Position numbers and translations under genes: made by a program | Source of the DNA: Ulota crispa | Taxonomy: Eukaryota > Streptophyta > Bryopsida > Orthotrichales > Orthotrichaceae | Direction: 5' to 3' | NCBI GenBank assembly: GCA_963920765.1 | Contig: OY987244.1 | Location: 32,061,678-32,125,677 of the forward strand | DNA length: 64,000 nt | In this document: one piece after another, positions 1 through 64,000 of the stretch | Layout of the letters: every line of letters begins with the position of its first letter | Numbering within the stretch: position 1 is the first letter of the stretch | The notes under the pieces: generated by a model | What the model was told of the DNA's origin: nothing | What the model saw: the letters and a program-made list of their open reading frames with translations, nothing else | The model's database searches: none

Positions 1-280
1 GCAAAGAGCTCAGGACTTTGCAATGGACGCGGTAACCTCTATTATAATGGTCCTTGAATTCTTTACAGAAAGGAAACTGGCATGGGATGGGGTATTACTA
101 AGTAAAACCTAGTATTACGCAAAGTTGAGATTCACAGAGGGTAGTCCACTTGAGATTCGAAAATCTGTTTTGTACCATGGTGGTTAACATTCCTCGATTC
201 TTACCTCGACTACTACCAGGTGCACGTGTTTGATGACATCATGTCGTCTTAGCTAAATTGGGAAAAACAGCACAAACACG

Positions 281-527
281 ATATCTGTTAATTTGGGAAA
301 AACTCTTTCCCAAAACCGAATTTGGGATATTGAATGTTGAATTTGTATGAGTTTTTTGGTGATTTAAAGTGAGATTTTTTTGACAAGATTTTCAAGATAT
401 TTCATCATTGATGTTAGGTCTTAAAAGAAATCAACATAAATTTCACTCAAAATTACTATAAACCTCTTAAACATAAAAAATTCAAAAGTCCCAAAATCAG
501 GTTTTTTTTCCAAATTAACAAATATTG
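281..527. repeat. R-family MITE-like repeat, copy 1
   Basis: About 247 bp, bounded by TGTTAATTTGGGAAAAA on the left and its near complement CCAAATTAACAAATAT on the right. Related copies lie at about 1036-1253, 12946-13206 and 40127-40374. The interior shares a run about a T-rich stretch, 'ggtgatttaaagt', and a block ending in 'agtcccaaaat' with the 1.0 kb copy. No coding capacity. Bases 1-280 to its left hold nothing I recognise. Confidence 0.6.
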
Positions 528-757
528 CGGGTCATAATGGGACTTTCACTAATTCTGTCATTATGTATATATTAGCATATCACAAAAAAATCAGCTTGCA
601 TTCTCTTATACGATGGTGAAGTTTTAGTCCTGGCCTCCAAGAACTTCAATAATTACAACTTTTGAGCAATAGCTATACCTACACTTACTGATGTAAGATG
701 AAGATGGAGTACAAAATGGTCCCTCGGTTTTTCCCAATTTATCTAATATGGTAGGGT
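528..757. repeat. Q-family MITE-like repeat, copy 1
   Basis: About 230 bp, similar along its length (by eye about 80 percent) to 40433-40681. The right end reads as GGTTTTTCCCAATTTATCTA, the complement of the TAGGTAAATTGGGAAAAA end seen at the other copy. The left end merges into the R repeat, so one element may have landed at the edge of the other. Non-coding. Confidence 0.5.
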
Positions 758-784
758 GTTCATGGGAATTATTTTGGTTCGTAC

Positions 785-1023
785 CTGTCGGTCAAACTTG
801 AGCCATGCAGGCGTGGGTCCGGTGCTTTGCTTGACACAAGCATAACAAGCTCCGGAGTTGTCATAATTCTCTTGCGTGTCATTCACCGGCAACACTTTGG
901 ACTGCCCCAGAGGGCGTACCACGGGAAACCCTTCATCTGTGAATGTCAATGTCTGGCTCTTCCTCCGTGGTTGCTCCTGCTCCACAACTCCCCACCGTAC
1001 AAAGCTTACGTCAGAAAACAGCC
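785..1023 (-). CDS. EFHC1/Rib72-like protein, one internal exon (partial gene)
   Basis: An open stretch on the minus strand carries KSQTLTFTDEGFPVVRP followed about 35 residues later by TPAWLKFDRQ. This is the arrangement at the N-terminus of EFHC1/EFHC2/Rib72 proteins: a SQTL-x-Y/F-x-x-G motif, then P-x-W/H-V-x-FD-K/R-x-V opening the first DM10 domain. The exon ends CAG|GTACG at 785, exactly where the DM10 domain would continue; a TTCAG acceptor at 1024-1028 is the likely start. Known members sit inside ciliary and flagellar doublet microtubules as lumenal proteins. The continuation, expected below 785, is not found in bases 1-784, which are repeats, so the next exon probably lies outside the window or is lost. 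A possible short first exon (MELPAYTFCHPP, 1665-1630, donor CCT|GTAAAT) lies upstream but its phase does not match this acceptor. Assignment rests on motif spacing only; a gene fragment caught between repeats is the alternative. Confidence 0.55.
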
Positions 1024-1035
1024 CTGAACACAATA

Positions 1036-1253
1036 TTCGTCAATGTGAGAAAAACACTCCCCATTTTGGGATACTGAATTTTGCATTTGTGAGAATAATT
1101 TGGTGATTTAAAGTAAGTTTTTTGACATTTTTCTTCAGGATATCATCATCGATGTAGGGCCTTGAAGAAATCATCATAAAACTCACTTTGAATCTCCTAA
1201 AAACTCTTAAAAGATGAAAAATTCAGAAGTCCCAAAATTAGGGTATTTTCCCA
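1036..1253. repeat. R-family repeat, copy 2
   Basis: Direct copy of the 281-527 repeat, with shared internal blocks ('ggtgatttaaagt', 'agtcccaaaat') and a worn left end. Copies 1 and 2 bracket the EFHC-like exon in the same orientation. Confidence 0.5.
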
Positions 1254-3712
1254 ATCGCGTTCCTGGCTACTTAGATTGCCAAACTTCTCACATACACCTG
1301 CACAGAGCTCTCAAACAAGGACTATGACATAGATTTTGTTCTAAATGTGTATTTCTGTTGATTGACGTTCACGGTAATCATGTAACTATACTCAAACCTC
1401 TTCATTGAGCCCTTTTCTCATATGCCCATTATGTACACTATCATTGAATTTTATAGCACACTTGTCGCATATTTAAATTTTTTTTGAGAAAGATGAGGGA
1501 AACATTGAAGCGGTTTGTGTATACTTTGCGATTTATGAAAACATGTGTAGAAGAAGTTTTGAAGTTCAGGTACAGGAGTAAAGAGAGCCACTGACAGCAG
1601 GATTTTGGAAGAAGGGTTATTTTATTTACAGGAGGGTGACAAAAGGTGTAAGCCGGGAGCTCCATCGTTGTTGAATTGTGCCTTGGAAAATGCGGAGGAG
1701 AAAATGGCCTGCCTGGAAGGCAAGGCGTTTGGACTTGGGGTTGGGAAGGCGGAGGATACAGAACGGAGCCCCGAGCAGCGGCCGGTAAGTTAGTTGAAGC
1801 CACGGCTTTCAGCTGACGTTGCCTTTTCACAAAGGGATTTCTTACAGCCCCCGTTCACACTGCAACAACTCTGCAGCTGGGTGTTTTACTTTATTTGGCT
1901 CATAGCAATCAGTTCCTAATGGTGGAATGCAGTCATTTCTTGTGTTTGTTAAATGACGCAGTATTTTGACAAATTGTTGGATCTAGCTACAAGGCTAGAG
2001 GAATTTTGTGGAAGGAAATGTAGTCATTTAGCAAGATTTCAAGTAAAAATATTTTGTTGGAAATTACCATGTTGTCAAATTGGACTGCCAGTCCATCCGT
2101 GTGCCCGTCCGCCCAATTGAACTCATGTTCGTGCAACGTAGTCAATTCTTAGTCGATTTCAAAAAATGATAAAAAATGATTAAAAAGAACAACTTGCTTT
2201 TTATAGGATGGTGCCTAGTTGGCAGTCATTGTGGATTTAAAATCATATCACATAGTAAGATTTCTTCCTTTTTAGGTCAAAAATTCAAAAAATGTCATAA
2301 AAAGTGAGAATGAACACATCTGTCTATGCTGTCTGTTTTGTGCATCCACTTGTGTTGTTTGATAGTCAAAACTCATCCAAAATAACAACCATGAAAATTA
2401 CTAACAAAAAAAACTGTATCGTAGCTACAATAAGGTGTTATGCAAAGTTTGCCAACCCATCAAATAGTCAAGTAACTACCAGCAACAAGATGTTCAGATG
2501 TGGCTCGTTAGAATTGGCTCCAAGCAACCAATATATAAACAATAATTATTGTTCTTTGTGCGTTGCATGAACTAGGGGCACCTTGAGCAATCTTCACCAT
2601 CCAAATATACTCCAAGAGAAAAACAACTCACATTCAATAAATGCAACGCATGATTATTGTGCTAAAAAAAATCATGTCCTGATCGATTTGGCATGATAAT
2701 ATTGCTACATATCTCAATTCTTGCTATTGACCAATTATAAATGGTTAAGGTTAAATTGTGAGCCAGTCCAATCTAAAATTGAGCTACTACATCTTTAAAT
2801 GGTTTGCAATTCAAGAGCAGCTCAATTATAAACTCTATTGGTTCAGAACTTTGCCATCACGCATTTTATAATCAGATTAGGTGAACCAAATTCTTGGAGC
2901 TACCCAACAAGAATTATAAACATGGCGTCCGTGTATAAGCCATGAATATGTAGCCATTTTTCATCTGGATCCAAAGTACATGGTAAAGAAGATCACATCT
3001 GTACTTCAATGATTTTGGATGAAAATTGGGATGAGAGGATGAAAATCGGTATGGGAGGATGAAAGCGTTAGAGGAGTAGTACTTACAAACGTGGCTAAAA
3101 TTGCCTGGTGGATGTATGAATTTGACCAAGTTTAAGGACTTGGTGATGGGTCTATTTACATGTCACAAAAGTATTTTAAATTTGTATTAATTGTGGGTTA
3201 ATTGCTCACAAACACAACCGTTTTGGAAGTATGTTTGCACCAAAATGCAATAGCAAAACCGAGGGTTAACCCCAGAGAGCCAGGCCTATGATTCAAGGTT
3301 TGGGTTTATATATTGAATTTGGGAATTTGGATGATTGATCATTTACTTTCCAGCTGCAGTAAAATTGTGGTCATTTCTGATCGGTTCAAAATTTTAATAA
3401 ACACCTGAAATCTATGGAATTTCAAATAGCTAGAGTGAAGAAAACAAATCTATCAAAGTTTATCGTGCTGATTTATATAAGTGCAATAAAAATGATTGTG
3501 AACCCCAAATTCTAAAATAATATCTTTTTTCCTTTTTATTATTATAATGCACTATACTAAAAAAGTAAAATTTGAATCTCTTATGGAGCTAGTATCCGGG
3601 TTTAGAACAATAAATATATTTACAGTAAAAAATAAGTTTTCACCCAAAGTCAATACGCTGTGATGAAGTCTTTTTATAATTCTTGTCATAATTTTGCATG
3701 TATGTTCTGTTA
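1254..3712. other. Intergenic, nothing firmly identified
   Basis: AT-rich DNA without a recognisable gene. Bases 1600-1860 are richer in G+C than their surroundings and contain short open frames on both strands, including the possible EFHC-like first exon at 1630-1665. I cannot assign them. Confidence 0.5.
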
Positions 3713-3840
3713 ACTACAAGGAAATTATGGTTGAATTTACAAAAAGTTAACAAAGATTGTGACCTAAACTACTATATACTATAGATTGGGTCACATTCTT
3801 TTTCAACTTTTTGTAGATTTGACCATAATTTCCTTGTAGT
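3713..3840. mobile_element. Small foldback MITE
   Basis: A 128-bp near-perfect palindrome. It begins ACTACAAGGAAATTATGG and ends with the complement CCATAATTTCCTTGTAGT. Arms of about 60 bp meet at a short centre near 3775. Typical of a foldback miniature transposon; no target duplication was certain. Confidence 0.7.
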
Positions 3841-4733
3841 GGTTATATGTCCAAAATCACTTTGATTATGCAATACAGTACACATAGTTGGTTGTGTATT
3901 GCAATAAAGACACTACAATGAACCAATCTCTACTTTTACTCATTCTATGATACAAAATTTATAAGGACAATTGTTGAGCAAAACAAATTGTATTTGCAAT
4001 AACACTCAAATTTTAAGATTATTTCAAGTATTTGTATTTAAGTAAAATCTCCTTCTGATGCACTGCTTTTTAAGAGGAAAGCTAATAATGCAATAAAAAA
4101 AAGGGTTGATTCTAATGGCTAAATATGGGATAAGGGGAAGAAGCTAGGACTGGACTGTGGGAGAGTGGAAGTTGCCAAACTCATACGTGGTTAATCCTTT
4201 ACCAAAAAGGCTACCAGAAAGTGATCAATTGCTAGTGCATTTTCAGAACCCCTGGTTGTTAAAGGGTTATTATTCGTTTATATCCACTGCTATAAAATTG
4301 CGGTCTCATGAAAATCCAAACATAGATAAGGTGACTCGGATTCGACCTGATGAGTTGGCATGATGAGCTGGCATAATCATGAAACAAAATTGACATGTGG
4401 GTAAATTCTATTCGTCCTCCGCCATCTAGAGTGTGGAGAATGTCGCTTATCAAACTCTTTACGTCCCAGTTGTCCGTACAGAGTCAGGGATGTGATTTTT
4501 CTACTTCTGAAAGCAACATTTCTGACAACCTTATGATGACATGGCTCACAATTTTTATGTTCTCTGGAAAGATAATAAATACGTTACTTTGAGAAACGTG
4601 ATTTTCCTACAAATTCTTATTTTGCTTAGATCTGGGGTAAAGATGGGTTGTCTACAAAACGTCCATCTAAACCTTCATCCAAGTTTTCAAAAAGGGTAAC
4701 ACATTTCAGTCAATGTTTTTCAGAAGATCATTA
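3841..4733. other. Intergenic, nothing identified
   Basis: AT-rich sequence. The short open frames around 4157-4592 overlap on both strands and resemble nothing I know. Confidence 0.5.
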
Positions 4734-5066
4734 GGAAAAATATGGGGTCTCAATAAGGCCTTTATAAATGATTGTAGCCCTTCATTTTTTTGGTTCTTGA
4801 TGTGGGGAACCAGTCCCTGCGAATGGCCAGAAAAAATTCATTAAAAAATCAAAAAAATCAAAAAAGAAAGAATACGAAATAAGTCTTAACAACAAATTTT
4901 TTTTGATTTTTGATTATTTTAGTAAACAAATTTTAAAAAAAATCAAAAAAGTTGACGTGGCATCACTAGTGCCACGTCAGCCTGCTCATGATTTTATTGG
5001 GAACTGGGTTCCCATGCCTAAGGACCCCCTCAAACTCAGGGCCTTATTGGGGCCCCATAATTTTCC
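4734..5066. mobile_element. MITE with TA target duplication and internal hairpin
   Basis: The 333-bp element starts GGAAAAATATGGGG and ends CCCCATAATTTTCC, flanked by TA on both sides. The repeats continue inward through CAATAAGGCC. Near the right end lies a perfect 10-bp inverted repeat, TGACGTGGCA (4953-4962) and TGCCACGTCA (4970-4979), 7 bases apart, and a second short palindrome GGGAAC/GTTCCC follows. Non-coding. Confidence 0.6.
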
Positions 5067-5133
5067 TAATGAGTGAAATCTGCCTCAAGCTTACTTACTT
5101 CATTTTACATTCTTAAGACTTCTATTGAACTAA

Positions 5134-5440
5134 TTTTATGGATACCCTAAAGTTTGACATATTTGTATAGATACCCTTAGTTTTTCAGAAATTGCACAAA
5201 TACCCTTGGATCATAATTTTCAGGCGTTTGTTTTATTGTGCATGTTACTTCTTGTGCACATGTTGGATTTTTTGTTTTGTTTTATTGCACTCTTTGCTTT
5301 AACATTGGTCATGAAGAAAATAGTGTGTATACCAAAACAAGCACTTGAAAATTATGGTCCAAGGGTATTTGTGCAATTTTTGAACACCAAGGGTATGTAT
5401 GCAAATATGACAAACTTCAAGGATATCCATAAATTTTCCC
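5134..5440. mobile_element. Mutator-like MITE, family O copy 1
   Basis: About 307 bp ending in CATAAATTTTCCC, with the worn complement TTTTATGGATACCC at the left. Flanked by TTGAACTAA (5125-5133) and TTGAATTAA (5441-5449), a 9-bp target duplication with one change. Nine-bp duplications are the mark of Mutator-like elements. Related copies lie at 60786-61095 and 63064-63363. The short open frame inside is repeat sequence, not a gene. Confidence 0.65.
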
Positions 5441-5449
5441 TTGAATTAA

Positions 5450-7098
5450 ACATGAGAATTCGAAATTGAATTAGGATAGAAGGCTGAGCGCTCTAAATTT
5501 TTTTACCATTTTTGCTATGGAATGTTTGTTGTTACATTAAATTATCTTAATATGTGTTTTGCGAATTTAGGTTTAAGCCCTTTCTATGCACCAAGCCTGA
5601 ATCCCTACGGAAATCCATGCAGATTACGAAGATTGACTTATTTATCAGAGAGCTAGATTGATAAGATCTTTCTATTCTTTTGTACATAGTTTTTAGAGGC
5701 ATGGTGGGTTGAGTAGTACTCAAAAGTACTCAAGTAGTGCAACTTACATTTTTATTGAATAAAGTCATCACAAGTTAGTCAACATGAGGTGTACTATTTT
5801 GCTATTATAAACTTTGGTTATGTGAATGTCATTTTGATGGGTAGCAACCTTTATAAAATTTTATGCTTATGGAAACAACTATTTTACACATGAATCGATT
5901 CCACTTATTACATGTAAAAGCTTGTATTGGCTGAATTAAAACATTTAAATCATGAAGAAATTCATTATGAGATTCGTAAATCCTATTTCCTACACAAGAT
6001 AGTGCTTTCAAATAATAAAATTTCAATAATATCATAACCTATTTTTTGAATCAATTTTGGCAAAACTATTCTTTGCTTATGGTGAGTGATGAGATTTGGC
6101 ACTATTCTCCCAAATCAAACAAAAAATTGTGTGTGAGGGGAAGAATAAGGCCATTGCATGGTTGTTCATATATTCATGACGTAAGTCACAACTTTGTTCA
6201 AAGAAGTTACCAAAGTGCTTTGCGAGAGCATGGAGTTGCTTTTTTTTCCATCAATTGACCATTTTCTTATACACAATAGGAGAAAACACTGATGAAATGG
6301 CGATCACTTCAATATAATTCGAAGTCACTGAAGACAAACTTCCATATTGGTTTTGGAATTGAAAAACTTAAAAAACAATTGCAAACTTGTTTGTTAGGTT
6401 TGAGTTTCTCTATTTTGAACCAACTTGGAAGTTTGCTGGGATGAAGTAAAATGAGAAGAACTTGCGGCCCATTTGAGGGCCCAATCCTATATAGAGTGCA
6501 ACAACAAATTCAAAGAGAAAAAATTCTAGCAACAGTACCATTGAAACAAGAACCATAACAGAAGTTTCAGGAATGTTCTAACAAATGATTCTTTTGTCTC
6601 ATTGCAAACAAATGGCAACTCAGCCAAGTTCTAGAGAGGAATGAAATCCTGGTTTAGCAGAGAGTGCACTCATTCACATCTGGCGGAACCGAAATCTCCA
6701 CTCCACAGATTTCTTTGATATAATATATTTTTCATGCAAAGGATTCTTTTTGAAACAAACAGTTGTTTCTAGGGTCTATTACAACTGCTACATCTGTTCA
6801 CTTGCTTTTTGATATTTTTTTTTGTTCTTTTATTGGGAATCCATTATATTTTACTTCCGCGGCGAGAGAGTGTCTTACTTCTGATACGTGACAGATGTTC
6901 CCTCATTTGTGAATTCCTGGTTCTCTGCCTGATAACTTACTCTTTAAGTTATCATGCTTTTAAGTCATTCCACGAGGTCACCAATTTCACGTTTGGCGGA
7001 CAGATGTTCCCCTGGCCATGCTTCTGTAGCACGGCTTCACTAGCATGCACTGGTTATTTCTCCTAATTTTTTAATATTTCTATTGTAACATATTGTGT
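5450..7098. other. Intergenic, nothing identified
   Basis: No gene or named repeat family recognised. Open frames are short and have no protein-like character. Confidence 0.5.
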
Positions 7099-7099
7099 G

Positions 7100-7146
<47 letters not shown>
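7099..7146. repeat. TA dinucleotide microsatellite
   Basis: An almost pure run of alternating T and A with one 'tg' interruption. The open frame reading IYIYIY across it is a by-product. Confidence 0.9.
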
Positions 7147-7148
<2 letters not shown>

Positions 7149-7299
7149 AGAAAAATAATCGGTTTTTTATTAAATAGTTTCAACTTTCAACAAGTTTTTT
7201 TGCAAGTTCACTCGGTTGACAATACGCTAATTGCTGGTTCTCCCCAAACACTGCTCCAAATATCAAGTATTTTTCTGATGTTGTTGGATTTTGTGTTTA

Positions 7300-7612
7300 A
7301 GGTATGTACACCCATAAGCGTCAGTCTAAGGGTTTTGAACATGATGAGTATCAATAAGCAGCTAGCAAATTATAGGATCCTATTAGGAGAAGAAAAATAA
7401 TAAGTTTGCACTTTCAAATGTATTATTTGGATATTGTGAGAATAAGTTGTGAATTTTTAAAGAGCAAATTGCCTTTGCACCCATAACCACTTTCAAGATT
7501 TCATGTTCACATGTTGTACATCCTTGTCATTACATCTATTAACTTCCATAGATTTTCCAAGATTTCAGAGGTGACGGTTATGGGACACTGACGCTTATGG
7601 GTGTACATACCT
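7300..7612. mobile_element. TA-flanked MITE, family H copy 1
   Basis: A 313-bp element beginning AGGTATGTACACCCATAAGC and ending with its complement, flanked by TA (7298-7299 and 7613-7614). A second copy is at 41906-42234, where the interior ('gggttttgaacatgatg', 'agcaaattata') is well conserved. The TA duplication suggests mobilisation by a Tc1/mariner-type transposase. Confidence 0.75.
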
Positions 7613-7714
7613 TATAGTGGTTTGTAACATTATTGTGTGTAAAACCATTTTGTAACATGTTTAACTTAGTGCAGGTTGAAATACTTGTTGCAAGAGGAGA
7701 TTCACACTATGGTA

Positions 7715-8028
7715 CACATCCCGATACACATCCCAAGTTGTAATGACATTTTAGAATTTGATTAGCCAAGAGCTTTGATCCAGGACTTGTAGCTTCATGC
7801 TATTTCTTAAGTCCCAAGTTTCCGTTCACTTAGAAATGAATATACGAGAACAATTTTTAGACCTTTTGGCATCAACAAAATGAAACTTTGCTCAAGAGTT
7901 GAGTGCACCAAACATGAAGACCCAACTTGAAAGCCAAGTCCTAACAATGGTCAAACTTTTTTCTATATTTCTGTTTGCAACATAACATAGTCAAGACTAG
8001 GCGTTGACACGCAGTGAACCACCCCTGG
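7715..8028. repeat. Worn M-family (hAT-like) repeat
   Basis: Contains 'catcccaagttgtaatgaca' near the left and ends GTGAACCACCCCTGG, related to the CTAGGGGCGGTTCAAAC end seen at about 60610-60627. Ends of this type (C/T-AGGG-G) are usual for hAT elements. Boundaries are approximate. Confidence 0.35.
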
Positions 8029-9844
8029 CTTTCCACCAATTTTATTGTTTGTTGAAGTGACACTACTTTTGGGCCCTCAATAAAACAATAAATCATTGTA
8101 CTTGTCTGTGAGATGTTCAACTTTTTAGGTGATCCGCTAGTATCTCAGTTTTATTGAGTAACTTATGTCCTGCATTTTTCCACAACCTTTTGAAAAGCCA
8201 TGGCCATCTAAAAATTTGGTACTGGCCGGTGATTTGAGAGGATCCAAGTTCCTTGTCCTGAGCTTGTCCATCACCCAAAAACTGTAATACCGACTCAAAA
8301 CCAAGCAAACTAAATAGCAACCCAAAAAAAGAAAAAGAGAAGTTGCAACACTAATTACAAAATTTTGACAGTTGCTGCCTGCTGGTTCATTAACGCCTGA
8401 GAGTACCAAGGCGTACTTTAAATATATTATTTTTAAATCTTTTTACTTACAAGCTCTAACAGTCCTTACTAACAAGTTACACAAATGCAAGTACACCTCA
8501 ATTATTTTCAGAAGAGTCTTTTTTTGTAGATGTGAAGAGTCTTTTTTGTAGATGTTATACGAAACTGAATCCACATATAATAATTGATAAAAAGAAATCC
8601 ACGTGTCAACGACGATGGTTTGAACACAGAAACATTGTTAAAACCAAGCTGGATACTTGCACATTAATTGGTATCACTGATGTTGGATTTCTTTAGAATT
8701 GTCTCTCTTGGAGTTCCCTTGAGGGACAGTATCTCATCCATTTAGAACAAAGAACGTAAGTGAACTGCGATGTTTATCTACCCACTAAGCATGACACGTG
8801 TATCTGATCCTACCATCACCAAGCCTGAGATCCAATACCATCCATCCACATAATGATATCCAGATACTACCATCCGTCCTAGTAACAGATATCATCCATC
8901 CGCAACAAGGGCTGTAGGGGCTTTTCCATGCCGAAGCTGAGTCGTTTCCAGGCAAACCAGCGTCCAGACCACCGCCAGATCCACACACCACCGCCAGACT
9001 GCCTCACTCGGAGCTTTTCACCGATTGTTTCCTAGAATGTGTGCACTCTAACTTCCAGTGGGCCCGCTTTTTTCTAGAGACAATTCCCGGCCGCAATTGC
9101 TGCGCTGCTGTCCTTTCTTCATGCACTGCCTGTTGCTTATAATTCCAGGCATCCCTCCTGCATTATAATTACCTCATACCAAAAGTGCATTTCCTCGCTG
9201 AGCTCTCACTCACTCCTATCAATCTTCAAGTCTTTAAAGCCTGTGAACGTGATCTTGATACATAATTTGAGTTGGAATTGAGCAAAATTCTGCGCGATTT
9301 TACCCTTTTCTGAGTCTATGAGATTGCTGCACATTGATCGAGTGTTGGGGTGGAGTGAGTTGCACGATATCAGGTGTCAGATCAGAAGGAAAAAAATTCC
9401 ATTTAGTGTCAGCGATTAGGAATTGTGAGTACGATTTTGAATCCAGAGTTCGGAGATCTGTTGTGGATCCCCTGTTTCTTGAGCTTTCAATCTCTTGAAG
9501 CGAGTGGCCAGAGCGTGATCTTAAGCGTCCATCGGTGCAAGATTTTGGTATGAAATTTGAGCTGGAGTTGAGCAGACTTCTCCTTCGACATTTGTGACGA
9601 TCGTCTTTGAGTTGCGAGAGAGTGAGGATTGATCGAGAGTAGCATAGACCGATTCGGGGTATTGGGAGTGTTGGATTTTGAGTTTTTTTTGCGGATGAAC
9701 CCTCGTTTCTTAGTTACGAGGTTGTGAATTGATTGAGAGCCTTGGACGATTGTTTAGGAGGTTCGAAATTGGTGTCGGGGTGTGAAGGATTTGAAGCTTG
9801 AGTGTGAATTGGGTGAAGAAATCTTGGGAGCTCTTGAGGTTGTG
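8029..9844 (+). promoter_or_regulatory. Upstream region and probable 5' leader of the F-box/kelch gene
   Basis: Bases 8029-8770 show nothing definite apart from a short tandem of 'gaagagtctttttttgtagatgt' type at about 8510-8555. From about 8780 the sequence becomes less AT-rich: an ACGT core sits in 'gacacgtgta' near 8797, followed by several CCATCCATCC-type stretches up to 8910. Bases 9190-9844 look like a long leader, free of a coding frame that reaches the ATG at 9845. The transcription start cannot be placed from sequence. Confidence 0.35.
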
Positions 9845-11801
9845 ATGAACGGTGCGAAGAACGACGCGGTGGTGATGGCGGAGGACGATGCGGGGCTGAT
9901 ACCGGCACTTCCTGACGACGTGGCGAGGCAGTGTTTGCTTCGAGTGCCGCCCCACTCGCACGCGCAGCTGCAGCAAGTGTCGACGCGGTGGCGGGAGCTC
10001 GTGAACAGCCCGCGATTCTACGAAGAGCGGAAGCGCGAGGGCACGAGTGAGAAGCTGCTGTGCATGGTGCAAGTCGCGGATGCGCCTCTCGTCGTGTCGG
10101 GGAAACCTTCGTCCTCGGCGAAGCCATCGCCGGTGTTTGCAATTAGTGTCTTGAACGTGCAGCGGCGGACGTGGGAGCGCTTGCCTCCCATTCCTGACTT
10201 CCCTGAAAGCCTGCCCATCTTCTGCAGGTACAGTGTCCTTCTCCTCATCCCTTGGATGTGCCAGTCCTCATCTCTTGTGCCCATTCATTCCTACTAAGGT
10301 AGTATGCTCTAAAACCGTCACTCTGCTTTTTCATGGGCTTTTCAAGATTTTTTGTTTAATCTTTAGACAAAGAGAAATGGATGCTGAATGCAACACAGTT
10401 TTTTTCATGTTTTTTGAAATATTATTGAATTGTTGATGAAATTTCAAAGTTATTTTTTTATAGTACATATGTTTGTGACTCTAGGTCTCCCATAAATTGT
10501 ATGTTTTCCTGTAACTTGTGAAGAGGTGGGTGAAATCAAGAAGTATGATTGGCTCTTGCACACTTTTCTTCTATGACTTGAAGGAGTCCATTCAAGAACT
10601 ACTTCATATCCATTCCCTATCTACCTATGATGCGCCTTATTTGAGAGGGTCGCAATTAGAGCATACTAAGGCAGTGTGCTCTAAAAGCAACACTTTCATG
10701 TAAAGAGTCTCATAGGTAGATCAAGAATGGATATGAAGTGGTCCTTGAATGGACCCCTTCAAATAATAGAAGAAAATGTGTATTCTATTGCAAGAACTAA
10801 TCATACTCCTCGATTATGGGAGACCTGAAGTCACAAATAAGTGTCTACTATAGAAAAATTTGAAAATTCATCAATAATTCAACAATGCTTCAAATTAGAC
10901 AAAAATCTTCTTATCTCAAGAAGCCCTTGAAAAGGCACACCAGCCCTTAAAGTGACGGTTTTAGAGCATACTACCTTACCTTACTTTCTCCATGGACGGT
11001 GTACATGATAGCCGCATCAATGTTTTGATCGTGTCTCACGTTTTGTGTAACAGACTTGTGGCCGTGGATGGGAAGCTGATAGTACTCGGAGGGTGGAACC
11101 CCACAACGTACGAGACGCTGCAAACAGTTTACATCTTCAACTTCGTCACGCAAACCTGGTCACGAGGAGCGCCGATGCCAGTTTGTCGATCCTTTTTCGC
11201 ATGTGCAGCGATGGCGGAGAAGAACCTCGTCTTCGTCGCCGGAGGCCACGACAATGCCAAAACTGCTCTCAAATCAGCCGACGTCTACAATGTGGACACA
11301 GATCAGTGGACTCCGCTCCCTGCCATGCGTGACGAGCGTGACGAGTCCACGGGAGTATGCATGGACGGATGCTTTTACGTTGTGAGTGGCTACTCCACAA
11401 CTTCACAAGGCCAGTTCACTGAAACCGCTGAGGTTTACAACATGTCAACAAACTCGTGGACAGTGCAGGAAGGCATGTGGAGGGACAGCTCTTACCCCCC
11501 CGGCCCTTTTGCCGTCATGCTCGGACGACTGTACATGTTGCGAGGGCAGAGTCTGTGTTGCTTCAACGCAGCCACGGGTGCATGGTCGGTTGTGGAAACC
11601 ATTCCTGATGGTGAAGTTAATCCTGTGTGTGTCGCTGCTGTGGACGATGCTTTGCTCATCACTGGACCGTCTCGGCAACGTGAGGAGCTGGGATTCGGAA
11701 CATTCTTGTACAAACCACAGTGTAGAAACGGATGGCGAAGTCTTGATCGGCAGCCTGGGTTCGTCGGCATGGCGCACTCCTCACATGCCATTGAAATTTA
11801 A
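9845..11801 (+). CDS. F-box/kelch-repeat protein, KFB type (two exons)
   Basis: Exon 1 is 9845-10227 (donor CAG|GTACAG) and exon 2 is 11054-11801 (acceptor AACAG); together they encode 376 aa. Start chosen as the first ATG before the F-box. The F-box covers about residues 18-60 (LIPALPDDVARQCLLRVP). Kelch repeats follow, each with the paired-glycine motif or a variant: VLGGW, VFVAGGH and VVSGY, spaced about 50 residues. The segment DERDESTGVCMDGCFYVVSG and the ending HAIEI closely match the Arabidopsis KFB01/KFB20 group. Those are substrate adaptors of SCF ubiquitin ligases; several target phenylalanine ammonia-lyase, so this protein may restrain phenylpropanoid synthesis, but the substrate here is inference. 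The splice joins IFC-R-LVAVDGK in phase. The 826-bp intron is mostly a foldback transposon (10297-10976). The single intron sits between the F-box part and the first kelch repeat. Nothing appears broken. Confidence 0.9.
10297..10976. mobile_element. Foldback transposon in the intron of the F-box/kelch gene
   Basis: A 680-bp element beginning AGGTAGTATGCTCTAAAACC and ending with its complement, flanked by TA (10295-10296, 10977-10978). The two halves are inverted copies along almost their whole length, for example 'ggatatgaag' with 'cttcatatcc'. A partial extra terminus lies near the centre (about 10655-10690). The AGGTAG end links it to the other TA elements in this window. It lies wholly between donor and acceptor. 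Confidence 0.85.
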
Positions 11802-12552
11802 TCAAAAACATGTTCCATAACTGCTGCAGATTTTCAAGCCTTTCATGGCTTTGCAGTAGCCAACTACTTGTGAGAATTAGGAAGAGAATTGCTCTCCAGC
11901 AGTGGCTGCTCGCTTGTACAGTCGAAGATACCTTAGCCTGCGTGTGACGAAACCTTGGCATGCGTGATGAACCGGCGGCGTGGATCCCGAGGTCAGAGCT
12001 GGTCTGTTGAAGAAGGTGATACCGAAACTGCGGTCTGAATTCCTTATAAGGAAAAAAGTGGAAAGAAACTTCAGAGTTTGCAGAGCAGGATTAGCAAGTT
12101 CTGACATTCCATTGAATAGATTCTCTTTTAGAATGAGGGGAAGAGCATTGGATTTTCTTGCTTCTTTCTGTGGAATTGCAGGTTCTGGGATGGATTCTAG
12201 ATGTACGTCTCTGTCGATTACGGAGTGTAGATACATTTTTGGAGGTGGAGTAGTAAGTTACTGTACAGAACTTTGGTTTGTACTCGGATGAGTGCTGTGA
12301 GAGGTTTATGAAAATCTTTTCTGGATTAGATAATTTGATTCGAATTCATGGGCTTTTTCTTTTGCTTTTCTTTTCTGCTGTAAACTGTTAATATTCTTTC
12401 TGATACGTTCTTAGATCTTGACATCTGTGGTACTTGTAAGACTGACATATTATTAACACCTTTTGAACCAAATATGTAATTTTCTCATGCAGTTCTAGTC
12501 AAAAACTGACTATTTCCACTGAAATGTGGTAGTTGTGTACAGTTTGAAACGC
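11802..12552 (+). other. 3' flank of the F-box/kelch gene
   Basis: Begins directly after the stop codon. Probably the 3' untranslated region, followed by AT-rich spacer; T-rich runs occur at 12355-12380. The short open frames here overlap on both strands and show no protein character. No polyadenylation signal could be chosen with confidence. Confidence 0.4.
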
Positions 12553-12943
12553 CATAGCAGCATCCATAAGCATTGTGTCCCATGGCTGTCACCTGACAGT
12601 GGCAGGGGCTAATTAATAAAAAAACAAATGGCTGTGGGTGACTAGCATGAGGTTTTGAGTACTCATCTCACTATTTAAGAATCAACAAGTCTTGTTTTTA
12701 GCACCTCTTACACATCACTATTTAAGAATCAACAAGTCTTGTTTTTAGCATCTCTTACACATGGTTCTTACAATTTCAATGATTTTGGACTTTGAAAAAT
12801 CTTTGTGAACAAATGCTTGCAGTTGGAATCTTGAAACTAATGCCAATATTTTTGGTTTCCGCTTACAATATTTTTTTCAAAGTTAGTCAATTGTTTTACC
12901 TACTCCAAAACCCTTATTTCCACGCTTATGGGTGCGCCTACCT
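12553..12943. mobile_element. TA-type MITE, family I copy 2 (inverted, worn)
   Basis: Inverted relative to the copy at 46153-46547. The right end reads CGCTTATGGGTGCGCCTACCT, the left end is worn (ATAGCAGCATCCATAAGC). Shared internal blocks include 'caatgattttggactttga' and 'aaatgcttgcagttgga'. A 47-bp tandem duplication (12669-12762) is private to this copy. Confidence 0.6.
12669..12762. repeat. 47-bp tandem duplication
   Basis: Two consecutive 47-bp units (12669-12715 and 12716-12762), each starting CACTATTTAAGAATCAAC and ending TTACACAT, differing at one base. The 46.2 kb copy of the surrounding element carries a single unit, so the duplication is recent. Confidence 0.85.
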
Positions 12944-12945
12944 TT

Positions 12946-13206
12946 TGTTAAATTGGGAAAACGTGATTCCCAAATTGCACTTCACCTTAAACTCAAAAAG
13001 TTACCTTAAACCATTTAAATGCCAGATTTGAAGGTATCAAATTCAGTTTGAACCACTAAGATTTTGTCCCTCTCAAATTCTTCCTCTCAAGTGAGGACAC
13101 GTGTACCCAAAAAAATGCTGCTTAAACCTAAAACTTGGTTTAAGGTGATTACCTTAAACCTAACGTAGTCCCAAAATGGGCATTTAGTCCCAAATTAACA
13201 AATATG
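12946..13206. repeat. R-family repeat, copy 3
   Basis: Bounded by GTTAAATTGGGAAAAC on the left and CCCAAATTAACAAATATGA on the right, the same ends as the repeats at 281-527 and 40127-40374. It lies directly beside the family I element. Confidence 0.5.
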
Positions 13207-15161
13207 ACATTTTGAGCTCTTTGTAACAAGTCATATTTGAGCTCTTTGTAACAAGCGGCTTTGCAATAAGAGGCTCTGTTACTGTAACATTGGCCTTGAG
13301 TTTCAAACAAGGTATCTATTTGAACTTCCTCAAGATAAGCTTCTCTAAATGTGAAACTTCCTCCTCTATTGTTCAAAGCCAACAATAGGTGGACTAGTGT
13401 TTTGTGAGATGGTTCTCAATTGACCTTTACAAAAAATTGATTTCAATGTTCAAGTGAAGGGAGTAAAATTGGCATGTAAAGAAAAAGATCACTAGCTCAG
13501 ATCATAGAGGGGGAAATTTTACAAGAAGACGCTTCCAATCATGAGATACTAACAAAATAGAACTTTGCCTAAATTAATCTCTCTTAAAGTAAATTTGAGA
13601 ATGCTAAAGATTTTGATTGTTGGTCGCATAGGCATAAATGGCATCATTTTGTTGATAACAAAAACTTTAGTATACTATGGAGTTGCAATGGATAAATATC
13701 TAATTTTTTATGGCATATACTCAACTTTGTTTCATTATACTTCTTTAGTGTAATTTTGAGAAATAGAAAAGTAAATTGAAAACAACTTCAAAAATCGTTG
13801 CAATTAATTATGAAAAGCACTAGTAATCAAATGAGCCAAAATTGAAGCCTTGGTTTGTAGAATGGCTTGTAGTTTGCAAAAGCTGTTACTTGTGAATGAA
13901 TTTCTTTACATTTTAAGCTCTTCCTTTTCAAAAGCCATTACACTAAATAATATGTCCTAGGCATGAAAATTGCAAATTGGTGCAATTTCTTATCACTTGT
14001 TTTCAAACCCATTTCTTGGTGTCATATAGCCAATGCGCTTTGCGTGCACCAAAATAGCTATTTGACTACTAAATTTAACTATATAAATAAAAATACAGTG
14101 ACATTACTTAGTAACAAATCCACATGGCATCTAGACTATTTTGGAATAAAAACTTCATTGATGCAAGTATTTAGGCAATAAAGAATTAATACTTTACACA
14201 TGGAAGATATAACTATGCAATGAAACATCAATTTAGTGCTCCATCACAAAATCAAGGAGATTTTTTATTTTAATTCATTAAGAAATGAGGTCTTATATCC
14301 TTTTCAAACATAGAAATAATGCATTTGATTGTAAAGGTTAAGAAAAGGAATTTTTTTTGAAGAAATCTACAAAAGACTTATAGTTACCAAACACAAAGTA
14401 TGCTAAGAACTAGATGTAATCATCCTGCACACATCATAGTATTCACAACCATAATGTCATTCTAATTTTTATGTGGTTTGCTTTTAAAATTTATTTTGTA
14501 CTGTCCATACTTTAATTTGCAAGTGACACTTTCAAGATTTAAGGATATTAAGCAAAGCATGAACTATGTTTTATATACTTAATTCTATTTTTTACCAACT
14601 ACCAAAAAATGTATGTTGAACTAAAAAAAATCAAATTATAAGAAAAAGTAACCAACAATGTCAAAATACACACTATAGCATGTTAGAATGTTGCATATTT
14701 GAAACTAAGCCATGAAAAACAGAAACCCAATTATATGACTTCGTTTAACTCAATGATGTGGATATACCAATAACAATACCTCACATAAAAAATCTAGATG
14801 AAATTAACCATTGTTTTTTTCTATCAAAAACAAACAAAATTGGTCGCATAACCCGTATAGGAGCACAAATCATTTTAATTATACATATAACAAGCACTTT
14901 GAAAACTTATAATTCATTCAAGCACTATCTATAAAAAACATGAGAATTTGAAATGCCTTTTTAATTGTCAGAAATTTGCAACAAAAGCTGAAACAATTCA
15001 TCAAGGAGTTACCAAATCAAAACTTAAATTTTATAATTTAGTAAAATAATTCAATGGGGTTAAGCAAACAGTTCTTTATTAATAGAAGCTATCTTTGAAA
15101 AAAATCTAGCTGTATGTGAGGGATTAAAAAGTTGGATTCATTGAAAATTTACCCTAAACTA
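13207..15161. other. Intergenic, nothing identified
   Basis: About 2 kb of AT-rich sequence with no gene or repeat family I recognise. Only short, unconvincing open frames. Confidence 0.5.
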
Positions 15162-15165
15162 TTAA

Positions 15166-15502
15166 CCCCTAAATGTTGAGGACATTTTTTGTCCTTTGGT
15201 TGTGAAAATTATTTTGTAGGACAAAAAAAAAATGTAATTTTTCACTTTATTTTTTCAAAAGTGATCAATCCATCATGGAAGGTAAAAAATAACCTCACCA
15301 AATACACTCATATTTTTAGGGAACCCAAATTGTGAGAAGATTCAAAAACATGATTTTAGGTCCATGCTACCCTTCTTACAATTTTCATGAGGACACCATG
15401 CACTATTAACTTTTAGGAACAATACTATAAGATAGGCACTTGTTGTAGCATTGTAGCCCTACATGGCAAGGCAGGGCACGGCTACCAGCCCGGCATTAAG
15501 GA
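15166..15502 (-). mobile_element. TTAA (piggyBac-like) MITE, family A copy 1
   Basis: Flanked by TTAA at 15162-15165 and 15503-15506. The left end is CCCCTAAATGTTGAGGAC, the right end is worn (CGGCATTAAGGA). It matches 31658-32002 and 52955-53316 in reverse orientation, including 'caattttcatgaggacac' and 'tctcacaattt'-type blocks. Just inside the left end is a palindrome, AGGAC/GTCCT around a T-run. Non-coding. Confidence 0.8.
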
Positions 15503-15506
15503 TTAA

Positions 15507-17070
15507 GGACTTCATAACATAGTACTCCACGTACATGACAACAAATAGATCTCATAAAGTAAAAGAAATGGCTTTGAGGTTATCTCCTTTAGATTCAACC
15601 ATCAACTCTAATTCACTTGATACTCGGCATTAAAGAAATCTATACAATTTTGAGTCCCAAAATCTCACCAATTAAAAAAGAATTCCTATTTTAATATTGC
15701 TTCTAGTTCCAAAAGGTATCACACTTTGACAACCCTAATATAATAGAAACATGCATCGAAAGTAATTGAAAACAGATCGTTAGCTTCGGACGTATAATTT
15801 TTTCTTCCAGCTAGATACCTCCTAATCCATGCACATAAACTGGGCAAAATCATTCCCATTCCTCCCAAAACGTTCCTACAAAATCTTTCAAATAAATGGA
15901 ACGTGAAATAAGTTACTGGAGGTCGATGTTTTCTTTGCTAGCTGCCCAATGTGAGAAGCAAAAAAATTCATGCTCAGAATAGTCCAAAATAAACAGCTAA
16001 AAAAATGAATGCAGTTGTCGATTTGAAACACCCTAGGCCCAAAACGTACAACTAGAGTGCATAACGCAAGTAAAGGTATGGAACACCTGACACTAAAAAC
16101 CACCACTTCTGTAAGGTTACACTCTTGCATCAACTTTAACAGGGTTTATCCAAAATTTGGATAGAATGTAAATCAGATGTGATAAAATCAAGGCAACGAG
16201 CATTTACCCAGCAACGAGTTTTCTTCTAGTGTGAACTTCTAAAATTCATAGTATCTTCCTTCCAATTCAGAAAACTACGTGTAACTTATATGTTGCAAGT
16301 ACATGATTTGAATCGCCGAAGTACTAAATGAATCCCATGTATCAAATGCACTCAAACGCCGGAAACAGGTCTGTCCATATCAAGAAAATATTTTTGTTTT
16401 CCATTGGTCAAGCGACACACCCTAGAAAGTATGCAGGCAAGGCAAAGAAAAATTAGAGACAATCATCCATGTGTGCACAATCACCCAAAAAAACTTACAA
16501 TTATTAGTACTTTTCACACAAATAACGGCGGAGCTAATGTTTCTATTTGAGGAGGATTTCACACTTGCATCCATCTTTTTCACCCGATTTTTTTAGTGTC
16601 AAGGTAGCCAGTGTTAAATGAGGTACAATTCTGGCGAAAATTCACACAAAAAAGGTTGCATGGTAAACGTTAACAACAAGGGTTCCAGACAAAGCGTATG
16701 CACAATGAAAGGTGAGAATGGAGCGAGTCGCGCTAACCAGACAGTGGCGGCACCGAATATTTGTGAAACAGCGCCCTCGGTCAAAGAAGCTCCCGCCCGA
16801 CCCCTTGCAGGAGTGATTGCTTGTGCTAATTATTGCAATTATACACATGCACGTACCCCAAGTTCTTAAGACAACCTCGCAAGGCATTACCTGCAAGTAG
16901 GAAATTATCTCCTACCTGCACTTACAAACACACGGGAGAACTAAAAAATATCACTTCAAAATGGACAAGAAGATGATGATCACTGTGTGGAGTAGAGGCA
17001 GTGGACACTAACTATGCAGCCCTGGTTTAGAACTGCACTGTCAAACTCAATTCCTCATTAAATGTTCGTA
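15507..17070. other. Intergenic and 3' flank of the CysRS gene
   Basis: No recognised gene. Bases 16600-16880 are richer in G+C and hold overlapping open frames of about 83 residues on both strands with no known resemblance. This could be distal 3' untranslated sequence of the CysRS gene, which ends at 17071. Confidence 0.4.
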
Positions 17071-20000
17071 TTATCTATCTTGTTCTAATTGCGATATCTG
17101 TGAGTCTATCTCCTGCAACTCTATCTGCATGTTCTGTAAAAACTGTGGATCTTTTGCCAAAAGCCCTTTGAATTTCTCATGATCAGCCGCAGCCTTCTTG
17201 TAACCTGCCTCCACTTTCTGCACAACAATGATATTCAAGCTTGTTAGCACACCATGTGTTTTGTGAAGACTGCTGCTGATAAAGTGCAAATCTAGCTCAG
17301 ATAGTAGTGAAACTCGTGATTGCTACAAAAACACGTCAAATCCAACGCCGCGTACCTTTTTGGAGCTCTTTGTCAGTTCGTTCCCGTCTTTGTCGTGAGA
17401 GGGCACACCACGCTCATCAAATGCAAAATCTTTGTACTCGTCTTTAGCTTTAAAAAGATCTTTCGGTGATATGGATGCCGCTTCCTGTTTCTCAAGCAAA
17501 TTTGCCTGTTTTGATGTTGAAAGTATGTTTAGAAAAGAGAAGACTCTCCAAAGCTGAGTAATTCAGAAGCTACGTTGTAAACAAATGCTAGAACATACTA
17601 AACTTGCGGGTGATGAGTGCAAAGGGTCTCTATGAAAATCAACCTTTCAACAACCATTATAGACATACGATGAGTTAGCAAAAGTTGTAATTATCAAAAT
17701 TAATTATGAATGTCCTGTAGAAGGTATTGTTCTTCACAAACAAGGCAATTGAGTAGAAATAAGTGTGAGAAAAAACAAGACCTTCTGCAGCCTTTTCTGC
17801 CGCAAGACACGCAGTTTTTCCTCCTTGACCTCTAGTCTCCGTTCGTCACGCTTTTGCTGTAGAACAACGGGATCGTCTAAACTCCACGTGTATGTGTTGT
17901 CCTCATCCACGACACACACTCCAACATCAACCATGTTCTCATCACGCTCCATATCCGTCAGCTCCATTAACTCTTCCTGGTAACCACAAGGGCATATTAT
18001 CACATGTCTAAAGACGTAACGACTCAAAACGACTTCCATAAAGTCTTGAGTCAACTGATTGAGAGAAACACTTGAGTCTAGCACAAAATTAATGACTTCA
18101 AAACAGAGATTTCATATACTCGGAAGCTTGTGTTTACTACAAAAAATAGCAGAAGAACAACTGAGTGAGCTCAGCAAAGAACACACAATACCTGAGAAGC
18201 ACCTCTCTTGCCTGCAGTTCTGACTTTGTCACGTAGTGACGCCCATCCCTCGACATAAGGAGCCTGAAAATCCTCAGCAAGGCACCAAATTTTATTAACT
18301 GCATCCAACTCAAGAACCAGATACTCAACACAAGCGCTGCACTCGTTAACTAAGAAGAGATAAATGGCCAAGTAGCATGCACTGAAAAATTAGCATACTA
18401 GAATATTTACCACAATAGTTGTCAAGTTTCCTCCTTGATTTCTGATGTTACCAAAACCGATTTCGTCATTATTTGCATCACATAAACCTGTCAACACCCG
18501 TTGAATGATCAGTCAAGCGAATTCCTATAATCAAACTGAGAATTAAGAAATCATGGATTCTGCATCCTATACAACTGCTCCAATCAACGCAGCAGAGTGT
18601 TGTCAAACTGGCGATTGATAACTTGCAAGTGAAGCAAAAATGCTGACATATTAAGCATGGGGAACCACATTATTAAGCAGAAGCATGTTTCAAAACTGAC
18701 TAAACATTAGCACCAAGTTCAACATTCTATATGTCTCTTGCAACAGCTGGGTTCAGTTTCCTGAATCATTACATGTTTGAATAAATAAACATCAATCTAT
18801 AAAAGTAGGACATACCAAATACATTGAGGATCTCCGTTACAAAAACTGCTGCATTTTTCAACAGCAAAGGTTGTGGTTTTGCATTTGCCTGCAGCCCAAG
18901 AATTGCAAGGAAGCACATGTTTCAAATGTACTTACCTCAAACTTCTTAAGTACAAAAAGATAATACCAAATTCCAAATCACATATTTCCCACACGCATGA
19001 CCAGTCAAAGTAGAGGGACATCACGCCTACATAGAAATGTAAAAAAAAGTACATGAGACGATATCAACTTACCAACTTGCACTTATCAATGTAGGAGTGC
19101 ACATCTCTGACCAAAGAAAGCAATTCTGAAACAGCACTTGCAGTGTCGAAGTTGTCTTCTAGACATTCACGCACCTAGAAAAACAAAAGGCAGTGAGCTC
19201 TTTTTGAATGCTACAATGAATTTGGACTTTCTCAAATCAGTACACATAATACTCAATAAATTAGAGTGTCCGGGTCAAACATAAAAAATTAATACGGGGA
19301 AATATTGAAGAATTGTTAGCTGAAAGCACTACAAGCGTCCAGGGAAAAAACATCACCTGGTCTTCGGCTTGATCAATTCTGTTGAACAAGTGCTTCTCAT
19401 CGTTCCCTGGCCTTTGAATACCTTCCACTGGCTGCCATATAGTGAAGTATTGTCAGAAATTCACTGATAATTGCTCACAAGTCCCTAAGGGGAATGGTTA
19501 GGAACATTCAAGGCAGCTTTCACACAAACGATCTCATACTTTTCAAACATAAGCACAACAAAAGCCTGCCATTTTCAACCAACCAAATAGAGGACGTAAG
19601 TAACCCAGATCTGAATAAAACCCTGTAGCTGAAAAAGACATGCAGCTCACATGGTTGGAGATAAATAAACAGACCAGATACATTTATTGCGACTGATGCA
19701 TAAGAATAGGGAATGTACGTACATTCTGCCTCAAATACGATTCTACTTTGGCAAAGAAGTTCTTGAACTTATTTTCCTTCCCAAGAGCCTCGTCCATAAC
19801 CGCTGTGCTATAATTGATCGACTGCAAAAGTGAAAACGATAAAATTGAGCATCCATACAGCTGCAAGTTGATACTTTGATGCTTTCGACATTGTAAAGTA
19901 CTGCACTGACAAATCCAATAATAAGAAAGCATTTGAGACACGGGTCTTCATTCATTGACATGAATACACGCTTTGCAGCAATAATTACCTTGTCCCAACT

Positions 20001-23000
20001 TTGAATCAAAAAAAGCATACGTAGCTGCCTTGCTGTGTATTTTGTCAATGCCTGCTCACAGAAACACCAAATTATCCAATCAATCCAAGTGCATATTAAC
20101 ACCCTGAGAAGATTTAACGTCAACACACTTTCATATGTAAAGGCAGTCAAGAACATAAGTGCCAAGTTCGATAAAAGCAGAGCTGTTAGGTATAAAAAGC
20201 AATCAGGCACAGATAAGAACCTTACCTCCTTGATTGTAATGAAGTTCTTCAAAGATTTCGACATCTTAAGGCCATCGATGGATAGATGCCCAGAATGAAA
20301 GAAGTATCTGACCCACTGCATTCATCAAAACCAGAAAGCTTATAAGCATTGCAAACAGAAACAAAAGTAAAACGTTACTCAAAGTCAAAAGTTTCGGTAA
20401 CTTAGACATCCAGCCTCATCAAATGCATGATTTTAATTTTTATCAGAGGAAACGGAGATGAATTGAACAAGTAGAGTCGTAAAAACACTAAAAAAAGCGA
20501 CTGAAAATATATCATCAAGCGTAAATTTCAGCACTAAATAAATGAAGTACTCTAAAGCACAAGCTAATCCAAAAGAAATAAAGGAAGGCACAAAATTCGT
20601 GTATATTTAAAACCGCAGGAGAGAGAACGCACTTCATGGCAATGAAAATATGCCTCAGCTTGAGCCAGCTCGTTGTCATGATGTGGGAACTGAAGGTCAC
20701 TACAAAAGACCCAAATATATGGACATTCAGTATATGGTGGTCAAAATCATGACAAGATGCCAATTGCTAGTGTTGACAAAGATCCACCAGATGATAACCT
20801 ATTACCAGAGCAAGTCTGTTCACTTACTTAAATAAATATTGCCGATGAAAGGCTGAAGCTAACCTTCTAAAATGAATTGGTGCTCAGTAAATTAAACACA
20901 GCAGAAAATTTGCAGAAAAGTTACTCACTGTCCTCCAGAGTGTATGTCCATGCTATCACCCAATATGTCACTGGCCATTGCTGAACACTCAATGTGCCAA
21001 CCCGGGCGCCCCATGCCCCAAGGGGACTCCCATGCAGGTTCCCCAGGCTTGCTCTTCTGAACAATACAAGTACAACAGTTTTACATGAATAAGGACTAAG
21101 ATTGCATCAAAAACATTAGCATTATAGCCTAAGGACTTAAAACTGAAATAAAGGATTGCGGAATTAGAAAGATACATATATCCAAGGGAACCAAATGACA
21201 AGAGTTTTCAAGGATCATCCAACAGGTTGAATCAGCCGAGGTTAAATCTGCATGAAAATTGAACTACCATCAACCACGAGAAGGTAAACTATCACCTTGT
21301 TCAGTGCATTTATATTACATGTCTCTTGCTAACTAAATGCAATTTTCACTGACTAAATGATGTTTGATACATTCCTGTCTCTTTAACAAAGCCATATAGC
21401 TACTCTTCAACAACGATTCAATTTGAGCTCACGTTATTGGTAAAACGACTAACCTTCCACAAGGCAAAATCGCAGCTGGTTCGTTTTTCAGAAGTCTCAA
21501 AATTTGACTCACTCTCAGATGCCAATAACGAACTGCCTACAGCAGCCGGGTTCAACTTTCCATACCGATGGCCTCCTTCTCTGAAATGGAATGGAAACGA
21601 GGTAAAGACAATAACTTTTTGTGTGCCTTGCACAAAGAATGTCGCATCAAACAACAACATAAGCATACGAAGCCCAGCAACACCAAATCTGCTCTCCACA
21701 TCAATCACATTTTCACCTAAACCAAGAAGCCATTATTTCACGAAAGTCCCACTAAATCCAGGTGAAGTAGGATCATATACCTGAAGGCTCTAGTATCAAA
21801 ATAAACGCTCCCATTCGCAACGTAAGCATATTTGTTTGCCAAAATGACTTGCACATATTCAATGATTTTATCCATGTACCTGCCACATAGAGAGCCACAC
21901 AAATCAGTGCTCTTTTTTCATCTTGCAATTTACAAGAATCAAGAAATTGGAATGAAGATCCTAAAATAATCAATCAGACAGAACTATACGTGTTTTATAA
22001 ACATACCTATATAGTCACGACAAGGATTGACAGAGGAAGAAACACGCTCAAGGTGTTCATACATCAATATAAAACCTCAGATGTTCACAAATACTCAATG
22101 CTTTGGATATACACACTATGGGCATAGATTTTCAGAAGCCCCTGAGTGTGCAGAGATTATTGAATCAAAAGGTACTTACTCGGTCACTCTCACAATGACG
22201 TCAGGATACCTACATCCCAAGCTTTTCATGTCATCCCAGAACTCATTTTCATACCTGCACATCCGAAAATGAGTTATTCAGGGTCATACATAGCTCGTAT
22301 GCCACATTTGTGTAATCACAAAACAAGGGAGCTACATGCTTTGCAATTGAATCAAGAAACTGGGCCACAAAGCTAAATGAAAGAATGAAAAAAAGCCCCA
22401 AACCCTAGAATAGGAATAATACTTGAGAGTGTGACTCTTGTAGATGGCATGATCCGTTACAGTTGCCCCCAGTTTAGCATCCAATTTAGAAGCCAAACTA
22501 TCAGCTGCACTGCTTCCCAAAAGTAAGTCTACTCCCTCCTTTTCACCTAACTTCATAGCTTCGTCTTTAAGACCGTGCATCAAATCCTTTGCCTCCGTGA
22601 TCTTGCTGACTTTCAGCTCCTCCTGCTTCACTCTCTATAACAACCATACGCAACACTTTCATACCTCAAGCACCTAGATTAGATATGCGCTAAGTTGCAA
22701 GACAAAAGAAACCAATTTTCCTATCTCAACACTCTGATTCAGAAAAAAATTCAAATTCAAAAAAATGCATTGCACTTGAGCATTACTAATGAACTAAAGA
22801 AAAGAAAAACCTAATCACTTACATCCGCTAAATCGTCTTTTTGTCTGGATGATGTGGCTTTGGCGAGCTCTTCCTTTGTATCAGAAATCTGCAACATAAT
22901 CAATACACGTTACAGACTAATATCAGACTATACAGAAAAGTAAGCTTGACGGAGAGCCAAACAAGTCATTACCAAAGGTCTGATCGTCCATGAGATAGAG

Positions 23001-23940
23001 CATAACATAGACGTCACAACAATCATTTCAACTTTGCTCAATGTAAGCGGGCATAACCTTTTTGTGCTGCTTGACCATCTCCTCCTCCACAGCCATGTCC
23101 AGATCTTCAATCACCTGAAAGGCACACCAACCTCCGTCACAACAACACAAACGACACAGAGAAGTGAATGACATTCGCACAGAACGGCTGTTAATGTAAA
23201 ACATGGAACACAATGCGGAGATTTCAAACCTTGTTCAAATCAGTTGCATCACTACGGTACTGATCCATGAGATGATTTCTCCTTGCTCGGTAGATGATCT
23301 TGTCGTCCACATCGGTGACATTCATGACATACTTCACTCTGTAGTGAAAATAATCCTGCCATGACAATGTACTTGAACTTGAATAAACGATCCACTCGGA
23401 TCTTGAAAGTGTCATACAATAAAAATTGACTTCAAAATCATTACCGCCAAAACACTACTGCATACCTTCAGTATCCGTCGAATGATATCAAATGTGACGT
23501 AATTCCTCGCGTGTCCGACATGAGACGAGTCGTAAACAGTAGGCCCGCAAATGTACCAAGTCACTGCCACAGAAGGCACACGCACACGATCAACATTCTA
23601 AACCCTAATCACGACACAATCAACCCTAAACCCTAACCATGTCATCTGCGCGATTCTGGAAGCGATCAAAGTGCGATCAAACTGGGATCAAGAGTCGCTC
23701 AACTCTCACCATTCCTGGATCCGTCCCCTAAACCCTAATCACAACACAATCAACCCTAAACCCTAATCATGTCATCCGCGCGATTCTGGAAGGGATTGCG
23801 ATCAAGATTTGCTCAAATCACTCACCATTCCTGGATCCGTCCTTTGTCAAGAACGGCACCTTCTCCTTGTTGAGCGAGTTGTTGACCAGCAATCCTGGCC
23901 CCAGGTTCCTCCTCTCCGCAGCATCCGAGGCGGGCGCCAT
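17071..23940 (-). CDS. Cysteine--tRNA ligase, cytosolic, animal/fungal type (22 exons)
   Basis: Charges tRNA-Cys with cysteine in the cytosol. Exons, all joined in phase: 23940-23826, 23563-23466, 23355-23230, 23114-23058, 22888-22823, 22634-22423, 22254-22180, 21879-21781, 21580-21454, 21056-20929, 20699-20633, 20315-20226, 20051-19989, 19821-19723, 19431-19357, 19174-19073, 18888-18816, 18487-18411, 18263-18192, 17976-17782, 17505-17356, 17217-17071. They give 770 aa; human CARS1 is about 750. Class I signatures are intact: HVGH (53-56), KMSKS (407-411), zinc-site Cys44 and Cys349, and the HHDNE segment (374-378). The region between VDDKII and the second half of the Rossmann fold carries the long insertion of animal and fungal enzymes, and the C-terminus has their charged tail and [10 protein letters not shown] motif. 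As far as I recall, angiosperm cytosolic CysRS is of the shorter bacterial-like type. Exon 4 ends at an AAG|GTTATG donor and is the least certain junction. No organelle-targeting presequence is evident. Confidence 0.93.
23596..23844 (-). promoter_or_regulatory. Duplicated telo-box segment in CysRS intron 1
   Basis: Intron 1 holds a tandem duplication of about 120 bp (units near 23596-23727 and 23728-23844). Each unit has two AAACCCTAA telo-boxes, giving four in all: 23600-23608, 23628-23636, 23730-23738 and 23758-23766. In angiosperms telo-boxes near the start of a gene favour expression of translation-apparatus genes, which fits a tRNA synthetase. The distal unit also duplicates the last bases of exon 1 with its splice donor (GGAATG|GTGAG at about 23705-23714), a possible decoy 5' splice site. 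Confidence 0.6.
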
Positions 23941-24130
23941 TAGAGTCGGTCACAAGAGCCGTAGGAGCGTGCGACGACGTCGGAAATGAGGGCTGGTTTG
24001 CTCGGGCGGCGCCTTCACGGCCCAGGGCTTACAAAACGTGACTGACCTCCAAGCAACGTGCGAGGTACTCCGCATGAAAAAGTTAGCTGTCAACAGAGAG
24101 TCTCATGTGTCTAACTTCCTACCATTTGGA
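23941..24130 (-). promoter_or_regulatory. 5' flank of the CysRS gene
   Basis: The CysRS promoter must start in this 190-bp GC-richer stretch, since a foldback transposon begins at 24131. No TATA box was obvious. Confidence 0.4.
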
Positions 24131-24533
24131 GGGAATTGATAAGCGTACCACACCTTCTTGACTATCCCACCACACCCCGGGTAGATTTTAGATTTCAATC
24201 ATCAAAAATTTGAGAATTTGGAATTTAGATTTGGACTTAGAGACCTGGATTTTGTCTACAACCATAAAAAAATGTTATAATTGAATAACACCCAATGAAA
24301 AAGCTTAGCTTGGGGGAAAGTATTACTTTTACTTTTGTTTATAAAAAAGATAAGCTTTTTCATTATGTGTTGTTCAATTAGAACGTTTTTTGTGATTCTA
24401 AACCAAATCACAACCTCTGAGTCCAAATTTGAATTCCAAATTCTCAAATTTAGGTTTTTGATGGTAAAAATCTAAGATTTACCCTGGGGTGTGGTGGAAT
24501 AGTCAAGAAGGTGTAGTACGCATATCAATTCCC
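24131..24533. mobile_element. Foldback MITE, family S copy 1
   Basis: A 403-bp element starting GGGAATTGATAAGCGTAC and ending GTACGCATATCAATTCCC, with the two halves complementary along nearly their full length ('ccttcttgactatcccacca' on the left). The same ends and internal 'gattttagatttt' and 'aacaca/cccaat' blocks recur at 32401-33030. No clean target duplication survives. It may sit within the worn edge of the F-family copy that follows. Confidence 0.75.
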
Positions 24534-24536
24534 TTT

Positions 24537-24965
24537 GACAACACTTTGAAGTTCAATAAACCTAGCTAAGTTTCTATTTTTAGTAGTTTATGTATTTTGA
24601 ATTATTATGTTTGAAGTCTACTTTAACATCAAAAGTCTGATTTGAAAATGATTGGTTCTGATTTTTCTATACAAGAATTTGTGCAAGTGTCTTTGACTTT
24701 ATGTAGTGTTGAGAGCTCTTGGAAATGAGCCTCAAATATACAACATCTTGGATAAAAATTGACACTAGAAATTCATTTAAAAAACTATAGAAGAGATTTT
24801 GAAAAGCCCTAAAGTAATTGAAGTTATGTATGTTATGTCCTTTGACCTAAATTTTTTTTGGTGACCAATCTTTTGGATTCAACATGTGGAAAGTGAATTG
24901 AAAAACTTCAAGTCATTTTTGCAGTTTTAACACCCTCATGATCAAACATTATGATCTTTCAATCC
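24537..24965 (-). repeat. Truncated F-family (TTAA type) repeat
   Basis: Reverse-orientation match to the interior of 43616-44260, from 'ttgaagttcaataaac' to 'gatctttcaatccataag'. Both termini are missing: the left is cut by the foldback element, the right passes straight into CysRS-derived sequence. It is therefore older than the intact F copy. Confidence 0.6.
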
Positions 24966-24966
24966 A

Positions 24967-25890
24967 TAAGTCTATACCTGGAGTATTTGTCAAATAATAT
25001 CAAAAGTGATGAAAGTCCTCGCGTGGCCACATTGTGGGGAGATCACTTAGTGTATCTATAACTAACCACGTGTGTTAAGTGATTTTTTGTCCTCTATTTA
25101 TTTTTAAATGAACTATGATTTCAACTTATAATTTTGAGCATTGTTTAATCAAGATTGTAGGATTCTATTGCCAAATTTTTCAATCCAAATAGTAAATTGA
25201 GTGATTTCTAAAGAAGGTTGAAAAATGAACTAAAATGGCATGTTTTGCAACTCAAATATTTATAAAGATCACATTTAGATGGCCATTACATCAATATTCA
25301 AGAAACATAAACTTTTTGTAGAGCCTCATTTTTGAGATTTTTTGTATTTTTAAACAAATTTTTCTTATATAGGATAAGGGTGTGAAAGTTATTTTTAACT
25401 TTGCAGTGTATCATTTTACTTCAAAATTTTGTAACTAATTATCATTAACAAATAAATTTACCAATAATTCACAACATAAACTTTCAAAGTAAGAGAATCA
25501 TCTCATATTTTTTTCTTTTCCTTTTATTTAAGTTTTAGAACATAAGATAGGGGGTCCAAAATCTTAACACACGTAGTTTTTAATTGACCCTCTAAGTGAT
25601 CTCCCCAAGGGCCACATGAGATAAGTTGTGAATAGTTTGCCCACAAATATATCACGTCAATGCCACATTTTGAAAGCACAAGATTATCTTTAAAATCCTA
25701 TACCTTGATCACAACATAAATTTGTGCAACTCCAAAGACAACAAAATGGTCTATTTACCATTTTTAGATTTGTCTTAATCAAGAATAGCATTTTCACCAA
25801 TTTTCTCCCTTGTGTGCTCCTCTTTGCAGCATCAAAGGCAAGCAATATGAGAGCTATGCACATGGAGCATAGGAGAGCTGTGCTGCCACA
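24967..25890 (-). pseudogene. Decayed 5' part of a CysRS gene (exons 2 and 1)
   Basis: Bases 24967-25032 align with CysRS exon 2 and its donor (23461-23530). The match resumes at 25618 with the rest of exon 2, intron 1 and a ruined exon 1, ending in the equivalent of the 5' leader near 25890. A MITE (25033-25609) splits it. Most differences from the active gene are C to T or G to A, as expected for methylated, silent DNA; for example 'ctggatccgtcc' became 'ttagatttgtct'. The start codon and reading frame are gone. Same strand as the active gene, so it arose by local duplication. Confidence 0.7.
25033..25609. mobile_element. hAT-like MITE inside the CysRS pseudogene
   Basis: A 577-bp element with inverted ends sharing TGGGGAGATCACTTAG, followed further in by a second matching block near 'acgtgtgttaag'. 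It is flanked by an exact 8-bp duplication, GGCCACAT (25025-25032 and 25610-25617). An 8-bp duplication suggests the hAT superfamily. The interior is AT-rich and non-coding. Confidence 0.8.
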
Positions 25891-25980
25891 AAAATATCAA
25901 AAATTTCAATTGCAATTCAGATGCCACAACAAACAGTTCAAATCCATAAACAGACAACAACAATTTATTGACAATGATTT
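25697..25980 (+). repeat. Direct repeat, unit 1
   Basis: About 280 bp, over 90 percent identical by eye to 26817-27094. It includes the decayed CysRS exon 1 and its leader. The two units bracket the exon 15-16 fragment, so they probably mark a local duplication step. Confidence 0.75.
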
Positions 25981-26341
25981 GTAAGCTGCGCAAAAGAGCG
26001 ACTTTGGAACTCTGACCAAATCATATTAGAGAGGAAGTTTGTTCTTTCCATTTCTCTAAAAACAATTCTACAAGCAATGAATTAGCATTGGCCACTATTT
26101 TGAGAGTTTCTAATAGAACACAATTTTTCTCTTCACTTTGTTTCAAGACTGCAGTGACATTGATACATGTGATTTTCTTGTACCTTGCATGTTGTGTTTT
26201 AACACTTTGACAACAAAAAAAAAGAACCATGACTTGCTAGATCACCAAGACAAAGATCCACCAAACACTAACTTTGCCGTTGTTTGCTAAATCACCAAAT
26301 CAAAAAACCACAACAACAATTTTGTCGACAATGGTTTGCAA

Positions 26342-26816
26342 GCACAACTACATAGAAATGTAAAAAAAAGTACATGAGATGATATCAACTTACCAACTTG
26401 CACTTATCAATGTAGGAGTGCACATCTCTGACCAAAGAAAGCAATTTTGAAACAGCACTTGCAATGTCGAAGTTGTCTTCTAGACATTCACGCACCTAGA
26501 AAAACAAAAGGCAGTGAGCTCTTTTTGAATGCTACAATGAATTTGGACTTTCTCAAATCAGTACACATAATACTCAATAAATTAGAGCGTCCGGGTCAAA
26601 CAAACAAAATTTATATAGGGAGATATTGAAGAATTGTTAGCTGAAAGCACTACAAGCATCCAGGGTAAAAACATCACCTGATCTTCAGCTTGATCAATTC
26701 TGTTGAACAAGTGCTTCTCATTGTTCCCTGGCTTTTGAATACCTTCCACTGGCTACCATATAGTGAAGTATTGTCAGAAATTCACTAATAATTGCTCACA
26801 AGTCCCTAAAGGGAAT
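26342..26816 (-). pseudogene. Copy of CysRS exons 16 and 15 with their introns
   Basis: About 475 bp matching 19021-19490 at roughly 95 percent, covering exon 16, intron 15, exon 15 and part of intron 14. Splice sites survive. Of about twenty differences, most are C to T or G to A in this copy, several at CpG. It has no linked exons and cannot encode an enzyme. It is far closer to the active gene than the neighbouring exon 1-2 remains, so it is a younger duplication or was refreshed by gene conversion. Confidence 0.9.
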
Positions 26817-27094
26817 CCTAAACCCTGATCACAACATTTGTGCAACTCCAGAGACAACAAAATGGTATGTTTACCATTTTTAGATTTGTCTTAATCAAGA
26901 ATAGCATTTTCACCAATTTTCTCCCTTGCGTGCTCTTCTTTGTAGCATCAAAGGCAAACAATATGAGAGCTGCGCACATGGAGCATAGGAGATCTATGCT
27001 GCCATAGAAATATCAAAAATTTCAATTGCAATTCAGATGCCACAACAAACAGTTCAAATCCATAAACAGACAACAACAATCTATTAACAATAAT
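26817..27094 (+). repeat. Direct repeat, unit 2
   Basis: Second copy of the 25697-25980 segment, joined without spacer to the exon 15-16 fragment. It contains the same ruined CysRS exon 1. Confidence 0.75.
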
Positions 27095-28219
27095 GTTGCT
27101 AGAAGCACATCAACTAGTCTTTTCCCTACCAATCAACTCATTTGCACTTGCTACCTACCCAACGCTCCATAAGGAATTAGTTAGGTACCTCTTTGTAAAT
27201 TTACAACAAAAAAATTTGGAAACTATAACTCACGGCCAATGAATGGAGAGGGGATGTGCTAGCCATTTTGTTCCTAGTTTTTTTTTTTCAACTTTTTCTA
27301 AGAGTGTATTTATGTAGGGCTATTTGCCAACCCACACAAAAAAATAAAAGGAATATTAAAAAAAGACGTGGTGGTACATCTTTCTCCATGTAAAAAGAAC
27401 TACTAAACCCACCACACTCTTTGCTAGATTTTCCACATCGCATCATGCTTAGAAATTCATTGAAAAAAGAAGAGAAATTTTTGTACTTACTGGATGCTTA
27501 TTTAACGACCATAACAACCATACTCCATTGTTCCCCCCTTTTTTTTTCTTGATCCACTCTTTTCATTCTTCTTTTTTCTACTTAGCTTAACTTCCATAAC
27601 TTACAGTATATTTAATCATAGAATAAGTATGTTTAACATCATCATTAAATGATTACCAAAAACACATAAAATTTATATGTTTTTAAAGAGCTCCTAAACA
27701 TGGTACAATGTGGTAGATTTAGCAGAATAAATGAGGTGGATTAAGAGATTGCTTAAATTAGATCCATGATATTTGTACACTTGCTTTCTCTAATCCCTTT
27801 CAAGCCATCATTTTTAAAGCTTTGTAAATTATTATCTCTAAAATCCCACCCTTGAACAATAGAGGTCATCTCTAAAGAATTGGTGCTTGGAAGCTTGTGC
27901 ACAAAGGTTGTCCCTCATTATTACAAAAACATATTTCACTTATACATTAATTTCAACCACAAATTTGGGTGAGTTTATTGTTTTTGGTATAATCTCTACA
28001 ATATATTTTTTATTTTACTATAGAATTTTTGGCAATAATCACCAATTCGCCATTCAAAACTTGTTGGAATTTTGCATGTTTTTTAAAAATGGTATAGAAT
28101 GGTTGGTAGCTAAGCCCAAAAAATTTGTCAAAATCTGAAGATATGTAAGGCAAATATGATGGAAGGAGCATGGAAATAATTAGATATTGTTTCTTTTGCA
28201 AAGCAATAAGATTCCTTTA
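27095..28219. other. Intergenic, nothing identified
   Basis: AT-rich sequence with T-runs near 27280 and 27537. No gene or repeat family recognised. Confidence 0.5.
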
Positions 28220-28223
28220 TTAA

Positions 28224-29169
28224 CCCCTAAAGGACCAAGTGTGTTTTGTGAGAAAATTTCTTAGAAATTGCCAACTTTTAGTGCATTGCCCAAAATTGAA
28301 AATGAAAACCTTTTTTCTCAATTTTACCATAGAAAATTTTGTATAATAGATTAATTAATGTGTAATAAAAAAACTAGCTCATTTGACCTTGCAGATTGTA
28401 AGATTATAACATTTGAAGTGAGAAAAACAACTTTTTTTCATTTTTGCAAAACAAGGTCAATAGACTTTGAGCCCCCTTGGAGATAGATTTTGCTATACAC
28501 AAAAACAATATTTTTGACCATTCAAAATTATATGGTGTTAGGTTCATTCACACTAAAAAATTGTAGCAAATATAGAATCTAGCTTATTCTAAATCACCTT
28601 GTAATGTAAGGAGGTTCAGAAAATTGGGAATACACTAGTCATTTTTTCATGATTTCTTGTGCAATGAGGAAGTTTTTTATGTAAAATATGAACAGTGAAA
28701 AGCTAGAATTAAACATTAGGAATATGCAAAAAAAAATTCAGGAGCATTGGATTTATGAATTGAAAAATAATAGAGCCCAAAGTTAGAGGAAAATATTTTT
28801 TCTTGAACTTGCCTGAACATGGTTGATAAAATTTGACTCCTCTTAGAATGTGATATGAGAACTCAATTTTATTTTACTTTTGACAGTTGTACATCATAGT
28901 TTTTAGTTGTATACTTGCCAAATTTCAAAAGTTGATGACAACTTTAGAATTAAATTCTCTAAAGATGCCCAAATTGCCCTTGTTCAAATTCTGTAGCAGC
29001 ATAATTTTTGAACCAGGCATTCAATTGGGGAGAAAATTACATTTCCACTTGGAGGATACATATTTACACCTTATATAATAATTTTGAAAACATCCAATAA
29101 AAATTAACTCCACATGACCCTACCTAAATTCTCAAGTGGCTATTGAAGAGACACTTGGTTCTTTAAGGG
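28224..29169 (+). mobile_element. TTAA (piggyBac-like) element, family U copy 1
   Basis: A 946-bp element flanked by TTAA (28220-28223, 29170-29173). It starts CCCCTAAAGGACCAAGTGT and ends ACACTTGGTTCTTTAAGGG. It encodes no transposase. An inverted, more worn relative lies at 30790-31653. Confidence 0.85.
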
Positions 29170-29258
29170 TTAAACTTTAGATTGTCAACACTAGTTCAGA
29201 TGAAGTAACTTTTTTGTGCGAAAACATTTTAGAAAGTTTCCAAAAAAATATTCTTTAA

Positions 29259-29528
29259 CCCCTAAGCGCCCAGCCCATATTCATCAAAATCTAAACTCAC
29301 TCACACTCAATTCAACCAAATTGTTATCACAAACAAAATTCACAAAATCTAACCGTATTGAATGGTAGGTGAGACAAGCTCCAAAGTATAAGGAAAATGA
29401 CAAATAATTTGACCGTACCAATAGAAAGATTATAACAAGTCAAACAAGAACATTTTCATTTTTGAACACCCATTTGAAAACATTTTCATTTTTGAGCACC
29501 CCATTTTGAGGTCCTGGGTGCTCAAGGG
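29259..29528 (+). mobile_element. TTAA (piggyBac-like) MITE, family W
   Basis: A 270-bp element flanked by TTAA (29255-29258, 29529-29532). It starts CCCCTAAGCGCCCAG and ends CTGGGTGCTCAAGGG. Next to the right end is an 8-bp palindrome, GAGCACCC/GGGTGCTC, with a 14-base loop. Single copy here. Confidence 0.75.
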
Positions 29529-29532
29529 TTAA

Positions 29533-30107
29533 TACGACCAAATCAAATTTTGCAAAGTTGATACAAAAAACCTTTTCTTTTGTACATGGTTTGAGATATG
29601 ATTAGTGGTTAACCAAGTTCGTTGAATTCTGTACCCTCCTTTGATAATAGTACAGGATTGAAAATCTAAACCTCAAAAACCAAGTTAGAGAATTACAATA
29701 ATTCAATACCACCAATACATCCGTAAAACAAATTTATTTTTCATCAATGATCATCGGTTTCATAATTTATACTTTAAATCAGGCTGTTTGTTTGGATGTT
29801 TGAATGTTTGTTTGGATGTTTTCTTGTCACATTAAGATCTCCTGGGCTGTGTGGCCCGTAATTGCGTGCTTGGTACATTTGGAAAGCTCTCAGCAAGGAG
29901 GGGTGCCGGGGCTTGGTTGTGCAGCTTTTGGGCATACGATGAGAAAGTTATTGAATTTCAAAATTTATTATGGATTAAAAATTTAGAAAATTATTGATTG
30001 GCCTTAGACAATATCTATGTAAAAATATGGTAGAATACAAGTTTAGCTAAAGTAAAATTTGGATGTTCACTCAAAAATAAAGCAGAGTACAAGTTTAACT
30101 TGCAAGT
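29533..30107. other. Spacer between transposons
   Basis: No gene. A short GC-richer patch at 29850-29940 holds a 60-residue open frame of no recognised kind; 'gtttgtttggatgttt' is repeated in tandem near 29790. Confidence 0.4.
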
Positions 30108-30111
30108 TTAA

Positions 30112-30337
30112 CCCTTAAACATCCATAGGGCATAATATATACATTGACGTATAATTATCATTTGTTACCAATAAGAAATTTTAATTTGGGATCTCAAGTA
30201 GCTCACTAGAATTGCATTGATCTATTCTCCAACTTCTTTGTTGGTCTCAAATGTAGTAGAGGTGTGGATCCATTCCAAATATAAGAAAAATACCCCGTAT
30301 TGTATTGGTCGGAGCGGCACGCTTAGACGTTTAGGGG
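30112..30337 (+). mobile_element. TTAA (piggyBac-like) MITE, family B copy 1
   Basis: A 226-bp element flanked by TTAA (30108-30111, 30338-30341), starting CCCTTAAACATCCATAGGGC and ending GACGTTTAGGGG. Copies: 38598-38837 and, inverted, 63574 to the window end. Conserved core: 'tctattctccaacttctttg'. Confidence 0.85.
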
Positions 30338-30341
30338 TTAA

Positions 30342-30785
30342 CCATAGATGGCATGAGGAGATAACATGAGGGGCATGGAGGGGGTGAAAATTGGGCCAGC
30401 AGTACGGAGCCACACTAGTTTTTGTGAAAAATTATTGTATATTATAACTGGGACTCAATTTTTGACGTTTACATGTTTGACATCAGCAATGCAATTTATA
30501 GAATATTGCTAAATGTCATTAACTATTTCAAGTAATATCATTTTGTTTTATATTTCATCCTTTTAAAACGTCAAAAGCAGTTAACAAAATGTAATTTGTT
30601 CTATTCACAAATCAGTCAAACATCAAAAAGTTTGTTACTTTAGCATTTATGTATTTGAATGCTTGTAATTACAAAGCCATAAAGTCTTTGCTACAACAAC
30701 CTTAATCATATATTGGCTCTAATTGAAAATGCAACTATACATGGGATTGATTGTCTCCTAATTCCAAGTCCATGCTTCATATGAA
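30342..30785. other. Spacer between transposons
   Basis: AT-rich, no gene or known repeat seen. Confidence 0.4.
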
Positions 30786-30789
30786 TTAA

Positions 30790-31653
30790 TCCTTAAACGA
30801 CAAAAGTTTGTTCAACATTTTGGGTAGGTTCTTATGAAGTCAATTTTTGGTACAATAGATGTTTCTGAAATTTGAAAATAAGGTGAATACAATGAATATC
30901 TTTGTGTGAAAAAAAAAAAAAAACTCCAATCAAATGTTCAAGTAAAAAGTTATGCTGCCTAAAAGAATTTGGGCACCTTGGGCAATTTGGGCATCTTTGG
31001 AGAATCTTATGCTAAAACTCTCATTAACTTCTCAAATTTGGCATGTATGTAACTTATAAAATATGATAAAAATTTGTCAAAAAAAAATTGAGCTCTCACA
31101 TCACATTCTAAGAGGAGTCAAACTTTGTTAACTATATTTGGGCAGTTTCAAGAAAAAATAATTTCTTCTAACTTCATGCCCTATTATCTTTCAATTTTTA
31201 AATCCAAAGCTCCTAAATTTTTTTTTGCATGTTCCTGATGTTTATCTTTAACTTTTCTATAGTTTAGATTTCAAATAAAAGACTTCCTCATTGCACAAGA
31301 AATCATGAAAAAATGACTAATGTATTCCCAATTCACTAAACCTCCATGCATTACAAAGTGATTTAGAATAAGCAAGATTCTATATTTGCCGTTGAATTTT
31401 TTAATGAGTGAGCCTAATATCATATACTTGTGAATGGTTAAAAATCTTTATTTTGTGCAAAGCAAAAACCTCACAATTATGTGGTCAAATGGGCTGAAAT
31501 TTTTCTACACATTGCCTTACTTGCATTTATATTACAATTATGTATGGTTGAAATTCAAAAAAAGAGTTTTCACTTTGAATTTTAAATAAACCATCAAAAT
31601 ATGGTTGTTTTTGGTCTTATTTTTCTCAACAACACCTGTCGGGCTTTAGAAAT
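30790..31653 (-). mobile_element. TTAA (piggyBac-like) element, family U copy 2 (inverted)
   Basis: An 864-bp inverted relative of 28224-29169, with long shared stretches such as 'gaaatcatgaaaaaatgact'. Flanked by TTAA (30786-30789 and 31654-31657). The right-hand TTAA is also the left-hand TTAA of the next element, so the two are joined by a single target site. Confidence 0.75.
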
Positions 31654-31657
31654 TTAA

Positions 31658-32002
31658 CCCTTAAACACCAGGCTGGTTATCGTGATCAGCATGGCTACAG
31701 TTCTCTCTACAGTAGCAGCTAGTGCCCACCCTATTGGATTGTTTCTTGAAATTGCAAAAGTCAACGGTGCATTGTGCCCCCATGAAAATTGCAAGAAGGG
31801 CAACTACACCATGTATTTGAACCTTCTCACAATTTGAGTTACCTGAAAATATGAGTGCATCTAATGAGATATTTTTTTGCATTTCATGATGGATCATGTT
31901 TGTGATCACTTCTAAAAACAAATGAAAAACACCTTTTTCTCGTAGTATGGAACCTTTTTTTGGAGCTCGAGGACTAAAAATGTCCTCCTCGGACTTTAAG
32001 GG
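31658..32002 (+). mobile_element. TTAA (piggyBac-like) MITE, family A copy 2
   Basis: A 345-bp element flanked by TTAA (31654-31657, 32003-32006). It starts CCCTTAAACACCAGGC and ends GGACTTTAAGGG. A subterminal palindrome GAGGAC/GTCCTC (31969-31987) surrounds an A-run near the right end. Best-preserved of three A copies. Confidence 0.88.
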
Positions 32003-32006
32003 TTAA

Positions 32007-32392
32007 GGTGGTTTATATATTGAAAATAGATGTTACACAACGTATTTGATGTGATTTTACAGCTCGCACAAAAAAAAGAGATGACAATTAAGATTTGCTC
32101 ACACATGCAATTAAATTTCGAGATTGCAACAAATATGAAATCCACAACTTCGTAAACCAATAATAAGTATGCAATTTTAAACTTAAATTCCAAAATACAT
32201 GATAGTTTCCAAGAGTAGTCTCTAGAGTAATCGATCATTTTTAAAGAATATTTTGTAGCAGAAGCTTATTCATTCTCACGCAAGTTAGATTGTAGTGCAA
32301 GTCAAAAAGAGATTCAAGAGCTTCTTCCGCTTAGTGATTGTGTAGAAACTAGTAGTGGTGTTTCTCAAATTACGTTCAAGTCACAAAAATCA
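32007..32392. other. Spacer between transposons
   Basis: AT-rich, no gene recognised. Confidence 0.4.
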
Positions 32393-32400
32393 TAAAATAA

Positions 32401-33030
32401 GGGAATTGATATATGCACACAGGGGTTGATATTTGCACACCCCTGGGGTAAATTTTAGATTTTTACCATTGTAGAGCTAAATCTGAGAAATTTGAATTTA
32501 GTTTTGGACTAAGAGATCATGATTTAGTCTAAAATCACAAAAAAAGTTGCAATTCAGTAACACCCAATATAAAAGTTTAGCTAGGGGAAAAGTGTTATTT
32601 TTTTTTATTTTTTTGTAAAAAAAAAGAAATTTTTTCACTAAGTGTTGTTGAATTCCAACTTTTTTGTGGTTCTAAACTAAATCATGGTCTCTTGGTCCAA
32701 ATCTAAATTCAAAATTCTCAAATTTAGCTTTACAATGGTAAAAATCTAAAATTTACCCCAAGTGGGTGTGCAAATATCAACCTCCTGGTGTGCATTAGCA
32801 AAATTTTGAGCCCTCCAAAAGGCCCCTAACTCCACTTGAGAGATGTGCATATAGAGAAAAAAGTTGCCATTTCTGACTATCAAAATTTGCGACATCTGCA
32901 ATATGTCATATGATGTGCCACAATGGTTTTAGCATATTGTTTTTGTTCACCTCCATTATGTAGAGCAGTAGAGTGTTTTAGGGGCCCTCTGGAGGGTTCA
33001 AAATTTTGCTAATGGCATATATCAATTCCC
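32401..33030. mobile_element. Compound foldback MITE, family S copy 2, 8-bp target duplication
   Basis: A 630-bp element with ends GGGAATTGATATATGC and GCATATATCAATTCCC and an exact 8-bp duplication, TAAAATAA (32393-32400, 33031-33038). Inside lies a second foldback (about 32419-32790) closely related to 24131-24533, followed by another inverted pair, 'gcaaaattttgagccctcc' and its complement. The nested arms suggest a foldback that captured a second inverted repeat. Confidence 0.85.
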
Positions 33031-33038
33031 TAAAATAA

Positions 33039-33415
33039 ATCTAAACATGTAAAATAAAGTTGGAAATATAACAGCTTTGTTGTTCATCTTTTTAGCATGA
33101 GAGTAACTTCACACAATAAATTCAATGATCAAATAGTGACTTTTGTTGAGCTTATTTTTTGTATGTATCATACAACTAATAAACAATTAAGATTGCCATT
33201 TTTTTTTAACTACTAGAATCATACTGACTTCTTATTCAACACAAACAAGGTTTGAATTTGTATAAAGGTGGAGTCTCTTCATTGACCAATTCAATGAATT
33301 TGAGGAAATCAATATATAAATGCATAAGCCAATGAATGCAAAACTTCAAAAACATAAACCAAATGAAAGCATGAAGAAGGGTCAAATGCAAACATGCCAA
33401 ACTTTCTGAAGTTGT
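33039..33415. other. Spacer between transposons
   Basis: AT-rich, no gene recognised. Confidence 0.4.
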
Positions 33416-33419
33416 TTAA

Positions 33420-34737
33420 CCCATTAACGTCTAGTCGACCATTTTCTGATTGATTTTGACTCTTTTTAGTTTGTAGAGAGAGCATGTCAAGGAATTTGAT
33501 GATGTGGCAAAGGGGACAGGTTTGGGGAATTGGAAAGTGAAGAGTTTAGGACAATAACTAGGCCAATTTAAGGTGGCATGTGGCTAGAGGGTTGAAAAAA
33601 CTAAAAGAGTAGTGGTTGAAAATACTCCAATAAATGCAAAAGATGGCCATAACAACTAAAGAGTGAGCATAATTCATGATGCATAACACTAAACCCTACA
33701 AGATATTTCCATTTGTACAATCAGATCTGTGGTAGACATTTGTTTTCAATGGTTTTAAAATTTGCCCCAAATGGCCATACAAAGGATTGCCCACCCCAGA
33801 ATCAACCACAAACGTTAACCCCTTAGGGCCAGAGGAGGCAAAAAATGCCTTTGTAGGTTTTGAAATGAAATTTAGAGTGTGTTGCCAATTTTGGATCATG
33901 GGTTGGCCAATTACAAACATGTAAGGAATGAAGTCTATTTTCACACGCACTTGTTTGAGCAAAGTTCGGAATTACATCTTATTGTAGAGAGAGTGATTCA
34001 TTAGAAGGGGTATTGGAAAATTTGAGTGTTTAGTACAAATCACTCACTGAAACACCAACAAGAGCCGGATGACATCACCTGATGTCTTTAGGGACCAAGT
34101 AAATAGTGCCATGACAACAGCCAAACCAATTATTCTTTGGCTTTGTACCCCCTACTTGAGCTTTTCAGTCCTTTTAGCATTGCACGGTCAAAATTACTTA
34201 TATACTGTCACACTTCTTTTGAAAAAACACATGGTCATAGATTAATACTATTCAAATAACTTGTCTAGTTGGATTTTCTAACCATGCAAATCTCATTTTT
34301 CTAAAAATGATCAAAATTTCATGATCTTTTCCACAATTTCTGCACACTAACCATGTATGCCTTTCCTTCATCAAATACAGCAAATGGTACAATTGTTTCC
34401 CAAAATCTTAAGTTCAAGCCCTTCAACATATCACACATGAGAAAAGAGCACAATTTCAAAATCTAATTCTAACGTAGTTGCTTGTAGGAGCCATTCAATC
34501 AATTTATATAATCCAAACTTAATCCAATGCACCACCTTTCACTTAACTGATACAACATATATCATAAGCAAATAAGTCCAAAAAATTTACGTGCTTATCT
34601 TCCAAGAGTGCAGTTTACATTGGTACGATTGGATTGTGCTTTTTACATCTGGTTAAATTGCCAAAATACCTGAAGCAATTAGTTTTTCCAAAAAAACGAC
34701 CACCTCGGAAAGCATGCGGCCCTAAAGGGTTAATGGG
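33420..34737. mobile_element. TTAA (piggyBac-like) MITE, family D, interrupted by E
   Basis: The outer element is flanked by TTAA (33416-33419, 34738-34741). Its inverted ends agree for 11 bases: CCCATTAACGT. That end itself contains TTAA, and element E (33819-34729) sits exactly there, flanked by TTAA copies at 33815-33818 and 34730-34733. Without E, D would be about 403 bp. Only four bases of the right terminus remain beyond E. Confidence 0.85.
33819..34729 (+). mobile_element. TTAA (piggyBac-like) element, family E, nested in D
   Basis: A 911-bp element starting CCCCTTAGGGCCAGAGGAGG and ending GCGGCCCTAAAGGG. A short palindrome AGGCA/TGCCT around an A-run lies about 12 bases inside the left end. 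No transposase. Size close to families U, V and G (0.86-0.95 kb). Confidence 0.85.
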
Positions 34738-34982
34738 TTAAACAGTTTCAAATGTATGAGAATATTAACTTTGGTAAACTCAGATATCTGTCTAAATCTC
34801 TAATTAATTTCATCTCAAACAAGTGAGTATATGGACATTGTGATAATTGAGTGGAACTTAACTATGCCAGAAATGCAATGCAATGCCTCTCAAAAGACAA
34901 GAAGATCAAAAATAAATAAATAAAATAACAACTGAGTGCAACCTCGGTGCTCTAATTGTCAACTTTGGATGAAAAATCAAAC

Positions 34983-35021
34983 CTTCACCGCATCATTGCA
35001 GTGGGCCACCTCCGCCGCCAT
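34983..35021 (-). other. Possible first coding exon (MAAEVAHCNDAVK)
   Basis: An ATG in GC-richer context gives MAAEVAHCNDAVK and stops at AAG|GTTTGATT, a usable splice donor. No following exon was found downstream on this strand, where the DNA is transposon sequence. It could be a gene start cut off by insertions, the first exon of a gene with a huge intron, or chance. Confidence 0.2.
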
Positions 35022-35808
35022 GTTTTACATATCTTCGGCGAATAACCACCTCTTGTTACCGCAAAAACATTCACTTGGTGTAATAGAAGCGGTTTCATAG
35101 AAAAAAGAGAAAGTATTTTAATATAAACACAAAACTGTCCAGGTCTGACACCCGCATTGGAGGCGTCGATCTAAAGTTACGATGTTGTTGAATCAATGTC
35201 GTTGAGAATACTTGTGAAACATCTACATTTCAAGTCATATAAGTTAACATATTAAGCTACTTCGTGCGTTAAGCAAGTACAGTATTACAATTATTGTGCA
35301 TAAAGAACTTCAAAATCTTCAATTATAACAACTTGCAACACTCATCCGAAACCAAGTCATCAAGGTACAAAACAAAACGTGAATACAGACGGACTCCCAC
35401 AGGGCACAGACAGCATCAAGGAGGTCACTCAGGCTTACAGAAACAGAGTCAGAGCAAAATCTACCTGCATACACCCACTCGATCATCCCAACAGATAATT
35501 CAACGCCGACATTGCACTTGATTTCTAAACAGATCTCTCATGATGAGAAGATCTCTAAGATCTCTTGAATGTAAACAAGCTTGTAACACTGGAATATATT
35601 ACACTCCACCCCATAGCTGCAGCTCCACTACCAGAAGAATCGCAACAGTAGCTGCAAGAATGTGAACTCTGGATCATAAATAGGAGCTGCAAACTAGAGA
35701 AGATTATCAGAAGGTCGCCTACAGTGGTCTAGATCAAAATTTTAGGGGTTGAATCGTAGTATGATACATGGTTGCATAAGAGTGGTGATGGCGGCGTCAC
35801 AGGTCGAG
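35022..35808 (-). other. 3' flank of the two-domain GH16 gene
   Basis: Directly follows the GH16 stop codon on the minus strand; probably contains its 3' untranslated region. No other gene seen. Confidence 0.4.
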
Positions 35809-37644
35809 TTAGTAGAGAGCGCTGACGTCTTTAAACCGGGCGACGAATGGAAGATCCGCAGTGCCGTGCCATTTACCGGTCCATCCGCCGTCGTTCACGT
35901 GCGAGGCGTTCCAGACCGAAGAGTAGAGGAACATCTTCTTCACGGGGTACGCCGTCAGCGAGTCCTTGATCGCGGTACGCACGAGGCGCGAGTCCACGAA
36001 CCACTGGATCTGGCGCTGGTCGAAGTGGATGGCGTACGTGTGGAACCCGGAGGAACAATCATAGTCCAGCTCCACCCACTGCTCGATGGCGCTAGTGCCG
36101 TTCACGTAAAAATTCGTCTGCACAATCTGCTTGTTGTCCCCCAGAAACTCGAAGTCGATTTCGTCCTGCGAAGTGCTACCCTCGCCGGAGGACAGGTAGA
36201 AGGACGTCAGCAGCCCGCTCGTGTCGCCCTTGGCGCATTGAATGCGAGCTGAGAATTGGCCTGAAGCGTAGGAGTGCAAGCTGCGGACGCGGCTGCCGCA
36301 CCCGGACGTGTCGAACGTGATGTCGACGCCATGGCCGTCGGGGTCGGTCGCTATATTGGTCGGGGAATACTCGATCACCAATGGGCGAACGGGGCTCGCG
36401 ACGCCCCGATTCGACAACATCCTCTGTTGCGGGGGGCGCCATTGCCCGGCTCGCAATGGCGACGCCACCTGGAGATTCGCGAAGCTCATGACGAACGGCG
36501 CGTCGTACCAGTCGATGCGACCCGCCATGGCGCCGTCGGCGACGGCGGACGCGTCCCATGAGTACCCGTACACGTGCCCTGGTTTGGACGGGTACGACTT
36601 CACACGCGACGAGCGCAATGTGCGAATCACGACGTCGTCGACCATCCAGAGGATGAGCTCGTCGTCCCACTTGATGGTGTACTCGTGAAACTCCGAAGTG
36701 GTGTCGAAGCCCATGTGGAAGGTCTTGAGCTTCTGGTTGTGATTGCCCCTGACGGCGTACGCTGTGAGCACGCGGTATGGCTCGTTGCCCACGAAATCGA
36801 AGCTGATGACGTCGGGAGCGCCGTCGTTGGAGGAAATGTAGAAGCTGTTGCTCACGCCTGGCGCGCCTGCTGGCGCGCGCATTCGGATCGAGAATACCCC
36901 AGAGGAGTACTTCGCCCGCGTGTGGAATTTGCCCCCGCACGCGCGATCGAGCAGAATGGTCGCGGACGATTTCGTTGAGTCCACATGGTTGGGGCAGAAG
37001 TCCACGACCAAATCCGACATCAATATGTTGATCCTGGGCGGCACGGGCACCGTCGCCCGTGGCTCGCTTCCCACTCGCGACGCCAGCAATGGCACCCACG
37101 CATCCCCGGCGCTGGAATTCCCTCTTTCCAAAGGCTGCAGCTCCAGCTCGCTGCTCTCCTCGCTGAGCGTCTCCTGCATCGGCGGCGTCACCTCCGTGAT
37201 CTCACTCTGGTCGATGAGATTCTCCGCCGAGGCGACGCTCTGCCCCACCCGCCTGAGCAAGTCGTACGCCTGGGAATTCACCACCGAGCTCAAATTCTGC
37301 TCGCACGACTGCAGCAGATCGTCCACTCGCACCAGCTCCCGACGCGCTCCCACGGCATCCACCACCACTTTCTGGCTCAATCGCTGCAACCGTTCTCGCA
37401 CGGCTTTCAACTCCGCTCGACAGTGATCCTCCAGCACCGTCGCCGCCCTCCCTGATTCTCGCAGCTGCAACTCCGCCGTGTATATCCGCATGGACGCCAG
37501 GTTCAGCGTGCTCGCCCTCCGCAGCGCGCACGTCGTCGGGCAGGACGACGACATGAGAATCAATTGCACCAACATAACCACACTCATACATCGGTAATTC
37601 AAGTTCCTGTAGTCATTGAATCCCAGTCTCACAATGGCACCCAT
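35809..37644 (-). CDS. Secreted tandem GH16 protein, XTH/EG16-like, first domain inactive
   Basis: Single exon, 611 aa from the ATG at 37644; a second ATG at 37587 (residue 20) would give a tighter signal peptide (MSVVMLVQLILMSSSC). After the signal comes a helical, probably coiled-coil stretch (about 50-150), an acidic linker, then two GH16 domains at about 205-400 and 420-611. The second has DEIDFEFLG (494-502) with the full ExDxE catalytic set, Glu495, Asp497 and Glu499, and sequons Asn515 and Asn579. The first has DVISFDFVG (278-286), so Val, Ser and Asp replace the three acids and it cannot hydrolyse by the GH16 mechanism. The XTH C-terminal extension is absent, as in the EG16 group. Likely acts on xyloglucan or mixed-link glucan in the cell wall, with the first domain perhaps as a glycan-binding module; this role is inference. 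Standard XTHs have one GH16 domain and about 290 residues. Coding DNA is much richer in G+C than its surroundings. Confidence 0.88.
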   Translation of the reverse strand: MGAIVRLGFNDYRNLNYRCMSVVMLVQLILMSSSCPTTCALRRASTLNLASMRIYTAELQLRESGRAATVLEDHCRAELKAVRERLQRLSQKVVVDAVGARRELVRVDDLLQSCEQNLSSVVNSQAYDLLRRVGQSVASAENLIDQSEITEVTPPMQETLSEESSELELQPLERGNSSAGDAWVPLLASRVGSEPRATVPVPPRINILMSDLVVDFCPNHVDSTKSSATILLDRACGGKFHTRAKYSSGVFSIRMRAPAGAPGVSNSFYISSNDGAPDVISFDFVGNEPYRVLTAYAVRGNHNQKLKTFHMGFDTTSEFHEYTIKWDDELILWMVDDVVIRTLRSSRVKSYPSKPGHVYGYSWDASAVADGAMAGRIDWYDAPFVMSFANLQVASPLRAGQWRPPQQRMLSNRGVASPVRPLVIEYSPTNIATDPDGHGVDITFDTSGCGSRVRSLHSYASGQFSARIQCAKGDTSGLLTSFYLSSGEGSTSQDEIDFEFLGDNKQIVQTNFYVNGTSAIEQWVELDYDCSSGFHTYAIHFDQRQIQWFVDSRLVRTAIKDSLTAYPVKKMFLYSSVWNASHVNDGGWTGKWHGTADLPFVARFKDVSALY

Positions 37645-38497
37645 GACGACGTCCAAACCAGACTGACTAACTACTTAACGTTGATCGAAGCTGCTTCTAA
37701 TCAACACAAGCTTCAAAGTTCCCCACCAGCTAGATCATCGTCAAACAACAACCGAAGCAATCACCATACTCGCACAAGGCCTCTCAATGAGCATGTGAAG
37801 TTGGTCCGTCACTTCGATCACCACAACTACACCAGTTTTCAGAAACATCAACAACACACGAACTTCGCAACCGCCGCCTACACGAACATCTACCACTCAG
37901 GACCATCAATCAGTCAATGCTTCCGAACATAAGGTTCTACCAGGAATTATATCACAATCGATCTGAACCAAAAATATAGATACAGGCACGGATTCACGTG
38001 ACCTACTACTGAAGCTCCACTCTGAATCAATCCTGCAATTACTGGCAAGATTGGTGCTCTACTGGAACTAGTGCAATCTCTGCGTAGATATATTCTTGCT
38101 CCTGTCTATATCAGCTGCTTTAGTTGGTGCAAATGGTTCCGCAGAAGCGACGGCCGCCGTGAGCGCCCTAGCTTGATGAGAGTTATGTTGGAATGCTCAG
38201 TCACGAGAGGTTTTACACCATGTCTCAAGTCCCCAACTGTACAAGTCCCAGTTCCTTGCCAGGTCCTAAACTTATTTAGCTGTAAGTTGTTGCACAAACA
38301 GTGAAGATATATTAAACAAATGTTCTGATTTGAGTATTCTGTGGAAATGGGTATTCAGCTCTTTATTACAAACTTGGATTCTGTTTTCTAGATTCAACTC
38401 TTGGACACGAGTCCCCACTGCTTTAATAGTGTCAAATTTCCAAGAATTATTGCCCTTCCAAAAATTTCTGGATTTGGCACTTGGAACACAATGTGAG
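37645..38497 (-). promoter_or_regulatory. Upstream region of the GH16 gene
   Basis: Moderately GC-rich to about 38250, consistent with a leader and promoter. No coding frame of note. I could not fix a TATA box or transcription start. Confidence 0.35.
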
Positions 38498-38501
38498 TTA
38501 A

Positions 38502-38979
38502 CCCCTGAAGGGTGTTGTTCTTTGGTAGACGCTCTCTTCTGTTGTATACGGATGGGGTATTTGGGTAGCACGCATTCATTGGAGTTGTAAATTTTAACCC
38601 TTGAAGGACCATAGGGCATAGTGTATAGGGCATAGTATATACACTGCTGTATAATTGGTATGTGCTACCAAAAAGAAAATTTAATTTGGGATGTCCAATA
38701 GCTCATTAGAATGGTTTTGATCTATTCTCCAACTTCTTTGTTGATTTCAAATGTAGTAAAAGTGCGAATCTAGTCCAAATACAAGAAAAACACCTCGTAT
38801 TCTTCTGGTCACAACAGCAGGCAATGTCCTTTAGGGGTTAAGCCAAGTCACAAACATACTACCAATCAACTAGGATTTTTTGGAGAATTTTGACATTTGT
38901 TATAAAGCCATTTTTTAACATACAAAATGGTCTTTGTATGAATATAGCCAACACTTTTGGTTGGCAACATCTTTAGGGG
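38502..38979 (+). mobile_element. TTAA (piggyBac-like) MITE, family C copy 1, carrying B
   Basis: Starts CCCCTGAAGGGTGTTGTTC after TTAA (38498-38501) and ends GGCAACATCTTTAGGGG before TTAT (38980-38983), a TTAA with one change. Element B copy 2 sits inside at TTAA. The uninterrupted relative at 63671-63910 confirms the outer element continues across the insertion ('gccaagtca'). Confidence 0.82.
38598..38837 (+). mobile_element. TTAA (piggyBac-like) MITE, family B copy 2, nested in C
   Basis: A 240-bp element flanked by TTAA (38594-38597, 38838-38841), starting CCCTTGAAGGACCATAGGGC and ending ATGTCCTTTAGGGG. About 80 percent identical by eye to 30112-30337. Confidence 0.87.
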
Positions 38980-38983
38980 TTAT

Positions 38984-40126
38984 GTCCCAGATTTCAGCAT
39001 GTGAACAAATTGCGAATTTAGTAGGGCTCGGGTATGGGAGTTTAGTGCTAAGAGCCCTAATTATAGGAATGAGAAATTAAGCAACAAGTTTAAATCATGG
39101 GAGGATGTCCACTTGGGGTATCACTTTTTGGACACACTAATTAGGTTATTTTTGTTTAAAACCTTTAAAGTTTGTCTAATTTGTTCATTTTGATCAAGTA
39201 AAAAGACCCTAAAATGGGAAAAAACAAATCTTGGGCCTCAATGGAATCAAGACGTATATGTCTAAAGAATTCTATTAAAAAATTTAAATTATTTAGATCC
39301 ATTCATAGGTGTCAAAAAAATCCTAAATTTTGGGATTTGCAAGCATTAGAGTGCACAATTTATTAATTTTTTTATTGACAAAATAAATTATTTTGTACTC
39401 TACACAATTAAAGGTAGGTCATATTCAAAAATGGTATTAAAATATATATTTTTGATATTCCAAATGCTTGATTTTGGGGATTCTAGGTAAGTAAGACAGA
39501 ACTTACTTTTTCAATTAAAAAATCAAACAAAAATTACTTGAAAACATTTAATTATAATCAAATTTTTTTCTTGATACGTTATAAGTGTAAAAAACTAAAA
39601 CTACATTTGGTGAAGTCTTACTTTATCCTAATTAAAAACTACATGTGTTTGACACACCAACATATAGTGAAATTGTAGGTAAGATAGCTATTTTGGGTAC
39701 GCCAAGTGGACCCTCACCCTCATATATGTTTAAGTGCAACTTTACACTAGAAACAGAAGTCCTTTTGAAGCCTCAAAGCAGGTTCCATTTCATGCTATTC
39801 GTTGGTTCAATTTCTGAAAGTCTGCATGAAGCCTTGGAGAACATCTGGAAAAAACTTAATGCCAAAAAGACAAGACCTCCCTAAGGTCAAGCATTGGATC
39901 CACCAGAAATAGAAAGACCAATTCATGACCTTGGAACCTTGGTCACAATTCAGTAAAACACAATTGCATGAAAAAAGCTTAATCATTTTGCATAATCTAG
40001 CATGGTGAGATGAAATTTAAATGTTAACAACATCCCCTCAATCTCCTTATCCTTCTTGTTTAAAAAATAATAATCAAGGTTTGCAGCTATAACCTCAACC
40101 TTTGAGAGGCAATCACAATAAATGTC
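38984..40126. other. Intergenic, nothing identified
   Basis: AT-rich. A 79-residue open frame at 39645-39884 has no recognised relative. Confidence 0.45.
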
Positions 40127-40374
40127 ACATTTGTTAATTTGGGTTCTAAATGGTCATTTTGGGATTTTTGAAAATTTGGGAAAAATGGGGTGATCACCCC
40201 AAACTAAGCCCCTTTGGTACACGTGTTCTCACTTGAGAGGAGGAATTTGTGAGGGAAAAAATCTTAATGACTCAAACTGAATTTGATACCTTCGAATCTA
40301 GTTTGAGGTGATTATTTTGGATTGACGTGGAGTGCAAAATGGTACCTTTGTTTTTCCCAAATTAACAAATATGA
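40127..40374. repeat. R-family repeat, copy 4
   Basis: Ends ATTTGTTAATTTGGG and TTCCCAAATTAACAAATAT. The interior resembles 12946-13206 ('aatttgataccttc', 'acacgtg'). Confidence 0.55.
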
Positions 40375-40432
40375 TGTTAATAGTTATGGTCTCAATCTAT
40401 TGCACATATGTCAATGCAGGGACAAGAACAAC

Positions 40433-40681
40433 ATCTAGGTAAATTGGGAAAAATGGTACATTTTGGGAATTTTCACTATTTCCGCCATTATGTACATTTT
40501 GGCAATAACAAAAAAATGAGTTTGCATTTTCTTGTACAATAGTGAAGTCTTGGTGATTGCCTCCAAGAACTTCAATAATTATAACTTTGAGCAATAGTTA
40601 TATCTTACATTTATTGTATGTGGGGGGTTAAAGTGGAGTACAAAATGGTCCTTCCATTTTTTCCAGTTTACCTAATATGGA
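40433..40681. repeat. Q-family repeat, copy 2
   Basis: About 249 bp with inverted ends TAGGTAAATTGGGAAAAATG and the complement of TAGGTAAACTGGAAAAAATG. Matches 528-757 across 'cctccaagaacttcaataat'. R and Q end sequences share the core AATTGGGAAAAA. Confidence 0.55.
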
Positions 40682-41034
40682 GTGCAAGACAAAAAATCTT
40701 AGCTTTTACTCACAAACGAGGGTAAAAGTAATAATTTACCCCCTATTTTGACATTGTTCAATGGTATCCTTTGGATTTCTAGACTAAATCAAGATCTCTA
40801 AATTCAACTATGACCTCTTGTTCCCAAATTCAATCTCCAAGTAGGTAAACATCTGAATTCTTACATTTTTATGACAAGTGAAAAATGAGAGCTTTTCCAT
40901 CGGCCTTGACCCACATCGACATATGTGCAATAAATCAAGCCGTACTTTGGTCTCAACTTTTTAGCCTGAACACGGTTAGACACAAGAAAAAAGAGTTATA
41001 GTTTATGTAATCTTATTACGGTATAAACAGTTTC

Positions 41035-41450
41035 TCAGGACATTCTGCATGTGTTGGAATTTGGGTTCAAACAACCCCCCACGTATTGAGGGCCTATACC
41101 CGTATTAGAAAGCGGCCCTTCTTTGACTTGGCGAGTGCCAACAAGAGGCCGGGGAGGGAAGGCTGGAACCCCTTTTTTGAAGGGGTTTGAGCTTTTTTGA
41201 AAAATGCAAATAATGGGAGAAATAATTGGCAAAACTGATTGGCTTTTGTGGGGGGAATCATTCGATTCGGGGAGACGGTTGTCACTCGCGTGCTTGCCTT
41301 GCTTTTTTGCAAGGGTGGTCCGTCCTTGACTTGGTGGGTAAATCAGAGCCCTATTCGGTGCTTTTGCTGCTTTCGTTTCTCCATATGATGTGAAAATCCA
41401 CCCCACCACTTTTTTAGACCCTCCAGGAAACCTGACTCGTGGTTAAAAAA
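41035..41450. other. Block of foreign-looking composition, possibly organelle-derived
   Basis: About 400 bp rich in G and C runs ('ccggggagggaagg', 'gtggggggaatc') against AT-rich flanks, with a 124-residue open frame on the minus strand that matches no protein I know. The texture recalls plant mitochondrial spacer DNA, so a nuclear insertion of mitochondrial origin is possible. This rests on impression only. Confidence 0.25.
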
Positions 41451-41905
41451 AACTATACCAATTCAACTGACCGCCCTGATGCTAGGGGCCAAATTAGCCC
41501 AGTTTGGAATGGACGAGTATGTAAAATGTATTTCTGGTAAATTTGGGGGACAACCACTTTGCTCAAGGTTCTATGTGTTGTCTTACTAAAGATAACCTCT
41601 TCACCGTTCAAGGGCTAGAGGTTGGAGGCGTCATTTTTGAAAACTGAAAACCGCCAGTTTGAAACAAGGATAAGTTTAGTGTAAAAATTTAAGGAATTTA
41701 CTTTTACACAAAGAAGTGAATGTTGCCACTTGTTTTTTACAATAAACGATAGTTTGTTTTGATGTGGCCTAGCCTTGAGGATCAATTGGGATCCAATATC
41801 CTCTCACAAGCAACAAGCATTGCATAAAATTATGTGAAACCTAATTTTGGATTTTTTATATGTTAGGACTTGATTTTTCTCTTCTAGGTGTTCTCTTCTC
41901 CTATA

Positions 41906-42234
41906 AGGTAGGAACACCCATAAGCCTGAGTCTAAGGGTTTTGAACATGATGGTTATTAATAAACATCTAGCAAATTATAAGATCCTATTAGCGACATGA
42001 AAATAATGAGTTTGCACTTTTGAACGTATTATTTGGATACTATGAGAATAAGTTGTGAATTTTTAAAGAGCAAACTGCCATCGTACCTATAACCAACACT
42101 AAGGTTTCATGTTCACATGTTGTACATCCTTGTCATTACATCTATTTACTTCCACACTTCCACAGATTTTCCAAGATTTTAGAGGTGATGGTTATGGGAC
42201 CCTCACGAGGATGGGAGGATGGGTGTTCCTACCT
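41906..42234. mobile_element. TA-flanked MITE, family H copy 2
   Basis: A 329-bp relative of 7300-7612, starting AGGTAGGAACACCCATAAGC and ending GGGTGTTCCTACCT, flanked by TA (41904-41905, 42235-42236). Confidence 0.78.
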
Positions 42235-42236
42235 TA

Positions 42237-43611
42237 TTACAATTTTTGACGTGTGCCAAATACAAGTCATAATTTAAAATATTATTCTTTAGGAACACAT
42301 TACACGGAGGGCTTGCAAGTTGTTAGAATGATGGAGATAATGGTTTAGAAGATGGTGCGTGAATCAAATGGACAGGAGAGGATCAAGAACTTGTGGGATT
42401 CAAAATGTGGGTTCATGAATAGAGCAAACCATCTTTATGCACTATCAAGGATTTTCTCAAAAGTGCAAATAGAACAAAGTTACTGTGTGTCTTTCGTCAA
42501 AAGGAGAAGACTGACATTCTAAGTTTGATATTTGATTACGTTATGTGAAGTTGTTCTTAAGTGATGTTTCAATTTGATATGTCTTTGTCACATCCTTCAT
42601 AGATTGCTCTAAGTTTTTGATTTTGAGCTAACAATTACTACAAAAATTTCCCTTTCAAGTGAAGAATGTTCACACCTATATACACATATATATAGATAGA
42701 CTAAAAATGAAAACCATGTATTGGAATAATTTGTTGGCAGTGGCCAATTAGAGTATAATTTTGTGAAATCCAAATTCACAACTTTTCGAATCTTCACCTT
42801 TCGAGTTATAAACAAATGCTCTTGTTTTATTGTAATTTTTCCTTGCATACATTTTCTGCAGATATCCTGAAGATTGACAAAATTTCTCTGGTTTCCGACG
42901 GAGATTGAAACCTTTAAATTTTGATAGTTTTTCCATGTAAATTGCAAACGTGAACACGACGTGCCAGTAACACGTTTAACAAATGTGAGAGAGATTCTAC
43001 ACTACCGTCTTAAATTTCCTTGTTAACGTTCCCTCCAACACACAATTACTACATATATAGATGATTTTACGGCGTTAAAGAGGGCTACAGTGGATGCTTC
43101 ATTTGAAACCGTCGAATATGTCAAAAGGAAAACAGTGGTAATTCTGGATAGCAAAACACGGCTGCACTGCACCAGGCTTGCATTGGAATAATCAATTACT
43201 TTTATTGAAACAGCGTGAAAAAGGAAGATGAAAATAGAGTGCAATTAGACTGAAGTTCCCGTTCGGTGTAGTAAAAATAGTTGAAACATTTTAAAAATCT
43301 GAGGTTAAAATTAGGAACCTCTAGCTTCCCACAATGTCACCTTTCCTGTCTTGAATCCCACTTGCAGTCCAAACTCTTTGAAAATGTTTGCATAACATTT
43401 ATTTTTTGAAAACTTTGGTGTTGTGATTCGTGGAAGTGGGGTCCTGCTCCAAGAATAGGTTGTAACAAAAACAAAAACCCAGTTACCCAGCTTGGCAACC
43501 ACTTCGGCCATAACTTCTTAAAAAGGAATGCAAGGTTGATATTTCTTCAGGTGAACCCGGACTTGGGATTTAGGACGAAGAAGGCAGCTACAGGTCCAGA
43601 TTTTCAGCCAG
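42237..43611. other. Intergenic, nothing firmly identified
   Basis: Contains a 66-residue open frame on the minus strand (43311-43511) beginning MAEVVAKLGNW, of no recognised family, and other short frames. None convincing. Confidence 0.4.
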
Positions 43612-43615
43612 TTAA

Positions 43616-44260
43616 CCCCTAAATGCCCAAGGCCTTTTGTGAGTTTCTAGGAATTTGCTTTAAACTGAACAAAAAGCCAATATTTTGATAAGTTGTATCA
43701 TTTAAAAAAAATTGTAATCGTACAAATTCAAACTAGATATATTAGGCATCACATATGAAAAGAAAACACAATAATATTGCTTATGGATTGAAAGATTATA
43801 ATGTTTAATCAAGAGTGTGTTAAAACTGCAAAAATGACTTCAAGACTTTCAATCCTCTTTTCACAATTCAAATCTAAAATTTTGATCACCAAAAAAATAA
43901 GAGGTTAAAGGACATGACATACATAACTTGAATCCATTTATGGCTTTTCAAAATCTCTTTTACAAATTTCTAAAATGAATTTTCATTGTTAATTTTTTTC
44001 CAAGATCTAGTATATTTGAGGCTCATTTTCATGAGTTCTCAACACTAAAAAAGTCAAGATTGCAATGGACACCCTTGCACAAAATCTTAAATAGAAAATC
44101 CACAATCAATAGTTTTCAAAATCAAGTTTTTGATGCTAAAACTAGGCTTCAAAAAGAATAATTTTAAAATATTAAATACTAAAAATAGTAGCTTAATTGG
44201 GTTTTATTGAACTTCAAAATATTATCAACACCAAAATGTGATGCCTTGGGCATTTAGAGG
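43616..44260 (+). mobile_element. TTAA (piggyBac-like) MITE, family F copy 1
   Basis: A 645-bp element flanked by TTAA (43612-43615, 44261-44264). It starts CCCCTAAATGCCCAAGGC and ends GCCTTGGGCATTTAGAGG, 17 of 18 terminal bases complementary. Each end contains a small palindrome, such as ATGCC/GGCAT. A truncated inverted relative lies at 24537-24965. Confidence 0.88.
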
Positions 44261-44264
44261 TTAA

Positions 44265-45194
44265 CCAATTAAATTTGAGATTTCAATGGGATTTGGGACT
44301 TTGACATGGTGTGAACTGCCCGTGATTTGCTAAATTGATTAATAGTCACTTTCTGCCCACTTAACAAAAGTGTACGTAGGATTACCTTCTAATTTAGAAA
44401 ACTCCACTAATTATTACATTTAAGTTGCCTTGACAGTTAGGTTGCCTTACCCTAGAAAGTTACTTATTATTTGGCCAGTTGCAGACACATACAACTCTCT
44501 AGACTCAAAATTTCACATGATTTACAACATGGAAAATATTAATCTGTTTCTCCATAACATTTTTGTTGTTGCCTTTAGTTTTTAGAAAAATTATTGCAAC
44601 TGATGAAAAGTAATGTAACAGCAGTATAAACATTTATATACTGTAAAATATTGATGAATTAGTATGGAGAGATCTAAATACAATAGTCAGTGTACTAAGA
44701 GTACCGAGATGGTTTATAAATCACTAATTTTCTTCTGAAGTGTAGGCTGCGGCTTCAAGGCTAGGAAATGATCTATCAGCATTATAAAAATACATATTGT
44801 CCCCACAGTGGAAGGTGAAAAGCTTCAAGGTATTGACAAAAGTGACCTACAAATTTGCTGCTTGATATGGGGAATTATCGGTGCAACCGAAGAAGAGTTT
44901 TCACGGTCAGGATTCAGTGCTGTTGAAAAGTGAGCAGAGTGCACTAAATCAGGCACTGACTAACTTAGTTTGAAACTTTGTCAATCAGAATGTTCTTACG
45001 TTGAGAATTCTGCAGACGGAAATCGCCATCAATTTCGGGGCACAGCGTGTGCTTGGTTGCCTCTTCCGGAATTCTTCAACAAACAAAGACATGGCCTGGC
45101 AACAAGAAGCTTCGGAAAAATTAACCGGTGGACATTGAAAGTCTTTACTTTACACTTGGCACTTGGCAGTGGTCCGATTATCCGTCGAGAAACT
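44265..45194. other. Intergenic, nothing firmly identified
   Basis: A worn M-family end ('ggtgtgaactgcccgtg') lies near 44310. Bases 44960-45190 are richer in G+C with a 78-residue open frame; not recognised. Confidence 0.4.
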
Positions 45195-45198
45195 TTAA

Positions 45199-46104
45199 CC
45201 CTTTAAGGACCACGCGACCATATTTTGGTCGCTGGGAGTGGTTTTTGGCCTGTAGGTTGAAATCACTCAACAATTTGGAATTTGGTCTTGCAGTATGCAT
45301 GTGATCACAAGAATTTTGCATCCATCTAAAAAAATAACAATGCTATCGGGTATGTGAGTTGACAAATAATGATGTTTATATGGCATGGCTTCAAAATACG
45401 TATCCATTTTTTGTCAAAGATGGATGAAAGCAACAACACAATACATCAAACATGCAAGAAGAATGTCAAGTTTCAATTGCACAATTTTAAAAAAATTCAA
45501 ATTGCTTAAGAAATATGCTTGTATAATTTTCATATACGATAGTAGTATAATTGTAGTATTTGAAAATCTACTGAAATGTTGTTGTCATTTTGGTTTTAAA
45601 ATTTGTCATCCTACATTTAAGGCCAATTCTTGATTGTTTTCACCAATTGGGTTTTCCAGAATAATTATCAAATTTCTTGTAGAACTGTTTTAGGGTAGCA
45701 CAGAAAGTGGGTTTCTTGACCATTTTTGTCCACTTAACTACACCTTGTGATTGTTATTTTTGTCTATTTTGTGTGAAACTAGTCTTGTTGGAAAGGTGGG
45801 AAACCCTGTTTTCTAGAAATGTAAGGCTCTTCTCAATCAAAGCTTGCATGAAAGGTTAACATTCAAAACTAAACAAGAATGAAACACAAGAGATTTTCTG
45901 CATATGGTTTACTCAATCATTATAATATTTCACCTCCAATAATAAATCTAGTTGAAATGTTGGTGCTTTAGAATAAACAAGGTGTTCTTCCCATTTGTGT
46001 AGTTGGATTATTGAAAATGTGTCCATTTTTGAGTCAATTCCAAATCTAAGCTTACAGCCCCTACTTTCAGTGGATTCTGTGAAAATGGGGGTGTCGTTAA
46101 AGGG
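45199..46104 (+). mobile_element. TTAA (piggyBac-like) element, family V
   Basis: A 906-bp element flanked by TTAA (45195-45198, 46105-46108). It starts CCCTTTAAGGACCACGCG and ends GGTGTCGTTAAAGGG. Thirteen bases inside the left end is a perfect 7-bp palindrome, GCGACCA/TGGTCGC, with a 5-base loop. No transposase. Confidence 0.85.
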
Positions 46105-46152
46105 TTAAGCAATGTTGTTGCTCCATGAAACAACTCAAATCTGTTGCAATTA

Positions 46153-46547
46153 AGGTAGATACACCCATAAGCGTGGAAATAAGGGTTTTGGAGTACGTAA
46201 AACAATTGACTATCTTTGAAAAAAATACTATATGTTAGGAAATGGAAACCAAAAATATTGGCATCAATTTCAAGGTTCCAATTGCAAGCATTTGTTCACA
46301 AAGATTTTTCAAAGTCCAAAATCACTGAAATTGTTGGAACCATGTGTAAGAGATGCCAATCACAAGGCTTGTTGGTTCTTAAATAGTGAGATAGGTACTC
46401 AAAACCTCATGCTAGTCACCCACAACCATCACTTCATCACCCATAACCATCACTCAGTCACCCACAACCATTTGTTTTTTTATTGATTAGCCTTGCCACT
46501 GTTAGGTGACGAGCATGGGGATGCAACGCTTATGGATGCTGCTACCT
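46153..46547. mobile_element. TA-flanked MITE, family I copy 1
   Basis: A 395-bp element starting AGGTAGATACACCCATAAGC and ending TATGGATGCTGCTACCT, flanked by TA (46151-46152, 46548-46549). It holds a short local repeat of 'cacccacaaccatcac' type at 46417-46470. Inverted relative at 12553-12943. Confidence 0.75.
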
Positions 46548-46674
46548 TACGTTGTTTCATTGAGCCAAAATTAGGTGCTTTCTTTAGATTTGCGTTGGAC
46601 TGCAGCCATAACTACATCAAGGGGGCGGTTCCAGGCAGAGTTTTTATTTTTTTTGTATTTTAGCTGGTAAGGTA

Positions 46675-48806
46675 AGGTAGGAGCACCCAATTGTAACACA
46701 AACCCCCAAAGTCCCAAAGTCTTGAAGTCCCCTCGGGGAACTTTTGGGATTTTGGGTAGGCTTGTGTGACCTCAATTTTTTACATGATTTTTTGAAACTT
46801 TTTTGTGAGTGTCTAGGAATCTATAAGGTTTGTGGGATGCAAAAACTCATGTGACTATGCCACACAATTCACAAGTTATGGGTTTTTTTTTTGCCAATAG
46901 CAGTTTGAGGGGCATCTTAGGCAAGGGAGAAAATATTAACTTTGAAAGGGGGGAGCAAGGAGGGGATGCCACATGTTGCTCTGGTGGTCCCCATTATTCC
47001 CCTTTCATTTCCAATTAGGAGGTCAGATTGGGCTTTGGAAGCTTCTAAATTTTAGAGCTTTTGAGGTTTTTAATTTTAATTTTAATTTTTTTGACATTTG
47101 AAGTACATGTTCATCTTCAAACACACCATTTGGATTTCCCATATCTAAAAACATGTGGTGGGAAACTTCACTAAAAAAAGTCATAGTGTATTTGCAAAAC
47201 TTGTCATATAGAGGCATTGCAATTTCTTTTAGGATGTGTTTTGTGTCTTCATTTGCCTTGAAAATTGGTTTGCAAAGGTCAAACTTGATTAACTATAAGA
47301 AAAAATTACAACTTTAAGGTCCATAGTGCAAAATATCAGCAAATGTCAGTCAAAGCCATCTGAAATTTTTGGGCACAACGGAAAAAAAAGACTTTTCCCT
47401 TCAAATGCTCACAATTTTCAATCCGTATGGTTAAATGTCATGACATTTTTACCACTTCTTCTTCTACAAGTGCATTACAATATCCTATGGTTAGATTTTC
47501 AAGAACAGCATTTTGTTGAAATTTTTGGTGAACGCAGCAATAGGGGCAGTTTTGAGTGGTTTTTGGCAAAAAATGGCCTTGGTAGTTTAGGGGCTAGCCA
47601 TTCTCTGACATCTAAAATTAAACCTAAAGTAGACACTCTTGCACCTAAACAAGACACAAATGCACCCAAACCAAACATGCAAGTTGACATAAGGGAATAG
47701 AAATTGTGTAGGTGGCAGTTTTTGATTAGGTGTGGCATGCTCTTTTTGTTGTTATGGCATGGTCTTATTGTTGTTGCTTTTTGTAAGGGTCTAGTGTTCA
47801 CAACAAGTGAATGTAGGGAGTTACCTTCAACAATTCATAATTTATTCATACAATTTAAAAAAAAATCCAATTTTTTTTGCTTGAGTTTGTGCCCATTTCC
47901 TAACAAGCACATGCCATTACATTCTCAAAAGAACCTCCAAATCACCACATCTTGGGGGGGGGGGTCATACCCTTTTATAATTGGATACCACCTATGATAA
48001 TGGGGTAATTAAATGGAAGATATTTAGATTTTTTAAGGTAAAATTTTCCTCCCTTTCTTTAGATAAAAAGCTACTTTAGTGTATTTTAGGGTACCCTATA
48101 TTTATTTCTAAATGGTTATACAACCTAACTTTTCAAACCCTATTTTTTTTACAAACCCAAAAGTATCTTAAGATTTTGTGTGTATACGATATTACGATGG
48201 GTTTATAAAAGACTTTGGCCTTTACAAGCATTTGAATTACAAAAAGACACTTTTGGGATGAGAAAACGCAACAAAGAACATGAAGCTGAAGCAAACAACC
48301 AATCAGTCCCACACCACACACAATTTTATACAAACAACCAATTATAGTTCGCCACCACACATAAGCTTAAGCAAAAAACCTATCACAATCCCACATCACA
48401 CACAAGCTTGCACGCTCTAGCCTAGATGTTGAAGTAATTTTGAATAAATTTCCCTCCATTCTTTTCAAAACTTGGACATAACATTCCTCATTTTTCATTC
48501 AAACTTGTCAAATAATAATAATCAAACTCATCCTACTAAACACTTTCTAGAGGATCTTATGTTTCCTACCCTATTTTTTTTCTACATAATTCAAAAATGA
48601 AGACATTATTCACCACCCTATTTTACATATAATGAAGTAATGGACATATTTTTGGTGCTATGGTATTTCTAACAAAAATATAAAATTTACCTCCAATGAA
48701 TAAAAATTGACCCTATTTTTTATCTCACTTAGTTTACTAAAAATTGGAGAGTCACCTTCCCAAGCACCACATCTAAGGTAAGTGTCACATTTGGGTGCTT
48801 CTACCT
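46675..48806. mobile_element. 2.1-kb TA-flanked non-autonomous element, family J
   Basis: Inverted ends AGGTAGGAGCACCCAATTGT and the complement of AGGTAGAAGCACCCAAATGT, with TA on both sides (46673-46674, 48807-48808). It encloses worn G-family sequence (about 47038-47594) and a run of G near 47954. The 124- and 97-residue open frames inside show no transposase motif. It is the longest AGGTAG element here. Confidence 0.65.
47038..47594 (+). repeat. Worn G-family (TTAA type) repeat inside J
   Basis: Resembles the right part of 50549-51467: 'tgaaatttttgggca', 'tatggtt', 'ggcaaaaaatggcctt', ending in a damaged TTTAGGGG terminus. No left end or TTAA remains. Confidence 0.5.
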
Positions 48807-48818
48807 TAGCCATATCCA

Positions 48819-48902
48819 ATTCTGACCACTGAACCTAATGCCGTTCAAATGTATGCTATGGGCACATTTTGAACGGCATAAGGTTCAATGATTGGAATTG
48901 GG
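48819..48902. repeat. Hairpin-forming palindrome between J and K
   Basis: An 84-bp inverted repeat running from CCAATTCTGACCACTGAACC to GGTTCAATGATTGGAATTGG with matching inner arms (GCCGTTCAAATGT and its near complement) and a loop of about 9 bases. It fills the gap between two TA elements. Confidence 0.75.
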
Positions 48903-48904
48903 TA

Positions 48905-49311
48905 AGGTAGGCACATCCATCAGCAACCACCTCCCAATACCGCAGTCTAGTTTTTGGCCGTTCTCCACCCATTGTTGAACCTAAAGTGGAGCACTAAATG
49001 CCACTTGCACAAGCAAATCTTGCCACATGTTAGTTGCTAAGTTGCTTTGAGGCAGTTGGGATTGGGACCATCCTATGCATTTATAGGAACACACTCAAGC
49101 ACTTCCAAGGGTAGTCTAGAGTTACCTATAGGATCCTTTGAGTTGCAACTTTGCTAGTTAATATAAAACATTCTACAATACTTTTTTCCACAAAAATTAC
49201 TTTCCTTGATAGCCTGTTGAAAGACTAACCCTACGGGTTTTTTTTTTGGAATTTTTCAAGACCTTGAGGTGCCCCAAAACCTTAAATGGTCGGGTATGGG
49301 TGTGCCTACCT
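48905..49311. mobile_element. TA-flanked MITE, family K
   Basis: A 407-bp element starting AGGTAGGCACATCCAT and ending ATGGGTGTGCCTACCT, flanked by TA (48903-48904, 49312-49313). Interior not shared with families H, I, J or L. Confidence 0.7.
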
Positions 49312-49313
49312 TA

Positions 49314-50540
49314 TGTCTACCTTAGAGCAATACACACCCCACCATGCATGCCAGCAAGTAAGGAAATTTTGGATAGAATTAAATAGTTTCATCAATGTGT
49401 GCACTTTCATCCATACAATTACTTATATTAGCATATCTCATCCAAAAGTTGGCAAATACGGTACAAACTTGGGGAGGTATTTAGCAAATCCATTCATTTT
49501 CATTCTAAATTTTTCTAGTGTTATGGTCGCCAGGCTCCTTTTGAGGTAAGATTTAGGCAAATTTTTGGTAAGAAAATTTTCTCCGGTTCTAAAGTTTTAT
49601 TATTGTTTTTGTCAAGGTAGAGCAACCTACGCCCTAGAATGCAGGCAAGGAAGGGAAATATGTCTAAAATTAGAACAAATGAATGACACATAAAAGTTCA
49701 TCCAAAAACATGCTAATATAAGCCACTTTCAACCAAAATTTGGCAATTTGGGATTTGTTCTAGGAAGGATCTAGTAATTTCATCCAAATTCTAAGACATA
49801 TTTCTTAGAGTAGCTATTGCCAGCAGACTTTTGTGATAAGATTTAGGCAAAAGTTTGCTAAGAATTTAAACCTTGGACAATTCACATTATGTCCTAAGTC
49901 CAATTGAAATATGAGAATTTGATTAGTGTAGAGCCAAAAGGTGGGACTTGGCACTTCACACTATGTCCCAAGTCCCATGTCTCGGTTGCTTACATGGCAG
50001 CACTTTTTGGAAGTTTTGGCACCAAAGAAGGTGGATTTTCACTCAAGGTTTGGGCCAACCATTTTGCTAGATCCAATTTTTAGCCAAAGTACCATCAAAA
50101 GTTTTGCATATAGTATTCATAGCTTTCTTTAGAAATTGCATTTTTCTTTTGATACACCAACTAAGTTGGGATCTAGCATTGCAATAGGACTTACAAAGAT
50201 GGGACAAGGATCATACTCTTAAACTAGCCCTAAATATTGCATTTATGTTGCCTTAATAATTAGATTGCTTCTGAAAAGTTACCTTGTTTACCATGAAAAG
50301 TTATCTTATGACTTTGGCTACTTGGAGGCCCATAGAACTCTCTAAATACTTGAATTTCACATGATTTACAACTTGCACATAGCAGTTGTTGTTAAGTCCA
50401 TATTTCTGTTAAAATTAATTATAAAAATAATTAATATTGAGGAGAAAAACTACAGTATAAATAAAAAATTATAAAGTGTAAAGTGTCAAGAAATTAGTAT
50501 GGAGCATTCTGAATGTAGCATCTAGTGGAGTCAGTTTACT
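49314..50540. other. Spacer with a worn M-family (hAT-like) repeat
   Basis: From about 49871 to 50236 the sequence starts TTGGACAATTCACATTATG and carries 'ggaagttttggcaccaaag' and 'ggtttgggccaacca', shared with 52660-52904 and, inverted, with 59270-59510. No gene seen. Confidence 0.4.
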
Positions 50541-50548
50541 ATCTTTAA

Positions 50549-51467
50549 CCCCTAAAGGACCATTGTCCCTTTGAGGGACAAATGGGATTTTGGGCATGTA
50601 CCTATGGCTAAACTACTTTGCCTAATTTTCTAAAACTTTATTAAAGGTGAGGAATTCAAAGATCTGCGTGGGAATGTAATTTTTTCTTCATTCTGACATT
50701 TATTGAAGAAGTTATGCATGAAAATCTAGAAAAAGTTGCTCCTTGAGCAACCAAAAACTTCTTTGAAATTTTCATTTTTTTCAAATAAAAATCTGAAATA
50801 GGTTCTTTAGACTTATACAGACATGGGGAGCTTTGAATCATTCAATTTTTATAAATGAGATGAAAGTTATGAAGAGTTTTTATTTGTAGGCAGTTCTAGA
50901 TACTCTACTCTAAAATAAACTTTGAAGTCCTTTATTTTACTCAATTTTCAAATTTTTGGAAAAAAAACAAAACCAAAGGATGTGGATTGTTTATCACAAC
51001 ATTATAACCGTTGGGATTTGCATTTTTCATTTTTATAATTAAATTCTTAACAATTTAGTGTTTTGACTCATTCTCCTTCTTTTTACTTACTATTTTTTCC
51101 CATGTGTTGTATAGTTCCAATTGATTTGAAAATTCTCTGACACATACCTAACTTGGTCTCCTACATGGGAAAATAAACCTCAACTTTGTGTAAAGTAATT
51201 TTTTGCTCTACAAGTGGTCCAAAGCCTTATGAAATTTTTGGGCAATAGGAAAAAAAAATAAAAAAAATCCGCAATTTAGATGTAATATCTCACTCATTTT
51301 TGTGTAGATTGAGTTGATTTTTTTACCACGTGTACCTCTCGTAGTTTACTGTAAGATCTTATGGTTGAATTCTTGTAAAACACTTTTTTCCGTACCACTG
51401 TACTTGCTTCCCCAAAAGTGGCAGTTCTCTGTGTTTTCACAGAAAAAATGGCTTGGTCCTTTAGGGG
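50549..51467 (+). mobile_element. TTAA (piggyBac-like) element, family G
   Basis: A 919-bp element flanked by TTAA (50545-50548, 51468-51471). Both ends read CCCCTAAAGGACCA inward, 14 bases perfect. Close to the left end is a palindrome TTGTCCCT/AGGGACAA with a 3-base loop. No transposase. Ends nearly identical to those of family U although the interiors differ. Confidence 0.9.
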
Positions 51468-51471
51468 TTAA

Positions 51472-52950
51472 GCGCCTAAAAATCATTCAATGCACATACG
51501 ATCAACCTCAGTGAAATTTATTGTCAAAACTAACAACTGAGATTCCAATTTCGTTCTTTAAAAAGTGATGGTGTAGGTAGAAAAAACTTAAGGAAAAAAA
51601 GCAAACAATTCATCCGTTGGATTCGGCAGATGCCTACTGCATTTCCTTTTCGTCAGCTCCAATAATAATCTACAGTAACCGCTGAAAATGAATCAAGGAC
51701 CAAGTCAAGAAAGTACATTCGCACGAATTTAGGAAATCTTTCTCTGTGAGCTCAATGGGCGGTACATCACTTCATCCTGTGTCCCACGTCTCACTTTCCA
51801 CTGAAATATGAAAATCTGATTGGTGTAGAGCAAAAAGTTGGGACTTAGTGCTTTGCACTATACAAGCTAGGGTTTTTTGTGGGTACTGTAGCTACACAGT
51901 TAAAATAGACGTGCCCTATCAAGTGAGGCGGATTTCTCAAAGGACAGTATTGAATTCGTGGATATCGAATCTCACTAATGCAAATTTGGCGATAAATCAC
52001 TAGAAAAAATACCTTGATACAGGCAGTTTACCTTTTATTATTGGGTCTTAATTCAATGTTTCAATACACAAAATGTCATGATTTATGATATCATCTCAAA
52101 GATAATAAAGTAAAAGGTTTTGTATCAAGTTCCAAATTCCTAAATAAGTAAAGTATGTGTTAATTATTAGGGTTTTAGTGAGGTAAGGTCAAGGTTAAGC
52201 TCAAATTTGAAATTGCCCTATTATCATTTCCTCAAAGATTTTCATTGTCATACATGATCATATTTTGTCATTTTCATCATTGGACATCATCTTCTTTTTC
52301 ATGTCTTTTGTGGTCATCTGTAAGTGCTAGCTAAGCTGACAAATTTTAGTTGTTTTTGGTACTTTACAATTGACATTACTATAGCTTAGCCATCAGGGTA
52401 ATAAATTGTATGTCTAATTGAGGTCTTTATAGCTAATGTGCTCTATCTTTTGCAAAGTTTGGTCAAATGAAAAAAAAACTGCACTATGAAATACAAGACT
52501 TTAAGATCATATTCTTCTTTGTAATACATGTAAACCCAAATTTGAAACCAAATCCTAAAAGATATAGATTTAATGAAGATAGTGAAGTGGTAATAGGGGT
52601 GGAGTGATAACTTGATAATAGGATAAACTACATGTATCCAAATATTTATGTTTGCATTGCATTTTGCTTACATAGCAATATTCTTTGGAAGTTTTGGCAT
52701 CAAAGGTGGGTGTTCACTCACGGTTTGGGCTAACAATTTTGCTAGACTCAACTTCCAACTCAAGTCTTACCAATATTTTTGCACAAAAAATTCGTGAATT
52801 TTTTAGTACTCCTTTTTGCTTTTATTAATGTAGCAAAGCTATGTTCTCATGTTGAAATGGGACTTGCAAAGTTGGGACGTGGGGTGTGGTGTGAATTGTC
52901 CCTAAGTTGACCTAGGAACTCTTTGCTCTAAAAGAACAAGGATCTCTTTT
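51472..52950. other. Spacer with worn M-family (hAT-like) repeat
   Basis: Bases 52660-52904 share 'ttctttggaagttttggcat' and 'cggtttgggctaacaattt' with 49871-50236 and end in GTGTGAATTGTCCCTAAG. No gene seen in the rest. Confidence 0.4.
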
Positions 52951-52954
52951 TTAA

Positions 52955-53316
52955 TTTTTGAATGCCTGGTTGGTCACCATGTCTACTTCTATATAGTTAC
53001 TCTATAGTGCTCTACAGTGATGTGGCAAGTGCCCACCCCTTATAATATTGTGTCCGAAAGTTGCAAAAATCAATAGTGCATATGTGCCCTTATGAAAATT
53101 GCAAGAAGAGTAACATGGGACCTAACACCATGTTTGTAAATCTTCTCACAAATTGGACACCTAAAAATATGAGTACATTTAGTGAGATTATTTTTTGCCT
53201 TCCATGATAAACCTTGTGTTTATGATCACTTTTGAAAAAAACCAATAAAAAAACGGCATTTTCCCATCATGCAGAGATTTTTTTTTTGTTATGCAAAGGG
53301 ACTAGGGCGTTTAGGG
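52955..53316 (+). mobile_element. TTAA (piggyBac-like) MITE, family A copy 3
   Basis: A 362-bp element flanked by TTAA (52951-52954, 53317-53320). Left end worn (TTTTTGAATGCCTGGTTGG), right end GGGCGTTTAGGG. Shares 'gaaaattgcaagaag' and 'cttctcacaa' with copies 1 and 2. Confidence 0.8.
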
Positions 53317-53320
53317 TTAA

Positions 53321-54932
53321 TAATGCAAGCTGCTTTATGGAAGTGAGTGGGTTATTGTCAAGATTTGCTTTTGTAAGGGACCATTTGTGGTCATGAGAGT
53401 TTAAGAAGAAATTTGAGCTTCATCAGCTAAAATACGGCATTTCCCATTTTCAACCAAGTTTTACATTAGAATACACTGAATATTTCCTATGTGAATTTCT
53501 TTCTTTACAAAACTAGATCTATTACAATGAATATTTCCAATTTATGTGTTTTTTTCCAGCAATATGATGGGTTCCTTAGCCAGTCATTTTTATGTCAACC
53601 TATTTTTTGCAATTTCAACCGGCTGATTATACACTAAATGCCGGTTCTCTCCCGGACATTGGTGGTGATAGTGGCAGTGGGAATTGCTGAGTTGGCAGGC
53701 ACTTCATCGACTCAACTGGGCTGGGCTGGATCAACTTTTCGAAGATTACTGTAACCTGCTGGAAACTAAAAAAAAAAGCAAAAAAAAGGGGAAATCCTCG
53801 TGTTGACGTCAATCCTTCACGCCTATCAAATGAGACAGCTTGAGTGTGTAGCTTTGATGAGCATCATGAGACGCTGCTTTTCAAAGAGCACGACGACAGC
53901 CCCTAGCGAAGCTTACAAAGAGGAAAGTCACGAACCTGTTGTGGACGAAAAAAGTGCCCGTGTGGGGCAAGTATCATGTAATAGTTGCATATCGATTCGC
54001 AGTCGCCTTCGTAATGCTGCAGGGACCACCACAGCGATGCGTTTGGTGGGGAGGAGGCTACATCTCGGCAACCACCGTGTCATATAAACCGCTACTCATG
54101 ACCTCTCGTACTTAGATAAAGACACCATTCGCATTCACCTGTGATTAATTCCTGGACTTGCATTTATTAGTTCTCTCTCAGCCGCAACCGTGATTCGGTC
54201 TTCACAGCGATTAATTAAAAGCTGAGCAGGAGGAAACATGTTGCAATAAGTAGAGTTATCAACTTACTACTTCAAGTAAACAATCTGAACGAGCAAAAGC
54301 CCGGACACTAATCGAAGCAGCAAAGTTTAGTGCAACTCGCCTGCGGGCAATCCGTGCTTGGAAGCCAGTTGGCTGTGGATACGACCTAAAGATGAAAAGA
54401 AAAGCGCTTTTGACGTCGTAACGGTTGTTCTTGTCTTCGGTGTTCGGCCGTTGCATGTGAGGTCCTGATGGCCGCACCTGTTCGCCTCCACTTCAGTCTT
54501 AAGCGCTCTGTAACCAATTTATACAGGCCTCTCTTGGAATCCCGCTTTCCCCACTTTATAAGGAACGACGGCCGTCTTCCCCTCAGTGGGCTGGGAGTTC
54601 ACTCTATCGCTGCAGCAACCTGTATTTTCCTGAGCCCACCACGGATCATTCCCCGGATTCCGATAAAGAGAATCCACGCACATGCTTGCAAAATGGCAGA
54701 TTTCGAAAGCTCCAACGAGCAAAAGGAAGAGCTGCTGTTCAAAAAGATGGGGAGATGTCCATGCATACTGAACGATATTGTTTGAACGGGAGCTGTATCT
54801 AGAGTCTGATGTAGCAGCGATGCATAAAAATGCAGATGCTTTACCTCAGTGAGATTACGAGTTTTTGCTCTTGAAAACTTGAATCTCTCTTCGGAAAGTC
54901 GAAGACCTGCAGTGAAGACTATTGTCATCAAA
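53321..54932 (+). other. Region upstream of the 55-58 kb gene, status of open frames unknown
   Basis: From about 53800 the sequence is richer in G+C. It contains open frames of 95 (53800-54087) and 105 residues (54468-54785) on the plus strand, and a 72-residue frame on the minus strand. None resembles a known protein. They could be 5' exons or leader of the next gene, or a small separate gene. Left unassigned. Confidence 0.3.
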
Positions 54933-57900
54933 ATGGATCACAAAAGACGAGGAGCACCAGAGGGACCACTTGCGCGCAAGCGCTTGAAGGATCAATCACA
55001 TGCAGCTTCATCTCCTTCGTCGATTATGTTTCAGCTCGAAGGTCCTCCTGGCGCACCTCACAGCAAGTCCATGAGGAATGTCGCGGCCAGAGAACCACAG
55101 GACTTGGACAAAATGGTCGAAGATTCTGCTTACAGGCAGATGTTGCCGGTGGTGAAGAGGGTAAGATTGAACCTCGAAACACTTCGTCCATTATAAGCAT
55201 GCTTCTCTTAGGGCCTGACTGTTGTCCACATTTCCAATGTGAACCCTCGAGAGAACATAGATGCATTGAGGAAATTCTAATTCTTGCTCCATAGCAAAGT
55301 CTCAACAACTTTGTTTTCCTTGGGGTTCGTTCTCCGTGCTGAAGGAGCTGGAGTACAAGCGAGATGTGGATATGGCACTTATCCGCCGGGGCATGAAGCG
55401 AATGAGCGGGACCGATAAAGAGGAAATGGTTTGCGCGATCTGCCGGCAGGACAAAAAATTCAAGGGCTGGGACGCGTTGCTGATCCATGCCGAAAGATTC
55501 ATGAAGGAGAATGCACGGCAGCACCGTGGCTATTTTCGTGCTCTCAAGCAGGCCCTCCGTGAAGACGAAAGCTTGGACTCCAACAAAAAATGCCATACGG
55601 ACTTCGGCCGGGAGGTCGTCGAGAGTGCTGCTCCTCCATGTTGTTCCTCCAGCAAGCCTGGTCAGGCAGGTCAGGGCATTTTCTTTGCCACTTCTGTCTC
55701 ATCTTCCTTGTCCAATTTTTCACCAGTCAAGCAGTGTGCAGCAAGATCTTCTATGTCAAAATTTGCAAAATGTGAGAATGCCTCGACGGTTTTCTTGAGG
55801 ATCAATTTGACTTCACGAGAAGTGGATTGAATGGAAGCCATAGCTAATATTCGTTGACTAGATTCAAGCATTTGAGGACATTGATAGCTAAATTCTTGAG
55901 AAGAGAATTCATTGAATTGCGCGATGGTTGCTGTAGGTGAGAATGGGAAGCTGACGCCCTGGAAACCCAACATCTTGCTTGTGCGGGATGACAAGCTCAA
56001 TGAAGTAGAGCGAATCATTTGCCCATGGCCATCTCATCGGGAGAGTGACGATGGGCGCCACGCCTGCACCGTGCTTGACAGGGCGGCGAGGCCTCGGCTG
56101 AAGGAAATTCTTGCAGTGTACAGCTCGGGGAAAGATGACAAGCGCAATGTGTTCGTATTTCCAGCTGAAGAGGTCAGCAGCTTTTCTGCCGTCACGACCA
56201 TGTTAGAGCACAATCTATAAATTGTCAGAACGTCAGGATTCGTTGTATTGAAGAACACAAGACCTATAATTGCTTGGTCTGCAAACTTGAACAGGAATAC
56301 ATTGTACAGATGCCGCAAGCTTATTCTGAAAAAATCCATTGTTGAGTAAACAATGAAAATGTACATGGATGGATGTTTATACAGGTCGGCTACATTGATG
56401 GGAAAGAGTTGACACTCGCATGCCAGAAGGAGCACAAAGCGCTTGAGTTCAACTGTGACGACCATCGTAATCTCGACATGAAAAGCAACGAGAAGGCTAC
56501 TTCAGCCTCCGTTTACAACATGACCGTGAAAGGGTACACATTTCCAATCAGCTATCAGAATTGCCGAAATATTTAGATGTTAAGATGATGCAGCAGAAAT
56601 TTAAGTTTCAGTAACACGAGGTTGCATGGGGCATTCTTTCTTACTTCCAAATGTTTGCCACAGGTGGAAAAACATGAAGGAGAAGCACGGATTGAAGCTT
56701 TTACCGGAGAAGGATGTATATGGGCGGAGGGGAGAGTTGTTCGATGACGGAAAATTTGATCGTATCAATAAAATCATGACCCGTTGGACGAACAACTTCA
56801 AAGCCATCAACCGCAACTTCGAAGTCCAACGTTCGTTCAGGGATGGCCGCAGGGTGCGTTAATAGCCTCTTCTCCTCAACCCGTACCTGAAAACACACTA
56901 CTGTGTTAGAGTAAGATCTGGTGCAGGATTTTTCAATGTGACACACCGCAAGTGGTGTATGAACTGGAATGGTAATGAGCTCTGCGTAAATATGACCACT
57001 GCAGATGTACGAGCTGGACCGAGTCTGGCAAGATGATTTGAAACGAATAGATAGTTACGCTCCCTCCACTAAGAAGAAAGTGCGGTGCCAAATCAATGCT
57101 ATCGAAGGAGAGCTCAAAAAGGAGCAGCTCGTGTGGTTACAAGAGGTGGAGGATGTCAGAGAGCAGTTCCAAAGAATGGCGGACAGTATGAAAAAAGAAG
57201 AGTATGTACCGTATTTATTGCTGATCTGTAGAACTATCCCTTATTTGACAGTCTTCAGGTTGATCGAGTTTGTGCTTCGTCATCGGTTACTATTCTTATA
57301 GTTCGTTACAGGCCATTTCACTAGATCTCGGTATCTTTTCGGGTAACATGTGCGACCTAACAGGGTTACTTCATACACATTGGCAGGGAAGAAACCACTT
57401 TGAGAAACCTGCGATGGAAAGAAAGAAGCATGAAGAAGCAACAAAAAATGGAACATGAACGGATGCGCATAGAAAACCTCCAGCGGCTTGGCCGAGTCAA
57501 ATCCGATATGCTATCGAAAAAATACAAGGTGCGTTCGGCATTGGGAATGGAAATTGGAGGAGTATCCTGTTTTCTATCTGCTCCATGAGCTTTTCAACAG
57601 AACGTTACAACACATTCAACATAGGCAGCGACGAACATGATAGAGCACCACTATAAACTTTGTTAAGAGCGAGAATTATATATCCAGCCTAATTGTAAGA
57701 TAACCTTTTGTTTCTGGAGTGCAGCGTAACGTGGAAGGACAATTGATGGTGGAGACATGGATTGACGAGTATCAGAGGCTATGGCGAGAATCATGTAAAG
57801 CAAAGAATGAACGACAGCGTCTTCAATCAATACATGATAAAGTCCACACCAAAGCGTATCTCACCAAGTGAGAAGCTTGCACGCCGTCCTCTTTCGCGTT

Positions 57901-58204
57901 CTACACACTTTGCCGATGCGAAATAACCTTTTCGATTAGCAAGCTTTCTCAAATTCTGCAAAATCGCAAATGTTATGTGATTTAGTACAAAGTTACAAAC
58001 TCACTATTCAGCTGTTGTTTGCACAGCTTATTGACATCTTGATCTTTTGGTCGCAGGAAGCGGGAGTGTCCTATATGTTTTGAGCTGTTCAGGAAGCAGG
58101 AAGTTACAATGAGGACCAGCGATGATCGCTTCAACCAGTTCTTTCCAGTGAATAAATTGTGTTTGGACTTGATGTGTCCACAAAGACACAAATTCCTTTC
58201 GTAA
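54933..58204 (+). CDS. Unassigned zinc-finger/coiled-coil protein (about nine exons)
   Basis: Exons: 54933-55151 (or 55159), 55345-55669, 55937-56172, 56385-56533, 56664-56853, 57005-57201, 57387-57528, 57725-57867, 58057-58204. All junctions from exon 2 on join in phase with GT-AG borders. The exon 1 to 2 junction is unsettled: the stronger donor (AG|GTAAGA) is out of phase, a weaker one at 55151 fits. About 580 aa. Visible parts: a basic N-terminus (MDHKRRGAPEGPLARKRLKD), a CAIC-x14-H-x11-H zinc-binding pattern (about residues 103-133), charged helical segments in exons 6-8 likely to form coiled coils, and a second CPIC pair in the last exon (KRECPICFELF) followed by C and H residues. The zinc pattern then coiled-coil order recalls the zf-XS/XS proteins of RNA-directed DNA methylation (SGS3, IDN2), but no XS or XH motif is clear. 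I do not recognise the family; the role is open. Confidence 0.6.
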
Positions 58205-58917
58205 TTTTCTTTCTTTTGCTTCTCGTCTGCGCTTCTGGCATTCTAATCGCACCTGGACATCTTTCTCATGTGTGACGGATTAGGACCCTCGCACTGTCAG
58301 ACGTTCGAACTCCCCGTTTCTGCAGAAAATTGCATTGCAATCGATCGACTCCAAGCGAGACACGTCAAAACGAACACGTGATTTGTCACTTGGTGTCGTC
58401 ATCATGTGCTATGCCGACAGTATTCGAACACGAGCATCTCAAAGTTGGACTCCCTTCACAAGAAACTGGACACGGTTTGAAAGAAACTCTTAACCTGCTA
58501 TGCTAACGCTTGACACTTCACTGACCTTGCGAGTTGCGACGAACTAAGCTCTGCAACTGGTGTCTCTTTGCTGGATCCTAAGCAAATCGATCAAACGAAA
58601 TATCTAAAAGAAAATTAAACAAATTAACTTCTTCTTCCAGAGTTCAATTAGGTCAAGACGAGTCAGCCACGAGATATGAAATTACGACAATAGCACGAGA
58701 AAACTCTGCCAGGCCAGAGTTGCTTCATGTTCGAAGGGAAGTGAAATGCAGTCCACCATACCTGCTTGTCAAAGCTCCATGTCGGAGCAGGAGGAAAGTG
58801 GCTTCCCGATTCTTACTGCTGCCGAACCTCCGCAGCAAGAATGGGCAAATTAGGCACCGGACTGGTTCAACAATCACATCGAGAGACTCGAATTGCCGCT
58901 CATGTTTGGAAATTCGA
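58205..58917. other. 3' flank of the unassigned gene
   Basis: Mixed composition; short open frames at 58720-58972 without recognisable relatives. The gene's last exon may have alternative continuations here. Confidence 0.35.
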
Positions 58918-60627
58918 AGCTACGGAACCATGTGACGAAGTCCCACGGGAGTGGGAAATCCCATCTTTGTGACCAGAAAAGATGGGGAAAAGATGGGACT
59001 TGGGCTAAAAGATGGGTCTAGTATTTTGGTAGATTCAAGGATCACGCACATGCGGCTGTCACCACCGGCTACAGTCGCGGTACTGCAGTAAATGGGATGC
59101 GAGTGCTTGGTTGCGGGAAACGGCTGCACTCAAATCGCCTCCCAAATCCTACCACAGCTGTGCCTTGCAGACACAATAGAAAACACTCAAAGCAATCACC
59201 ATCTCCTCTCCTCAAAATGCACTCTTTTCACAGCGGCACTCACTCGCATGTGCGACCACCTCGGCTGCACAGCCTTTTAACAGCGGTAGGCTCATTTCCA
59301 AGTCAATTTGTTTTTCTTGCCTGGCAAGTAGCGCCTCGCCAAGTGTTGTTTCTTCCCGCCTACTTGCAGCAGCTGGCTGCACACTGCAACTGCATGTGCG
59401 TGGCCCTTCAGTCCTTGAGTGAAGTCTCACTTTTTTTGGAGTCAAAACTTTCAAAAGTGCTATCATGTAGGCGTCATGTAAGCAAGCGGGATGTGGGACT
59501 TCAAGCATAGATTGAAATTAGGGCATTTTTTTTCGTTTTTGGTCATCAGCCACTATGGCTCCTTGTTTGAAAGACACAAAGTCAGACATGCAATTGTTTT
59601 AATTTGTAAGGAGAGAACGTATGGCATTGAGTGAAAAGTGTAGGCAGTAATCTCGTGACAAAGTAAATTTTTTGAATATAAGTACATGCAAAATGTCTTA
59701 ATGAGGAGTATAATTTCAACTCCTACAATAATACAATATTCATCATATTTTTGCTCCCCAATGGCTATAGTAATACAATTTTCAGCATATTTTTATTACT
59801 TGTGGCGACGAGCGAGGCTTGCATTCAAAGTCCCTAACAAAAAACAATAACTTCAAAAACCCAAGACAAACATGACAATCTCTTTACATAATATTACAAC
59901 TGAGCAAAAAAGCAAAAGTGAGCCATTAAACACACACCGCAATCCTAAACCAACACATTGTAACTCCATAAGCCTCTCATCAATGAGCACACACTAAAAT
60001 CCTAAACTAGCACATTGCAACTCCATAAGCTTCTCATCAACCACAACAATTTCAAAGTTTTACTATAAACGACTGTCTTGCACTTGTGTTGTGCAACCAC
60101 CATTATTGTAAGTTTTGATGCACTATGTATCTAGCACAACTACAAAATTGGCAATCACATAAGTGAAACGAGGCAATTTACATAGATTGCATCGACATAA
60201 AGAAATCCATAACTTAGGTGGGAAGCACACTTAAGAGCTCGCAATATGGCGCTTTGAAAGTGACAACCAAAGAGAAATAAGTGACAAGCAACAATGCGCA
60301 AGTGCAAAGTGGCAAAGCCACTTGCAATTCACCAGTCTTGTCCTTAAAACCAACTAGCAACTTTGGCAAAAATAGGAGTGACATACAAAGCCATGTGGCG
60401 ATTACTTTATCACGGATGGAGACAATTTGGCTTCTTGTAAAAAAATTATCATTTTTTTCAAGGGCCCAATTGCCAGAGCTAAAAGTCTGGTGCCTTTTGG
60501 TTCTAAATCGCCTAAAAGAAATGGGCTGATTGAAACGTGAAATCCCATCTTTTGCCTCTCTGCCTATCAAATTCTTAAATTGAGGTGGGACTTGAGACGT
60601 GGGACATAGTTTGAACCGCCCCTAGTG
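58918..60627. mobile_element. hAT-like non-autonomous element, family M (approximate)
   Basis: The right end reads GTTTGAACCGCCCCTAG (60611-60627); a worn complement, CTACGGAACCATGTGACG, starts near 58918. Both sides carry GTCCCAC next to the terminus. Bases 59270-59510 match, inverted, the M repeats at 49.9 and 52.7 kb. Ends of C-TAGGGG-C form suggest hAT, but no target duplication was confirmed and no transposase is seen. Confidence 0.4.
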
Positions 60628-60785
60628 TGCGCGCCTTGCTGCATGCAATAGCTGTAATGTTGATTCTCTCTGTCCGTCAATAAGCTAGGGTTTTGACCAT
60701 CTTTACTGTTTCTTCTCCAAACACTGCCATCATGGTTAAAAAATGACCAATTTCATTAACCATGTTGTGTAAATCATTATTTAGA

Positions 60786-61095
60786 GGGAAAATTTCATGG
60801 ATACCCTTGGAGTTTGCAATATTTACATAGGTATCTTACTTTTTCAGATATTACACAAATATTCTTGGACCAAACTTTTCATGCATTTATTTTGTTGTGC
60901 GTGTCATTTTCATTCTTCCTTTGTGCGTACATTGCTTCTTCTTTTTTCATTACATTCCCTTCTTCAACACTAATTATAAAGAAAGTATGAGCACAACAAA
61001 TTAATGCCTAAATGTTATGATCCAAGAGTATTTGTGTAGTTTTTGAATAGTAAGGATATGTATGTAAATATTGCAAACTTCAGTCCATGAAATTC
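60786..61095. mobile_element. Mutator-like MITE, family O copy 2
   Basis: Starts GGGAAAATTTCATGGATACC; the right end is worn ('gtccatgaaattct'). Interior matches 5134-5440 and 63064-63363 ('agatattacacaaat', 'ccaagagtatttgtg'). Confidence 0.6.
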
Positions 61096-61266
61096 TAAAT
61101 AGGGCCAATAATCATACCGCATCATCAGGAAACCAAATAATGGGCTGACAGAGAAAAGTAAATAAAACTAGAAAAAAAGTAATTCTAATACGAACTACTC
61201 AAAATTGTTGCCATGAGGTCCAGTTGGATTTAAGGTCCAACTGGATTTAAGATGCAATTGGCTCTA

Positions 61267-62857
61267 CAGTGACTCACAAAACTGAGTCAGTGTTTACTGT
61301 TACTTAATGTAGTTTGTCATATCAAGTGCATTAATAAATATTTTCAAGTGTCATAAAGAGTAGATTAAAGGTATCCAAGTACCTATTAATGCAAGGAAAT
61401 CTTAATGAAAAATTTGCAAGTGTGATTGAGATATTTCATTTCAAAAGAGAGTCACTCTCACTGACTCACGGTCTTGCATGTCTATATCTTCATCTCCTCC
61501 ATATATTAACAATACATCATAGAACTTAAATTTAGTTATGAGTGTTATAAGTAGGAAAGAGTGTTTCTACTCCTTCTTTAATAGTATATTGCACTTTTAA
61601 TTGTTTCATAACATGATAAGGCAATTGTTCAAAATAAATAAAATTAGTGTAATATCATTGCTAAAAAACGGGAAAATCACGAAAATGTAACGAAATAGTT
61701 GTTGTTAGTCAGTCTTATGTTGAGAGAATCCAAAAGAAACGTCTTTTTTATACTAAACTATTTATAGAAGGATAATCAACTAAAATTTTAAACCACTTAG
61801 GGAGGGTATGTGTGACGTTTATTACCTCGTAGAATATTTATTATTGCACCAAAACCATTCAAATTAGTTAGGCAACAATATAACAATGAAATGAGTGTCC
61901 AAACCATGCAATGTGCTTTGAATTTGCAAGTTTAAAAGCTTTATGTGAAGAAGAAAAACCATTTTTTTCAAAAAACAATATTTAGGTTTGTTTAAATTTT
62001 GCCAAATCTCTTAAAAATTAGACTATTGCAAATTGGAAACAAGTGATTTTTTGAGATGAGACTCTAATCAATCATTTCTGCTTAAATGGTCGTTAGTAAT
62101 GTTGCGATTGAGACAAAGAGGGTCTTGTAGATTGAACAATGAAGAAAAGTGTGAAACATGGAAAAGGTTTTACAACAGTTTGGGATTGCAAAAGTGCAAT
62201 TAGCCTTGATTTGATTTGCAAGATAGAAGGTACAATAAATCAATATGTTTATTGTGAGGTATTAGAGACTAATCTCTTGATGATGTTTTTCAAAGTATGG
62301 CATAGATGCATCTAGAGTCATTTTTCAACATGACAACAATCCAAAACATACAACAAAAACAATGAAAGAGTATTGTTTAAACAACTTTTCAATGTTTTAA
62401 AGTGTCATACTCAATCACCCGACCTAAACCCTATAAAACACCTATGGGCAACACAAAAACGGAAGCTCAATTGTTAATCAACACTTCCAAAGGGTTTTTT
62501 AGAATTGTAAGAGCGTGGGTTTGAGATTTTCCACTCTATCACTTCCATTGAGTGTGAGAACCTTTATGAGAGCACGCCACCAAAAGTGCAAGCAATTGGT
62601 TATGCATAGGGCAAGTAAATTGATTTTTGAGTGTGTATAGACACACAAGTCCAAAACCGAGTCAGTGAGGGGTTTGATTTCAAAATGTAGTGCTTTCATA
62701 TATTATTTGTATTTTGTTTTTAATTTCCATGTAAATAATCAATAAAGCTTCTACTTTTTGAAACAAATTTTTACCTATTGAATTGTTCACTCCATGTGAT
62801 ACTATTGCTTATTTAATGAAAAATATCCAAATACTGACTCGGTTTTGTGAGTCACTG
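61267..62857 (+). mobile_element. Tc1-like transposon with decayed transposase
   Basis: A 1591-bp element with inverted ends CAGTGACTCACAAAACTGAG and the complement of CAGTGACTCACAAAACCGAG, flanked by TA (61265-61266, 62858-62859). The plus strand from about 62020 carries remnants of a DDE transposase in several frames: KQVIF-stop-DET, KHGKGFTTVWDC, KIEGTINQYVY, QHDNNPKHTTKTMKE and SPDLNPIKHLW. These match Tc1-family motifs WRKVLFSDE, GGGSVMVWG, QQDNDPKHTSK and SPDLNPIEHLW. The last catalytic Glu is Lys here, and several stops and at least one frameshift are present, so it is dead. The second Asp to third acid spacing is about 34, as in DD34E Tc1. Confidence 0.9.
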
Positions 62858-63063
62858 TATATATGACACCCTTCATGTGCCGATGTTCTTTGAAACTTGT
62901 ATTGTAAGGAAAAGGAGAAAAAACGTTATGCTGTTTACAATTGAAATAACTTACCATGAGTTTCAAGAATTCATGGAATAAGGGTTAGCTGAAAATTCCA
63001 AAAGTACGGCTATAAGCCAAAGAATACTAAACTTGAAGTCTCATAAAGAAACATTAAATACAA

Positions 63064-63363
63064 GGGAAATTTTCATGGATACCCTTGAAGTGTGCACCCC
63101 GGCTTATTCAGAAATATCACAAATACCCTTGGATAAAAAAAAATAAGCATTTGTACGTTTTGTTGTGCATGCAACTTCTCCTCTTCCTTTGTACAAATGC
63201 CTAACAAGAAAGAAATAATGTGACACAAAGGGAGAAGGAAATGACATGTACAACAAAATAAATGTCTAAATTTTTCAATTCAAGAGTATTTGTGATATTT
63301 CTGAAAATGCAAGGGTATATATGAAAATATTGCAAACTTCAGGGGTATCCATGACATTGTCCC
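63064..63363. mobile_element. Mutator-like MITE, family O copy 3
   Basis: A 300-bp element starting GGGAAATTTTCATGGATACC and ending GGTATCCATGACATTGTCCC, flanked by an exact 9-bp duplication, TAAATACAA (63055-63063, 63364-63372). The youngest of three copies. Confidence 0.88.
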
Positions 63364-63573
63364 TAAATACAAATGGTTGTTTTTATCATAACCACGTGAA
63401 TTGAGTGCTGATGATATCTGATGTGCTTTAGAAACTTTCTCACATCTTTTGATTTTAATTTCCAATAACAACTATATACTTCATTCGATTCCATTATTTA
63501 TTTGAAAATTGTAATGGAGAGCATTTACAATTTTTATTATCTCTACAAATTAACCAGTTTTGCTGGACTTTAA

Positions 63574-64000
63574 CTCTTAAACATGAGAATGGCCATTTGC
63601 AACCATTACAATACAAGGTACTTTTCTTGTATTTGGATTGCATACACACCTCTATTACATTTAAGATTAACTCCTAAAGGATGTTGTTGTTTTGTATACA
63701 CAGACGCTTGTGTTGTATATGGATGGGGTATTTGGATAGCACTTGAATCCCATTGGAGTAGTAAAATTCAAGCCAAGTCATAAACATAATACTGGTCAAC
63801 TAGGATTTTTTGGGGAATTTTTTACATTTGTCGTAACATTTTTTTTTCAAGTACTAAATGGTTCTCCTACAAATACATACAACACTTTTGGTAGGCAACA
63901 TCCTTTAGGGCAAAGAAGTTGGAATATAGATAAACACAGTTCTAGTGCGCTATTTGAGATTCCAAATTAAAATTTCTTATTGGTAGCAAATGTCAAATAT
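63574..64000 (-). mobile_element. TTAA (piggyBac-like) MITE, family B copy 3, carrying C, cut by window end
   Basis: Inverted family B element: TTAA at 63570-63573, then CTCTTAAACATGAG, the B core, and 'ccaaattaaaatttcttatt' near the window end. It is interrupted at 63671-63910 by a family C element; B resumes with 'caaagaagttgg'. The far terminus lies outside the window. Confidence 0.75.
63671..63910 (+). mobile_element. TTAA (piggyBac-like) MITE, family C copy 2, nested in B
   Basis: A 240-bp element starting CTCCTAAAGGATGTTGTTG after TTAA (63667-63670) and ending GGCAACATCCTTTAGGG. The right TTAA is lost ('caaag' follows directly). Uninterrupted version of 38502-38979. Confidence 0.78.

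Follow-up and report, generated by a model that had tools for sequence, protein, structure and literature searches.

The window analysed here is a 64-kb stretch of DNA (C3:32061678-32125677) from an assembly of 274.8 Mb in 157 contigs. Its host-type genes are a Kelch-repeat frame on the plus strand (10992-11801), a short minus-strand match to the class I (C) tRNA synthetase domain (19743-20321), and a 615-aa minus-strand frame that matches GH16 close to its end (35809-37656). Direct repeats were also seen, pairing 19022-19321 with 26343-26642 (96%) and 25720-25978 with 26836-27094 (94%).

Small elements lying between TTAA tetranucleotides are distributed along the window, and those described below make up 11.7% of its length. 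The leftmost, a 337-bp element without assigned strand (15166-15502), has TTAA at 15162-15165 and 15503-15506. A 946-bp plus-strand element (28224-29169) has TTAA at either side and is 81% related to an inverted 864-bp element on the minus strand (30790-31653), which likewise lies between two TTAA sites; both 15166-15502 and 30790-31653 have a worn right terminus, whose position was set by eye. Between these two relatives lie an unstranded 270-bp element (29259-29528) and a 226-bp plus-strand element (30112-30337), both flanked by TTAA on both sides. The 864-bp element shares the TTAA at 31654-31657 with an unstranded 345-bp element (31658-32002), which matched 15166-15502 at 74% over 195 bp by BLAST. 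A 395-bp plus-strand element (33420-33814), whose right terminus is short by about 8 bp as judged by eye, shares the TTAA at 33815-33818 with a 911-bp element on the same strand (33819-34729). Further right, a plus-strand element of about 234 bp (38502-38979) is split by a nested 240-bp plus-strand element (38598-38837), which has TTAA on both sides and is 80% related to 30112-30337; the right TTAA of the host has become TTAT. An unstranded 645-bp element (43616-44260), a 906-bp plus-strand element (45199-46104) and a 919-bp plus-strand element (50549-51467) with the 14-bp terminal inverted repeat (TIR) CCCCTAAAGGACCA are all flanked by TTAA on both sides. The last, a 240-bp plus-strand element (63671-63910), has its left TTAA at 63667-63670 and has lost the right one; it is the uninterrupted relative of 38502-38979 and sits inside a reverse-oriented relative of 30112-30337 and 38598-38837.

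The first-pass annotation had described fourteen TTAA-flanked elements. When these were matched by length with a tolerance of about 10 bp, 12 of the 14 were found with both ends between TTAA, and the thirteenth is the interrupted 38502-38979. The remaining one, given as 362 bp, could not be upheld: it is probably the one that ends at 63910, where the unit is the nested 240-bp element without a right TTAA. About nine families with unrelated interiors had also been proposed; an all-against-all BLAST comparison separated 10 families, apart from a few short weak matches, and their interiors are indeed largely unrelated. Other elements of the window, at 24130-24534, 32436-32768, 60785-61105 and 63096-63316, resemble hairpins, their inverted arms being long but imperfect (52 nt at 92% in one example); TTAA was absent directly outside the arms of these four, and they perhaps belong to other families of MITEs.

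The boundaries of the elements were examined over many copies, as the first-pass annotation had proposed, and copies of three window families stop at TTAA while their flanks differ. The 919-bp family has at least 39 further copies genome-wide at 86-90% identity. Over 30 copies, the agreement with the column majority was 0.937 inside the TTAA and 0.39-0.40 outside it, the TTAA columns themselves being 0.90-0.97 conserved and the 14 bp of the TIR identical. With four copies set aside because they matched only part of the query (L029, L041, L047 and L048), 24 of 26 full copies had TTAA at both sides. The mean pairwise K2P distance of this family was 0.109 (range 0.079-0.141), which suggests one old burst; the true spread is larger, because the 30 copies read out of 40 scored were the best-scoring ones and thus biased to similar copies. 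For the other two families, the queries were extended by 150-bp flanks. Element 45199-46104 has at least 39 further full-length copies at 92-93% identity, and with the self match and five short extra pieces left out, 34 of the 39 started and 32 ended no more than 4 bases from the TTAA edge. Element 33819-34729 has at least 39 further copies at 87-92% identity, of which 35/39 started and 33/39 ended within the same distance. One match, C7:5845316-5846385, covers query positions 1-1073 at 90% and comprises 33819-34729 plus part of its left neighbour 33420-33814; either the pair moved together or the segment was duplicated.

Related sites lacking the element were sought as well. For each of 60 candidate elements, the two flanks were put together with a single TTAA between them and compared with the examined loci; the sites found are related copies, not alleles. 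Nine of the 60 joined queries found a junction-spanning match in another locus, a number to be read with the fact that the queries are not independent, because several lie in the same repeat families. In eight of the nine, one or more junctions are ungapped, and for six of these eight one or more subjects carry an exact TTAA; the ninth, L056, gave gapped junctions only. The clearest case is L050, for which all four related sites, 80-91% identical, read TTAA. Across the ungapped junctions, TTAA was exact in 11 of 28, and the rest read mostly TCAA, TTGA or TTAG, also GTAA and the like. Such variants are as expected of related copies at 75-90% identity, but they are not proof. Within the window itself, the host 38502-38979 with its nested element removed aligns to 63671-63910 at 79% and ungapped at the junction, and the uninterrupted copy reads TCAA at the corresponding site. 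Together with the copy boundaries, the empty sites support insertion at TTAA with duplication of the TTAA.

A profile search of the genome contigs for PF13843 (DDE_Tnp_1_7), in which 116 of 528 first-look candidates were scored, gave at least 120 matches on C1-C11, each above the cut-off. None of the matches listed falls in the window, as the first-pass annotation had stated of transposases in general, and the nearest listed one is on C3 at 32,451,054. The same annotation had placed the source elsewhere in the genome or among extinct elements; transposases are present elsewhere and are mostly decayed. Internal stops were absent in only 10 of the 120 matches listed, several of these 10 being partial, so that most transposase sources look dead. 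All 10 open pieces submitted to Pfam matched PF13843; five other open pieces near transposases had no Pfam match. The L012 piece matched piggyBat (9c0f, E 2.6e-24) and Trichoplusia ni piggyBac (6x67, E 7.6e-20) in the PDB. The catalytic aspartate triad of T. ni piggyBac is D268, D346 and D447, and in the L012 alignment the aspartates at the DE, DN and GVDxxDQ motifs are in place. The L009 piece also matched piggyBat and T. ni piggyBac in the PDB; its third motif reads GVN, and judged by this residue the enzyme is probably dead. L010, L012 and L013 carry all three motifs within one open piece, and the other pieces besides L009 are too short or broken to show them all. piggyBac transposases carry a C-terminal cysteine-rich zinc-binding domain, and a C..C...C...C...H string near the end of the piece was seen in L003 only.

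Pairwise protein identity among 18 of 20 loci (L004 and L007 left out; pairs with fewer than 100 aligned residues unscored) ranged from 25 to 84%. Grouped by eye, the transposases appear to form about six groups, mostly 25-50% identity apart and with edges that are not sharp. Divergence of this order would speak for long residence or several separate arrivals, and against a single recent transfer. No relatives of the L012 transposase were confirmed in viral contigs. The match at C1:1180709, listed without stops, was considered as a domesticated transposase gene and rejected, since the DNA of this locus (L011) is in pieces and no single open piece spans the match. Several PF13843 matches are paired on opposite strands with equal or near-equal scores (C2:36765124 with 36779670, C7:18203169 with 18223004, and C10:676128 with 785346), which suggests inverted segmental duplications or assembly palindromes. 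A long tandem array, with HTYIHTYI repeats in translation, adjoins the transposase copy of L003 (2961-3680).

Both ends of a transposase-bearing element could be placed at four loci: L020 (5,222 bp) and L017 (5,300 bp) have TTAA on both sides, L010 (5,648 bp) is flanked by TTAA and TCAA, and L012 (about 5.5 kb) has the mutated flanks ATAA and ATGG. L017 matches L020 in two pieces that cover query bases 151-5380 and run precisely between the two TTAA sites; of 12 candidates, no others were long copies. Short palindromes lie directly inside the TIRs of the 50549-51467 family (GTCCC/GGGAC), and GAGGACACATCGTGTCCTC is a short palindrome just inside the terminal repeats at the L017 and L020 ends; these may be extra transposase-binding or hairpin sites.

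The small elements could be connected with the transposase-bearing ones in two ways. CCCYTNARG-like termini are common to the window families and to PF13843 elements (L017, L020, L010, L012 and the right ends of L009 and L016), in line with the proposal of the first-pass annotation that a piggyBac transposase with matching ends should be sought in the same genome; some of the PF13843 matches lie inside such TTAA/CCC-ended elements. Beyond the termini, the two ends of 33819-34729 align to those of L012, over 59 bp (85%) and 532 bp (66%). The left 209 bp of 33420-33814, TTAA included, match the left end of the L010 element at 70% (E 8e-22), and its right end, minus about 8 terminal bases, resembles by eye the right ends of L009, L010 and L016. 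These alignments identify the two window elements as shortened relatives of elements in this genome that carry a transposase. A tie of this kind holds for 2 of the 10 window families, the other eight being connected by ends and target site alone; among the loci examined, the CCCCTAAAGGACCA end type, common in the places listed, had no sequence tie to a transposase-bearing element.

The superfamilies Kolobok and Sola3 also duplicate TTAA, and some or most of the families might belong to one of them and be piggyBac-like in looks only. The ten window families being largely unrelated inside, with two of them tied to a PF13843 element, leaves room for this, but CCCYTNARG-like termini are found on PF13843-bearing elements as well while the interiors differ, and we regard such an assignment as quite unlikely. 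We conclude, with a probability of about 94%, that the window elements are non-autonomous piggyBac transposons (MITEs), at least two families of which are shortened relatives of DDE_Tnp_1_7 elements. The statement of the first-pass annotation that TTAA duplication with CCC termini is the piggyBac pattern thus gains from copy boundaries, related empty sites and PF13843 elements with matching ends, and its interpretation is supported; its novelty alone has to be lowered.

As non-autonomous piggyBac transposons, each element would keep short TIRs (about 14 bp, beginning CCCYTNARG) and some subterminal sequence recognisable by a piggyBac-type DDD transposase, and would have been inserted at TTAA with duplication of that site. 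The transposases would act in trans, cutting at the element ends and leaving a TTAA overhang; the element would then be pasted into another TTAA, and the donor site presumably rejoined without a footprint. Most of the source elements would now be dead. Nested and abutting elements point to repeated rounds of insertion.

The abutting elements could mean that new insertions favour the TTAA of an existing element end and so build chains. Pairs with one common TTAA occur in the window at 30790/31658 and 33420/33819, further cases were seen in the flanks of L034, L038, L040, L051 and L053, and the left neighbour of 33819 recurs beside the second copy at C7:5845316; yet exact abutting ends were counted at 16 sites, where independence of the two sides of a TTAA would give about 13, an expectation resting on a TTAA total extrapolated from the window. 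Preferred insertion beside older elements was rejected on these exact ends and is, in our judgement, improbable. With up to two mismatches allowed, abutting ends occur at 342 sites genome-wide, and the expectation of about 13 applies to exact ends only.

The end signal itself was counted in the window and over the whole genome. In the window, TTAA stands directly before all seven exact occurrences of CCCYTNAAGG, before 16 of 42 at 9/10 or better and before 22 of 242 at 8/10 or better, every other preceding tetramer numbering at most 6 in this last class. When 12-bp inverted ends starting with CC were paired at distances of 60-1500 bp with at most 3 mismatches, TTAA flanked 12 pairs at either side, three being alternative pairings of the same ends, versus 0-1 pairs for each of 15 other palindromic tetramers. 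Among 324 TIR-like pairs 150-1500 bp apart in the examined sequence outside L024-L053, 25 had equal flanks, and these were TTAA in 20. Genome-wide, CCCYTNAAGGACCA occurs 10,930 times versus 2 for a reversed-pattern control, with TTAA preceding 9,292 of the exact ends and none of the control, and the looser TTAACCCYTNARG occurs 25,842 times versus 174. The TTAA-flanked, CCC-ended elements of the first-pass annotation are therefore confirmed. The reading that the pattern reflects chance or composition, which that annotation had named as a possible refutation and for which one may cite the commonness of TTAA in an A+T-rich genome (387 in the window), is excluded by these controls, by the other tetramers and by the copies ending at TTAA, and its probability is negligible.

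The density of TTAA-preceded ends was compared among samples. The window has 11 ends that are exact (9/9) and 20 at 8/9 or better (17.2 and 31.2 per 100 kb); five 8-kb stretches at round coordinates (40 kb) have 4 and 15 (10.0 and 37.5 per 100 kb), small counts in which three of the five stretches hold all 15 ends; and twelve stretches around transposases (97 kb) have 6 and 20 (6.2 and 20.7 per 100 kb). By this measure the window is not exceptional. The exact rate at round coordinates corresponds to about 27,500 ends genome-wide, near the 25,842 counted, although it is based on just 4 events, and the rates at 8/9 or better extrapolate to about 103,000 (round coordinates), 86,000 (window) and 57,000 (transposase stretches). 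By extrapolation there are thus roughly 60,000-100,000 recognisable ends per 275 Mb, that is, 30,000-50,000 elements, a range being given because the sample around transposases is lower. Six two-ended candidate elements cover 2,519 bp, or 6.3%, of the 40-kb round-coordinate sample. All examined loci together hold 61 candidate pairs, at least two of them spurious (L017 1423-7263 and window 33420-34737), and their coverage of 11.6% is inflated, the loci having been chosen for containing an element.

These estimates let us lean, with modest confidence, to the view that piggyBac is a dominant, long-resident DNA transposon of this bryophyte, probably a moss. Its some 30,000-50,000 elements would account for between several per cent and about a tenth of 275 Mb, and they would be supplied by about six transposase groups, most of them with 25-50% of residues in common. 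piggyBac is regarded mainly as an animal transposon and an insect-derived tool for genetic engineering. Its abundance and diversity in a land plant are the surprising part, and a land plant with piggyBac as a major part of its genome would extend the known host range less in name than in weight. If true, plant-resident ends and transposases would be open to study, as would tests of how the superfamily flourishes in one plant lineage while nearly absent elsewhere.

The elements resemble the piggyBac superfamily, represented by T. ni piggyBac and piggyBat, in their TTAA target, short CC-rich inverted ends, DDD transposase with DE, DN and GVDxxDQ motifs, and small non-autonomous relatives alongside. 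They differ in the plant host, in the internal stops of most listed transposase copies, in non-autonomous copies far outnumbering transposase matches, and in length, the four two-ended transposase elements being about 5.2-5.7 kb, whereas T. ni piggyBac is given as 2472 bp (PMC10140906). piggyBac TIRs are described as 12-19 bp long and starting with CCYT (PMC10175614). The 14-bp TIR of the 919-bp family falls within this length; as to the start, the CCCT-starting families agree letter by letter, and the CCCC-starting ones deviate by one extra C. Like the TTAA/piggyBac MITEs of insects and angiosperms, the window elements are short, TTAA-flanked and without coding capacity, and an angiosperm review names PiggyBac among MITE superfamilies (PMC10004981).

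The first-pass annotation had considered piggyBac little reported in land plants. As to occurrence this has to be toned down, since table 2 of PMC4438587 counts PiggyBac with the superfamilies that every group under study possesses, among them land plants; the abundance seen here remains notable. A 2024 review counts PiggyBac among plant class II superfamilies (PMC10794571), and a paper of 2025 describes its occurrence in plants as occasional, with red algae as the group named (PMC12732532). The repeat table of the fern Ceratopteris richardii has a PiggyBac row of 1230, 122417 and 0.00 (PMC6890710), which we take as copies, bases and per cent; the superfamily is thus also present in that land plant, but at trace level, compared with several per cent in the samples here. 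Among titles and abstract openings, which cover the literature incompletely, no paper on piggyBac in mosses, liverworts, Marchantia or bryophytes was found, and the matches for the name in a moss genome paper (PMC10619864) were the word 'piggybacking'. The kind of element is already known, and its scale in a land plant is the notable part.

We take the host to be a bryophyte and probably a moss; a plastid lacking rpoA is typical of most mosses. The rpoA domain PF01000 had no match on the plastid-like contig C157 and had matches on C2 and C5. C157 itself carries rbcL, a frame downstream of it that is presumably accD, and an rps11-type match.
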